A program made the translations under genes and the position numbers. The notes under the pieces are model-generated. The model made no database searches and was not told where the DNA came from. It was given only the letters and a program-made list of their open reading frames with translations. 64,000 nucleotides of DNA from positions 111,092,350-111,156,349 of the forward strand of contig CM060979.1 in assembly GCA_030765065.1 (NCBI GenBank). Reading direction: 5' to 3'. Positions 1-64,000 of the stretch are shown here, piece by piece. The stretch comes from Deroplatys truncata (taxonomy: Eukaryota > Arthropoda > Insecta > Mantodea > Mantidae). Positions within the stretch are counted from its first letter, which is position 1. Every line of letters begins with the position of its first letter.

Positions 1-160
1 TTGATGTGTAAATGACCTAAAATGGGCATCAAGTTGAATTCATTTCACTCAGCAGACCTTTTCTTCTTCACTTCAATGAATTAGTTTGCCTTCATTCCTA
101 GCATCTGTTTCTGAGGCGTCCCATTTCTCTTTTCCATCAGGTTTATATTGCAGGGCTTGC

Positions 161-161
<1 letters not shown>

Positions 162-244
<83 letters not shown>
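162..244. repeat. (TAA)n-(TTA)n microsatellite palindrome
   Basis: About 14 TAA units (162-203) run directly into about 14 TTA units (204-244). The two halves are reverse complements, so the tract is a nearly perfect 80 bp palindrome that can extrude as a cruciform or fold as an RNA hairpin. The open frames through it encode only poly-Ile and are not genes. Confidence 0.97.
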
Positions 245-2311
245 TCATTCCCACGTTTCCTTAACATTGGATCTAAAGCTGTTTATTTTCTCGTATCCTA
301 TTATTAATTAGATATATGCTGAATTTTGTTCTTACATGTTCATTTCCTACTTTATGTAACACTGTACTTCCTTTTTGCTTCTTTAGAAATTTAACCTCCA
401 CAGCTTTTATTCTCTCTTGCTCTCTTGTCGTTATAATCAATGTTTCAGTTCCGTGGATTCCTATAGACGTAGACATTATGTTATCAAATTTTAGGTTTGT
501 CTCTAGTCTTGTTTTATTTTTTAAAGCTCGTTGGATTGTAACACAGTCATTTGGAATCTGGAGGGTTTACCACATCTTCACATTCATAACCAGGTACCGG
601 ATTTTGATGACCTAAAAATGTTTGAAAAATTACCTATAAAATAACTGAAATGTTTTTAGAATGACATAATTACAAAAAAATTGTTCAAAACTAAAATTTA
701 TTTAATGTATTAACATTAATGCACAGAAATTTGTAAATTAATTTATACCTGTGTGTATGACTGCTATACAAGCAGAGAAAGCAAATATAAGGATAATGAG
801 AATTTAGAAATGAACTAAAAATATATACATTTGTTAAATGTTCTTGACTGAAGAATTAAAAAGAAAATTAAGAAAATTGTTTTTGAAGCAAGTCTTACAA
901 TAATGTAGCATAACTCTCTATAGAGTTCTCAGAGTATACAAAATACATAGTGAAAGAAGAGGAATTCACAGCCTATGACACGACATAAGGATAAGGACTG
1001 TGCGCACTCATTAACGCGAAAAAGGGAAAACTGACCTGCCTCATCCCTAGTTTGGAACATGAATTCACAAATGTAATTAATTTTACCTGCTCTCCTTATA
1101 ATAGCCACCCCGTCATCCACAAGCAACAATCTCCAGCAGTGTGATTTCTTTTCCCAGGAATATCAGTTAATTATATACAATTACTTCTGTTTCTTAGTTG
1201 AGCAGTGAAATTTCTGAATAGTTAGCCTTGTGTAAAATGTCAATAACAAAACCCTTTATATACTCAATAGCTAAATAAAGACGCAAAGGGCAAGAAAATA
1301 ATATAATACTTACCTAAACTCGAGGGGGAAAATACCTAAAATAGAAATTGCAATAAAAAGACCAAAATGACCTAATAAATGTCTGTTTTCATAAACTGGG
1401 ACCCACGATATGGCTTTATGTACAGGTTAGCTATGGCTATGATGCAACAATTAAAATATAGCGTCATAATGCGGCCCTGTTCATAACTATAACACATCCT
1501 AGAAAAGTAAAATGGCCCACTTGTTCTATGACCATCTTGGAACGTAATGCATCTCATCCTTAAATGCCATAACCTTCTCCTCCTTATTAGATATTTTAAA
1601 ATTATAATTTCTATATAACTGATCGTCTGCAAACATCAGCAAGTGTTAAACTTATAACAAATAATAGTTTTATATAAAAACGTTCTACTCAACTTAGAAA
1701 ACAAAACTTTTGAAGGTATAAAATGTATAAAGCCATCACTAAATCAGAGACTTCGGCAACGGAGTTTTTACCAATAGGATACGTATTACAGAAGCATTTA
1801 GAGAAACTTCCCTAACTTACCTACGTCGTTGCAAATGCAATTTGGAATTGCAGCAACATAATGAATGCGTTCTTCAAGGCCGTGACACTAATGACCGAGA
1901 GGGGGGATATTAAGAAGTATATTTATTGCTATAATTTTCAGTGCTAATTATTCTAGCATGTTTGTGGTTCGTATATTTTATTATTTATTAGTACAATGCC
2001 AACCAACTCAATGTTGCTGCTGCTTAATGTAATAATGTAAATATTAGTCGCTGCAATTTTGGTACAGTTCGTCCATTACCGTCGCTGATCACCTGAGTCT
2101 GTATAAAGAAAACTGGCTTTAATTGCGTAATTGCTTTCCTCTACCAACTATTTGAACTTGCTCATAATCATTATAAGTCGCCTAGTCGCCTTCCTGTACC
2201 ATCTGCTTAGGTAACTTGTTGATAGTCTTAATTGCATAGTAGCCTTCTTACACCATATATTTTGTATTCATATTTATTTTTCTTTGTAGGTGGAGCTTTG
2301 GTTCATAGTAT
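245..2311. other. Unassigned AT-rich DNA
   Basis: No recognised protein domain, RNA gene or clear repeat copy was found on either strand. Open frames are under 100 codons, read as low-complexity AT translation, and show no family motif. It could be intergenic or intronic. Confidence 0.5.
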
Positions 2312-2425
2312 TGAAAATCTAATGCGCTATTTACCTAGGACATGTCCGCGACTTACCGAATGCGAGCCGCGGATGCTAGCGCCTGAGTCATTTCTCTCGG
2401 TGTTTATTTTTTTTTGGGGGGGGGA
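2312..2425 (-). mobile_element. Decayed tRNA-derived SINE head
   Basis: On the minus strand the segment reads through a box-A-like stretch, ATGACTCAGGCGCTAGC, then CGCGGCTCGCATTCGG. A related sequence with the same GGCTCAGGCG...GGCTCGCATT order lies at 34850-34965. This fits the pol III promoter region of a tRNA-derived SINE. The B box is poor, so the copy is old or truncated. Confidence 0.45.
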
Positions 2426-3264
2426 GGTTCTTCTTGTCTATTTCTAATATAAATAATATTTTCCCATTCATGGGGATAAGAGGATGAAAACTAACGTAGA
2501 AAAAAATTTATGAGCATAAAATTTCATCTCTTTCTTCATTTTCTTATTGTGTGTTCTAAGGGCAGTAGGTACATAAAAAAAAATGAACGGAAGTGTTACT
2601 TCACATGACTTTGTCCAACTATTCTTCTACACAGTATTCTTAAAATGCTTAGTTTTCTATCGACTCATGTCAACGAGATAAATGCTTGCAGAAATGCTTT
2701 CATTGCGTGTACACATTTCGTTGAAGATACAGTCGAGTGCACGGAAACGTGCCGATGCTTTTGGTTTCCTATGATGTTTTTCTTTATTTAATGTTGTCAG
2801 AAACTACATATCATCTATGTTGCACAACAGTCCTGGCTGAACCAACCTCTTATTGGTTTGAATTCAATCCGATACATACGCGTTACCTATGAGCAAAGGT
2901 CAGGCCTGGTGAGCGGTGAACGGGGAGGAGCACGGAATCATTTTACATGAGTCGCTGGAAGCCTTACTTCGCAATGACGGTCCACACGTGCATGAATCCT
3001 TCTCGTTATGATTTGATGTCTGGCACAAACATTAACCTATGAACACGGTCGATTTCAGGCTAAGGAGCTAAGGAAGAGGGGATGTAAGACAAGCATTAGG
3101 TGGAGTGGTAGAGCCAGATAAGGTGTGGGGACTGGGCATGGCAGCAGCGGTTTAGTGTTTCCTTATCTACATAATCACTGCGCATTATATGGCACGATTC
3201 CATGCACTCAAATGTACAAGATGGACACAGGAGGCTGAAGCAATAGTCACATCTTGAAAAAGCT
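2426..3264. other. Unassigned DNA
   Basis: Mixed-composition sequence, slightly more GC-balanced at 2880-3190. No domain, RNA gene or repeat family from elsewhere in the window was recognised. Confidence 0.4.
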
Positions 3265-4110
3265 GGGTGCTATGTGCTGTCTTTCAACTTCCACCCTTTC
3301 CATGACCCAGATGACGACTGAGCGCTTCAAAAAATTACAAAGTATTTCAAGATGTATAGCAATAAGAATGAATATCTCAGGAATGCTTAATTCACAAAAA
3401 TGATTTGTCATAAACTATGTCTTTTAACGAGATCAATTTAACAAGTTGCAAATTTGCAGTTTGCAAGTTTATAAGACAAGCGCGTTATGAAGTTGTAAAC
3501 ATTTCAAAGCAATAATAATTCCCTTAAATGCCATACCTTTCCAATAAAAATTATTTCCATTTACTTCACGCCAATCCTAGAAACAGTTTCAAGTTGGGTA
3601 ATATGGATTTGGTTGCCTGCAAACTGCGGAAACAACTCTCAGCTATTTATATAACAAGTCCATTTTACTTAGTAATGAGCTATTGGGGGAGGGGAAGAAG
3701 AATCGGCGTTTTCTGCAGGTTACATGGAATGCTACCAAGTCAATTTTGCCCTAGAAAGCGTTTAACTTACTGCACCAAAAATGTTAAGGGACTTAAATGA
3801 GGTAACTCTGCAATTATTTCAGATATAAGTATGTGTCTATCTCTTACGTTTCCCTTTTATATACGATTCAATAAGAATGAAGGGGACTTCTGACGCAAGA
3901 TACGCGTTTTATTCTTCATGCCAATGTTTCAAATATACGACTTATCAATAAGAAGCCTTAGGGTCATTTAGGGGGGGGGAATTATCTTTTTCCTCATGTA
4001 AAGGATTATTTGGGTTGGGGAAGTTCCTGAAGATCTTCTTGCATTCTCGAAAGATACTAGACTTAAATACGAAATTGGATACATCTATCTGATTTCTTTC
4101 ATGCTTATAG
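3265..4110 (-). mobile_element. Element A relic
   Basis: Strongly diverged copy recognised by collinear blocks. These are the 'acaaagtattt..aag' and 'gaatatctcagga' part near 3330-3390, the 'cttttaacgagatc' part near 3420, 'aagaatgaaggggacttc' near 3870, and 'tggggaagttcctgaagatctt' followed by 'gaaagatactagacttaaatac' near 4015-4070. Their order and spacing match minus-orientation copies such as 26550-27390. Ends are not preserved. Confidence 0.4.
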
Positions 4111-6907
4111 CGTTCTCTCTCTCTCCCTCCTCCATGTAAATAATCTCCTTTATCGCAATGGAGAAATTTATAAAAATATAAAAGTTCTCTGAAAGTATAA
4201 GTTGAGATAGCAGAGGCTCGAATTTACTGGAAATGAATATTGAAATGAGCTTTTATTAACAAGGGATTTCGGTTCGTCACTCAGGAAGTTTATGGCATTA
4301 ATTTAGAATTGTACTTTACTGGTTACCTTATTAGTTGTGCATACATTTTAAATACAACTTTTTCAATTAATTCAAAATGGATTTGATCATTTATAAAATA
4401 TTAATATCCTGTTCCATTGGCTATAATAGCTAGTGCAATTAATTAAGGCGCCATATGCATTTTCGTACTTCTCTCTTATTTTTGTGAATGCCTGTTTTAC
4501 CCGTGCCTCCGGTAGCAATGGCTTCTCAAAAATATAGTTCATATATGCGGATGCACTTCCTCCTCTTCCCAGCACCTACTTTTTCGTCGCTCATTCTGGT
4601 CACACACTAATTTACTAAGCTCAACACAAAAACCACGTGGCGGTAACACTTGACCTGTTCACTGACACAGTCTCGATTGTTCGACTACAGCACGTGACAC
4701 AGCAAGACAATGTTAGGTTTCTAGGGTCTCTTTAATGTACAAAAAAACTGGAAAAGTTTATCTTAGGAGGAGCACGTAAGTATACCAGGAATGTGAGCGT
4801 TTTATTCATACGACCTATGTCTCACTTCAAAATACTTATCCATTCCATATTTTCAAATGAGTAGCTTTCACATTAAAATGTGCATACTATCAACACAAAG
4901 TATGTTTTTTTTCTCGATTGTATAGTCATTAAATTAGGTATAATAAAAGTACTTTTAAACAATTTAATGCTTTTTAAGTGTTCTCTATCTTTAACTTAAA
5001 GCCATAAAATTATACCCCTCTCTCTACACAAAAGTGTGTAATTTGCAGAATAGCAGGTTTTGCCAAAATACTATGGAAACATTTAACTGGAAAAGACACT
5101 CAAATAAATCTCCAATCTAACTAGAGTTAGATCATGGAATTTAAAGAAATATATTTCGTCAAGGAATAATTCCCTTTTTTCTGAAGACGTCACCTCGATA
5201 AGCTTTTTTGAGAAAATGTCTTTCCAATTTGGCGTGGTCAGTGAGACAATAAGTGGTATTTTAAATGCCAGTTAATGAACAACAATATTTCTCCCGTATA
5301 TTTATCAGACACTGCAGTTGTAATCAAGCTTAGGAAATACTAATACAACTTTTTTGTGCTATATGTTATGATTTAAATTCTCATATACTGCATTTTTGTA
5401 CAGAGAGTTTCATAACTTAGAATGTTTCTTTATCAATAATAATACTAACACGCATTACAAAACTACAACATATTTTAGTATACGAATAAACCACAATTTA
5501 AGGTATGCTTCTAAAAAATATAACTACATAAACAAGTTAAAAATAAAGTAATTATATGTTCTTAAATTGTTATTAAATGCCTAACGATGTTAAATTAATG
5601 GTCTAAGTTTTCATTGTAGATTATTATACAATATATTCCAAGCATTTATAAGTTAACAAGATACATCCAAGTGTAGAGCCCTCGTAAGTGAGTGAGTGAC
5701 ACAAAAAAACTACTGAATTCAGGTTAGCTGCAATAGATATAAGAAGGAAATGCACAATATAATGTGCAAGATTCACATTACCTTTCGTTTTAAAATACAT
5801 TCTTACAAATTATTCACACTAAAACTTCTTGTTAATAGTGGTAAACAGTTGGCCGGAAACTGTTTCAGTTATGTACGTAATACATATTATGTAGGTGCAG
5901 ATTACAATCAACAATTAAATGTTATCTTTGTGTGAGCTTATGACAAACATAAGTATAGTCACATAACACTCCAAAATCGTGTAATCTCTTAAAATATGAA
6001 AACTTTAAAGCAAACAACACGAAACATTCCGGAAATAGTTAATGAAAAAAAATTAATTTTATATGATGAAGCCGAAATTATGAAATCAATAACTATCATA
6101 ATAATTTGAGAAGGATAGTGATATAAAATACATAATAAATGTATAAAAAGGAGAAACATTGGCCTGTAAAAGCTACAGAAAGCCAGACAGGCACAGTTTA
6201 GCTAATTAGGGACCAGCCCCAGGTATAAACGGTAAAATAGCTGAAGCCAGTTTCTCTTGGAATTTATGGGCACAGTTGTACTGGCCGGGATGTGAAGGTC
6301 ATTAGAGGCTTCATGACGCTAAGTTTGAGGAGAGTTTTGAGGGGAGAGAGGGGAAGTTAGGAGGTGAAATTCATTCTGTCCTGAGCGATTGGTGATAGCG
6401 GGACGACATTCTCGTCGAGTTATGAACATTGGCGGCGAACATGCAAGAGGGTAGAACGTTCAGCTGTAGTTAATAATCTTCGGTCTTGGTAAAGACACAG
6501 TAGCATCGTATGCATTTAAAAGTGATCGGCAAACCTTAAGTTTTATTTTAAAGGGTGAAAATAAAAGTGTTCCAAGAAAGCGTTCGTGTTTCTCTGTACA
6601 CATCCACGCATACCCATTGATTAAGATCTCATGCTCGAGCAGCCGTGGCAAAGTATAAAAAAACAACTACGAGGAGAAACGCAGCAATCGTGAGGCATCA
6701 TTGTTGGAGGACGTAGCGTGGCTGCGTCAATGAGCATGTATGTTAATGGGTCTACATTTTCGCACGTAATGTTGTCGATCTCGTTGGTATTATAAAATTC
6801 AATGGAAATGAAGAGGAATCCAAAGAGAAAAATCAAAATATACATTTTATTTATTGTTTCAATGTTTTAAATAAAAGTTATTTTAATCACAGCCACCAGA
6901 GCAAAAA
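4111..6907. other. Unassigned AT-rich DNA
   Basis: Long AT-rich stretch with no recognised family. A minus-strand ATG at 4594-4592 begins a 22-codon frame that reaches a GTAGGT hexamer after five codons, and an E-box CACGTG lies upstream; this is too little to call an exon. A moderately GC-richer patch at 6230-6720 also shows no domain. Confidence 0.4.
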
Positions 6908-6916
6908 ATGAATGAA

Positions 6917-6947
<31 letters not shown>

Positions 6948-6949
6948 AA
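6908..6949. repeat. (AAAT)n microsatellite
   Basis: About ten tandem AAAT/TAAA tetranucleotides with very few interruptions. Confidence 0.95.
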
Positions 6950-7837
6950 GAGCTTCGCTTTAGATCCTCATAAAGGAAAAGAAGTGATCATGTATGCAGA
7001 ATGCCCCAAGGCTAATTCATGGATGTCCTGTAAGTCACCTTCTCCTTCTCCAGAGTATATTGGTAAACGCAGTGAAAATGCCATGCAATGTGACAGCAGA
7101 AAGATCGGTTCCTAGAAGCACACGTTGCCACCAAATTGGATGTAACGAGACAGAAACAGTTAAGCGCGCTGGAGTTCTGCCGAAGCACTGAGTTACTGCG
7201 TAACAACCGTTCACAACAGAATTAGGACATCTATAGCTCAAATCCTGCAACGAGGATGGAAAGTACATGAAATTGTTTGAGTTTCCATTGACACCAAGGC
7301 CTTCAATGGAACACAATACTGCAATTATATTAGATCCTATTGTTCGCTTTAAAAGAGCCCTAAGCAAGTAGGGGAGGTAAATTTAGAAAAAATTCCGTTT
7401 GGAACAAGAGATAATACAACACAAATATTTTAGAAAATCCTACTTTTAAACTTGAATTACACCAATTTATTACAGAAGATTGCCATACAGATATTAAGAG
7501 ACTCAATAAAAATATTAAATTTCCATTTATACCTGCAGAAACATATTAATATATACGATAACTATTTCCAAACAAACTCTGTAAAAACGTAACAGTTTTA
7601 ATAGAAATAACTGAGATATAATTATTTTCAAAATCAATTGTAAACACTGTTAAAATGTTCTAATGTCTATAGTCTGGATCCATGTGGTCAACCTCACTGG
7701 AACACAGATGGTATGTCAGTAAATCTTTCTCTAAGATAGGTGCCTATCTTAAATATGAAATTTAGTACTTATTTAACTTTTTGTTTATATTTATGCTGTT
7801 CACAGACACACAGGTGGACAGAGATTTAAGCCTTATA
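6950..7837. other. Unassigned DNA
   Basis: The interval 6990-7370 is more GC-balanced than its surroundings and gives overlapping frames up to 110 codons on the minus strand, but none shows a domain. It could be an unrecognised mobile element. The remainder is AT-rich. Confidence 0.35.
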
Positions 7838-7864
7838 ATTATTTATTTATTTATTTATTTACTT
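7838..7864. repeat. (ATTT)n microsatellite
   Basis: Short run of six to seven ATTT tetranucleotides. Confidence 0.9.
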
Positions 7865-8079
7865 ACTGCGCATGTAGCCATTTAGAAGAATGCAGGGCAG
7901 CCAAATTCTCCATCATGCATCACTCATAGTAATGCAGCCAACATTATTTTTGTCACTAAATTACACTAACTATATAATTATATACATTGTTCCTAAATTA
8001 TGCTGACTAGCTATGTACACTTGTTAATTTAACTACGCCTAGCCTAAACTTGAACTAAACCTAATCACTACACCACAGG

Positions 8080-8277
8080 TTAGACCTGACTAATGTCTTC
8101 CATTAGTTCCTGGAAAGGCTCTGATGAACGGTTCTTGGTGTCAGGATGCCACAAATACTGACAAATGTGAGCATCTAGGTGCACTCTATCATTGAGGTAA
8201 ACCGACAGATCCGTCTTATTAATCGGATAAGCCATTTCTAAAAGTTTTATAATTTGCAAGAATATCTCCAAGAACAT
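8080..8277 (-). CDS. Unrecognised 65-codon open frame, possible exon
   Basis: Minus-strand frame with two possible starts (8277 and, 14 codons later, a Met before AYPINKTDLS). Its composition is more protein-like than most short frames here: it has acidic and basic residues, a HLDAHICQYLW stretch, and no low complexity. It ends shortly after CAG followed by GTCTAA, which could serve as a weak splice donor. It lies on the other side of the promoter-like island at 8460-8900, as expected for a divergent gene. I do not recognise the family, and it may equally be a transposon fragment or chance. Confidence 0.2.
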   Translation of the reverse strand: MFLEIFLQIIKLLEMAYPINKTDLSVYLNDRVHLDAHICQYLWHPDTKNRSSEPFQELMEDISQV

Positions 8278-8466
8278 ACAAACTTTGCTTCTTACACTAC
8301 AATAAATTCTATTTCACTGCATGACCACTATTGTAAATCAATAAAATCCGAGAGAAATGGTTAGGACTTTTCAAAAGTGACCGGTTGCTAATCGCTTCCA
8401 GATTGTTGTGCACATGTTGACTGCTATGCGAGAAGCAATAAAGCTAATAGTCATCGGTTGTCAGCT

Positions 8467-8478
8467 TGCGCATGCGCA
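8467..8478. promoter_or_regulatory. NRF-1/Ewg-type palindromic motif
   Basis: TGCGCATGCGCA is a perfect match to the NRF-1 consensus, which is bound in insects by the NRF-1 homologue Erect wing. It is self-complementary and lies in a locally GC-richer patch 400 bp upstream of the candidate first exon at 8880. Such motifs are typical of TATA-less, often bidirectional, promoters. Promoter function is inferred. Confidence 0.4.
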
Positions 8479-8879
8479 TTGAAGAACCTTCGGACTTTGA
8501 AAATTTGTCGCGTCTCTCGCGTGACATGTTCGAAAGTATCTCCCACACTAACTTTGTCTTCCCATTCAACTTCACACAGTAAATTTTTACAAGAAATAAA
8601 CTTTACTTAAATAATACTGGCTTGGTTTCAAGCACAACAAGGAAAACAAAACACAACTGTTCGCATATCGTAAGTCAGTTGTTTGTTATTAATGAACTCA
8701 TGCTTTAAAGATGCCGCATTACAGCTCCACCAAGACGTAACACGAATACTATTTAAAAAGCGGCTAATGCTACAGAAAAAGTTATTTTAAATAAGCTTTA
8801 AATCTCAATAAACCCTACACTTTTTATTTAGTATGATTTCAGGATCCTCTAGAAACAACTGGGTTCGAGATTGAGAAAA

Positions 8880-8910
8880 ATGGCGCCGGTAGTTGGTGGT
8901 GATCTCGGAG
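8880..8910 (+). CDS. Candidate short first coding exon
   Basis: ATG in the context GAAAAATGGCGCC, a YY1-like start-site context, begins ten sense codons (MAPVVGGDLG) plus one base. It ends at GAG followed by GTATTT, a usable splice donor. The surrounding 8830-8960 bases are less AT-rich than the flanks. If spliced to the acceptor at 9954/9955, the frame stays open and ends after 22 more codons. A first exon of a larger gene with other downstream exons is also possible. The peptide is not recognised and no transcript evidence is visible. Confidence 0.25.
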
Positions 8911-9117
8911 GTATTTACACACGCTAGCCTGCTGTGTTGTGTTTTCGATGTCTGTGATTTTGTCTTTTAGTAACTCCGGCAGTTTGTAATCACACCAGCG
9001 AAGCAACAGTGTTTGAAAACTTTATTTGTGCAATTTAGGAAACGGGAATAATCCCAATCTAGCGTTTTTTGTGCCATGTGCTTTCCACGTGTTACTTATG
9101 TTCACTAATTAGATTGC

Positions 9118-9934
9118 ATGTAGACTATGGGTATATTTAATGTAAAGTATATATTATATATTTATTAATTTATCTATTTGAGAATACAGTTTGTGTCACG
9201 GTTACTGTGGTGATATAAAAAAGAAATCGTAACAGTTGGGGACGTTATAGTCGTCAATATTAACATAAACAATTACTACAACACTGTGTTCCCGGATGTA
9301 AGTCCAACTTTGGTTGTAATGAATAGAGGTCTAAATAACTGTGATAAATGCTTTAAAATATGTTATCCACAGTGTTAATTTCTGTTATAACATACATTAA
9401 AATACGTATATTTCCGATATACAATAAAATAATTAAGAATATATGTGTGTTGTGTGTATAGGGGGTCCAAAGATTCTCATGTACCAGGGTATTGCCGTGG
9501 ATATCACTGGTACCTATATTTATATTTCCAAAAGTAAAGATTTAAAAGAAAGAGGATCAGATGATTAAATCGTGAACACTTTACGCGTTCGAAGGATACA
9601 CCTGTATGCATGCATTGTTTTGCTTCCGACTTTATTATAAGAAAGGATAAATTCCCTTGTGATGATGGTCCCAAGAAAGGGATTAAATTGCAGAATGGTG
9701 CATTTTCGACATTTTTTAAAAAATAAATTTATGCTGTTGTGTTGCTGCGTGCAAAGCTATAAACTGCATGAATGTTGTTTTGTGGTGCTGTTTTAGATAT
9801 TGCAAGTATTTCATATATTTCAGTTGCAGTCCTGGTTTAAGCTTACTTATTTTTATATTTCAGTCTGTCAGCGTTGCATCCCCCTGCAAAATCTAGTTAA
9901 GAAATGCTATAAGTCGCTCAGTAATATGTATATA
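9118..9934. other. Unassigned AT-rich DNA
   Basis: No recognised domain or RNA gene. A stretch near 9750 (GCAAAGCTATAAACTGCATGAATG) weakly resembles part of the inverted repeat near 10266-10293. If the 8880 exon is real, this interval would be intron. Confidence 0.4.
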
Positions 9935-10293
9935 TTTTTTAATAATTGTTGCAGACCTAAAAGAAGTTTCCAGTGAAAGCAAAAGCAAAATTCCACCTAA
10001 AGCTTCTAAATTTAATAGCTAAAACTGAATACAATAGCATTTCGTGCGTCAGCCATTGAGGTTATATTTATATTGTGCATATAATATTGTGTACAGTGTG
10101 ATAAACAGTGTAAATAGTGACAAACAATTTTGAGCGAACTCAGTGTCAACTGCAATATCAACAGTTCTGTTTCATGCAAGTATTACGGTGCTTGCAGTTT
10201 ATAATACTATGTCCTTTGTAATTTAAATATGTAGCTGTAGTTTAGAAAAGCTGTTAAGTTATGGCATGCAAAACTGTAGACTGCATAAATGTT
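9935..10293 (+). repeat. Left arm of a long inverted repeat
   Basis: This 359 bp segment recurs as its near-identical reverse complement at 11363-11720, with only scattered substitutions. The arms are separated by about 1.07 kb. Transcription through both arms would give a long hairpin RNA. The left arm contains the candidate acceptor and terminal exon at 9955. Confidence 0.93.
9955..10022 (+). CDS. Candidate terminal exon in inverted-repeat arm
   Basis: A T-rich tract ending TTGTTGCAG precedes position 9955. From there a frame of about 22 codons (after joining the leftover G of the 8880 exon to AC) runs to TAA at 10020-10022. The Lys/Ser-rich peptide includes SSESKSKIPPKASKF. The inverted copy keeps the same frame with one visible replacement (Lys to Glu). 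No AATAAA signal lies close downstream. Phase compatibility with the upstream candidate exon is the only support, so this is speculative. Confidence 0.18.
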
Positions 10294-10547
10294 ATATATT
10301 TCACTGCTCACCATTTAATGTTAGATTGCATTAGTTTACTTCTAAGACAGCGCTTATGTGTATAACAGAGCATATATCTACACAAAAGACATTTCATTAC
10401 ACCACATTAATTGTATTTTACTGCAGAGAAGACGAGCTTGTATACAAGAGCTGTTTAAAGCATTTTCTCAAATTCCCACCACATAGGCCGCCATTTTGGA
10501 TTTCAATGTCAGGTCCTTTAGAGTATACAGAGGGTCCTGAAGATTTC

Positions 10548-10885
10548 TGTCCGTCTCGTATGGTTTACCACTTGCACAAAGTTATACGAAATTAATTCAA
10601 AATAATAGGATTTCACAGGCTATTCACATAAAGTTCAAGATATACATTTTATTAGCCAAGCAAATATCTTACATGCTGCATTTTAATAAATGTTTTTGAA
10701 AAAATTAAAAAATAAAGAGAAATGTGCTTGTAAAGAGTAGTTTGGGACAGAAGGAATTTTATGAAAATCTTCGAGTTTCATGCTTGAATGATGAACTTTA
10801 ATACCAAGTTTGATTTTTTTTTAAGAATGCGCGTACCTTTCTTTTCTAAAATTGTTTGTTCAAGGGAGCACAAAACGTGCATCTC
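10548..10885 (-). mobile_element. Element A relic
   Basis: Recognised by 'atggtttaccacttgcacaaa', 'ttcacaggctattc', 'agatatacattttatt' and 'gagtagtttgggac' followed by 'gaaaatcttcg' and 'ataccaagttt' in the order of minus-orientation copies. Both ends are lost. It sits in the spacer of the inverted repeat. Confidence 0.5.
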
Positions 10886-11362
10886 CGACGGAACACCGAT
10901 TCCAAATTTTGGGGGAATTAATACGTCCTCTACCTGCCATAAGAAACCTGTAGGGGAATTAGAAATAGTTACACAAAGTTTAGTTCATTATGAAGTTAAA
11001 TAAATAGATGGAAATTATTAGAGTACAAACCAAAGTAATAGCTGATAAAGCGAACGTTTCTCAGGATCGGATGTTTGTCCAACACTGGCCAGTTGTTTCT
11101 TAATGCAGGGAAAGGACCTTGATTTGGCTCAGCGACACACTTCACTGTGCTTCATTAATTATTCATCCGAATGAAAAATATCTCCAGACAAAACGTTGAA
11201 TATTCAGCGCAGAGAAAACAGAATACTTATATTACTGCTAGAACAACAGCGGTGGCGCAAATGTTTCTGAGCTAGGGGAAATTTAGATCAAAACGATATA
11301 GTAAAATGGCAATTTTTTGCTTTTGCTACCTTTTCTACCATTTTTGCTATATAACCTTAAAC
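10886..11362. other. Unassigned spacer sequence
   Basis: Part of the spacer between the inverted-repeat arms. No domain or known repeat was seen. Confidence 0.4.
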
Positions 11363-11720
11363 AACATTTATGCAGTCTACAGTTTTGCATGCCATAACTG
11401 AACAGCTTTTCTAAACTACAGCTACATATTTAAATCACAAAGGACATAGTATTATAAACTGCAAGCACCGTAATACTTGCATGAAACAGAACGGTTGATA
11501 TTGCAGTTGACACTGAGTTCGCTCAAAATTGTTTATCACTATTTACACTGTTTATTACACTGTACACAATATTATATGCACAATATAAATATAACCTCAA
11601 TGGCTGACGCAAGAAATGCTATTGTATTCAGTTTTAGCTATTAAATTTAGAAGCTTTAGGTGGAATTTTGCTTTTGCTTTCACTGGAAACTTCTTCTAGG
11701 TCTGCAACAATTATTAAAAA
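11363..11720 (-). repeat. Right arm of the long inverted repeat
   Basis: Reverse complement of 9935-10293. It abuts an Element A terminus (AATCTGATGTGTTACACTC) at 11721, so the duplication end coincides with a mobile-element end. Confidence 0.93.
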
Positions 11721-11950
11721 AATCTGATGTGTTACACTCCCATGACTTTCTCTGCTCTTGTACAAACTATTTTTACAAACTCTTATTCTCCATCTACTTC
11801 ATATTAGTCGAGATAAACATTTGCAGAAACGATCTTTTGACATGCAAAGAGAATTACATTTTACACATAGCGACCAGTTCTAAAAATCTTTGACTATAGC
11901 TTAAGGCGTACTATGTTCCCCTTGTTTTGTAATTGCAAGAGCAATATAGA
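11721..11950 (-). mobile_element. Element A terminal fragment
   Basis: Begins with the conserved terminus CTGATGTGTTACACTC and ACTTTCTCT, followed by 'tacaaactatttttacaaac' and the 'cttattctccat' block. It then switches near 11875 to a short plus-orientation piece ('tttgactatagcttaa'). It is a rearranged end fragment. Confidence 0.6.
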
Positions 11951-12029
11951 AATACAGTAGCCTTTAAGCATAGACATATCTCTTAATAGCTGGTTGTTAT
12001 GTGCAGCACCATTCTCTTTGCCACAGATT

Positions 12030-12428
12030 AATACTCTTTGCATATCTACATAGTAGATAGAGAAGGTATTGCATTCCACCCAAAAATTCGATACCGAGAT
12101 TTCACCGGAAATGTTTTCAGGCCCTTTGAATCCAAAAGGGACTTTTAGGAAAAGAGCCGTGCGTACGTGTGTGTGCGTGTGTGTGTGAAAAGCATAACTC
12201 AAAAACGAAAATTTGAGCTCGTAGGGTCCAGTTCTTAAGCATTTGACTATCGCTATCCCGTTTACCTATATAACTAAATGTATAATGCAGCTATTTCCAG
12301 AAAGTTTATTTCGATTAAAATGAAATATACAGGAAAATAAACTTTCATAAGAGTAATTTGTATACCCCCTAATAAGCTATAGAGGGTAGAGGAAGTCATG
12401 TGAATGTAAAGAATCAGATTTTTTTTTT
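12030..12428 (+). mobile_element. Element A, internally deleted copy
   Basis: Contains the left terminal segment ('attccacccaaaaattcgat', 'accgagatttcaccggaaat'), a short TG tract at 12160-12187, and the 'agcataactcaaaaacgaaa' block. It then jumps to the right-end module (ATTTGACTATCGC to GGTAGAGGAAGTCATGTGAATG and ATCAGATTTTTTTT). Most of the core is deleted. It is joined directly to the next copy at about 12429. Confidence 0.8.
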
Positions 12429-13202
12429 TACTTTCTCTACCATGTATCTAGTAGGTAGAAAAGGTATTACTTTCACCCAAAAATTCTATACCGAGATTTC
12501 ACTGGAAAGACATGTTTTGAGACCCCTGAATACAAAAAAAGCATTTTTAGAAAGGGTCCGCGTGTGTCTGTGTATCTGTAACGGCATAACTGAAAAACGA
12601 AAAGTCGGATCAACACCAAACTTGGTATTTAAATTCAGTACCTTCCAAAGATGCGACACGAAGATTTTCAAGAAAATCCCCCAACCACAAAATATCCTTT
12701 ACGTGGAACATTTTTAGAATTTTTTTATTTTCTAAAAAAAGTGACTAATACCATATAGGCATTAAAGATAATTAAGTGACAAATAATATATATCTTGAAT
12801 TTTCTGGGAATAGCCTTTGAAGCCCTCTTTATTCGGAAGAAATTTTCTAGAATGTTGTATAACTGGCAAACATTAAGCGATAGACGAAAATGTACTGCAC
12901 AAAAAATGTAGATCTCTTTAAAACACACTATTTATTTCAAATAACTTTTTTGGGATCCACCATTTCCGGGATATCCGTTAGGAAACAGTATGGACTTTTA
13001 AGGTCAGCATACAGCGTCCAGTTCTTAGACATTTGACTATCGCTGTTCCCTTTGTATCTGTAACGATATAGATATTCCTGCAAAATTTGGATTAAAATGA
13101 AGTAGATATAAAAAAAGTTTTAGTAAGACCAGTTTGGATACCCATTAATAAACGATAGCGGGTAGAGAAAGTCATGTGAATGTATCACATAAGATTTCTT
13201 CT
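12429..13202 (+). mobile_element. Element A, near full-length
   Basis: Starts TTTACTTTCTCTACC and ends GTAGAGAAAGTCATGTGAATG followed by CACATAAGATTT. The inverted ends ACTTTCTCTAC and GTAGAGAAAGT are present. Internal blocks follow the family order. The overlapping open frames here are not conserved in length between copies and are not treated as genes. Confidence 0.85.
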
Positions 13203-13969
13203 AATACGCGTTTCTATAAACAACGGAACCATTATATTTACATGTATTCCACAAAGCTTCTGTCCAGCAGATTATTTAAGGGGATAGTAAAATAAGCTGC
13301 GCAATTTTGTGGTTCTTTTGGTACGGTTCACAAGACTTTCTCTGTTCATCATTCATTTTAATAGTTGTTCTACTTATTAATGCAGAACTTGCCTTTGCAG
13401 CTATGTACTTCCTGTTAATCCCGATGAACGACCGCGAGATATCGTTTAATTACGAGTAATATCACGAAAATGCACACTATGTGGGCTGAGGAAGTTAGTT
13501 GTTTAAAACATTTGCACAAACGAGAGGTCGCAACCACATAATCTTTCGGGGTGTAGAGCATCCACTTAAAATTAAGGAAAAATGAAACTAACAACAGACA
13601 ATATTCGACAATGGTTAATATTGTAGACCAATTTAACAGATTCACTAGACTTTCCATACTTAGGCCATGGAGGCAGCGGGACGTGAGCATGCAAAAGTAA
13701 GGATTATAGCTTATAGGAGGACCAGGAAATTAAAAAAAGAAGAAGGTATTTCAAGTTTTTAACAGATTATAATTTTAATAACAAAAGACCCTTTACCTTA
13801 GATTCATATTTCGTTGTTTCACAGTAGAATCCTCGCCATGAGGCAGATGCTACGAGCACTTTACACTGAGCTCTTCACACTTCAAGCATTCAACATTACT
13901 CATCCCCACCCATACAATATCAAATAATATTTATTGAATATACGTGGTTATTTTAACAAGATTTGTGGT
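13203..13969. other. Unassigned DNA
   Basis: No domain or repeat recognised. A 91-codon minus-strand frame at 13690-13415 has hydrophobic stretches but no family resemblance that I can see. Confidence 0.4.
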
Positions 13970-14335
13970 TAAAGCTTTGCCTATTTCTTAATATTCCCAG
14001 TTATATACAGTTCAGCGAGTATGAAGAAGACTTCACAGTCTATTTACAGAAAATTCAAAATATTATTATCGCCTCAGTATCTTAGGGTTATCTATATTCT
14101 TACGAAAAGTATTTAGATTATATTTGAGACTTTTCCATGTACCGGGTTGCCTGGGAATGAGGGAACTCATGAAAATCTTCGTCTTGCAACCTTAAAACAA
14201 TGAAATTTGTATTTATTCCAACCTCGTTGCTCTACGCAGATAGGCATCTGCACCTTTCTAGATTTAGATTCAAGGAAGCTGTAAATGTAGAATTCCAGTG
14301 AGATCTCGATATCTAATTTGCGAACTTCTCTGTCG
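13970..14335 (-). mobile_element. Element A relic
   Basis: Diverged blocks in minus orientation: 'cacagtctatttacagaaaattca', 'ttttccatgtaccgggt', 'gaaaatcttcgtcttgca' and 'attccagtgagatctcgatatc'. Neither terminus is intact. Confidence 0.45.
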
Positions 14336-14436
14336 CAGACAAATGGTACAGGAAGTAAAAACCCCTATCAGAAATACCAAAGAATTTCAAATATACAGCT
14401 TAGTTGCTTGGTGCAAGTGAATATTCTTAGAACTGG

Positions 14437-14525
14437 ATGGACTCCCTCTGAGGTCTAGAGGTAAACGTCATGGCTTCTAAACCCAGAAGTTCTGGGTTCG
14501 ATTCTTAATGAGATAGGAAAGTTTC
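14437..14525 (+). mobile_element. tRNA-derived SINE head
   Basis: Box-A-like GAGGTCTAGAGGTAAACG and B box GGGTTCGATTC are separated by a tRNA-like distance. It does not fold as a complete tRNA and is best read as a SINE promoter region or a tRNA pseudogene. Confidence 0.5.
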
Positions 14526-15097
14526 TTTAGTCATGATTATTTCTTATTCTCTAGAGTACGGGTGGTCAAACTACTTATTTTGAACTTTGGTAAGTAGGTA
14601 AAATGATAGAACTTTTTGACGGATTATCTAATTAAATTTATATTAATAACTATCTTGAATTTGAACTTAAGTATTATACTTATAAATATTAGTTAAGTAT
14701 TCAGGTAGTATAGGCCGATGTATAAAAATACAGTTTTAAAAGTTATTAAGTTATTCTTATTATTCACTTTTTTATTCTAAAAGAACCATAAAATTTTACG
14801 TATTTTTTAGTTATCATATAAGCAAATATATTTGAATTATAATATAAATACTCCTTATTACACTATTTAATAAGAAACATTCCAAGGAATTCTGAAGACC
14901 TGTAATGTTAATTTCACTTTTGACTAGGTTTTCATTTATCAATAATTTCTCAATATTATGTGTAATTTTTGATCTGCACAGAAAAAGCAGGTATATTAGC
15001 AAGATGTGCATCTGTAATACCTAAATAGCTATAGGGCCAATTTTTTTCGTGTCAACAGTTGACGCCCATACATATGTGAATACAATTTTGCCCCCTT
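14526..15097. other. Unassigned AT-rich DNA
   Basis: Very AT-rich sequence without a recognised feature. Confidence 0.4.
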
Positions 15098-15234
15098 TTT
15101 TACTTTCTCTACTACGTATAGTAAGTAGGGGAAGTATTGTATTCCACCCAAAAATTCGATACCGAGATACATGTTTTGAGACCCACTGAATCCAAAAAAA
15201 GCATTTTTGGAAACATGTCCGTGTGCATGTCTGT

Positions 15235-15291
<57 letters not shown>

Positions 15292-15977
15292 CAGCATAAC
15301 TTAGAAACGAACAGTCGGACAAACACCAAACTTGATATTTAGGTTCAGTATCTTCCAGAGATGCGACACGAAGGTTTTCAAGAAAATCCCCCCACCTCAG
15401 ATTACCCTTTACGTGGAACATTTTTCGAAATTTTAATTTTCTCAAAAATGGCTCCAACGATTTTGATTAAAATATCACAGGTTTAAGATATTTTCATGAC
15501 AAATGAAATATATATCTCGAATTTTCTGGGAATGTCCCCAAAAGTATTCTTCATTGTGAACGACTTTTGCATAACTGGTAAACCATAAGAGATAGACAAA
15601 ACTTTACAACACAAAAAATGTAGATCCCGTTAAAATACACAATTTATGGCATATACATTTTTTTGTTGAGTGAACCATTTTCGAGATATTGCTTGTTATT
15701 CCCTTAAATTTTCCAATAATTATTCTCAACTTCGTTATTCAGTTTTTTTGTCCTGGTAATGCAAAGAAAATGAAATACTCCACATAGCAACCAGCTCTTA
15801 AAATATTTGACTATAGCTTCAAGCCTATCAATTGCCCTTGCATCTACAAGAAAATTAGCAATAAGATTAACATCTCGATATCTCGATTAACATGAAGCAT
15901 ATGGAGAATAAGCGTTTGTAAAAATAGTTTGTACAAGAGTAGAGAAAGTCATGTGAGTGTAACACATCAGATTTTTT
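15098..15977 (+). mobile_element. Element A, full-length reference copy
   Basis: One of the cleanest copies. It has left end TTACTTTCTCTACTACGTA with a following complement (TAGTAAGTAGGGGAAGT) that allows a terminal stem-loop. Next come the TTCCACCCAAAAATTCGATA block, a long TG tract (15241-15289), the AACAGCATAACTTAGAAACG block, and a core containing GATTTTGATTAAAATATCA and TTTACAACACAAAAAATGTA. The right end is GTAGAGAAAGTCATGTGAGTG with ACACATCAGATTTTTTT. The only sizeable frames come from the TG tract and its neighbours and are not protein-like. Confidence 0.9.
15241..15289. repeat. (TG)n microsatellite inside Element A
   Basis: About 24 uninterrupted TG dinucleotides. Other copies carry CA, TG/CAGA or CGCGCG tracts at the same internal position, so the microsatellite is part of the element. 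Confidence 0.97.
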
Positions 15978-16200
15978 TGTCCTGGTAATGCAAAGAGAAT
16001 GGAATGCGCCACATAGCAACCAGCGCTTAAAATATTTGACTATCGCTTAAAACCTACCATATTCCCCTTGCATCTACAAGAAGATTAACAATAAGATTAA
16101 CATCTCGATTAACACGAAGCATATGGAGAATAAGCGTTTGTAAAAATAGTTTGTACAAGAGTAGAGAAAGTTATGTGAGTGTAATACATCAGATTTTTTT
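15978..16200 (+). mobile_element. Tandem duplicate of Element A right end
   Basis: Repeats the last 225 bp of the copy just upstream, from TGTCCTGGTAATGCAAAG to ACATCAGATTTTTTT, with few differences. It is joined without spacer and is a right-end-only module. Confidence 0.92.
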
Positions 16201-16545
16201 ATAGAATTAACAGCCAGGGAGCGTTGTTTTGCCTTTTTTCAACAAGTCTCTGCAACAGCTCATACGGCCAATATTTCGATGAGAAAAATTGAAAGTGCGT
16301 TTGAGGACAGAATTATTAGTAGAGATTTGTAGACCCCTTGGTCCCCCGACCTAACCCCCTGCGATTTCTATCTCTGGGGTAGCGTAAAACAAAGTGTACA
16401 AGACAAACCCACACACCCTGGAAGATTTAAAACAAAATGTCCTCCAGGAAATTTCTCAACGTGAACTACGGCGACTGAAGGATAGGTGCCAAAAATGTAT
16501 AGACAACGACGGTGGCCAGTTTCAACATGTCCTTTCATAAAGTTG
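16201..16545 (+). pseudogene. Tc1/mariner-type transposase C-terminal fragment
   Basis: With frameshifts, the plus strand reads a typical Tc1/mariner-superfamily C-terminal region: a piece containing ANISMRKIESAFEDRIIS, then SPDLTPCDFYLWG followed by VKQSV, a PHTLEDLKQN-like helix and KCIDNDGGQFQHV. In such enzymes this is the end of the DDE/D catalytic domain, and the Asp of PCDF is the usual third-acid region. Stops and frame changes occur and the N-terminal DNA-binding part is missing. It abuts an Element A end at 16200, which may mark an old insertion boundary. Confidence 0.8.
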
Positions 16546-17147
16546 GTAAGTAAAGCCTTTAAAAGTAGTTTTAAAAATGTTGTATGGTTTCATTCGCGCT
16601 TTTCTATGATAGCGGCAGACGGCAACGAGCGCCGAGGACACGAACAAGAAAAACACCACGCAGCCGGTTCGTAGTTCTTTTGGCTCTCTCTGTATAATGC
16701 TATACTTAAGCCAACGTTTCTGTTGCTGTTCGTCTCCACTACTCGAAATGTCAATAGTACGCGAGTAATGTTTTCCTAGATGAAGGTAAGCACTGATATA
16801 ATCACAAAATACTCTATGGAGTGATACCACTACTTTTTTCTGAAAGATTCTAAAATGATATAAGCTTCAATGTTGGTAATAGCTCAAAAACCGTCATTTC
16901 CCCCCCTGAAAAACTGTGACTGGCGGGTTTTCCATCATCAAAGGAAAAAGCATACTATGAAAGGTCTTTCAAATCCGTAGCAACTGCTATTGAAGCTTAA
17001 ATTTAAAATGCAAGCCAGAAACGTGGGGATGCAATGTTTCTTACAAATAACAAGCACCTAAAGCTTCAGTGGGGTACAGCAAATGTAGACGGTGTACCTG
17101 CATGTAGGTAAAATAATCTTCTTATGATAACAATACCTACAATAAAC

Positions 17148-17148
<1 letters not shown>
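16546..17148. other. Unassigned DNA
   Basis: Somewhat less AT-rich at 16600-16760. No domain recognised on either strand. Confidence 0.4.

Positions 17149-17186
<38 letters not shown>
17149..17186. repeat. (TAA)n microsatellite
   Basis: About 12 TAA trinucleotides followed by a short A run. Confidence 0.95.
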
Positions 17187-17193
<7 letters not shown>

Positions 17194-17227
17194 TATGACG
17201 CGTTCCACTTATGTGTATTCCATGACA

Positions 17228-18566
17228 ACTCTAAAAATATGGACATTAAAGAAAAAACGAGATACCTTCTCCACGAAAGTGACCGATAGTAACTGGAAAA
17301 CTTCGATATCAATTTTACCGAAAATACAGACCTTGGAGTCCCCTGAAACCCCTCCCTATACCAAAAAAAATCTGATGTGTTACACTCACATGACTTTCTC
17401 TACTCTTGTACAATCTAATTTTACAAACGCCTATTCTCCATATGCTTCATGTTAATCGAGATATCGAGATGTCAATCTTATTGCTAATTTTCTTGTAGAT
17501 GCAAGGGGAATATTAAGTATTGGAAAATTTAAGGAAATAACAAGCAATATCTCGAAAATGGTTCACTCAACAAAAGAAATGTATGACATAAATTGTGTAT
17601 TTTAACGCGATCTACATTTTTCGTGTAGTAAACTTTTGTCTATCTCTTATGGGTTACCAATTATGAAAAAGTCGTTCATAATGAAGAACACTTTTGGGGA
17701 CATTGCCAGAAAATACGAGATATACATTTTATTTGTCATGACAATATCTTAAACATATGATAGTTTAATCAAAATCGTTAGAGCCGTTTTTGAGAAAATT
17801 AAAATTTTCGAAAAATTTTCCATGTAAAGGGTAGTCTGGGGTGGGGGGATTTTCTTGAAAACCTTCGTGTCGCATCTCTGGAAGATACTGAACCAAAATA
17901 CCAAGTTTGATGTTTATCCCACTGTTCGTTTCTGAGTTATGCTGTTCACAGACACACAGACAGACACACAGACACACACACGGACATGTTTCCAAAAATG
18001 CTCTTTTTGGATTCAGGGGGTCTCAAAACATATATTTCCGGTGAAATCTCGGTATCGAATTTTTGGGTGGAATACAATACTTCCCCTACTTACTATACGT
18101 AGTAGGGAAAGAAAAATGAATAACGAATTTGAGAAGAAGTATAAGTATTGGAAAATTTAAGGAAATAACAAGCAATATCTCGAAAACGGTTCACTCAACA
18201 AAAAAAATGTATATGACATAAGTTGTGTATTTTAATGCCATCTACATTTTTTGTGTAGTAAAATTTTGTCTATCTCTTATGGTTTACCAGTTATGCAAAA
18301 GTCGTTCACAATGAAGAATACTTTTGGAGACATTCCCAGAAAATTCGAGATATACATTTCATTTCACATGACATTATCTTAAAAATATGATATTTTAATC
18401 AAAATCGTTAGAGCCATTTTTGAGAAAATTAAAATGTTCGAAAAATCTTCCATGTAAAGGGTAGTCTGGGATGGGGGGATTTTCTTGCATCTCTGGAAGA
18501 TACTGAACCTAAATACCAAGTTTGGTGTTTATCCGGCTGTTCGTTTTTGAGTTATTGCTGTTCACA

Positions 18567-18613
<47 letters not shown>

Positions 18614-20616
18614 ACACACACACAGACACACACACGGACATGTTTCCAAAAATACTTTTTTTGGATTCAGGAGGTCTCAAAACATGTATTTCCGGTGAAA
18701 TCTCGGTATCGAATTTTTGGGTGGAATGTAATACTTCCCCTACTTACTATACGTAGTAGAGAAAGTAAATATGGACATTAAAGAAAAAACGAGATACCTT
18801 CTCCACGAAAGTGACCGATAGTAACTGGAAAACTTCGATATCAATTTTACCGAAAATACAGACTTTGGAGTCCGCTGAAACCCCTCCCTATAAAAAAAAT
18901 CTGATGTATTACACTCACATGACTTTCTCTACTCTTATATATTCTATTTTTTCAAACGCTTATTCTCCATATGCCTCATGTTAATCGAGATAATAAGCTG
19001 TCAATCTTATTGCTAATTTTCTTGTAGATGCAAGGGAAATATGGTAGGTTTTAAGCGATAGTCAAATATTTTAACGCTGGTTGCTATGTGGCGCATTCCT
19101 TTCTCTTTGCATGTCCAGGACATAAAAAAAATCTGACGTGTTACACTCACATGACTTTCTCTACTCTTGTACAAACTATTTTTACAAACGTTTATTCTCC
19201 ATATGCTTCATGTTACTCAAGATATCGAGATGTCAATCTTATTGCTAATTTTCTTGTAGATGCAAGGGGAACATGGTAGGTTATAAGCGATAGTCAAATC
19301 TTTTAAGCGCTGGTTGCTATGTGGCGCATTCTATTCTGTCTGCATATCCAGGACATAAAAAAATTGAATAACGAATTTGAGAAAAAGTATAAGTATTGGA
19401 AAATTTAAGGGAATAACAAGCAATATCTCGAAAATGGTTCACTCAACTAAAAAAATGTATATGACATAAATTGTCTATTTTAACGCGATCTACATTTTTT
19501 GTGTAGTAAAATTTTGTCTATCTCTTATGGTTTACCAGTTTACCAAAAGTCGTTCACAATAAAGAATACTTTTGGAGACATTCCCAGGAAATTCAAGATA
19601 TGCATTTTATTTGTCATACAAATATCTTAAACATATGATATTTTAATCAAAATCGTTAGAGCCATTTTTGAGAAAATTAAAATTTTCGAAAAATCTTCCA
19701 TGTAAAGGGTACTCTGGGGTGAGGGGATTTTCTTTAAAACCTTCGTGTCGCATCCTTGGAAGATACTGAACCCAAATACCAAGTTTGGTGTTTATCCGAC
19801 TGTTGCTTTCTGAGTTATGCTGTTCACAGACACACACACAGACACACAGACACACACACGGACATGTTTCCAAAAAAGCTTTTTTTGGATTCAGGGGGTC
19901 TCAAAACATGTATTTCCGGTGAAATCTCGGTATCGAAATTTTGGGTGGAATAAAATACTTCCCCTACTTAGTAATACGTAGTAGAGAAAGTAAAAATGAA
20001 TAACGAATTTGAGAAAAAGTATAAGTATTGGAAAATTTAAGGAAATAACAAGCAATATCTCGAAAACGGTTCACTCAACAAAAGAAGTGTATATGACATA
20101 AATTGTGTATTTTAACGCGATCTACATTATTTGTGTAGTAAACTTTTGTCTATCTCTTATGGTTTACCAGTTATGCAAAAGTCGTTCACAATGAAGAATA
20201 CTTTTGGAGACATTCCCATAAAATTCGAGATATACATTTCAATTCTCATGACCTTATCTTAAACATATGATATTTTAATCAAAGTCGTTAGAGCCATTTT
20301 TGAGAAAATTAAAATTCTCCAAAAATGTTCCAAGTAAAGGGTAATCTGGGGTGGGAGGATTTTCTTGAAAACCTTCGTGTTGCATCTCTGGAAGATGCTA
20401 AACCTAAATAGCAAGTTTGGTGTTTATCCGACTGTTCGTTTCTGAGGTATGCTGTTCACAGGCACACATACACACACACGGACATGTTTCCAAAAATACT
20501 TTTTTTTGGATTCAGGAGGCTCAAAACATGTATTTCCTGTGAAATCTCGGTATCGAATTTTTGGGTGGAATGCAATACTTCCCCTTCTTACTATACGTAG
20601 TAGAGAAAGTAAAAAT
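17228..20616 (-). mobile_element. Element A tandem array of partial copies
   Basis: A 3.4 kb head-to-tail array in minus orientation. Units are 17364-18112 (near full), 18113-18768 (core and left end only), 18893-19126 and 19127-19362 (right-end modules only), 19363-19995 and 19996-20616 (core and left end). Core units begin at the same boundary, near TGAATAACGAATTTGAG, and end at the GTAGAGAAAGTAAA terminus. A non-Element A block of about 130 bp (from ATGGACATTAAAGAAAAAAC to CCCCTCCCTATA) precedes two of the units, at 17228-17363 and 18769-18892. This shows that a larger unit was itself duplicated. Confidence 0.9.
18568..18635. repeat. (CA)n/(CAGA) microsatellite inside Element A
   Basis: CA tract with periodic GA interruptions at the standard internal position of the repeat. 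The equivalent tracts in the neighbouring units (17950-17982, 19830-19860, 20459-20480) differ in length. Confidence 0.95.
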
Positions 20617-20745
20617 CACGAAACACTTCTGATTGTCATTTATTTCAAAGTATTTCGTGTACATACTTAAATTTGAAGGACATAGTCCAATTGTTACAGG
20701 GGAACAACAGTGAATGACTTTGTACTTGACGTTCCAAAGAAAACA

Positions 20746-20757
20746 ATTTGGTTTCTT
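20746..20757. repeat. Target-site duplication, left copy of SINE C
   Basis: ATTTGGTTTCTT, repeated perfectly at 21049-21060, flanks the SINE. Confidence 0.9.
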
Positions 20758-21048
20758 AAATTAAATTGAGTTTTATTTATGGACGCTCTTTAACTACTAT
20801 GGTCCTTAGCGTCCCATTCTATATGGGGGTGAAAAACCGGTAATTTTGCTCAGATGCCTCTTTATCAGGCTTGAGGTTCTTTTACGTGCCGTGAATCTGC
20901 GACACGGGACTACGGGCTTTACTTCCCTTCCGAAGGAAGCCATGCTAAAGATTTTTACGCCCGAAAAGAATTCATCGCCCTCCACCGGGTTTGAACCCGC
21001 GACCTTGGGAACTAGAGGCTAGCACGGTACCAGTAGTCCACGGAGGAC
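20758..21048 (-). mobile_element. SINE C copy 1 (tRNA-derived, with TSD)
   Basis: A 291 bp retroposon on the minus strand. Its 5' end carries box A (GTGGACTACTGGTACCG) and a canonical B box (GGGTTCAAACCC). The body includes CGTGTCGCAGATTCACGGC and GGACGCTAAGGACC, and the 3' end is CTCAATTTAATTT. A perfect 12 bp direct repeat borders it. It shares its whole body with the copy at 31775-32053. Mobilisation presumably depended on a LINE reverse transcriptase acting in trans. Confidence 0.92.
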
Positions 21049-21060
21049 ATTTGGTTTCTT

Positions 21061-21474
21061 GTTTTACAAATTGACTTATTAATATTTGTGTCATATAGGT
21101 AAGCTACAACACGGAACCTGTTAGGTGTAAATCTTTAATTTAACCTAATACGCATTTTGGGTAAACTGTATCAGAGATGGTAGTGTGAGAAGCTGGCCAT
21201 CCGCTATGCTTTTCTTTGACAAATAATTATATGTCAGTGAAATGAGGCAGTTTTATCTCTAGAATTCAGAAATTCCAAAATTGGAAGTAAAACATATCAT
21301 CCTTCAAATCTTAGAAACATGTTTTCAATCCACAGAAATTCAAAAGCAATTTCTAAGTAAAATTTCTAATTCAAAAGCAATACATGTCTGAATTACAGTA
21401 CTCCCTTACCATTACACAAAATAAATTGTTAATTTCTGAATATCATATTAAGTGGGTTTTCTTAAGCACCATAC
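21061..21474. other. Unassigned AT-rich DNA
   Basis: No recognised feature apart from the second TSD copy at its left edge. Confidence 0.4.
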
Positions 21475-21476
21475 GC

Positions 21477-21517
<41 letters not shown>

Positions 21518-21528
21518 CGCGCGCGCAC
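21475..21528. repeat. (CA)n-(CG)n microsatellite
   Basis: CA repeats grading into GCGCGC, followed by a short TA run. It is not within a recognisable Element A copy. Confidence 0.95.
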
Positions 21529-21768
21529 ATATATATGATCTATTCTACTGTTTGCTCAGTTTTTTTTAATCATATTCAAAATTTGCCCCTAATCCTGATA
21601 TAAATACTGTTAAAACCACTGACATTATTTTGTTATGATACTATGTTGTTGCTCACTTTCATTGTGTCCTTTCAATAGCAGCTGTCTTTGCCATTATAGC
21701 CGAATTTGTTTAGGTTTCAAATAACTGTTAATGGAAGTTGATAATGCGAAAAAACTGTTGACCGTCCG

Positions 21769-21865
21769 TTTTTTTTTTTTTTTTTTTTTTTTTTTGCAGT
21801 AGCTTGCAAAAATGACAGGGATTTGATCCCGAGGACGGAATAGCCAAGTGATAACCTAAACCTTG
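21769..21865 (-). mobile_element. Possible SINE fragment beside poly(T)
   Basis: A 27-base T run (21769-21795) is followed by a minus-strand B-box-like GGGATCAAATCCC. The poly(T) on the plus strand is poly(A) on the minus strand, as expected for a retroposon tail. Box A is not clear. Confidence 0.3.
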
Positions 21866-22179
21866 TATGTGGTAGTGGGGTCTCCTTCCTTCTTCTTCTT
21901 CTTTTTTGTGTAGAGATGGTGTATGAAATAAGTGAACTGAACGACACAGATCTAAACAGCTGAGAGTTAATTGTCATTTGTCTTCTCAAAATAACAGAAA
22001 GCCCCGAGCAATAGCCCTTTGGCAGTTGGTTCCAATTGAGATTCGAATCATGATGCTCTATTACTCGCGTAATAGACATATGTGTGTCTGTGTTCTTTAT
22101 TCTCAGAATTCCATAATAAAGAGAAATAACGATACAAATAAGTGCACCTGTTAATAACCAACACTGCTGTTTCACAGTT

Positions 22180-23010
22180 TAGTGTTATAATATCCTAAAA
22201 AATATTAAGGATAAATATACTAGTGAAGGCATTACATTGTGCAAATAGAAACTACGTTTGAAAAACTTGACTCCAGTTTTCCTTTCTCTAATTACTTGTA
22301 TAAGACCACTACGTAGAGGATACAAATATTTTGATATTGTCCATTAGTTCCTATACCCATATACCTATTATCGAGGCTTTGTGAAGAATTCTCTGCAAAA
22401 CGGTAGGTATACTTATTTTTGTGCCTAGTTCTGTAGTTAGTGCGAGTCCGAAGTTTCGAAAAGAGTGTGAAATACCTATACTTTCTGTACGATGGGCGAA
22501 CAATATTTTAGCATAACTACTGAAATGCCACGTAAATAAAATTCTTGAATTCAGCTTATTTAATGCTGTACTATTACGTATTTATTAGCTTTAGATCCAA
22601 GGCAACTTGTTAGGGCATTACTTTTTCAATTACTACATTATATTTGGCTACGGATAACGTCATCCAGTCGTAGAATGTTTGCTATATTATATCAGAAGCA
22701 ACAACATGAGTAATTAAGAACATTCAGAGCTGCTTCCCTTCACTTTATTAAAAGATATTAAAGAAGCAGAAACGCAATTAATTTCCAACACATCAAAGGA
22801 CAAACACATAAAAGAATATCAGGCATTTAATGACAGGAGGATCAAAGAGAAAGAATGTGATCCGGGGACATAATATTGGCATTTTATCTCAGAATGCATC
22901 AGCTGCTTTTTGAGCTACTTTATGTAGTTTTGTGTATATTAATTATGTGTGTCTTTTCTTATTTATATTAGATTAGAATAGTAATCTGTTCATTGTCTGT
23001 TGCTGCTAAA
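22180..23010. other. Unassigned AT-rich DNA
   Basis: No domain recognised. A short frame near 22750-22870 is Lys/Glu-rich but matches nothing I know. Confidence 0.35.
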
Positions 23011-23119
23011 TATGAGGGCAGATTTGGCTCAACAAAGACTGAGGCTGATTTTTTCCTGTAGCTTCCTAGAACTTGTCTGTACCATGAATATTTGAAAAGA
23101 GAGTTTTTTTTTGTTTTGT

Positions 23120-23880
23120 TTTGTTTAATAGGCGACCGCACTCTCGTACCAGTAGGTTGGTAGTAACGCTCCGTTTTCTAGACCCTGCTTGCATTTCGCA
23201 AAATGGAGGTGACGCAAGAGGAGCAATAAAATTCTGTTTGCGTTTAAACCATACAGCCTCTGAAACTTGGGAAATGTTGCAGCAGGCGTACGGTGAAGAT
23301 GCACTACCTCGTGCAACAGTGTTGAAGGCCGAGTTCTCTGCGTTAAGCAAGGTTGGCCTGGTGTTTCGGCTTCTACTGACTGAAATCAACATCAACACAG
23401 CTGTTGTGATTGTCCATGAGGATCGGCGGATATCACGATGATAGTGATCACGGTGATTCTTTTTTCTTTCTTTCTTCTGCGATTAAATGACTTACAGCAG
23501 CATACTATACGTCAGTTTTAGCTAAACTGAAGAAGCACATTGCAAGGAAACGACCAGAACTTCATCGGACTGGGTAACGACTTCATCATGGCAACGCATG
23601 GCCTCCGTCGTAAATCAAGTCATTCAGTTTTTGGTTAAATGGAACATTACCTGTGTACCGCACCCGCCTTATGCCCCGATCTTGCACCCTGTTATTATTA
23701 TTTTTATTATTTTTTTCGTCATTAAAGGCAAAGCTCCGGGGCCTTCCTTTTGAAAATCTGAAACAGTGCTCAAGAAATTTGAGGCGATTCTCAAGGACCT
23801 TACAAATAATGGCCCGCATCATTTGTTCGAAGACTGGTGGACAAACTATAAAAAGTAGGAGGAGATTACTTTGAAAAATA
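23120..23880 (+). pseudogene. Internally deleted mariner transposase
   Basis: The first part (about 23215-23430) translates to a mariner helix-turn-helix N-terminus, including AIKFCLRLNHTASETWEMLQ and YGEDALPRATV. It resumes with a VHEDRRISR-like segment. After a T-rich interruption, the sequence continues near 23530 with LKKHIARKRPELHRTG and then the C-terminal catalytic region (HHGNAWPP, WNITCVPHPPYAP in mixed frames, SLKAKLRGLPFENL, EDWWTNYKK). The middle of the catalytic domain is missing. The usual HDNA motif has Gly for Asp, and a TTATT insertion breaks the next block. The copy is non-functional. Intact TIRs were not identified. Confidence 0.85.
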
Positions 23881-23898
23881 AGTAAACATTGAAACTGA

Positions 23899-24145
23899 GT
23901 GGAAAGGAAGAATCAGAGGACTGAAAAATGCAATGCCATTTGAACCACGGATCTTCCAGTTTCCGTCCGGTTACTCTAACCACTGAGCTACCATGGCAAC
24001 TCCCTGTAGGACATTACATTCCCCAGCTAACACGCATTTTTTCTGGCGAACCACAAAGAGCTCTCAGATATTTTTGAAATGACATACTCCAATGGCGACT
24101 TACAATGCTATAAGTATAAGTCCAGGGCCTCATTAGTTTAGCCTC
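23899..24145 (-). mobile_element. SINE B unit 1
   Basis: Reverse-orientation unit with a tRNA-like head (23935-23997: GCCATGGTAGCTCAGTGGTTA, then GTGGTTCAAATG on the minus strand). It is flanked by the TTTTTCAGTCCTCTGATTC and TGCGTGTTAGCTGGGGAATG blocks. Its far end, GAGGCTAAACTAATGAGG, touches the mitochondrial insertion. It is shared with the units at 24784-25385. Confidence 0.85.
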
Positions 24146-24596
24146 GTGTTAATGTATTTATGGGTAGTGATGTTCGATTATCTACTTCGAGTAGACGAAT
24201 GTTATATGGATTTAATTCATTTTGTGTGGTTATATAAGAATCAAATTCAATATTAGTAAAATCTCAATATTCATAACTTCAATATCATTGGTGACCAATT
24301 GTTTTTAAAGTTAGTGTTGGATTTGTATTTTCATCAATTAAATACAAAATTCGTAAAGAGGGTAAAGCAATAAAAATTAATACTATTGCTGGTAAAATTG
24401 TTCAAAAAACTTCTAAATATTGACCATCTGTTACATATCGATCCATAAGTTTATTTATTATTAAAGTTATAATTATATAACTTACTGTTATTACAATCAT
24501 AGTAATAATAAATATAGAATGATCATGAAAATATATAAGTTGTTCTATTAAAGGTGAAGCTCTATCTTGTAGTCATAAACTTGCATATGTAGCCAT
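24146..24596 (-). pseudogene. NUMT: cox2 5' part
   Basis: Minus strand, invertebrate mitochondrial code: about 150 codons of cytochrome c oxidase subunit II from its ATG (24596-24594). Recognisable features are [54 protein letters not shown] and RLLEVDNR. The frame is open only if TGA is Trp; AGA as Ser restores the conserved QDSASP. It is truncated before the copper-binding C-terminal half. With no frameshift or nonsense change visible, the transfer is recent. It is out of place between nuclear SINE units and is not expected to be expressed as protein. Confidence 0.95.
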
Positions 24597-24783
24597 CAAA
24601 CTTCCAAAAAAAAGTTTATCTTTATTTTTGGAGTTTAAGCCTTTAAATTCTTCATGAAGTTTATTTATGATTAAATTTAATAGGATTTTGTTACGTGAAG
24701 AAATTAATCATATTGATGAAGGGGTTAATAGTAACCCAATTCAAATTCTAAGTCAATTTATGGATAAATTTATGAAATAAAAT
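24597..24783 (-). pseudogene. NUMT: atp6 5' part joined to cox2
   Basis: Upstream of the cox2 ATG and in the same frame, the minus strand encodes a peptide with the pattern of the ATP synthase subunit a (ATP6) N-terminus: FMNLSMNWL, IWIGLLLTPSS, MWLISS, and a LIMNKLHEEFKGL segment. In the usual arthropod gene order atp6 lies downstream of cox2 (cox2-trnK-trnD-atp8-atp6). The direct join therefore reflects ligation of two mtDNA pieces, or a rearranged donor genome. The right border is at GGTCAATTAATG of the SINE B unit. Confidence 0.75.
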
Positions 24784-24989
24784 GGTCAATTAATGAATTA
24801 ATTGTTCTTCCACACCGACATGCGTATAGGACAATGTTGGAAAGGTAAAATCAGAGGACTGAAAAATTCAATGGCATTGCCGGGATTTGACCACAGATCT
24901 TCCGGTTTCCATCCGGTTGCTCCAACAACTCAGCTACCATGGCAACATGCCGGTAGGACATTAAATTTTCCAGCTGACTCGCATTTCAG
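24784..24989 (-). mobile_element. SINE B unit 2
   Basis: Reverse-orientation copy with a tRNA-like head at 24874-24943. Its end sequence CATTAATTGACC adjoins the NUMT. It is followed immediately by plus-oriented SINE B sequence, giving an inverted junction near 24989. Confidence 0.85.
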
Positions 24990-25062
24990 TCCTCTGATAC
25001 TACCTTTCCAACGCTGTCCTACACATATGTCAGTGTGGAAAACGATTAATGCATTAATTGAC
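24990..25062 (+). mobile_element. SINE B 3' fragment
   Basis: Starts TTTCAGTCCTCTGATACTAC and ends with GCATTAATTGACC. It is joined head-to-tail to the next unit and preserves the uninterrupted version of the junction that the NUMT occupies on the other copies. Confidence 0.8.
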
Positions 25063-25385
25063 CTGATAGAGGCTAAACTAATGAGGTCCGGGACTTAATG
25101 TACTAACAGCATTGTAAGTCGGCATTGGAGTATGTCATCTCAAAGCAATCAGAGATCTCTTTGTGGTTTACCGGGAAAAAATGCGTGTTAGCTGGAGAAT
25201 GCAATGTCCTAAAGGCATGTTGCCATGGTAGCTCAGTGGTTAAAGCAACCGGATGGAAATCGGAAGATCCCTGCTTCAAATCCCGACTATGGCATTGAAT
25301 TTTTCAGTCCTCTGATTCTACCTTTCCAACCCCGTACATGTCAGTGTGGAAGAGCAATTAATTCATTGAAACAGAGTAATAAAAA
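25063..25385 (+). mobile_element. SINE B unit 3 (best copy)
   Basis: Carries a 72-nt tRNA-like domain at 25222-25293. A seven-pair acceptor stem (GCCATGG with CTATGGC) can form, box A is TAGCTCAGTGGTTAAAGC, and the B box is degenerate (GCTTCAAATCC). It is preceded by the TGCGTGTTAGCTGGAGAATG block and followed by CAGTCCTCTGATTCTACC and CAGTGTGGAAGAGC. The tRNA-like domain lies in the middle of the shared unit rather than at its end, which is unusual for a simple SINE. Confidence 0.85.
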
Positions 25386-26544
25386 ATTGTTAAAAAAATC
25401 AGTGTCAGTCTGTTGTTCAGCCCCCGTAACTAAATTTCTATTGCTGTCTTATCAGGCATTGTTAAATAAAGGAAGGGGCAGTTTCTGAAACTCGTGAGAA
25501 GCCTTTTATTTTCGCCGAGAGTTGAAGAGGAGATTAAAAATGCTATCTTGCTAATGTTAAATCTGTTAAATTCAAGACCCATTATCTTAGAAACCATTCA
25601 AGATACCATTCAATATGCTGAAATATTTACAGGTTGTAGATGCATGCATTCTAAGTACGCTGATCTACTTTTTCCAATAATTTATTATTTTCCTAATTAT
25701 ACATCTTTCAATTCAAAATTGTCAGCAATTATTTTTTTAAAAAATAACCAACCATGTTATTAATACCAAAGTAGATACACAACAGCATTAGAGATTGTTT
25801 TTATCATCTAAAATTGAATTTAGCTATCTTCAATAGTTTTTGAGAAAACGGTTCATTTATATCACTGTTTGAAGCAAAAATGGAGAAATCAAACTCGCAT
25901 ATTTGCAAAGAAAGAAGCGACATACTTTTCAGATGACAGCTTCTACTATACAGTAGTGCCAATTTGTAGAGAAAACTTCCCTTAAAAGATGGGTTAATGC
26001 TTACCACTCTACTCCAAAGTGCGCATCACAGTACAAAATGGCAGATGCAGTACCACTTCAAAAATATATTTAAAATATTAATATTGTGCGTATAATTATA
26101 AAGTATATATCAAATTAAAGAGGAAATTTCAATTAATAAGACTGTAGAAAAAATCAACAACAACACATGCCATTTTTGGTCATTTCTGTTATTCAGTTCC
26201 CTACTTCCAATAACCCAATTTTAATGATTTCAAGTCTCCTCTTTTTGCCCCTTTGACCTGTTGGTATTTTTAACACACATACACACGAAGTTCTCCCTTT
26301 ATAGTAGGTAGGTGCTATATAGTATAGATTCCAATTCTGCCAATTGAAGGCTGTCTAAATCATAATGCTTTCAAATCAATTAATTTAAAAACATAAGCTC
26401 CCTTGATATTTGATCATTTGTCACGATAATGGGGCGTGATCTTCATGTTGCCGTGTGAGCTTTCCGATATCAGCACCGTAAAGCGGATCATAACGATTTT
26501 CTTTTTTTCCGTTGTACGATTGGAAAGTCCAACTTACAAAATAT
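25386..26544. other. Unassigned AT-rich DNA
   Basis: No recognised domain. A frame at 25494-25763 gives a hydrophobic peptide of no known family. Confidence 0.4.
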
Positions 26545-27392
26545 ATAAAATAATCTGATGTGTTACAATAACATGACTTTCTCTACCTCTATCGTTTATT
26601 AGTGGGTATACAGTTATTCTTACGAAAGCTTACGTTTCTATCTACTTCATTTTAACCTAGATAAACCTTTGCAGAAATAACTACATTACACGCTTCATTG
26701 TACATAGATACAAAGGCAATAGCTATAGGCAAATGTTTTAGAACTGGACGGTATATACTGGCCTTAAATTCCATGCTCTTTCCATGCACCCGCGAGAAAC
26801 AACTCAAAATCGAACAGGGCTTTAAAAGAATGACAAAGTATTGAACAATTCGAGCCACTCATAACGGATATCTCGAAGATATCTAAAGAGATCTACATTT
26901 TTTGTGTATGACAGTTTCGTCTATTGCTTAACGTTTACAGTTATGCAAGATTATACAAAATTCCTTCCTTCCTTCCTTCCTTCCTTCCGAATGAAGAGAA
27001 CTTTACAGGCTACTCCCAGAAAATTCAAGATATACATTTTATTGTCATGTAAATATCTTTAATATATGGTGTTTAATCATAGGATTTGAGAACCAAACAT
27101 TTCGAAAGGTGTTCCATGTAAAGGTTAATTGGGGTTGGAATTTTTTAAAAATCTTGGGTAGCATCTTTGGAAGATGCTGAACTTAAATACCAAGTTTGGT
27201 ATTTATCGGACTTTTCGTTTTTGAGTTATGCTGTTCACACACACCGCGCGCGCGAACCTTTTCTAAAAACGCTTTTTTGGATTCAGGTACTTCAAAACAT
27301 GTATTTCCTGTAAAATATCGAATTCAAATTTTTGGTGGAATAAAATACTTTTTCTACTTACTGTAAGTACGTAGTAAAGAAAACAAAAAGTC
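26545..27392 (-). mobile_element. Element A, full-length
   Basis: Begins AATCTGATGTGTTACAATAAC with ACTTTCTCTACC and ends GTACGTAGTAAAGAAAACAAAA, with all internal blocks in order. It contains a (TTCC)n expansion (26961-26988) inside the core and a CGCGCGCG tract at the usual microsatellite position (about 27245). Confidence 0.9.
26961..26988. repeat. (TTCC)n microsatellite
   Basis: Seven TTCC units expanded from the single AATTCCTTCCGAATGAAG found in other Element A copies (for example about 36062-36079). Confidence 0.95.
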
Positions 27393-27403
27393 CATAGCTG
27401 TTC

Positions 27404-27405
<2 letters not shown>

Positions 27406-27462
<57 letters not shown>
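27406..27462. repeat. (TA)n microsatellite
   Basis: About 28 uninterrupted TA dinucleotides just outside an Element A terminus. Confidence 0.97.
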
Positions 27463-27466
<4 letters not shown>

Positions 27467-28300
27467 GCATATTATGGTAATTCATGGTGGAAAAGCCTGG
27501 AATTATTGCATTTGCCACGTTCGAGGGACACGTGATTTATTGCGGTACCTACTCTATATTTAGAGTTTGTGCATATTCTGTGGAAATGCAGGTTTCATGA
27601 ACCTGTTCCTGCCAACTAGAGGTAAACGGATTTACATGAGAAACGTTCTTGAATGTCAGCTCCCACCTTCATTCGTATTCTTAAACTGCAAAAACCGTTC
27701 ATTGCTTCAGATCATGGACATTTGTGGCAGTAAACTTGGTTATAAACTGTAAAATAATTGCTTTAAACCAATTAATCCTCGAAATTGGACTGTGGATGCT
27801 TTATATAAATCATTGTCGCCCAACATGTAAACTACACGCCTAACTGGAATTTACAATAGCGGGGAAGAGCAAATGAATCACTATCTTACGTGTAGCTTTA
27901 TCATAATCATCATCTTCGAAAAACAATATCTTGAACTGGAGTGCTCTAAACTCAGTGATGAAATAAACGGAATAAATTTATGTTATGATCGGTCAATACC
28001 ACAGGTACGTTATCTCAAAATGATAAACGTATGACAGTGTTAAATTTCAGGTGCGTTCGTTTTGTGGCGAAAACAATGTGCTGCATTATTGGACTTTTGG
28101 AAGAAACGTTTTAAAAACTAGTACATTTTTAAGAGGGCTCCCATTGTAACTAATCTTAAAATTGTACCAATATCAGCCAATTTGAAATGTGTCCACAAAT
28201 TATTTTCAAACTGCATGTTCAACTTCATACACTTGCAGTTTCCCCAAAAAATAGTAAACTTTTAAATTCTGCTCTTCGTACAATCCCATCTCAAATGTAT
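27463..28300. other. Unassigned DNA
   Basis: No recognised domain. A stretch near 28157 (AATTGTACCAATATCAGCC) weakly resembles the short direct repeats at 53252 and 54598. Confidence 0.35.
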
Positions 28301-28309
28301 GCCCATATA

Positions 28310-28680
28310 TGACTTGTGTTAAACATTCTCCTTAGGGGAGGGGTCCCGATACCTTCAGATGCCGTGGTTCGACCGTTGCTTACCCCGTATTTTTGACATT
28401 GCCAGAAGTACGCCTGGCTGAACATCTGAGCCCCTCCCATAATGAAATTCCTCGGATTGGGTTGGACCCGGCGAGGCATGTTCCCGAAACCCATGGCAAA
28501 TTCGCTAGGTCTGGTCGGTGATGCCCATGGGATACCAGCCTCGAGAGCTGGGCGACGGCGTGTCAGGTCATTGTTGGTCCTTTTCGGTAGTATTTCCCTT
28601 TTGGGTTCACGCGCGTAAGTGGTGTATTCACTTCCGTCCCTGCGTAAGGAGGAAACTTTCTAGACTCCAGGTATTGCCCT
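28310..28680. other. GC-rich island, probable mobile-element fragment
   Basis: About 350 bp that are clearly GC-richer than their surroundings, with abrupt edges. It contains GGGGTCCCGATACC, GGTTGGACCCGGCGAGGC, CCCATGGGATACCAGCCTCG and GGGCGACGGCGTGTCAGG. No open frame or RNA fold is convincing. The sharp composition change suggests an inserted element. It is not repeated elsewhere in the window. Confidence 0.35.
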
Positions 28681-28809
28681 TCTAAAATGAGAATTAAACA
28701 TTAAATATAAATAACTTTATTGGCTCATTGAGAGGAATTAAGAACTTGATGTGCATAGCAAGTTACTGATATATAAACAGGCGCTGAAACCTGTGCATAC
28801 CATAAGCTT

Positions 28810-28815
<6 letters not shown>

Positions 28816-28872
<57 letters not shown>
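28816..28872. repeat. (AAT)n microsatellite
   Basis: About 19 AAT units. The frames across it encode only poly-Asn, poly-Tyr or poly-Leu. Confidence 0.97.
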
Positions 28873-28873
<1 letters not shown>

Positions 28874-29611
28874 GACATTTCCCTAATGGAAAGCTCCACG
28901 GAGAGAAGAGCCAGTTGGTTGTCACCTTTCCCTTGTTGAAGAAGCCCTTCCATACTCGTACAATTACAAATTTGCACACATAGAGATTCGTGTATTGTTT
29001 CAAGCGTACACACAGATGGTACTCTTAAAACCGAGGTTAAAAGATACTCCGCGGCGGTAACGCATCCAAAATCATCAATTCATCAGAGTTTTAAGTAATT
29101 TGTTTATCATAATTATCAAATGAGTGGGGGAAAAAACCCAAATTTTGATTCTTTACCAGGTATCCCCCTTTTCTTTCAGCCTTTTACTGTTAATGCTTTT
29201 AATTTTCTGTTTCAAATTTTAAGAAACAATTTCTTTAGTCTAAAGGTCTTATCAATGAAACCCGTACCCAAACAGCCATATTCTTATGGTACAGAAGGTC
29301 AAGTGTTTTACGGTAGACGAAGGATTGTAGAGGAAGAGGGAAAGGGATGTCCCTTTTTTATTTGTTTGTTTGTTTTTTAAAAGTCGATCAGCAGTTTCTC
29401 GCTTTACAAACCAGGCAGAATACAAGATCAATAAGGTGACACAAAACAAAGGCACAAAGAAAAAAATGAGAAGTAAATAGAAAATTACAAAATGAGGACA
29501 ACAGATGTGTTCTCTGCCTGTCTTCTAATTGATAGTCAGCCCGGTGTCATCTCAAAGGTCACATTTACTTTTGCGTATGCTCGTATATCACAGCGACCTT
29601 ATTCTAAAGAG
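28873..29611. other. Unassigned DNA
   Basis: Mixed-composition sequence; the short frames show no family motif. Confidence 0.4.
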
Positions 29612-29664
29612 GGAAGAAGAAGAAGAAGAAGAAGAAGAAGAAGAAGAAGAAGAAGAAGAAGAAA
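29612..29664. repeat. (GAA)n microsatellite
   Basis: About 17 GAA/AGA units, a purine tract on the plus strand. Confidence 0.97.
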
Positions 29665-30225
29665 CTCATTGTTTGTCCTTTACAAGTTCTATCCAACAAA
29701 ATAAATTATCATTTTCTTTCTACATATGATATATTTTCTTTCTACGTATGTTGTATAAAAAGCAAATTTTGTAATATTTATGCTGGTGCTACTGATGTTA
29801 AGATGCATTATTCAGTAATTCCCTTATGAAGCAACATACACATAATGCATATCTTGTTTTTAACGTTTGCTGCAAGCAATAATAATAGTTTTATAATTAC
29901 AACACAATGGACTGTTCTACGTGAACTCCGACAGCAGAAGGTATTTATTATCTTGAACATATTTTCTTAATTTTTTTTAATATTCATAGATTGATCACAA
30001 CGTTTATCGCAAAACGTAGTTCCATACATTCCATTCCGATAATATCCAAGTGGGCGACATTTTAAAAACACGGAAGCAAAAATAATGAAGCGCAATTAAA
30101 TTTAACATTCAATGTTCAACATTCAGTTTTCTTCAAAATGAAAGTTATTTTGCCTTTATTACTGAAAAACGAATAAAAGTTTTTTTTTTAAAACAGAATC
30201 CCCCCACACAAACACACACACTCAC
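29665..30225. other. Unassigned AT-rich DNA
   Basis: Nothing recognised. Confidence 0.4.
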
Positions 30226-30227
30226 AA

Positions 30228-30283
<56 letters not shown>

Positions 30284-30285
30284 AA
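30226..30285. repeat. (AAAG)n microsatellite
   Basis: About 15 AAAG tetranucleotides preceded by a short imperfect CA stretch. Confidence 0.97.
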
Positions 30286-31032
30286 AACTGTGCCAATCGT
30301 ATAGTGAGCGTAGACTGATAAACAGCTATTGCATCCAAAAGGAGAAAATGTTAATAGATATCGAAAAAATGTTTAGTCTAAAATATGCATTTCCTGTATA
30401 GCTGTTTTATTCGGTTAGGATAATATGTAACCTAAATTTTCAAAATGGGGACACGAAAACAATCTTAAGGCAAACAACCGTTGATGTAATTGATTTCTCA
30501 TTTGAAAGTACTCTATTCTGAAAATGCAATTGCTTTAAAAAATAGGCTTCCTTTCAATTAAAAATATGAAGAAGCAAATAACACCAAGCTGTGAGATTTA
30601 GATAGTTTGTATTGTAATTCACATCCTGAATACCTAAAATGCCTTTCTTCCCTGGTTGACATTAAAATTCCATAGGAAGTCACTAGTTTTATCCGCAATT
30701 TCTGGCAACAGTGCATGTTTTTGAAACGTGCTGTCCATTTCGTTGTAAAATACGAGAGTATATTAGTATTTATTTTCGGAGTTTCAAAGAATTAAATATT
30801 CCATCGATTGAAGCAATACAAGCTGATCGTGTAACATTACACAATATTCAGTATGAGGTTTTTGTTATATTTGCAATAATAACTAAGTCCAATATATCAC
30901 CTATCTAGATTAAATATCTTTTTCTATTAAAATAGAATATATTTTATGTTTAATATTGATAAAGAAATAAGAACTAACACATTACATAAATCTTATTCTG
31001 CTAATCCTCATACATTATTATTGCTATCTATA
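30286..31032. other. Unassigned AT-rich DNA
   Basis: Nothing recognised. Confidence 0.4.
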
Positions 31033-31761
31033 AAAACTGATGTGTTGCATTCAAATAACTTTCTCTACTCGCTCTAAAAACTATTCTTGCCAACGCTTGT
31101 TCTTCTATCTACTTCTTGTTAATTGAGATAAACTTTCATTACACCTTTACATATTCGATACAGTAAGCTAAAGCGAAGGTCAGATTTTTAAAAAGGCGGA
31201 TCGCTATGTGATGGCTTAAATAGTCTTTCAAGACCACGAGAAAAACGAATATCGACTTAACAATTGAGAAAAGTATAAAATATTTGATAAAATACCAAGT
31301 ATTTAAAATTTTAAATAAATCCGAAATTGGTTAACACCACAAAAAAAATGTTATTTGATATAAATTGTGTGCTTTAACGAGATGTAAGGTATGTGTAGAA
31401 ATATTTTGTCTCTTACGATTTTCCAGTTATACAAAGTCATCCAGAATGAAGAGGTTTTCACAGGCTAATCGTAGAAAAATTTATAGGTCATGCAAATATT
31501 TTAAACAGTGGTATTTTAATCAAAACTGATAGAGCCAACCAGTTTCCGAAATATTTTCCAAGTAATGGGTAGTTTGGACTAGGGAAATTTTCTTGTTGCT
31601 TCCTTGGAAGATGTTGAACTTAAATAACAAATTTGGTATTTAACGGACTTTTCGTTTTGGAGTTATGCTGTTCAGACATAGACCTTTCTCTTAAAATGCT
31701 TTCTTTGGATTCGGGGAGTCTCAAAATCTGTATTTCCAGTGAAATCTCTTATCGAATTTTT

Positions 31762-31774
31762 GGGTGGAATACAA
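31762..31774. repeat. Target-site duplication, left copy of SINE C
   Basis: GGGTGGAATACAA, present once in other Element A copies but twice here (again at 32054-32066), flanks the SINE perfectly. Confidence 0.95.
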
Positions 31775-32053
31775 ATTAAAATTAAATTGAGTTTTACTTA
31801 TGGACGTTCTTTAACTGCTGTGGTTCTTAGCGTCCCATTCTATATTGGGCGTGAAAGACCGGTAATTGCTCAGAGGCCTCTTTATCAGGTTTGAGATTCT
31901 TTACGTGCCGTAAATCTACGACACGGGACCACCGGCTTTACTTCCCTTCCGAAGGAAGTCATGCTCAGGATTTTTACGTCCGAAAAAATCCATCACCCAC
32001 GACCTCGGGAACTAGAGGCTAGCAATGCAACCACTACACCAAGGAGGACGACA
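31775..32053 (-). mobile_element. SINE C copy 2
   Basis: Collinear with 20758-21048 over its whole length. Box A reads TTGGTGTAGTGGTTGC on the minus strand, a better match to the consensus than copy 1. A short deletion has removed the B box (CTCGGGAACTAG is joined to CACCCACGAC), so this copy should not be transcribed by pol III. The 3' end is again the AATTTAATTTTAATT type. Confidence 0.93.
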
Positions 32054-32098
32054 GGGTGGAATACAATACTATAGGTAAGCAGTAGAAAAAGTAAAAAG

Positions 32099-34849
32099 TA
32101 GAGTTGTGGTATAAACGACTGCCTCTCATTGCTGAATCTTACATGTAATTAAATCGAAAAAAGTGCAACTTTGAGTGTAACTTGAAATAATTTCTGGCAA
32201 AAACTGTTGTCATGGTTAAGGAAAAATGGACGAAAAACTCATGCTTTATAAGAATAATATGTTAGTTGAAAGAATAAATGTTAGTTGATAATGGGTAGAG
32301 AAAATCGTAAATATTGGAAACTAAGCGACGTTGCTCCTAAGCAATTTCGAAATATGGGATATTCGACATGTGGGAGGGAGTTCGAGTTGAACTAAGTGTG
32401 AATACAGAAACGTTGCCCACTGAATAATATTTGCACCAGTTGACTTTTTGGACAAATTGTATTGGTCCCTATCTTACTTAAGCGTGCTGTTCTTTTGAGG
32501 ATGGCAGTAACCTAGTATTAATTATGCCGTTACCTTGTTGCACGTCTGGGTATTTAAGTCTCAAATACCGTTCTAATTAAATTCGCTTAAACCTCTGTAC
32601 TCCAGAGACAATGGAATTCACGTACAATGGTCTAGGAGATTCTTTATCTTGAGTTCTCTCCTTTACCATCCCCTTGTATCAATACCTACTCACTGAAATG
32701 GGAACAAACCGGCGGATATTTATTTTCCATATCCTTAATCTTCCACCTAGACAATTTTCGAAGTTCTAGAAACGTCGTATTGCCTGTAAATGTTTTAGCG
32801 GTGAAACAATTATCCAAATTATCGAAGCATAATTTTAGGGATGTGTAGTATCTTCCCCTTAGCTCCGTAGTTATTTCATAATGTAAAACCCACGAAATGT
32901 AAATATAGTTTAAGGGAGAAAGGATGTCCTGGCGTTAATATTTCCAAATAGCAGTAAAATTGCATATATGACGAATATCTACCCATTCCATTAATTTTAA
33001 AATGTTGCACTTGGGGCAGTCTGTAACTATCCAATAAGTAATTATTTCGTAACGGATTATAAGCTTATCTGTCTACCCAATAGGTAAATACTCTTCTTTC
33101 TTTGTATATTACTTAGTAGGCACATTTTATTGCATTGATGATACACGGTTATCTATATACAGAAAATGAGGGAAACTACTAGATAAACGCTGTTATAACC
33201 TTTTATATATCAAGTACGAACAATAACATTTTAGCGAACAAATGTTAAGTATTTCAGACGAAGTCCAAAATACCGGATGACTCCTTTAAACCCTTTGCGT
33301 ACGTGGTGCACACAACAGTTTTTAGTAAATGTTCTCCAAAATATATTAAATAAAATAAATAAATGTAATATAAGTACTGTATAAATACAAACGACATAGT
33401 TGTCATTTGTTGACATATTCTCATGAACCCTACCTATAAACGTACCAACGCCTCCTAGAGAGCGTTGACCATAACAATACAAGATGCAATTTAGGGAGAA
33501 GTACCCTCCAGGTCAACATCCACGGTATCTAACATCTGCGACTTCAGTCACTGGAAATGTCGGAGAAACAAGTGGCGGATTTTCATTTTCAGGGAATAGT
33601 TTCACATTTACTAAGAACTGTCGTTTTCACTTCCATGTTGCGAAATAAATCTTTCATTTTTATGAAGGGTTTCTAATAAACAGTAAAACGCTGTTAACTT
33701 ATATTTCTTGAAATGTTGTGATGAAATGTTCACTTACATTTCTCGTTTTATGATCAAGCATTTTGTTTAAAAGCCTGTTAAGGTTGGTATGAATGGTCAA
33801 GGCCATCTGGATTTTGTTTATTATGCCGCTAAAGTAGGTACTATATGTCCGACAAGAATCTGTTCTATAGAGCGTCTACCAAAACAGAACAAAAATCGGT
33901 ATCAAGAAGCTTCCTAATACATACGCAGTGTTAGAACTTTGACCTCTGCAGGTATCTGCAGTACTAGAATAAAATGTAATAAATAAACAAATAATTAGTT
34001 AAATGCCCAGTACCTATCTGTTGGTATTGCATATCACCAGTCTGTTTTGCTTGGCTCTTACACTATGATAACCTAGAATGCTTAGGCTATGATAGCGTTG
34101 GTTCTGTTTTTAGGAGCATTTTTCAAGTTTAACGCTCTAGGTTATATCTATCGGAGATAAATTATGAAGTTATGTTCAGATGAGTCCGGGGTCCTTAGAG
34201 CTTGGGATTAATCCACATTCGTCTTCTGGGTATAAATGGGAATCCCAAGAAAATACCTTATGCATGTATCAAAATTCGAATTCGGACCTTCGGAATATAA
34301 GGCAGGCACGCTATCCCCACACCACAGAGGTGGGCAAAGTCATTTTCATAGTTTCTTCAATTTGTTCATACTTTTAATACAAAGGCATTGCATATTCAGT
34401 AAGTCTTTTAGTTATTTAGAAATTGAATTAAAAACTATAAAATACTTTTATTTTAAAAGTAAACTTATGTGTAATTATTTTAACGCGATGGATTCAGTCG
34501 CTTAGAAGCGTATAACAACTCGGAAATAAAACTCAACAATTTTACATTGCATATATACTGACATAGCAATGATCGAACAATAATCAATAGTATAATTATT
34601 TTCTGGACAGAAGCATCTAGTTAATATTTTACTCTTCAACCAGGACTTTGTAGGACTTACACTCCCAAGGGCTTACAAACCAATGCCTTGGGTCAGTAGC
34701 CTGTAGGATCAAGCAAACGTTGGATCAGGGTAGCTGAAATGGTGATGAAGAAGAAGGAAATTAAATACAGTGATGAAAGGGATGAAAGGAAATTTCGCAG
34801 ATCAAATTCTCCAACCCCGCATTCGCCTAGTGACCGAGGAAACCGCGAA
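32099..34849. other. Unassigned DNA
   Basis: 2.7 kb with no recognised gene, RNA or repeat family. Minor frames (33482-33231 minus, 34180-34505 plus) lack domains. Confidence 0.4.
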
Positions 34850-34965
34850 AAAACCTTCAATCAGATTGGGAGTTTGAACTTCGGGCCCCCCCCCCCTAAT
34901 GCGAGCCACAGACGTTACCGCCTGAGCCATCCCGCTGGGTGGTTAATGTTCTCTGTTGAGTTAAT
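34850..34965 (-). mobile_element. tRNA-derived SINE head
   Basis: On the minus strand: box-A-like GATGGCTCAGGCGGTAACG, then GTGGCTCGCATT, a G run, and B-box-like AGTTCAAACTC. Same arrangement as the relic at 2312-2425. Confidence 0.5.
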
Positions 34966-35619
34966 TTTAACCTAGTTACAGTGCTTTTAAAAGTCTAGAT
35001 ACACTTCAAGTTATTTACCCAGTACAACAAGCCTGTTTCCTGTGCTTTAATTTGGTATATAAACCCTTTGCGGTTATGTTCAAAGAGGCATTAATATGCA
35101 CACCACAAAACAGCTAAATTCAATGAGCCATTATCTATTCAAATATGGTTCTGATTATAACGTGCTTTAAACGCTCTGGCCTAAACAATGAGAGAGATTG
35201 CAGTACTGTCATGGATTTAACAGTGTAATCTAATAAGCGCCATTAAGTCGTGTTACCAAGAACAAACAAGGCATTACGATGGTCTGACGTCCATTTGGGC
35301 AGACAGAACGTTTTCACTTTACGATGGTAATAACTGTAGCGGCGCCGTTACTAGCAGTTTGTATTAAAAACCACATTCCAAGCGGAGGGACTCATGCGCC
35401 TTCACGAGGGAAGAATGCTTACTTGTGCATAACAAAGTTATACCGTTCATAACACTTGTGCCCAACAATCTCATTAGGTTAGAGCCACATCTTTTTTTAT
35501 ATATTGACAAAATAACAATACATGGTCCACGTGTTTACAGGTTGCCACTGCGGTGGTAGAAAAAAAAAGCCATATTTTAGTACAATGTAAGACTAAATTG
35601 AATGTGTATCATTGAATAT
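34966..35619. other. Unassigned DNA
   Basis: Mixed-composition sequence with no recognised feature. Confidence 0.4.
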
Positions 35620-36480
35620 ATAAAAAAATGTGATATATTCACATGACTTTCTCCACTCTCTGTCATTATTAGTGCGTTTACAAACTATTCTAAGTAAAGC
35701 TTATTTTTCTGTCTACCACATTTTAATTCAAAAAACGTTTGCAGAAATAGCTAATTACATTTCATTATATCTACAAAGAGAACAGCGACAGTCAAATGTT
35801 TAAGAAATGCACTTTATACGCAGGCCTTAAAATCCCATACTGTTTCCATGCAATCGCGAGGAACAACTGAATGTTGACGGACGTTTAAGAGAATTGACCA
35901 AGAAATGAACAATTCGAACCATTAATAGCGAATATCTCAGAAATGGCTGATGCCACAAAAAAATTATTTGAAATAAATTGTGTATCTTAAACAGATCCAT
36001 ATTTTTGTGTAGTGCGTTTTCGTCTATCACATAACGTTTACCAGTTATACCAGATTATACAAAATTCCTTCCGAATGAAGAGGAATTCACAGGTTATTCC
36101 CAGAAAATTCCATGCGTACATTTTATTTGTCATATAAATATATTTAATATCTTTAGATCTTTAATGTAATATTTTAATCAAAATTGTTCGTGCCATTTTT
36201 TAGAAAATCAAAATTTTGTAAAAATGTTCCATGTAGAGGGTAGTTGAGATGGGAGCATTTTGTTGAAAATCTTCGTGTCGCATCTTTGGAAGGTACTGAA
36301 CCTAAAAACCAAGCTGATATTTATCTGCTTTTCGTTTTTAAGTTATGCTGTTCACAGACAAACACGGACCTTTTTCTAAAAATGCTTTTTTTGGATGCAT
36401 GCATTTCCGGTGAAATATCGGTATTGAACTTTCTTGGTGGAATGCAATAACTTCTCTGCCTACTAGGTATGTGGTAGAAA
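35620..36480 (-). mobile_element. Element A, full-length
   Basis: Starts AATGTGATATATTCACATGACTTTCTCCAC and ends TAGGTATGTGGTAGAAAAA. Core blocks are complete and the internal CA tract is reduced to a few units (about 36355). Confidence 0.9.
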
Positions 36481-36545
36481 AATCTGATGTACACTCACAC
36501 GACTTTCTCTACCCATGATAAATTCATATAATATCCTTTATACTC
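36481..36545 (-). mobile_element. Element A terminal fragment
   Basis: TCTGATGTACACTCACACG and ACTTTCTCTACCC immediately follow the previous copy, but the rest of the element is missing. This is a second head-to-tail junction between copies. Confidence 0.65.
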
Positions 36546-36809
36546 GCATACCACAGTATTCACATAAAAGTTATTCTTCTGTCTACGTTCCTGAAGTAAT
36601 TTTTGCCTAGGAATGATTTCAAATTAAACGAGTGCCTTACACAACACACATGGAAAACTAATTCAAATGTTCAATCGCAGTGGCCCGCTCTTAGGATAGA
36701 AATGAAAAATAGCAACCTTTAAAATATGTCCTTCAGATAACGCACTTCCACTTAGGAGAGTGTAATTATGTGATAAGGCGAAGTATTTTGAAAACGGCTT
36801 AAGCTATGA

Positions 36810-37609
36810 AAAAATCTGATATGTTGGACTCACATGACTTTCTCTACAAACCATTTTTATAAACGCTTATTCTCCACCTACTTCATATTAATCGAGATAA
36901 ACATCTTATTGCTAATTTTCTTTTAGGTGCAAGGGAAACATGGTAGCTTAGTCAAATATTTTAAGTTCTGGTTGCTATATGGAGCATTCCATTGTCTTTA
37001 CAAGTCCAGGACATAAAAAAAGACGAATAATAAATTCCCATTTCAGAAAAATTATATGTATTGAAAAATTCCAACAAATAACAAGGTATATCTCGGAAGA
37101 AATTCGCTCGAGAAAAAAAATATGTAGTATAAATTGTGTGTTTTAACGAGATCTACATTTTTTGCGTAGTAAAGTTTTGTCTACCTCTTACGGTTTACCA
37201 GTTATGCAAAAGTCATTCAGAATATATAGGACTTTTGGGGACATTCCCACAAAATTCAAGATATACATTTCATTTGCCATTAAAATATTTTAATCATATG
37301 AATTTTAATCAAAATCGTTAAGAGGCATTTTTGAGAAAATAAACATTTTCGAAAAATGTTCCATATAAAGGGTAGTCTAGGGGTGGGGGTACTTTATTAA
37401 AATCTTTGTGTCGGGTCCTTGGAAGATGCTAAACTCAAATACCAAGTTTGGTATTTATCCGACTTTTCGTTTTAGAGTTATGCTGTTCACAGACAGTCGC
37501 ACACGCGGACGTTTCCATAAATGGTTTATCTATTCAGGGCACCTCAAAACAGGTATTTCTGGTGAAATCTCGGTATCGAATTACTACTGTAGTATAGAAA
37601 GTAAAAATA
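36810..37609 (-). mobile_element. Element A, near full-length
   Basis: Starts AATCTGATATGTTGGACTC with ACTTTCTCTAC and ends CTGTAGTATAGAAAGTAAAAA. It belongs to the subtype whose right-end module includes CAAGTCCAGGACATAAAAAA. Confidence 0.9.
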
Positions 37610-37950
37610 TATTCGGTACAAATTATTGCATTTTTACGCTGTAAATTTTTGTCTTTCATGATTTTTCCGTTAATTGCAAAATCCAATCAACATGGAAATT
37701 TACAGACTATTCGTAGAAAAGGCATGATACATATTTAACCTTCATTATATCTAGTATCTAAAATGTATTACATTTGAATATAAATGGTTATTTATTTCTG
37801 AGTAAATGAAAAATAATAAAAACGTTTCCATGTAAAGAATAGTTTGAGGACGGGAACTTTCTTGAAAGTGTTCGCCCGACATGTATAAACAGAATTTGAC
37901 TTATGTATACTAAATTTTGTATTATTCCTATATTTCATATTTGAATTATG
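37610..37950 (-). mobile_element. Element A relic
   Basis: Diverged core: GTAAATTTTTGTCTTTCATG, TACAGACTATTCGTAGAAAA, TTTCCATGTAAAGAATAGTTTG and TTTCTTGAAAGTGTTCGCC in family order. It follows the previous copy head-to-tail. Confidence 0.5.
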
Positions 37951-38139
37951 CTTTCTCTCTACATATTCTAAACAGTCTTCTCTTAAATGTAAAGCACTAA
38001 TACTCTCCTGCCAGCTACTCGGCTTAATAGACACCGCAGGCTTTAGTTACTCCTTTATCTGACCTTACGCGTGTGTGCTTGTGGTTCCATCGCAAAACAC
38101 CCCGCTATTATGGTCAAAAGCGTGTATAAATATGTATTT

Positions 38140-38230
38140 CTAGCACGGGTGGCATAATGGTTGCTTAGCAACAATGAAGTAATAAATATGCTGGAACGTA
38201 TGCGTTTATAATCGATTCCATTCTAATCCC
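38140..38230 (+). mobile_element. Possible decayed tRNA-derived SINE head
   Basis: GGGTGGCATAATGGTTGC fits the box A consensus well. A weak B-box-like ATAATCGATTCC lies downstream at a somewhat long spacing. Confidence 0.35.
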
Positions 38231-40049
38231 CTCTTAACCCACAAACTCTAAAGCCCTCTGTAATATCGCTTTTTAATTCCTTTTCGAGTTGGCAATGGAG
38301 ACGATCACTTATACCTCTATCGTTACCTAATATTAGGCAATGCGTAATCAACCCTTTATGATTCAGCCTATCGTTCTTGGCTGAATGAATGAAAACTAGT
38401 GGAAAAGCTGTAGCACAAACAAGATTGTATTCCTGCCTGTACTTGAATCCCTGCTTATACTTTACGGTAATAAGCACATGGTTTGTTAAAATTATATTTA
38501 TTTAAGCTTAATATAAACAGATATTTTTATGAATTACTTTTGCTGGTATACCTAGGTATATTGAAGGATTAGCTAGTCAAACGCTTAAATAGCTGCCAAC
38601 TCTGAAACACACGTCAGCTTGATCGTTTCATTAATTACTTGCTTTGCTGTTCTCCCATTCATAATAGTATATTATGCAAGGAGACTATAATGGTAGTAAT
38701 TGCATTTTATTCCCCATTATAGTCAAGTTTCAAACGACTGTTTATGCTCGATCATGTATCTAAATTAAAGGTTTCATAAGTATTCGTTTCTCGTTTGAGT
38801 GATGTGTTACAATCGTTATTCCTTTATCTATGGCTACAATACAATGACCTTGTAGCAATTGTGTCGAACAAAGTTGCTAGCGTTGTAAGACATACTACGC
38901 AGAATAATCGATACTTGCGCTTTCACAATGTTACGTGGCCGCTTCTGATTGGTCAAATACCAATACTTTAATGAACAGGTGTACTTTAATGAGGCCCATT
39001 AAAGTACTGCTACCAGTCGTATAAATACCACCTTTTGGAATGGTCGAACATAAAATTTGTTATAATCACTCTCAGATGATTGTTTAAGAGTTCTGTGGAA
39101 TTAGATGTGCTTCAGTTTCCTACAATAAGGGATATCTAAGGAATATCCGTCATTTCAACTAAATTATTATTCCCTTCATTCACTTTATAATAAACAAGCA
39201 AAACACGCTTGACACTGTAAACCAGTAAGTAAGTTTCTCTCTGTCACTCACCATGACGTTATTTTGCCAGCTAAAAAGATAATAAAATGTTATTTAATTC
39301 TCTAGTTTTGCAATTGATTATAAAATGATAATACTAGATCACATGCAACTCCTGTACATCATTCTGTTATGCCATTCGTGAAAATTAGATCATTAGCTGT
39401 CGCTCATGTGCGAAATATTCTCTCGTAATCTAAATGATTATACATTTGTTGCCGTTCATTTTTGTGTGATGCTCTCTGCTCCTGTCACAAACATCGTTTT
39501 TACGTACTTTTTAATTCATCTGTTGTGCACCAGAAGAGGCTGAATGAACTCACTTCGAAAATAATTATATGAAGACGAAGCGACATACGTTTTCGATACC
39601 AGCGATACTAATATTACAAAGAGAGAAAATGTGTACGTGTGTCCGACGATGCAACCTCAAAAACCACTAAAATGATTTTTATCATTTCTTCACCATTGAA
39701 AAACTCCGTTCTTTCTGATGGACATAGGTTATAAGAATCCATCCAATTTCATCTCCTAAATGATTTACAAGGCCTGGGTATTAGAATACGCCATACTGGA
39801 GTCACAATAGAAGATATTTACTAGGATACCGTTGCCTTTTTAAATTGTTGTTAGTTCACAGAGAACAGGTGTTAAAACATATAAGTGGTTTATATTTTTA
39901 TATTTTATTCCAAGCAATATGCATGGCCATGATATAACAACTAAGCCTTGGAAGAATGCAATGTAATTTATTCCTTTATATTGAAGTGATAAGAACCGCC
40001 CGAATAATATGAATAATAAATAATAAACCACAATAAGAATATTAATAAG
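38231..40049. other. Unassigned AT-rich DNA
   Basis: No recognised gene or repeat. Confidence 0.4.
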
Positions 40050-41110
40050 CGTCTAATCAAAATACGGAGCGGAATAGCAATATGAGGGAAGAATAAAAGA
40101 GAACATTAAGAATTATAAAAGGGGGGAATAAAATCATAACGAAAGGAATAAAGTAAAGATTAGAAATTAATAATCAGAAAGTGAAATAAAATGTAAAAAA
40201 CGTGTGTCTGAGATAGAAGAGACTTGGCGAAAACCGTAAAAAGGTTGAAGACTTAGGAACATACAGGAAGAGAGACATTAGTAAGCGATAAGTCACAATA
40301 GGAACCGAGTAGAGCCCTCAGGATACGGAGACAACAGGCCGGAAACCGAATTCAGTCAAGCGCACAGAAAATTCCATCTAGCGAACATAAGTTCTTAATG
40401 GTAGACGCGGACGATGCTCGGACGATGAAATTAAGAGCCAAAGGAAGACGAAGAAAAATTTAAATAAATAACCAATAAGAGTTAATAAAAGTCACGTGCA
40501 TAGCAAAAAGATAGATTGAAACTAGAAAAGAGGCGTGAAATAGAATATTATCTATGACAGAGAGCAACTTTCAGACGTGTGTAAGATGCTTCACTTTGTG
40601 TCGAACCGTAGGGTAGAGAAGGTGACTCCGTGTTGTGCAGTGAGGGAGAATAAGATAGATGTAGAAATTCAAAGTATTTTATATCAGAGAGGGAAACAGT
40701 GCAGATGTCTACGAGTAATTATTTATGTATGGGAAACATTAGTTTAAAGTAAACGTGAGTAAAAGGGTAGCTAGAACATGACTAAAGGTTAAGTCATTAA
40801 AGTAACATTGTAATATTTCTTTAACTTCGAAAAGTACTTAAGAAAGGGTAAAGCACGGAAACAATAGAGGGGATGACAGGAGTAATTGCGTCTTGTGGGA
40901 AAGGGTATTCGGACGAGGACAACAGTGTGGATCTTCAATAAAAAGGGTCATCTGAGAGGAGAAAAGTGAGCTTCATTCATCTCCCATCCACACTCCCTGA
41001 GGTAAGAGTTTCCAGAACCCATATTCCTCTACCCAACATCAATCCTCCCGAATTACCAACCCAATACCAAGAACCGATCATTACACCCTTTTTTAAACCC
41101 CGCTACAATA
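40050..41110. other. Purine-rich block with distinct composition
   Basis: The plus strand is unusually rich in A and G from about 40050 to 40990, then switches to a pyrimidine-rich, C-containing tail (40990-41110). AATAAAAAGG lies near 40938. The strand asymmetry and abrupt switch resemble a retroelement end or LTR-like sequence, but no TG...CA termini, primer-binding site, coding region or direct repeat could be verified. Confidence 0.3.
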
Positions 41111-42089
41111 TGCTAAGCAAACACAAGGCATAGCAAAACAAACGACAATCGGATCCCTTACAACGGTACGTTATGCTATATTTATTTCTTTAATTGGCAA
41201 TTAGCAAATAAGGTAAATGTGTGCAACGAAGCAGTATCAAAAGCTCTGAGTAACCTTTATTCTGATTCTGTATATGTATGTAGCTGAGTGCCAATTCCTT
41301 TTAATAACCCTTACGTAAATAATTTTTGCTGTATTTCCTCTTTATGTCGCACCCAACTTCATTACCAATTGTATAATGTGTCATATAACTTCGAAATTAC
41401 TTGACATATATGTTTTATAACTAACAACTGAAAAGTTCAGTTGCTGGCTTGAGGGGAGAGACGAGTATGAAGTTCACATCCGCCCGTTTCGCCCCTGTTT
41501 CATTGAATATCAGGGAATTGTGTGTTTCCCTACTCTAAAAATTGTGGTCCTGTAGTTATTCAAAATGTTGGACCAAAGACAAGGTACAACATTTAAAATT
41601 TCATCTACCTACTCTGTTTTTCCAAAAACTATTCGACTAAGGAAGACTCTCGCGACCGGTGTCATTCAGTAAGTAAAACATGTCTTCCGATCTAGGATGC
41701 CATTCGAGGACGAGACGTTTAATTTCACATATTTTTAATCTTCGCCACGGCATTCTAGTCCGAAAAACACGTTTTACTTAATTATTCGACAATTTAGATA
41801 ATTAATCCAGAATAATTACAGAATAATAGGTAAGTACCTATACTGTCGAGGAGAAGTTGAGATGTTAAGAAATATAAATTCCACGAAATTTCACCCTCAT
41901 TCCTGTGAATATATTTGGTTTGTTATTATGAATGCCATAGAACTTCACGACTTTACAGTTTTAAGAGATAAAATGATTAAAACGTCTTCTGAATCATTGT
42001 ACAATAATTTCAGAGTATGTAGAAATGAGTAAATGAAATTGACATTAGGGATTTAAAAACTCAGCCATGAAATGCCAGGTAAGTCAGTA
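41111..42089. other. Unassigned AT-rich DNA
   Basis: Nothing recognised. Confidence 0.4.
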
Positions 42090-42240
42090 GTGTATTATAC
42101 GTTAATAAAAATAACTTTTGAGAAACTAAAACATAACAAATCTTTTTCCATGTAACAGGTACTTTAAGGGGAGAATTTTCTTGAAAACCTTCGCTTGGCA
42201 TGCTTAAATAGTATGGAATTTGCTGATTATTCTATTTTAC
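42090..42240 (-). mobile_element. Element A relic
   Basis: Short diverged core piece: CTTTTTCCATGTAACAGGTA, GGAGAATTTTCTTGAAAACC, TTCGCTTGGCATGC. Flanks are not recognisable. Confidence 0.4.
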
Positions 42241-43440
42241 TTTATCAATTTGTAAGAAAGAACCACAACTTGTATCAAGTATGGACTCTGGATTACTACA
42301 GGTACACGGCTTTTAAACAGCTACATTGATGGTGACGATGGTCAGCGTTGCCGACTTGTACCATAATTATGGAGGCACACAAGTTTGAACGTTGTACGCG
42401 TACGATAACGGCTAAACATACGACAATATTCCCTGTCGTGTTTGTCACAACAGCGAAATGAAACGAATGTGACAACACTGCATTCTTCCTCTAACTCGTA
42501 TCTGAATTTTTGACCCGATGACCTGTCTCCATCCCTCTAAACCTCTACCACATATTCCACAAAACCTCCTTCCCTTTTTTCTCTCATTGCCAATGTGACT
42601 AGAATTGTTAATCCCAGTGAACATAGTACTGTTCAGAAAACTGACGATCAGTTGAGAAAACTCGGCATAACTTACATTCGCTGCGAAATAAAGAACATGT
42701 CTATGTACGAGTATAATAGCTTATTAAACATGATGGATAAAGAGCTAGCGGAATTTACACTGACAACACTTCTCGTGAACTAGAGTGGGTTTAATGAAAA
42801 CCAAAATTCGCAAAAGACTGGTGCTAGTTACAGTAAATGAGCTCATTTTATCATCCCAGTTTGTGAAAGAATATGGCGGGTTTCCAAAAGTTCAAGTCAC
42901 CGAAAAAAGGTGACTCTATGACAAATTGATAAGCTGCTGCAGCAGTTCAGGGTGAAGATGGCGGACTTTCTGATAAGCAGAGAGAAACACGTTGCTAATT
43001 AGGACTGTCATCTGGCATCGATATTGTAACTACTATAAAAAAAAAGAACATTACTACCGTTAGCGTTATTTTAGTATTATTAAATGTCTTTAGATCTTCG
43101 GCAACTTTGTACGTAAATCTATAATTCTGGGTGTCTGGTACAATGTATTTAGATACATTTAAAAGTTGGCAACCACCACTAGGTTGGTGGTGGTGAAAAT
43201 ATACTAATTATTATTAAAAACCGGTTAGAACTCTCGCCACACCATTGGTATGTGCTGAACTGGAACGTTAAATTCCGTCACAGAACCTGCCTACCACGTA
43301 ACAAACACTACATCGCTTGTAAAAACAAAACAAAACAAAAAACTTTATGCGCTGTGAAATCAACAAAGTGCATGTATAACCACCGCAACTATGTAAACAA
43401 GATAACAAAGTGATACATACCTGTTATTATGCATTGCTTC
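42241..43440. other. Unassigned DNA
   Basis: Includes a 62-codon plus-strand frame at 42595-42783 without low complexity but of no recognised family. A small hairpin (CCACCAC TAGGTT GGTGGTGG) lies at about 43172. Confidence 0.35.
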
Positions 43441-43523
43441 CCATCGCTGTCTAACCCGCCTGGTCCCTTCCAACCCGCGCGCCAGCAAGCTCGCCTTTTA
43501 CATAAATTGCAACTAATAACTAC

Positions 43524-43549
43524 CTGCTTCGTTTGTTTATCGCCGCCAT
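43524..43549 (-). CDS. Very short candidate first exon (speculative)
   Basis: On the minus strand, TCATGGCGGCGATAAACAAACG gives an ATG in a YY1-like context. It is followed by MAAINKRS and then CAG at a GTAGTT donor (43523). The plus strand also has GCCGCCATGACG here, with a 23-codon frame. The surrounding 43440-43560 is GC-richer and contains CCGCGCGCC, as a promoter might. There is no second exon or homology to support it. Confidence 0.12.
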
Positions 43550-43989
43550 GACGAAACAAAAATGGGTGTTTACTGCTCTATTTTCCTCATGCAACAATAA
43601 ATACGTTATCTACACGTAGAAAGTCGTCTGCATTAACAGTTTACTTTTTAAAAACGTCATCGACGAACGTCAAAATCAAAGCTTTCATTTAAAGAAGTGT
43701 TATAATGAAATTAATTTATGAAGCATTTAATTATGGAATTGCTTCTGCAATGCGTGCAAAAGCTTAATAAAACAAATATCAAACTACAAATTTTAGAAAT
43801 TATAATTTTGATAACCTAAATAAAAATAAGAATTCTCGAAATATCTGCTGCCTTTTCGCCTTTTAGCTTACATAAATTTAGCTGAATTCACAAAATTAGT
43901 CATTGTTAAGGTTTGGAGGTTTATTCCCTACAAACTTTGTATATATGCTTTATGCACATAATATAAATACGTCATAAAGTATACTGATT

Positions 43990-44830
43990 TGATTCAAGAT
44001 TATTTTAACAAAATATATTCTAGACAACTTATATTTAGTCTATGGATACAGAAGTTTCTGCCTAATGTGCTGAATGCTTCATTAACTTTATTTATATCAC
44101 AGTTCAAAACTACACAGATGTTTTCTGTTGTCATTGTTCGTCTGTTGTCTCTCAGTATAGCATTGCAGAGCCCAAAACTTCGTTCTACGTCGCAAGTTGT
44201 TTTATAGAAAATTTTGTTGGGGTCGTTTGTAGATGCTTTTCCATCTCGAATTTCAATCTGCTTATTATAGCCAGGTTTTTTGCAAAGAATGTTAGATACT
44301 TTCTCGTTCGCTTTATTTCTCATAATTCCCGGTACTGATATTATTTACTCAATTTAACACATAAAAATAATTAATTCGATAGAATTTATTATTAATCCAA
44401 TAATTTAAAATTTCTTTAAATTGGAGCTTCTTTTATCGAAACCTGCTAAAGCCTTTATAAAGGAATACCTATTCCTTCTAATGGTTTGCTAGCTTTAGGA
44501 ATGCAGTGATAATGGGCTGATATGAATACAAGGGGGCCTTCTAAGACATTGTTTGAGAATGATTCTAATCCGGCATCATTGGAAACTAAAGAATATATTA
44601 TTTCTCTAATTTGAGAAACTTTCCAGAATAATATAAATCAGCCAAATCCTCCAATGTGTGAGAACTGGCTCCGGGGGCAGAGGTGCTATTCTTCTCAATA
44701 TTTCAATTCTAGAAGGAGCCTTTACAAATACTTTCTTAATAGAAGACACTAACTTGTCAAGTTTCTCCTGTATGATGCAGTGTGTAAGACATGTCAAGTG
44801 AGTCCTATAAGAGAAAATGGATTTCAGTGC
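43990..44830 (-). pseudogene. hAT-like transposase pseudogene
   Basis: Two collinear parts on the minus strand. At 44800-44606: CLTHCIIQEKLDKLVSSIKK, then a KAPSRIEILR and LPPEPVLTHWRIWL segment, as found in insect hAT-type proteins before the insertion domain. A frame change leads to SNDAGLESFSNNVLEGPL-like sequence, and at 44323-44000 to a C-terminal part with VERSFGLCNAILRDNRRTM, the hAT dimerisation-type signature, followed by EAFSTLGRNFCIH. Frameshifts and a region of AT decay between the parts make it non-functional. Terminal inverted repeats were not located. Confidence 0.75.
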
Positions 44831-45280
44831 TGTACACGATTTACCATATAACTTCTGAGGAGCACGTTATATGCTATCAGATCACAACCGTTTCATTGAG
44901 TTACTGTTGAGTTTTTAGTAGCTTCTAACTCTGCAACATTAACAAGATACAGAGTTGTCGACTGTTTTTCAAACAAGCCCCTATGATCTACAGTGTCTGC
45001 GGTTTCATCAACACATACCACACAAATTAACCCCTAAGGGTTTTCTGATGTTTGAAATTACACTGGGTAACACCGCGTTGCATATATTTTAAGCAAAGTA
45101 CTTTCATCTGGTACGGTGCAGGAGTATAATGGAGAAACTGTCTAAATATCCGGTTAAGTTTCGAAAACAGAGGCTTAAACTACAGAGGACGTTTTATAAC
45201 GCGCAGTGCAAGCCATAACCTGATCTTATATATGGCTTAGTTTAAACTGCATCGAACTGGGTTTAAGTTCAAGAGTCAAC

Positions 45281-45492
45281 ATGTTATCTGAAGAAGACGA
45301 TATTAGTGACGAAGAAATGCAAATTGCCTTAACCCAAATTTGCAATAAAAGACGACCTAGAACGTTTAGAAACGTCCAAACCATTTTCACGAATGGATAA
45401 CCGAGAATTCTAGAGAGATTTAGATTAAGTAAACAGTCGGCAATGATGGTTCCAGAAATTATTGGTCATGCAATTAAACATAGAATCAACTA
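45281..45492 (+). pseudogene. PIF/Harbinger nuclease pseudogene, first exon
   Basis: ATG at 45281 begins an acidic N-terminus (MLSEEDDISDEEMQIALTQ), then a Harbinger-type block RPRTFRNVQTIF, a damaged NEWDNREFLERF-like motif, and RLSKQSAMM followed by EIIGHAIKHRIN. It is related to HARBI1-like nucleases of PIF/Harbinger transposons. A stop at about 45404 and paired frame changes within the WDNREF region break the frame. The exon ends at ACTA with GTAAGC following. Confidence 0.75.
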
Positions 45493-45595
45493 GTAAGCAA
45501 AACTTAATTTTTAAATTTATACTTCATACCTTTATCGTACACTGTCGCACTATTGCCGTCGCATCGGTAATTACCTATTGCTTTATATAGTTCAG
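45493..45595 (+). other. Apparent intron in the PIF/Harbinger pseudogene
   Basis: A 103 bp AT-rich interval bounded by GTAAGC and TTATATAGTTCAG. Removing it joins ATC AAC TA to T AAT AAA ATC, keeping the frame and bringing HRIN next to KILSPEAM. Intron-bearing Harbinger nuclease genes are known. The inference rests on frame and splice-site consensus only. Confidence 0.55.
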
Positions 45596-45775
45596 TAATA
45601 AAATCCTCTCACCAGAAGCTATGCCCCTCTTAACAATGAGGTTATATGCAAGTGGAAACATGCTAATTGCAGCGGAACATTTTCCGCCTTATCAAGATCT
45701 ACATCATGCAGAGCTGTCAACGTTGTTTACGCCATTCTCATACATTCATCCCATCGCAAAAGTTCTCCACATTTG
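45596..45775 (+). pseudogene. PIF/Harbinger nuclease pseudogene, second exon
   Basis: Continues with NKILSPEAMPLLTMRLYASG, then NMLIAAEHF, and, after a frame change, SRSTSCRAVNVVYAIL, matching the conserved order of Harbinger nucleases (…LLTLRFYATG… then …S.STACRAV..V…). The catalytic DDE part is absent, because the sequence passes straight into the tandem satellite at about 45780. Confidence 0.7.
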
Positions 45776-48147
45776 GACGGATTGCTTGCACATGCTTATG
45801 CTGTTTCACACTTTCTAGGAGAATGATGACATTTTGAGAAGTGTTATTCCGTAGTACATAATTTGTCCAATTGCTTGCACATGCCTATGCTGCTTCACAC
45901 TTTCTTGGAAATGCTGACTTCTTACGAAGTATTATTCCATACTGCATGGATAATTTATCCAATTGCTTGCACATGCCTATGCTGCTTCACACTTTCTTGG
46001 AAATGCTGACTTCTTACGAAGTATTATTCCATACTGCATGGATAATTTATCCAATTGCTTGCACATGCCTATGCTGCTTCACACTTTCTTGGAAATGCTG
46101 ACTTCTTGAGAAGTATTATTCCATACTGCATGGATAATTTATCCAATTGCTTGCACATGCCTATGCTGCTTCACACTTTCTTGGAAATGCTGACTTCTTA
46201 CGAAGTATTATTCCATACTGCATGGATAATTTATCCAATTGCTTGCACATGCCTATGCTCCTTCACACTTTCTTGGAAATGCTGACTTCTTACGAAGTAT
46301 TATTCCATACTGCATGGATAATTTATCCAATTGCTTGCACATGCCTATGCTGCTTCACACTTTCTTGGAAATGCTGACTTCTTACGAAGTATTATTCCGT
46401 ACTGCATGGATAATTTATCCGATTGCTTGCACATGCCTATGCTCCTTCACACTTTCTTGGAAAATGCTGACTTCTTACGAAGTATTATTCCGTACTGCAT
46501 GGATAATTTATCCGATTGCTTGCACATGCCTATGCTGCTTCACACTTTCTTGGAAATGCTGACTTCTTACGAAGTATTATTCCATACTGCATGGATAATT
46601 TATCCAATTGCTTGCACATGCCTATGCTCCTTCACACTTTCTTGGAAATGCTGACTTCTTACGAAGTATTATTCCATACTGCATGGATAATTTATCCAAT
46701 TGCTTGCACATGCCTATGCTGCTTCACACTTTCTTGGAAATGCTGACTTCTTACGAAGTATTATTCCGTACTGCATGGATAATTTATCCGATTGCTTGCA
46801 CATGCCTATGCTCCTTCACACTTTCTTGGAAAATGCTGACTTCTTACGAAGTATTATTCCGTACTGCATGGATAATTTATCCGATTGCTTGCACATGCTT
46901 ATGCTGTTTCACACTTTCTTGGAAATGCTGACTTCTTACGAAGTATTATTCCATACTGCATGGATAATTTATCCGATTGCTTGCACATGCTTATGCTGTT
47001 TCACACTTTCTTGGAAATTGCTGACTTCTCACGAAGTATTATTCCGTACTGCATGGATAATTTATCCGATTGCTTGCACATGCTTATGCTGCTTCACACT
47101 TTGTTGGAGAATGCTGACTTCTTGAGAAGTATTATTCCGTACTGCATGGATAATTTGTCCGATTGCTTGCACATGCTTATGCTGCTTCACACTTTCTAGG
47201 AGAACGCTGCTTCTTGAGAAGTGTTATTCTGTAGTACATAGATGGTCCGATTGCTTGCATCACACTTTGTTGGAAAATGCTGACTTCTTGAGAAGTATTA
47301 TTCCGTAGTGCATAATTTGTCCGATTGCTTGCATATGCTTAGGCTGCTTCACACTTTCTTGGAGAATCCTGACTTCTTGAGAAGTGCTATTTCGCAGTAA
47401 TTTGCCCGATTGCTTGCAGATGGTTTCGCTGCTTAACACTTTCTTGGAGAATGCTGACTTCTTGAGAAGTATTATTCCGTTGTACCTAGTTTGTCCGATT
47501 GCTTGCGCATGCTTATGCGGCCTCACACTTTCTAGGAGAATGCTGACTTCTTGAGAAGTATTATTCCATAATTTGTCCGATTGCTTGCACATGCTTATAC
47601 GGCCTCGCACTTTCTTGGAGAATGCTGACTTCTTGAGAAGTATTATTCCATAATTTGTCCGATTGTTGCACATGCTTATACGGCCTCGCACTTTCTTGGA
47701 GAATGCTGACTTCTTGAGAAGTATTATTCCATAATTTGTCCGATTGCTTGCACATGCTTATACGGCCTCGCACTTTCTTGGAGAATGCTGACTTCTTGAG
47801 AAGTATTATTCCATAATTTGTCCGATTGCTTGCACATGCTTATACGGCCTCGCACTTTCTTGGAGAATGCTGACTTCTTGAGAAGTATTATTCCATAATT
47901 TGTCCGATTGTTGCACATGCTTATACGGCTTCGCACTTTCTTGGAGAATGCTGACTTCTTGAGAAGTGCTATTGCGTTGTAATTTGGCCGATTGCTTGCA
48001 CATGCTTATGCTGCTTCACACTTCCTAGGGGAATGCTGACTTCTTGGGAAGTGCTATTGCGTTGTAATTTGGCCGATTGCTTGCACATGCTTATGCTGCT
48101 TCACACTTCCTAGGGGAATGCTGACTTCTTGAGAAGTGCTATTCCGT
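45776..48147. repeat. Tandem satellite, about 27 monomers of 81-92 bp
   Basis: The landmark TTGCTTGCACATGC recurs about every 92 bp from 45871 to about 47160, then every 81-88 bp to 48074. Monomers contain TTCACACTTTCTTGGAAATG, then a 14 bp inverted repeat (ACTTCTTGAGAAGT, or ACTTCTTACGAAGT in the left half) and a TATTATTCC segment. In the left half a four-monomer block of 369 bp is repeated (46239 and 46608 copies nearly identical). In the right half dimers of about 163 bp repeat (47561 and 47724), and the last units are an 81 bp duplication (47949 and 48030). Open frames across the array follow the repeat and are not genes. The left flank is PIF/Harbinger and the right flank is Element A. 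Confidence 0.95.
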
Positions 48148-48265
48148 AGTATATAATTTGTACTCCACTCAAAAGTTGGTAACGAGATTTCACCGGAAAT
48201 ACACGCTAGAAGCACCCCCAAAAATGTGAGAAAAATTTCCGCGTGCGCATGTGTTTTTTTTTTCG
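48148..48265 (+). mobile_element. Element A left-end fragment beside the satellite
   Basis: GTACTCCACTCAAAAGTTGG, ACGAGATTTCACCGGAAATA and CACCCCCAAAAATGTGAG match the left-end module up to the TG tract (GTGCGCATGTG). The first ~40 bp of the terminus are missing at the satellite border. The rest of the element resumes at about 48775. Confidence 0.7.
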
Positions 48266-48299
48266 TTTTTTCTTTTTTTCTTATTACATACGCACAATA

Positions 48300-48505
48300 A
48301 GCGACGGACACTGCTGATGCATGATATTTGAGTAAGGAAAAGTTGGGACAGTAACGTTCTAGGCATAAGTTCAGAGTAGCTTCCCGGCATTTGCCAGTTA
48401 GGAGGGCTGAGGAGAACCTGAAAAAAAACCTGTGAGTGAGAACAGTCCTGGCGGGATTTGAACCACGGCCTCACATGTTACCGCGGTGGAGCCATTTCGC
48501 TCGGT
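48300..48505 (-). mobile_element. tRNA-derived SINE inserted in Element A
   Basis: Minus strand: GAAATGGCTCCACCGCGGTAA, then a good B box GTGGTTCAAATCC, then a body including GGTTCTCCTCAGCCCTCC. It lies between the two parts of an Element A copy. A clear TSD was not found. Confidence 0.55.
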
Positions 48506-48528
48506 GTGTGTGTGTGTGTGTGTGTGTG
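48503..48528. repeat. (TG)n microsatellite
   Basis: Thirteen TG units at the edge of the SINE. Confidence 0.95.
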
Positions 48529-48774
48529 ATTTTTTTTAACAGTAATTGGATTGGACAGGATTACAATAGATTGGATTGAATTAAAATGTGGGTCGTAAGG
48601 GTTACCTTTAACCTCCCTACACTGCAATATTAATAGGTGTACTGTGTAACCCCTGGTAAATACAGTGTCCCATTTCAATTGAATACTTCTAATAACGCTC
48701 ATTATTGCATTAAGGCAATTTCCCCTGCTGTTGGAAAAGGGAGTCCAAACAACGGATAATCATTAAACAACTAA
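48529..48774. other. Unassigned sequence within split Element A
   Basis: Contains alternating GGATTGGA-type motifs (GATTGGATTGGACAGG, GATTGGATTG). No recognised family. Confidence 0.4.
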
Positions 48775-49568
48775 AAGTTGGAAAAATATCAAATATGGTA
48801 TTTAGTTCCACCATTTTTTAAGGACGCTATACGAAGGTTTTTATGAAATCCCGCCAACCCAAACTAACCTTATACGAAAATGTCTCGATATTTCGAGCTT
48901 TCTCAAAAATAGTTTTAATTGAAATACTTTATGTTTAAGATATTTGCGTGACAAATAAATTGTACCTATATTGTATTGTAATAAATTGCACCCTGAATGT
49001 TCTGTGAATAGTCTGGCTGAATACAATTCTGTGTAACTGGGAAATCATCAGATATAGATCAAAACTTACCATAGGAAAAGTGTAGCTCATTAAATTACAC
49101 GATCCGTTAAATATTTTGTTTTGTCGTAGTGTTGGCCGTTTTCGAAGTATTCCTCGTTGCGCGTTTACATTATTTCAAGTGCATTCTCTCAGAACAGCCT
49201 TGAAAGTCTGCGATTCTTATTTTCCTTTACATTACAAAAGCTCGTTACCACGAATAAATATTTGCTGTTTCTGCATGTTGTAAGTAACTAAACGCGTATT
49301 TAGTAGTTTGAAATAATTCCTACGGAGAAAGTTATCGCGTGCAACATAATCTGGTCAGTGGAATCATTTTGTGTCGCTTGGATGATCGCCCACCTCTGCC
49401 GTGCGTAAGCATACGTGAGACCTGCAGTCGGGTTGGTCGGCCCAAGTACCATTTGGGGTGTAGCGCCACGGGATTGTGTCAGTTACTAGATATTATAATG
49501 TATAACGGATATATGTGAATCTGTAGTGGGTAGAGAAAGTCGTATCAGTGCACGGCATAAGGCTTTTG
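48775..49568 (+). mobile_element. Element A core and right end (continuation)
   Basis: Core blocks ACGAAGGTTTTTATGAAATCC, TTTCTCAAAAATAGTTTTAAT and ATAGTCTGGCTGAAT, then the right end GGGTAGAGAAAGTCGTATCAG. It is interrupted by repeat D (49378-49475). Confidence 0.75.
49378..49475 (+). repeat. Repeat D, copy 1
   Basis: GC-rich segment TTGGATGATCGCCCACCTCT ... GTCGGGTTGGTCGG ... TGTAGCGCCACGGGA. The same sequence, inverted and slightly diverged, occurs at 51789-51889. Probably a retroelement fragment of unknown family. Confidence 0.8.
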
Positions 49569-49639
49569 GTGTTCGCATTCTGTGTCATTCATTTATTCTT
49601 TGCTATGAGGTTCGCGGTTCGCTACCATATACCTTACAG

Positions 49640-50030
49640 GTTTAATTTATTCTCGTGTATTACTACCCACTTTCTTGCTCCTAGGAGTCCATTCTATTAA
49701 AAAATTAACTCTAGTAGGTTAGTATATGTTTTGAAGCTGCATGTTTTGGGCATATTTTAAGGATGCAGGACGAAAATTTGCAAGGAATTCTCTCCTCACA
49801 GACAACCTTTACATGGAAATGTTATTTAATTTCTCAAAAATAGCTTTTCGCACTTAGATAAAATCTAACTCTGGTGTAGATTTTGACATGACAAATAAAA
49901 CTACTAAGTCTTAAATTTGCTGTAAATAGTCTAAGATCCCTCCTCCTCCTCCTCATTCCCATTGATTCTTACAATTGGAAGCCCGTAAGAGGTAAACAAA
50001 ACTTACTTCAGGAAATCTCTCCTTTAGCTA
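49640..50030 (+). mobile_element. Element A relic
   Basis: Diverged core: AAGGATGCAGGACGAAAATT, CCTTTACATGGAAATGTTAT, TTTCTCAAAAATAGCTTTTC and GACATGACAAATAAAACTAC. Ends are unclear. Confidence 0.45.
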
Positions 50031-50039
50031 TATACTTTG

Positions 50040-51010
50040 TTTTCTTCTTCTGTCTAATAGGAATTAGGCCAATCGGCCTGTTCCGACTTCTATCCTAGGT
50101 CTTACCGGATCTGTTCTGCCTGTAGGTCTGTAGTGTAGGTAGGTATAAAATTGTTTTCGGAATCCTTGAGCTGTCCAATATATGTAGATATTCTTCTCAA
50201 TTTCCCTGTATTCTCTAATTTTATCCTATATTGCAAATATACTTAATTATTCGCGTATTTCTTGGTTTCTTCTACTTCTTCTCCATCAAGCATTAAACCT
50301 TTCTAAGACTTGTTGCGTGCTCCAAATGTTTAATTTATTGATTTATCCATCGTTTCCTGGGTCTTCCGACATTTCGTTTTCCTTTAGGTATATAGTAGAG
50401 TATTTTCCTTGGGTAGCGTTCTTCATTCATTCTCTCTACGTGTTCTAGCCACTTTTGTCTGTTCTGCTCTATTTCTTCATTTAGGTTAACGATCCTTAAT
50501 TGTTTTCTGATGTCATCATTCTTTTATACCATCTCTTCTAGTGACTCTGTTCTTAAAATGTCATTTTCGCTGCCTGTAATCTGCTTTTATCTCTGTTTGT
50601 CATTGACCAAGTTTCGTTACTATATAGAGCAACTGCAACTGCCATGGTTTTATAAAACTTCATCATCGTATCTTTTCTCACTTTATTTTTTAAAGTTCTT
50701 TTAATTTTGAAAAATTTTCTATTTTAGTTCCAATATCTGCTTTAATATATGATATTGAAGATCCTAAAAATTTAAATGTGTTAACTTGCTCAATTATATT
50801 GTTATCTAATACGAGTTTACATCATGGGTTCCGTGAAAAGCCATAGATTTAGTTTTACTTAGTTTCTAAATGATAATTAAAAACTATTTTATGTAGTTCA
50901 ATTAGGGCTCTTTAGCGTAACTTCGTTATCAGAAATGATTACTTGGTCATCGGCATATAGGAGTGTCATTACAAAAAATTCCTATTATAATCAGAAGTTA
51001 TATTTAAGAT
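50040..51010 (-). pseudogene. LINE reverse transcriptase 3' fragment
   Basis: The minus strand encodes the second half of a non-LTR retrotransposon reverse transcriptase. FVMTLLYADDQVIIS (YADD box at 50957-50946) is followed by a degenerate thumb region, then KVRKDTMMKFYKTM, TWSMTNRDKSRLQAAKM, SRTDKSG and ENEMSEDPG-like sequence. Numerous stops and frame changes are present. Arthropod jockey/RTE-like elements have this order (YADD ... LY..E.W ... R.LQAAEM.FLR ... R..WLEH..RM). The endonuclease and the RT N-terminus are absent, consistent with 5' truncation. Confidence 0.8.
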
Positions 51011-51054
51011 ATTTAGCCGCTGTTTCCATTCACGGTTGCGTTGTCTAAATATAA

Positions 51055-51295
51055 ATTAAATTCTTGGTTTCTTATTTCATCTAATCCTATGTATCCTATA
51101 ATACTCTTAGGAGTTTCACTTCGGTAGCCTGTATACAGCTAAATGTTTCTGTCTTACTGCCCAAGAGTCACTACGAAATAATAGATCGGTACCGCCATAA
51201 CTTCATAAAACTTCAGTTGAGTATCGACCCGTGTTTTTAATGTTCTTGTAGTGCCACACATTAACTCATTTTGTTATATATCGAAAGTTCATACC
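51055..51295 (-). pseudogene. Second LINE fragment
   Basis: Minus strand, in shifting frames: FMKLWRYRSIIS, LLGSKTETFSCIQATEVKLL and GYIGLDEIRNQEF, corresponding to the segment after the RT thumb (LQAAEMKFLR...R.D.IRNE). It parallels part of the preceding LINE and lies next to it in the same orientation, so it is a separate 5'-truncated copy. Confidence 0.65.
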
Positions 51296-51788
51296 CCAGA
51301 TAATTAAAATTGAATCTGCACTAAAATGTCTATCAAGACGATTTTAACTGCCATTATGGTATTTGCCACTTACGAAATATTCGCTGCTGCTTCTTTCTTT
51401 GAAACTTTCGTGGTTCAATTGACACGGTAGAAGCCGAAAAAAATGTTATACCTATGCATCGCCTTTTCCTTTGTTTCAAACAGTGCACTGTGAAGTGTTA
51501 AGTGTATATACCCACATTTGTTTTATGTATTATGCTTGTGAGTAAAATAGCTCCAAGTATGATGCCAAGGCTTTCGATTAACTCTCCTCCATAACCCAAC
51601 AGTGTGAACTTACCTTGGCAACGGAGTCTTTTTGTTCTTCAATTAAACCACACTTGAAACAGTTGACTATGTCTCTGCCCCCTATATAATATACAACTGG
51701 AATCTCTGCCTCCTTTATATTATGAAACTGGAATCGTCTTTCATGATGTACAAGAAATGAATGGAAAAAACGTAATGTACCTATAAAT

Positions 51789-52125
51789 AAATCGTGTGGC
51801 GCTACAGACCACGAAGGGCCTGGACCTGCCAACCCGATTGCTGGCCTCACACCCACGTACGCCCGGCAGAGGTGGGCGATCATCCAACCAATACGAGGAG
51901 GTGATGTGGTTAGCATCTCGTATCTCCCAGCCGGAAAGTTGGCACACGAGGTCAGGAACGCTGCCTATCGCAGCTCCTCACTTTGCCCACTGAGTGGCTG
52001 AGTGGCCACCGGTCCTATACCCGGAACGTATAACCCGCAACCTCATGGGTGGGAACGAACCCGGGCGAATTCCGTGGCCGGGAACCAGAACACCACGCTT
52101 CAATCCACTGTGGCACGGCGCAAAC
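51789..52125 (-). repeat. Repeat D, copy 2, with GC-rich extension
   Basis: 51789-51889 is the inverted partner of 49378-49475. The extension to 52125 (CCAGCCGGAAAGTTGGC, GAGTGGCTGAGTGGCC, GGAACGAACCCGGGCG, GGCCGGGAACC) is also GC-rich and has no counterpart in copy 1. GGCTGAGTGGCC with ACGAACCCGGG is mildly tRNA-like. Likely a mobile element of unknown family. Confidence 0.6.
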
Positions 52126-52223
52126 GTAATGTACCCATTAATACTGTTTTACTTCAGGGACATTCGCACGATTTTCTGTCCTTCGTTCTGATATTTAGGA
52201 GGCATTTTAATAAACAACCCTAC

Positions 52224-53034
52224 AAATCTGATGTGTTACATTCACATAACCTCTACCTTCTACGCTTATTAGTGGGTATACAAGTTATTCTTACGAAAAT
52301 TTATTTTCCTGTTTACTTCATTTTAATCAAGATAAACCTTTACGGAAATAGCTGCATTACACGTTTCGTGTAGATACAAAGGGAATAGCGACAGTCAAAT
52401 ATCTAAGAACTAGTTGCTATATGCTGGCCTTCAAATTCCATACTCTTTCCATGATATTGCGAGAAACAGCTGAAAATCGACAGGACTTCAAAAGAGTGAC
52501 AGTTATGAGCAATTCAAACCATTAATATTGCGTATCTCGGAAATGACTGATGCCACATAAAACGTTATTAGAATTAAATTATGTGTTTAAAAGAGATCTA
52601 AATTGTTTGTATAGTACGTTTTCATCTATCGCTTAACAGTTATGCAAGATTGCATAAATTTGCTTCCAAATGAAGAGGCTTCAGAAGCTATTAACAGAAA
52701 ATTCGACATATACTTTTTATTTGTAATATAAATATCCTTAATATGGGCAGTTTTAATTAAAATCGTTAATCGAAAAATGTTCCATGTAAAGGGTAATTTG
52801 GAGTGGGGAACTGTCTTGAAAATCTTAGTGTTTAGTATTTATCCGACATTTCGTTTTTGAGTTATGTTGCTCAAAGACACACGCGAGCGCGAGCGTGCGC
52901 ACACACAGGACCTTTTTCTAAATTTTTTTATTTAGGGGCCTCAAAACATGTATTTTCAGTGAAATCTCGATATCGAACTTTTGGAATGTAATACCTTCTC
53001 TACCTACTATTTACGTAGTAGAGAAAGTAAAAAT
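52224..53034 (-). mobile_element. Element A, full-length
   Basis: Starts AATCTGATGTGTTACATTC (the ACTTTCTCTAC block is damaged to AACCTCTACC). It ends with an especially clear terminal hairpin: ACCTTCTCTACCTAC, loop TATTT, ACGTAGTAGAGAAAGT. A short CGCGAGCGCGAGCG/CACAC tract lies at the microsatellite position. Confidence 0.9.
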
Positions 53035-53039
53035 CACAA

Positions 53040-53555
53040 CTGCAAAAATCATTCCCTGGAATACATTATGGTTGTGTTCTACTTCTGATGACTGTAAACA
53101 TTAATACAAAAAATGAGCCCGTGTGAATCAATTACGTAGATACATCTGCTTCGTTGCTGCATTTCTTCTAGCTAGCAAAGATTCAAAGCCTTTAGCCCTT
53201 GTTCAGCTGCAAACTCGACCCGAAAGCTATTTATCTTAAATGTCCATAACTTTGCACCGATTTCAAACAAATCTGAAATATTCGACAAATTTTGTTCATA
53301 CTCTTCTGTACGAGGGCGATAATGAACATTTTTTTAGTGCCATGTTTCTAAAAACATGAAATTTCTTTATATTTGACAGCTACTTTCTGAAGTTTTGCGA
53401 GTTTATTGCCATGTAGTTTGTTCGATTAGCTCTAATAGTTGGTTAATTATCATCGTTTAAATATTTTGCGTTCACCCAAAAATTAGAGAACATTTCAGGG
53501 TTATGATTTTTTTTCGATTTTAAATTTATTAACGCCTAAACAATGTGAAGAGCGG
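53040..53555. other. Sequence upstream of mariner pseudogene
   Basis: Not a recognised family. GCACCGATTTCAAACAAATC at 53257 recurs as a direct, slightly changed copy near 54600, on the other side of the mariner coding region. Confidence 0.4.
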
Positions 53556-54480
53556 CTTAGAAATGAAAAAGCCCCATCTAAGCAACAATTTATAATTGGT
53601 ACAGCGAAATAAAAAGAGACGGTTTATTCTTAGTGATGAATTTCGTGAGGCGCCCAAGAACTGCTGTTACTGATGAAAATATTGCCGCTGTTGGAGCAAT
53701 GCTTGAAGATGATTGACGGACATCTTATGATTTATTCGGGCGACATTGGTTATTGGTATGAGTCAAATCCAAAACATTTTACATCAATGGTTAAACGTGA
53801 GAAAACTTCGTTGTCGATGGATTCCACATAAACTGACTCCCGATCAAAAAAACAAAAAACAACAATTGGTGCAGAAAAACTCTGGAAAAATTCCAAGGCA
53901 CTTCACATTTGGTTTGGAATATCGTTATTGGTGTTGAATTTTGGATTTATTGTTATGATCCTGAAAAGAAAAGTCAATCGGCTGAACGGGTCTTTCGAAC
54001 AGGAAGTTCGACGAATTCACAGTGCTGTTATGATGGTTGTTAGTGTTTTTTTTCCCCCTAAAACGGGCCATATTGCTACTATAGCATTAGAAGTAGGACG
54101 TACCGTTAATGACGATTGGTAAACAAATATCTGTTTACCGTAAATGTTTGAAGAAGTTGGTGAAAAACGCTAAAACAAATATTATAATAATAACGTTACG
54201 TCATTACAACGCATCATCGCATACAGCAAAACTAACAACTGAATATCTGGATGCCCTAAATGTCAGCAACATGGATCCTCCACCATTCAGCCCTGCCCTA
54301 GTGTTTCTTTCCGTTTCCAAAAATTAAAGATAAAATGCGTGGAATCACTTTCTCGTCATCAAATGAAGCGATGGAACATTATAAAAATCTGGTTTCTGAT
54401 GTGCCTCAGGAAAAGTGACATCATTGCTTTAAGGACTGGTTTCATCGAATGCAAAAATGTACTGATGTTAAAGGGGAATG
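53556..54480 (+). pseudogene. mariner transposase pseudogene with lost catalytic residues
   Basis: Most of a mariner-type transposase can be followed in shifting plus-strand frames: RTAVTDENIAAVGAMLEDD, then MSQIQNILHQWLNVRKLRC and RWIPHKLTPDQ (second helix-turn-helix and linker), IVIGVEFWIYCYDPEKKSQS, FFPPKTGHIATIALE, HYNASSHTAKLTTEYL, and IKDKMRGITFSSNEAM to WFHRMQKC. The DETWI box has Val at its first acidic position, the HDNA box reads HYNA, and the SPDLAPCD region reads SPALVFLS. All three metal-binding positions therefore appear lost, in addition to stops and frameshifts. Confidence 0.85.
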
Positions 54481-55396
54481 CTTTGAAAAACAGCAAAATA
54501 ATTTTAAAATTTTAAAACTTGTTTGATTTTCTAAAAATATTCAGCGTCGCTCTCAGAACTGAACATTTGTAGGACATCCGTTTAAAGTACTCTTAATTTT
54601 GTACCGATTTCAGCAAATCTGAAATAGGTTGATTTTTTTTTTTCAAATTCTATGTATAAAGTCTTAACTCCGTAATTGCAGCAGTTAGCGAGTTGTACGC
54701 AAGGGCGAACAAACGGATAAATCAACATTAATAGGCGCACCGCGATAGCGTATGCATCTAAAAAGATTTTCTGTAAATAATTTGTAGAATAGATATGACA
54801 ATAAATAGACAGAGGGTATAGGGAACGCGCTGCTGTCACGCATCAAATGTTTTCCATTTTCCGTGTACCACTTATTTTATTAAATACATTTATTTAATTT
54901 GTCTATTAAGTATATTTAGATTTTCTAAGATACAGTAATTGAGAGTGAAAATGAGAAGTGTTTTTTTTCAGGGGACCGATCGTTGAAAATTGGGTATAAA
55001 TTAGGTCAAAGTTAGGTATAATTTAGGATATTGAACTTAATATTAAGAGGGACCTACGGGATGTTTTTAAATAACCCTGAGCCGCTTTTTATATTTCTAA
55101 CATTACTTAGCCCCAATATTTCTTGAAGGGTTTTTGCAAAACGCAATATTGTTCCAATAATGTTAATCAGTTTTTTAATTATGCATTTAATGTAAAACTG
55201 TACACTATTTTATGAAAAACATATCAGCACAATATCAGGCTAGTTAATATAAGCGCCCTTTTCTCGGTTGTAATATTTTAGACTCCTTGCAATGCAATTT
55301 TTAAGTTATAGTGAAATTTCGGAAACAGCTTTCCCAATATATGCTAGCTAAAAACTTGCTTTTCGGTTATTAGTTTAAGACAGTTTAATATATGTT
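54481..55396. other. Unassigned AT-rich DNA
   Basis: No recognised domain apart from the 54600 copy of the short direct repeat. Confidence 0.4.
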
Positions 55397-56238
55397 TACT
55401 TTCTCTAATTCGTACATAGTAAGTAGTAGAGAAGGTATTGTATTCCAATAAAAATTCGATACCCAGATTTCACCGGAAATAATTGAATTCAAAAAAATAA
55501 TTTTTAACAAAAGGTCCTATGTGTGTGTGTGTCTGTGCACAGCATAATTCAAAACGAAAAGCCGAATAAATAAACTTGTTAGTTATTTAAGTTCAGTATC
55601 TTCCAAAGATGCGACACGGAGATTTTCAAGAAAATCCCTCCATCCCAAACTACCCTTTACATAGAAAATTTTTCGAAATGTTTTATTTTCTAAAAGATAG
55701 CACTAAATACTTTGATTAAAAGACCATATATTAGATATCACATGACAAATAAAATATATATCTTGGATTTTCTCAGAATAGCTTGTGAAGTCCTCTTCAT
55801 TCGGAAGGAATTTGTATAATCTTGTATTATTGGTAAACGTTAAGTAATAGACAAAAACGTATCTACTACACAAAAACGGCAGATCTCTTTAAAACACACA
55901 ATTTATTTCAAATAACTGTTTTGTGACATCAACCATTTCTGAGATATCCGTTATTAATGCTTCGATTTGTCAATACTTTGTCATTCTTTTTAAGTCCCGT
56001 TGATTTTCAATTGTTTCTCGCGATTGCATAGAAACACTGGAATTTTAAGGCTAGAGTACAGCGTCCAGTTCTTAAACATTTTACTCTGTTGTTCACATTG
56101 TTGGTATTTATAACGAAATGTGTAATGTAACTACTTCTAGAGTAGATAGAAAAATAAACTTTTGTAAGAATAGTTTGTATACCCACTAATAAACGAGAGG
56201 TAGTGAAAGTTATGTGATTGCAAAACATCAGATTTTTA
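55397..56238 (+). mobile_element. Element A, full-length
   Basis: Left end TACTTTCTCTAATTCGTACA with the complementary TAGTAGAGAAGGT giving a terminal stem-loop; TG tract at 55519-55532; right end AGGTAGTGAAAGTTATGTG and CATCAGATTTTTAG. Immediately followed by another copy in the same orientation. Confidence 0.9.
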
Positions 56239-57035
56239 GAAAAAGGCCCGTGTGCGCGCGCGCGTAAGTGTGAACAGCATAAGTCAAAAACGAAAAGTCG
56301 GATAAATACCAGATTTTGTATTTAAGTTCAGTATCTTTCAAAGATGCGACGCGAAGATTTTCAAGAAAATCCTCCATCCCTAACTACCTTTTGCATGGAA
56401 CATTTTTCGAATTTTTTTATTTCTGCAAAAATGGCTCTAACGATTTTGATTAAAATACCCTATATTAAAGATATTTACCTACATGAGCCCGAGAACGTCT
56501 AGAGCATATTCGTCGCCAGGAAAGCTTCAACTCTTATTTCAAAATGTATATGTTGAATTTTCTGGGAATGACCCCTGAAGTCCTTCATTTGGAAGCAATT
56601 TTGTATAGTCTTGCCTATAACTGGTAAACATTTCCCAACAAAAAATATAGATCTCTATAAAACACACAATTTATTTCAATTAACCTTTTTGTGGCACAAG
56701 CCATTTCCGAGATGTTTTATCAATGGTTGGAATTGTTCAATACTTTGTCTTTGTTTTAAAGTCGTGTAGATTTTCAGTTGTTTCTCGCGATGTCATGGAA
56801 AGAATGTGGAATTTTAAGGCCAGCATATAGCGTCCAGCTCTAAAACATTTGACTGTCGCTATTCCCTTTGTATCTATAAAGAAACATGTAATGCAGCTAT
56901 TTCTGCAAAGGTTAATCATCTCGATTAAAAGGAAGTAAGCAGAAAAGTAAGCTTTCGTAAACAAAGTTTGTATACCCACAAATGAACATGGAGGGTAGAG
57001 AAGGTTATGCGAATGTAGCACATACATTTTTTAAA
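56239..57035 (+). mobile_element. Element A, left-truncated
   Basis: Begins internally at AAAAAGGCCCGTGTGCGCGC (the microsatellite region, with CGCGCGCG) and runs to GGGTAGAGAAGGTTATGCG. The left terminal module is missing, and the junction falls exactly at the right end of the preceding copy. Confidence 0.88.
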
Positions 57036-58185
57036 AAAAAACAATTAATTCAAAAGTATATTTCCTTAAGCTTCTTTTGTAGCTCAATAGGAAACACAGT
57101 ATCTGAAGTTTTGCTAACAATTATGAAAATCGCATCGTAAGAGTTATTTTTTCACAAAATAACTTAAACTTGCGTTTTAAAATGCATGATCCAAGTCTGA
57201 CTTAATAAGCATGCACCATACTTGGCAACCATACCGCCATAAGTTGCGGTAAAAGCTCCGAAATCTCAGTAGAGTACTTCGGGTTTTGGAAAATGCACAG
57301 ATCGGTCCGCTTAACTATGTAGATTACCATAAGGACAATTTTGCCACGCTTCCACGTCACCTACTATGTTTCTGTTTAACGGTCTTTCCAAGTGTGTTTA
57401 TTCTTGATGGCCACACTGATGAATGAGAAATGGAGCGGAAAGGAATATCATTTTTATGCCCACGCTGAGCTACAAATGGTGAGGAAAGCTACGAGGGACC
57501 GAGATTATACAGGTCAACGAAACTCTCTCAGATCATTATAGTAAATAAAACATTATAGTAATGGTATTATCTATTATTTAGAGCTTTCTTTGATGAATTT
57601 AATATACTACGTTGATTTTCTGCAGATGAAAGCGGTACTAGCACTGCAAAACAACAATATCGGAAAATATATTTCCTACCCAATTTGAGGCAGCATTTTT
57701 AACACTTAAATGATTTCAGTCTAATTATATAGAAGACCACCGAAAAGTAAAGTTGGGGCGAAGGCCACCGGAGACTTTGTAGCATACGTGGGGCAGTTAC
57801 TTCATCAAGTTTGGCTCCCCAACAACGGAACTACAATACAACTTCTTTATCAATTTCTTATTCTAAATTATTCCTTTTTTGTTTCATTTGTATACAGCGA
57901 TTTAACTTCTGGTCTTGACTTGAGAAATAATCGTTAATTGTACGGTCAATCTTAAGTTTTTTATAATCTCTAATAATGAAACGCACACCCATTCACATGC
58001 ACACTTTCAGATTCTGCGACCTTTTCCAATAAAAAATTCTAATAATTTAGAATATTTAATTCAAATTCCAAGCCGTATATCTATAATCGTTATAACAACT
58101 TCCTGGATTGTCATAATATTAATTAACTTTTTAGAAAACCAAGTATTGAAAATTGAGAAAAAACTTCCCTTTTTGAATGTCTAGG
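57036..58185. other. Unassigned DNA
   Basis: 57190-57530 is less AT-rich. One frame gives VFILDGHT-like sequence near 57395, loosely like Jerky/pogo transposases, but too short and broken to assign. Confidence 0.35.
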
Positions 58186-58298
58186 TAGGAAAAGATTCTA
58201 ATTAAAGCAACATTTCCCGGTCCCAACCGGTAATCGAATACGGGACCTCTCTGAGTTGTGAAGCCAAAACGCTGACCACTTGACCACAGGGAGATTCT
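58186..58298 (-). mobile_element. tRNA-derived SINE E, copy 1
   Basis: Minus strand: CTCCCTGTGGTCAAGTGGTC with AGCGTTTTGGCTTC, then CCCGTATTCGATTACC, a tRNA-like head with box A and a slightly changed B box (GTATTCGATTACC). Its AACCGGTAATCGAATACGGG and ACCTC blocks match the segment at 60275-60315. Confidence 0.6.
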
Positions 58299-59377
58299 CT
58301 AAATTTTTATTATAATACAAGTGGTAACATTAGCATTTTGCTTTCCAAGTCAGGTTTTACAAAACGAGCGGAAGGGATTTTATATTCCTGCAATCAAAAT
58401 AAAATTAATTTTAACATGTATATCATACAGCATTTTTAGCCACCCCCCTTAACTTATAAAATAAATAGGTAACATCTGAATAATATTTCTTTAATTATTA
58501 GTATATATATTCTGTCATTACACAAATGGCGTATTGTTTGTCAATGTGCTTCATCCAACGCCATGACGAATCCAGCATCGATTGGAATTTTGTTTGAACA
58601 AATGACAACCTGTAAACAGCTTTAACTCGGAAAACACCTACCGGATGTTGAAAACTAAACGTCTTGTTTTACTAACTAGGGCTATAGTAGCCTGAATTTG
58701 CTAATGCTTGAGGATATTATATTTTAAAATGTATGGTAAGCGTTGATAACTTCATTACCTCATTATTATAACTTGAGTGCTAGAATAGACGATTGCTAGT
58801 TTGAGCATCCTATGTACGAAAACCCCACTTTTAATATATATGAGCTGCGGACAAGGGAGAGAAGAAGTAAAATAGAAAACAACAACAATGAAGATTGGTA
58901 CGCAAGTCGAACTCGGAAGATAGATGGCTGGACAGAAATATTAAATAGTAAAAGCCTTTCTTATGGAAAAAGTTGGGGAGAGGGAAAGGAAGCTTCATGA
59001 TTCTAAACTTGTGAATCACTGAGGCGTTATGAGATCTCTGTTCTATATGTTAATTTTCCAGCACCATGAATACGCATTGATAATCACGCAAATTACTCCA
59101 CACCCCATCAACGTGTTTGGTTAACTTTTAATAGCGAAAAGAAATTGGGAATAAAGCTCCTGCAACAAGAGAGAATGCTTAGATATGCAGATTGCTGTAA
59201 CCGTCGTCGTCATAATGTTTCAAGCTCTTTTTTCCACCTACTATAGCTATACCTATCGCCTTTAACATCTAAGATGATATTGGTTGCTTTCCCTTTGGAA
59301 CAATTGCCAAACAGCAATGATGTTCACTCGCTTACTTGTGTTAATGTTTGGGTTTGTATTACCTACTTTTGATGTTT
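58299..59377. other. Unassigned DNA
   Basis: A 62-codon plus-strand frame at 58812-59000 is hydrophilic (NNNEDWYASRTRK) but unrecognised. Otherwise featureless. Confidence 0.4.
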
Positions 59378-60215
59378 TTACTTTCTCTACTACGTATATT
59401 AAGTAGGGGAAGTATTGCATTCCACCCAAAAATTCGATACCGAGATTTCACCGGAAAATACATGTTTTGAGACCCACTGAATCCAAAAAAGCATTTTTGG
59501 AAACATGTCCGTGTGTGTGTCTGTGAACAGCATAACTCAGAAACGAACAGTCGGATAAACACCAAACTTGGTATTTAGGTTCAGTATCTTCCAGAGATGC
59601 GACACGAAGGCTTTCAAGAAAATCCCCCCCACCCCAGACTACCCTTTACATGGAATATTTTTCGAAAATTTTAATTTGCTCAAAAATGGCTCTAACGATT
59701 TTGATTAAAATATCATATGTTTAAGATATTCTCATGAGAAATGAAATGTATATCTCGAATTTTCTGGGAATGTCTCCAAAAGTATTCTTCATTGTGAACG
59801 ACTTTTGCATAACTGGTAAACCATAAGAGATAGGCAAAATTTTACTACACAAAAAATGTAGATCGCGTTAAAATACACAATTTATGTCATATACAATTTT
59901 GTTGTTGAGTGAACCATTTTCGAGATATTGCTTGTTATTCCCTTAAATTTTCCAATACTTAACACTTTTCACAAATTCGTTATTCAATTTTTTTTGTCCT
60001 GGTAATGCAAAGAAAATGGAATACTCCACATAGCAACCAGCTCTTAAAATATTTGACTATCGCTTAAAGCCTACCAATTCCCCTTGCATCTACAAGAAAA
60101 TTAGCAATAAGATTAACATCTCGATTAACATGAAGCATGTGGAGAATAAGCGTTTGTAAAAATAGTTTGTACAAGAGTAGAGAAAGTCATGTGAGTGTAA
60201 CACATCAGATTTTTT
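59378..60215 (+). mobile_element. Element A, full-length, best-preserved copy
   Basis: Left end TACTTTCTCTACTACGTATA; AAGTAGGGGAAGTATTGCAT can pair back on it. It continues with ACCGAGATTTCACCGGAAAA, a very short TG tract (59512-59523), AACAGCATAACTCAGAAACG, AATGGCTCTAACGATTTTGA and GATAGGCAAAATTTTACTAC. The right end is GTAGAGAAAGTCATGTGAGTG with ACACATCAGATTTTTT. Very similar to 15098-15977 and to the reverse complement of the 17-20 kb array, indicating a young subfamily. Confidence 0.92.
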
Positions 60216-60217
60216 AT

Positions 60218-60340
60218 AAACAGATTCTCATTACATCCTCATTAGGAAGAACAGGGAATAATTCTGACAAAGAAAAATCCCTGCCCTCCAACCGGGAATC
60301 GAACACGGAACCTCGTAGTCTAATGCGTAGCGTATAAATT
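60218..60340 (-). mobile_element. tRNA-derived SINE E, copy 2
   Basis: Minus strand: ATTAGACTACGAGGTTCCGT followed by a B box GTGTTCGATTCCC and GGTTGGAGGGCAGGG. It begins immediately after an Element A right end. The box A part is incomplete. Confidence 0.55.
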
Positions 60341-60454
60341 ATAAATGTTCGATTTAAAATCTGAGTTGGATGGATAATGCCTTTTCCCAGAAATTTCCCT
60401 TAGAGAAAAGTACAATTGACTGCAAACGGGCAGGAGTAAATAAATACGTTGTTT

Positions 60455-61272
60455 TTACTTCCTCTACTGTTTACTTACTATAAGTAGAGTAAGTGTTGCA
60501 TTCCACCCAAAAATTCAATACCACGATCTTACCGGAAATTCACGTTTTAAGAATCCTTAATAAAAATTATAAAAGCGTGGTGTGTCTGTGAACAGCAGAA
60601 GTCAAAAATCAAAGTTAAATATTAAACTCAGCATTTACGTTGTGTCTTCCAATGATATGACCGAAATTTTCCAAGAAAATCCCATTCCAGATTATCCTTT
60701 GCATAGAACAATTTTCGAGAATTTTTATGTTCTCAAAAATATCAAATTTGATTAAAATATCATATGTTTAAGATATTTTCGTAGCAAATGAAATGTATAG
60801 TCCCCAAAAGTCCTCTTCATTCTGAATGACTTTTACATAGGTATTGGTAAACCGTAAGAGATAGATAACTTTTTACTACACAAAAAATTTAGGTACTTCT
60901 TGTTAAAACACAATTTGTGCCGTAAACATTTTTTTGTCGAGTGACCCATTTCCGAGTTATTCCTTGATATTTGTTTGAATTTTCCAATACTTATATTTTT
61001 TCTCAAATGGGAATTCGTTATTATGAGTGTGTATGTTTTTTTTTAAATCACTGGACATGTAAAGAGAATGAAATGTTCCACATAGCAACCAGCTCTTAAA
61101 ATATTTTACTATCGCTTAAAGCCCACCATATTCCCGTTGCACCTACAAGAAAATTAGTCATTCTGCAAATGTTTATCTTGATAACATGAAGCAGATGGAG
61201 AATAAGGCGTTTGTAAAAATAGTTTGTACAAGAGTAGAGAAAGTCATGTGTGAGCAACACATCAGAATTTTT
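60455..61272 (+). mobile_element. Element A, full-length
   Basis: Left end TTACTTCCTCTACTG, right end GTAGAGAAAGTCATGTGTGAG with ACACATCAGAATTTT. The TG tract is reduced to GTGGTGTGTCTGTG. Internal blocks are complete. Confidence 0.9.
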
Positions 61273-62443
61273 GCTTGCCAAATGAAATGTATGTAGATAT
61301 ATCTTGAATTTTCTGGAAATAGCTTGCGATGTAAATGTATAATTGGTCTAATTGGTAAACTGTAAGAGATAACAAAATTTTACTACCTACATAAAAAAGT
61401 AGATCTCGTTAAAGCACAGGTTTTATGTCAATAATATATACACGCACACGAGGCATGTTTTTTAAAATAAGTACTGTTTTAATATGTTGCCGGTGCAGCG
61501 CTGCAGTCGCGATTTTGGACATGTGCGATCGTCACGTTGTGTTTTCCTTTTGCTAAAGCGTTTCGAAATGTTCAACTTATTCGAACGACTCGCTGACTGT
61601 GAAGTCAGATCAGTGATTCGTTCTTTGAATGCGAGAAATGTTACGCCACCAAACATTCATCGCCAATTGTGTGAGGTTTATGGGGTAAACAATAACGAGT
61701 GACAATGCCCGGCCACACGCAGCCAAACAAACTCAAGATCTAATCGCATTATTTGGTTGGGAACAGTTCGACCACCCATCTTACAATCCGGATTTGGCAC
61801 CAAGCGATTTTCATTTGAAGAAATTCCTTGGTGGAAAACATTTAAACGACGATGTTGAGAAACAAGAAGTGCAGACTTGGTTTTCATCACAGGCGGCATC
61901 ATTCTTTGACGATGGCACACAACAACTGGTTTCCTTACAAGTGCTTGAATAACAGCGGTGACTATGTGGAGAAGCAGGTAGTGTAAGGTAATGAATGATA
62001 ATATAAACGCATTTGGAAAATCATGTTCTGTTATTTATAAAAAAAAATCGGTACTACTTTGAAAACACGCCTGGTATAAATATAAATGAATAAATATATA
62101 GGCATATATATTTATATGAAGTATAAATTATGATTTCTAAGACATTTCTTGCTATTTGTTTGAATTTTGAAATGCTCCTACTTTTCTCAAACGGAAAATC
62201 GATATTTTTTTCTCCTGGTAATTCAAATAGCATTTTGGAATTTCATGGTCATTACCTAGCGACACTCTCTTTAAAAATTTGACTATCTCTTTATCTGTTG
62301 TATACTGAAACAAAATGTGTAAATGTGAATGGAAAGTTTATCTTGTTAACAAAAGTAGCTAAAATAGCAAGCTTTTGTAAGAATAGTTTGTAGAAGAATG
62401 AGTATAGAAATCCATGTGAAAGCAGCACATAATACTTTTTTTT
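61273..62443 (+). mobile_element. Element A, left-truncated and split by mariner
   Basis: Core piece 61273-61448 (AAATGAAATGTATGTAGATA, TAAACTGTAAGAGATAACAA, GTAGATCTCGTTAAAGCAC), then the mariner insertion. Core and right end continue at 62075-62443 (TTTCTTGCTATTTGTTTGAA, CTCCTGGTAATTCAAATAG, AGCTTTTGTAAGAATAGTTTG, GAGTATAGAAATCCATGTG). Confidence 0.75.
61449..62074 (+). mobile_element. Internally deleted mariner with terminal inverted repeats
   Basis: The ends AGGCATGTTTTTTAAAATAA (left) and, on the minus strand, AGGCGTGTTTTCAAAGTAGT (right) are imperfect inverted repeats of about 30 bp. Inside, 61569-61702 encodes a helix-turn-helix N-terminus (MFNLFERLADCEVRSVIRSL, then NVTPPNIHRQLCEVYG). 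The sequence then jumps at about 61702 to the C-terminal catalytic part: DNARPHAAKQTQDLIALFGW, HPSYNPDLAPSDFHL, KKFLGGKHLNDDVE, SQAASFFDDG. The family resembles the mariner transposase domesticated in SETMAR. The first catalytic Asp region is deleted, so it is non-autonomous. Confidence 0.85.
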
Positions 62444-63523
62444 AATTTAAGGTTTAGATGAACGCGACGATAAAATAATCCAGAGCAATGATCACAAATC
62501 TGTTATTTTTAGGATGTCTCCTAAATACCAAAACGCAAGAAACAAAATGTCGCGAACGCCCTGAAATACCTACAGCGCTATAGATACATAATTGTTTCTA
62601 TTTACTTCTTGCAAATTATGACAAACATTTAGCAGATATGGTTCCAGTTATATAGGTAGGTAATAATATATCTACAGGAAGCACAGATTCGGTGAACTGT
62701 TTACATTGTAGTTCGATGTGTCAACTGTGATGGTACAATAGCATACCTATGGGGGTGGTACATCACATTCTGGGCTCGGATCTCGGTTAAAATGAGTTAG
62801 ATGCGTAACGGATTTTTGGGGTTTTCCCTTATCCTCATAAAATGAATGTCGGTATGGACTCCGGGCTCATTTCTATTTCATTAATTGGCAGTTCATGTGA
62901 CCTACCCGGTTAAAGAATAACAAACTTTACAAGAAAAAAATCTATCTCAACTGTGCAAAATGGGTTAATTTTATCTTGGTTTGTTAAGCGAGTCTTTATT
63001 CGATAGATAAATAAGAATTCAGTACGAAAGGAAACAAATGGAATTTAAACAACAAATTATAAAGCCTATAAAATACACGTATCAGAAGATATAACTTCCA
63101 TGATCTCACATAAAACAATCTGATGTGATACAAGATGTTCTTATTAGGGTAAGCCTCGGGGTGATGGCCATAGTTTTTAAAATGTTGCATTATACGAAGA
63201 ATTTTGAAAGAAAAATGTGTTTAAGTAGCTAAATGGATTCCTTACAGATTAATTTTTGTAATAGCATCTAAGCGATCTTGATCATAGAAATTCATTTTCA
63301 AGTCCCGAATTTTAAAAACCTATACATTGGCCATCTCTCCCTATGAGTGGGAGGGAGATGGCCATGTTATACAGGAATAGATGACCACACATGTTTCGTA
63401 CTCAAGGAGCATGGTTAGTGATTTATTAAAGTAACAATAATTATGCAATATGTACGTGTTTTTACATTTTCGTTATCAGTTAGTAAACAAGCTCTTTAAG
63501 TAACGGTCTCTGCAGAAAAAGAT
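62444..63523. other. Unassigned DNA with a small hairpin
   Basis: Mostly featureless. At about 63327-63366, TGGCCATCTC and GAGATGGCCA form a stem extended by TCCC/GGGA around TATGAGT. Confidence 0.4.
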
Positions 63524-63834
63524 TTAGGGAAAACTATTAACTAAATATGATTTTAAGTGTTCTTGGCTATAGCTTTTTCTCAAAGCAACTAAACGTGAAG
63601 AATAAGCGCAAGCTTCATGACGCCAACGCAGGTAACGAACACGTTGGATCCAATCGTAGCCTTCACTACAACCAACACATACGTTACCTAAATCTATGAA
63701 GCAATCGTTACTGGAATCGTCTTCACTCTCTATACTCTTCTCGGAACTGGAGCTGCTGGTTGAAACAGGTCGTTTTCTAACCACCTTCTGCTTCAATACT
63801 AGCCTATTGTTGACTTTAGGCTAGCGGCTAACCT
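63524..63834 (-). pseudogene. pogo/Jerky-type transposase C-terminal fragment
   Basis: Minus strand: a basic stretch (KQKVVRKRPVSTSSSSSEKS), an acidic Ser/Glu/Asp-rich linker, and a degenerate zinc-binding module (FIDLGNVCVGCSEGYDWIQR, then LRWRHEACAYSSRL). Insect pogo-like transposases commonly end with such a basic/acidic linker and a Cys/His (PHD-like) module around a W..C..C..W.H..CA pattern. Several expected Cys are replaced here, and the catalytic domain is not recognisable upstream within the window. Confidence 0.5.
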
Positions 63835-64000
63835 TACAGGCTTTCATCTTTACCCTCAATATTCTGGGGGAAAGGTAAAAATGTAGCGTTAATTTTTTCT
63901 CTTTTTTCTGGCAGTATTTTAAAGGATAGGACTGGTTAAGAGAGCATTCAAAACTTTTGTGGGAGTGTGATCCATAACATGCTACTTGGTTGTGGCTCAA
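63835..64000. other. Window edge, unassigned
   Basis: No feature recognised. On the minus strand it would lie upstream of the transposase fragment and reads mostly as stop-containing sequence. Confidence 0.4.

Follow-up and report, generated by a model that had tools for sequence, protein, structure and literature searches.

A Helentron-associated repeat family of Deroplatys truncata that inserts into T runs, and a Rep/helicase partner with matching ends

Known Helentron-associated elements

The HINEs and Helentrons of a mite, Culex and Drosophila (Thomas et al. 2014, PMC4067079) are described as having subterminal inverted repeats (subTIRs) and a palindrome near the 3' end. They insert into T-rich targets, with variable numbers of terminal Ts and no target duplication, and the HINEs outnumber partner elements that have matching ends and encode a Rep/helicase/endonuclease protein. 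In Drosophila DINE-1 (PMC2374699), the 5' subTIR (13 bp, ATACCC...) has an adjoining partial inverted copy, the left block includes a microsatellite, a stem-loop with a stem of 7–11 bp lies beyond the 3' subTIR, and insertion is at TT. The oyster element Cg_HINE / pearl (PMC7492417) has an 11–12-bp subTIR with a complementary inverted repeat, a microsatellite that closes the left flank, arrays of a central repeat, and a 3' palindrome. And in FoHeli of Fusarium (PMC5148889), the presence of more than one 5' terminus but just a single 3' terminus in a copy was explained by self-insertion followed by read-out from the outer 5' end.

We analyzed a 64-kb stretch of the genome of Deroplatys truncata (the window), along with loci fetched from elsewhere in the genome. 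Odorant receptors of the insect type have 37 matches in this genome and 0 in 14 control genomes, which indicates an insect. We propose, with a probability of about 95%, that the abundant repeats in the window are short, gene-less, non-autonomous Helentron elements (HINEs) that are mobilized in trans by a ~10.4-kb Helentron of the same genome. This proposal builds on the structure of the repeats, their insertion into T runs without any other target duplication, the partner with matching ends, and the copy number, each of which was observed directly. The kind of element is already known; the family itself was not encountered in the literature searched. (A text search of the literature, rather than of Repbase or Dfam, for the end sequences returned 16 papers, all with unrelated titles, and the three exact end patterns of the family had 0 matches in viral and prokaryotic collections.)

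The family shares the features listed above for the systems of PMC4067079 and has the arrangement of subTIR, inverted copy and microsatellite of DINE-1 and Cg_HINE / pearl; its 3' palindrome is putative as a structure. Like DINE-1, it inserts at TT. Unlike DINE-1, its subTIR is the 11-bp ACTTTCTCTAC and its 3' stem has 5 bp. In place of central-repeat arrays, the copies seen here carry a right module of ~225 bp, either single or doubled. Also, a partner with matching ends was found here, while none was found for Cg_HINE / pearl (PMC7492417). As in FoHeli, a copy may have multiple 5' termini for a single 3' terminus, but FoHeli is fungal, and in this insect the host copies are visible around the inserted partner.

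Architecture of the HINEs

In the young form, a T run is followed by the 5' subTIR (ACTTTCTCTAC), its complementary arm about 11–17 bases further on, a conserved left block (L) and a TG/CA microsatellite, which is thus in the left part of the element. Then come a core of ~460 bp, another T run, and the right module (R), which ends with the 3' subTIR GTAGAGAAAGT, the 5-bp palindrome, CATCAGA, and a T run. The outermost sequences, ACTTTC and CATCAGA, are both set in T runs. Module matches agree with the preliminary description, which had claimed a single shared architecture with an internal microsatellite, a core, and a right end followed by Ts. It had also reported a terminal stem-loop on the left, and in four copies this hairpin does fold better, as DNA, than shuffled sequences (z = -3.2, -2.8, -2.2, and -2.0). 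The consensus of the 61 right ends contains the 3' palindrome, but these ends had been chosen by their likeness to that consensus. The palindrome folds no better than shuffled sequence (z = -0.2 to -1.0), and its arms do not covary: 260 of 305 pairs match, versus 257.0 with shuffled partners, and 222 of 2,000 shuffles were at least as high.

No coding capacity is visible in the HINEs, as had been claimed: 11 of the window's 23 open reading frames of at least 110 amino acids were scanned, with 0 matches to Pfam. They share their ends with a Rep/helicase element that this genome also contains.

Copies in the window

On both strands of the window, we found 15 left, 22 right, and 26 core matches (not counting two self-inverted core matches), between 3.2 and 62.4 kb. 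The many copies and relics described earlier are real, but the range given for them (11721..62443) is too narrow, as relics lie outside it. Family DNA accounts for 16,101 of the 64,000 bases (0 with reversed queries). In the + strand text, with up to 1 mismatch, ACTTTCTCTAC occurs 17 times and GTAGAGAAAGT 19 times, while the 21-mer CATGTGAGTGTAACACATCAG occurs only twice. With at most 8 substitutions allowed, a 33-base motif of the right end matches at 15 places. The left hairpin motif matches at 20, some of which are opposite-strand reads of the palindrome. Controls with reversed sequences gave 0 for both motifs. The copies fall into age classes, with a cluster at ~5%, another at ~13%, and single relics.

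Three right-module relics on strands -, +, and - (11716..12021) and an internally deleted + strand HINE, which has the left block and right end without the core (12050..12425), were both identified from module matches. Right after the T run of the deleted copy, in a head-to-tail join, begins an L-core-R copy of the old subfamily (12430..13200, +). The young copy at 15102..16200 (+) has the order L-core-R-R, with a tandem pair of 222–230-bp right modules. On the - strand are a young L-core with a truncated R (17364..18112), an L-core module without R that joins the next module at a T run (18118..18766), and a composite L-core-L-core-R-R (18893..20610), which may be one HINE nested in the core/R T run of another. 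At 17184-17234 there may be the relic of a 3' end, a weak candidate whose score was reached by 3 of 1,000 shuffles.

Further - strand copies are an old-subfamily L-core-R (26540..27389); a HINE whose 5' end is lost against SINE-like sequence, as judged by eye (31024..31774); an old-subfamily HINE (35615..36490) which the right end of another copy joins at 36484-36502; a right-module relic (36478..36596, from module matches); an L-core-R (36804..37607); and an old-subfamily HINE with a near-perfect left hairpin (52218..53033). On the + strand, an old-subfamily HINE (55398..56240) is joined to a 5'-truncated one (56241..57040). The young HINE at 59380..60215 (+), which is 830 bp without its T runs, was the reference copy in our searches. 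It is followed by a more diverged copy (60457..61272, +) and by a core piece and R module with, by eye, a mariner-like insert between them (61267..62445, +).

Insertion into T runs

Across the window and fetched loci, we found 30 left-to-right units that end in T runs; 3 were removed by hand as mispaired, which left 27 pairs. Both bases to the left of ACTTTC are T in 27 of 27 pairs, and the first base to the right is T in 26 of 27. Among these pairs, words of 4–10 bases common to both flanks were no more frequent than in shuffled pairs.

The clean empty site is that of a copy within a satellite on C1. Satellite units on C13 and C7 agree with its joined flanks in all 239 bases at each of the 40 places that were scored, out of 981 candidates; three of these were read. 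In these three, the empty site is T5 and the filled site is T5-element-T5, and the whole 834-bp unit is present or absent as one piece. Further comparisons involve L016 and window positions 57640-57780, where the right side and the vicinity of the junction are clean, a HINE within a HINE (L026), and a mariner-like site (L025), which is diverged. We considered a loss of ~8 bases at the mariner-like site but rejected it: length varies there among six more copies, five of which are shorter than the longest.

The preliminary description had proposed such empty-site comparisons, and the sites differ only by extra Ts. Insertion is into T runs, with no modification of the target beyond Ts. A duplication of anything other than T is absent from these flank pairs and empty sites; a duplication of TTTTT would be indistinguishable from Ts carried by the element.

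The partner Helentron

A Rep/helicase relative with the same ends, which the preliminary description had suggested looking for, is present in the same genome, and its left module and subTIR-palindrome end match those of the HINEs. It is a Helentron of ~10.4 kb with an open frame of 2,324 amino acids for a Rep/PIF1-helicase/endonuclease protein (Helitron_like_N, 1.2e-27; PIF1, 1.9e-28). Its Rep motif, RGSPHEHMF, carries a signature of Helentrons (PMC4067079), a serine that separates G from P ahead of the Rep histidines. Residues 2070-2324 alone match Exo_endo_phos_2 weakly (E = 2.1e-6, with a score of 28.1 bits where the cut-off is 27.4); this domain was not listed at E = 0.001 for the whole protein, and the C-terminal piece had no endonuclease match in the PDB.

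PF14214 matches at 152 places in this genome and in 0 of 14 control genomes. Among the matches listed, 30 have an open frame of at least 1,000 amino acids and no stop in the match, and 18 have at least 2,000. Full-length partners with an open enzyme gene are still in the genome. The exact 3' end of the partner is at 30 places, each of which has a same-strand Rep match at a distance of 4.7–6.3 kb (compared by hand), and the 3' regions of partner copies are 99.3–100% identical.

All five partner copies that were read at both ends have the HINE-like left module and 3' end. In the copy on C9, the two left modules are 94.8 and 95.5% identical to the HINE and the cores are 94.4 and 93.5% identical; in the second L-core unit, the final ~28 bases of the core as found in HINEs are missing. 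The subTIR-palindrome end matches at 31 of 33 bases. But the last 100 bp of the partner resemble the HINE right module at just 72%, so the young HINEs did not arise from the partner by simple deletion. This, together with sequence, genome share, and the presence of at least two L-core units in each of five partner copies, distinguishes the family from the systems as presented in PMC4067079.

The predicted partner protein, with an HUH Rep domain, a PIF1 helicase, and a C-terminal endonuclease, would mobilize the HINEs in trans by recognizing the ends common to HINEs and partner. One strand would be copied by rolling circle and then inserted at T runs.

The T-run empty sites and the partner with the same ends support the preliminary suggestion of a Helentron-associated (HINE/DINE-1 type) family. 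The alternative offered there was a MITE with short terminal inverted repeats; such an element would be moved by a DDE transposase, with a target-site duplication. ACTTTCTCTAC and GTAGAGAAAGT do resemble an inverted-repeat pair, but the right repeat is internal, with the palindrome, CATCAGA and a T run beyond it, and the partner encodes Rep/helicase. Furthermore, neither the 27 flank pairs nor the empty sites have a non-T target duplication. Only Ts could be duplicated. We rejected the MITE, which we consider extremely improbable. A reading of the left, core, and right blocks as separate repeats that simply happen to be neighbors is also very unlikely. Modules do occur in unequal numbers (L-core-L-core-R-R, L-core-R-R, or R alone), each bounded by T runs. 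However, the 30 left-to-right units (27 without mispairs) end in T runs, and the whole unit is present or absent together at the satellite site; we rejected independent blocks.

Canonical Helitrons have TC at the 5' end and CTRR at the 3' end and insert between A and T. The partner has a Rep/PIF1 helicase protein, whose helicase part matches Helraiser (7lcc_A, 1.4e-22). But the endonuclease match, though weak, and the GSP before the HUH histidines argue against a canonical Helitron, as do subTIRs and insertion into T runs. With ends of ACTTTC and CATCAGA in T runs, we rejected this classification as highly improbable.

Abundance

The 21-base right end of the HINE has 176,064 exact matches in the 4.3-Gb genome, which bears out the earlier description of the family as abundant. 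The family makes up 18.5% of the DNA that we sampled and perhaps 10–19% of the genome (~10% if our sample is enriched). This bears on genome gigantism: for morabine grasshoppers, with assemblies of about 4 Gb, the reported share of all Helitrons combined is 17–22% (PMC7754599), while a single family may reach 10–19% here. Numbers of this scale make it possible to measure target preference, nesting, and the origin of tandem arrays, and the dependants, the open-frame partner, and the empty sites of one HINE family are all readable in one assembly.

Head-to-tail joins and nesting

Copies had been described as often joining head-to-tail. The joins are real, but they involve a minority of ends. In the window and 28 sampled loci, 46 L ends (some are mirror reads) include 3 core-end/L joins and 2 R-end/L joins, and 61 R ends include 6 R/R joins and 3 R/L joins; these counts are incomplete, as the join patterns overlook some diverged joins.

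Many of the joins may arise by insertion into T runs inside resident copies. This is suggested by the T runs, whose number per kb is about two times higher in family DNA here than in other DNA. Self-insertion is an idea already published for fungal Helitrons (PMC5148889). HINEs show no preference for HINEs above the T-run expectation: 10 of 42 left ends and 15 of 46 right ends are within HINEs, and family DNA holds 29–34% of T runs. An excess is seen only for 13 partner copies, which were chosen for their long open frames and not for their flanks. Nine of these are in or against HINEs, where about a third of T runs lie (P is about 0.013, assuming that 35% of T runs are in family DNA; flanks were judged partly by eye).

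We tentatively suggest, as a conjecture that could well be wrong, that a single Helentron family, whose partner copies number at least 30 against some hundred thousand dependants, built 10–19% of this genome in a self-feeding manner. The T-rich dependants would be preferred landing sites, giving rise to nested L-core/R arrays, to new composite 5' ends of partners, and in one case to a satellite that multiplies a HINE.

We also considered that rolling-circle concatemers, rather than nested insertion, might produce the joins. Tandem Helitron copies often have 3'-truncated inner copies, according to the oyster HINE paper (PMC7492417), and the core-end/L joins in the window resemble these. However, 4 of the 13 partner copies have a core end directly upstream, and all 4 have an R module directly downstream; one of these core ends was predicted before the sequence was fetched. 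Three partner copies whose flanks were both seen to be non-family (one by search, two by eye) have neither the core end nor the R. Concatemers therefore seem rather unlikely. Nested insertion is also favored by the R sequences downstream of partners, which vary from host to host (by eye), and by the rates of HINE-in-HINE insertion, which are close to the share of T runs within family DNA.

The HINE family and its anatomy

The repeats in the window are non-autonomous Helentron-associated repeats (HINEs), as the preliminary description had proposed, and its observation of the repeat itself stands. HINEs and Helentrons are a kind of element already known. This family was absent from the literature searched, a comparison with publications and not with a repeat library. 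Its interest lies in its scale, in a partner with clean empty sites, and in its self-nesting.

Searching both strands of the window with the three modules of one copy, we found 15 Left, 26 Core and 22 R (right) pieces; the Core count excludes two self-inverted matches, and reversed-sequence controls for the HINE searches gave zero. A motif search bore out the positions reported earlier for the end motifs. In young copies (for instance, 59380–60215), the 5' end consists of a T run, ACTTTCTCTAC, about 11–17 bases, a complementary arm, the left block and a TG/CA microsatellite. The arm is GTAGGGGAAGT in young copies and nearer GTAGAGAAAGT in some old ones. The core follows the microsatellite and terminates in GTTATTCA, after which comes a T run. 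The right module (GTCCTGG...) is next, and then GTAGAGAAAGT, CATGTGAGTGTAACACATCAGA and a T run. When folded as single-stranded DNA, the left hairpin was more stable than shuffled sequences in four copies (z = -3.2, -2.8, -2.2 and -2.0); the 3' palindrome folded no better than shuffles (four folds, z = -0.2 to -1.0).

By age clustering of 57 long core copies, 34 fall in one cluster with a median K2P of 0.052 to its own consensus (six of these are at 0.148–0.208) and 14 in a second with a median of 0.133, leaving nine ungrouped.

Abundance in the genome

Across 4,289,915,091 bases in 818 contigs (the window is C5:111092350–111156349), the exact 21-mer GTAGAGAAAGTCATGTGAGTG from the HINE right end occurs 176,064 times (87,736 + 88,328); read backwards, it occurs 0 times. 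This genome also has 37 matches to insect odorant receptors, against 0 of 14 control genomes, which marks the host as an insect. Family DNA masked 37,203 of 200,000 bases in 20 randomly placed 10-kb stretches of contigs C1 and C5, and 7,171 of 40,000 bases in eight 5-kb stretches of seven other contigs, whose positions were typed by hand (reversed-query control, 0). This is 18.5% of the sampled DNA (bootstrap 13.8–23.3%). Because the sample held 18 exact 21-mers, versus 9.85 predicted from the genome count, it is possibly family-rich, and the share may be around 10% after scaling down for this enrichment. Right ends number about 0.37–0.41 million if scaled from the genome count, or 0.48–0.93 million if estimated from the sample.

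A Helentron partner

The Rep/helicase-bearing relative that the preliminary description suggested looking for is present: a copy at C9:66062627–66073038, with a HINE-like left module, starts with TTTTTT-ACTTTCTCTACTACG, ends with GTAGAGAAAGTTATGTGAATGTAACACATCAGA-TTTTTTT and has a 2,324-aa frame. It carries two L-core units, whose Left modules are 94.8 and 95.5% and whose cores are 94.4 and 93.5% identical to a HINE copy in the window. The protein's domains are Herpes_teg_N-like (67–212), DUF6570 (716–843), Helitron_like_N (959–1150) and PIF1 (1614–1836). Scanned alone, the C-terminal 255 residues matched Exo_endo_phos_2 (E = 2.1e-6), barely above the cut-off; the whole-protein scan did not report this domain, and a PDB search with the C-terminal piece found no endonuclease. 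The motif that holds the Rep histidines, RGSPHEHMF, has the preceding S given as a Helentron mark by Thomas et al. (PMC4067079). OTU cysteine proteases are carried by published Helentrons (PMC4067079). In the partner protein (L037:2129–9100), residues 67–212 match the N-terminal family of herpesvirus tegument proteins (E = 1e-9 when the N-terminal part was scanned).

In four further copies, for which both ends were fetched, the left module is the same and a 386–622-bp stretch at the 3' side is 99.3–100% identical. A search for a 53-base pattern characteristic of the partner's 3' end gave 30 places in the genome (control, 0). When the two lists were compared by hand, each of these places had a same-strand Rep match 4.7–6.3 kb away. 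The Helitron_like_N profile (PF14214) has at least 152 matches in the genome, a lower bound from scoring 150 of 291 candidates, and none of 14 control genomes had a match. Among the matches listed, 30 are free of stops and have an open frame of 1,000 aa or more; in 18 it is 2,000 aa or more. The better-scoring of the listed matches look like another lineage, mostly broken.

Compared with the final 100 bp of the partner, the right module of the HINEs is no more than 72% similar. The young HINE therefore appears to be a chimera, with a left end from this partner and a right end from another subfamily.

Target sites and empty sites

The preliminary description named a MITE as the alternative and pointed to empty sites for a check; at the filled sites compared (a satellite, L016 and L026), only Ts are extra. 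We analyzed 27 flank pairs, having discarded three of the 30 found as mispaired on manual inspection. ACTTTC is preceded by TT in all 27 pairs, and CATCAGA is followed by T in 26. Words of 4–10 bases common to both flanks were not above shuffled pairs.

One clean site is in a tandem repeat of about 3.41 kb on C1, with a HINE right end at 26 or more places (20,512–119,382). Eight units were fetched, and each of the two searched by module contains one L-core-R HINE. A HINE-free version, spaced at about 2.55 kb, is found on C13 and C7, where 40 of 40 scored places (981 candidates) matched the joined HINE flanks at 239 of 239 bases. The empty site reads CATATTTTTAAAG and the filled site CATATTTTT-834 bp-TTTTTAAAG. 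The HINE copy on C1 (L001–L008, C1:20512–119382) is thus multiplied by the satellite, in its 3.41-kb HINE-bearing version. The 2.55-kb arrays lie 66–173 kb from the starts of C13 and C7.

A second site, where locus L016 was compared with window positions 57640–57780, shows T5 against T5 + T5, with the outer left flank diverged. At a HINE-in-HINE site (L026), the empty form has T5 or fewer and the filled form T5 and T8. No non-T duplication was seen at a more diverged, mariner-like site (L025). Whether the extra Ts at these insertion sites are a TTTTT duplication or were brought by the element cannot be distinguished.

Nesting of partner and HINE

Nine of 13 partner copies lie in or against family DNA: four directly adjoin a HINE core end on the upstream side and an R module on the downstream side; two are followed by R (their left ends were not reached); one is flanked by a HINE right end on one side and a HINE left block on the other; one is within the T run of an inverted HINE; and one has an inverted HINE downstream and also in the upstream stretch fetched. 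For the C13 copy at 112 Mb, the upstream core end had been predicted before the sequence was fetched. Three copies have non-family flanks on both sides (judged by search for C9 and by eye for C1 and C10), and one has a non-family right flank (left end not reached). Among ordinary HINEs, the HINE-in-HINE rate is 10 of 42 left ends and 15 of 46 right ends. Targeting of T runs would by itself give about this rate, since T or A runs of at least five bases number 12.1 per kb in family DNA, versus 5.8 elsewhere. The excess of partner copies at family DNA is no more than suggestive (P about 0.013, against 35%).

Two or more L-core units are present in all five partner copies whose left regions were fetched. 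In ten comparisons between copies, first units share 97.7–99.8% identity, compared with 93.6% between the two units of the C9 copy. These data fit an old nested insertion, after which the element would have been read out from the outer 5' end. This is the self-insertion and read-out model published for Fusarium (PMC5148889).

Other repeats in the window and loci

A 126-bp block at 17235–17362 recurs at 18767–18892 as a direct repeat (98.4%) flanking a HINE composite, while the surrounding HINE modules share only 90–95%. The block shows weak similarity to the left block of the HINEs. A satellite array at 45780–48148 has units of about 92 bp with higher-order periods. Two relics noted by eye (16220–16560 and about 61440–62090), which had no profile match, look mariner-like from their motifs; the second splits a HINE and doubles as an empty-site paralogue. 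Two tRNA-like Rfam matches (24872–24943 and 25222–25294) and, by eye, a tRNA-SINE-like repeat (20758–21048) are also present; ARAGORN found no tRNA gene. Locus L024 has two open frames in opposite orientation (3341–5845 and 6221–8383) with RT and GIY-YIG domains, presumably Penelope-like.
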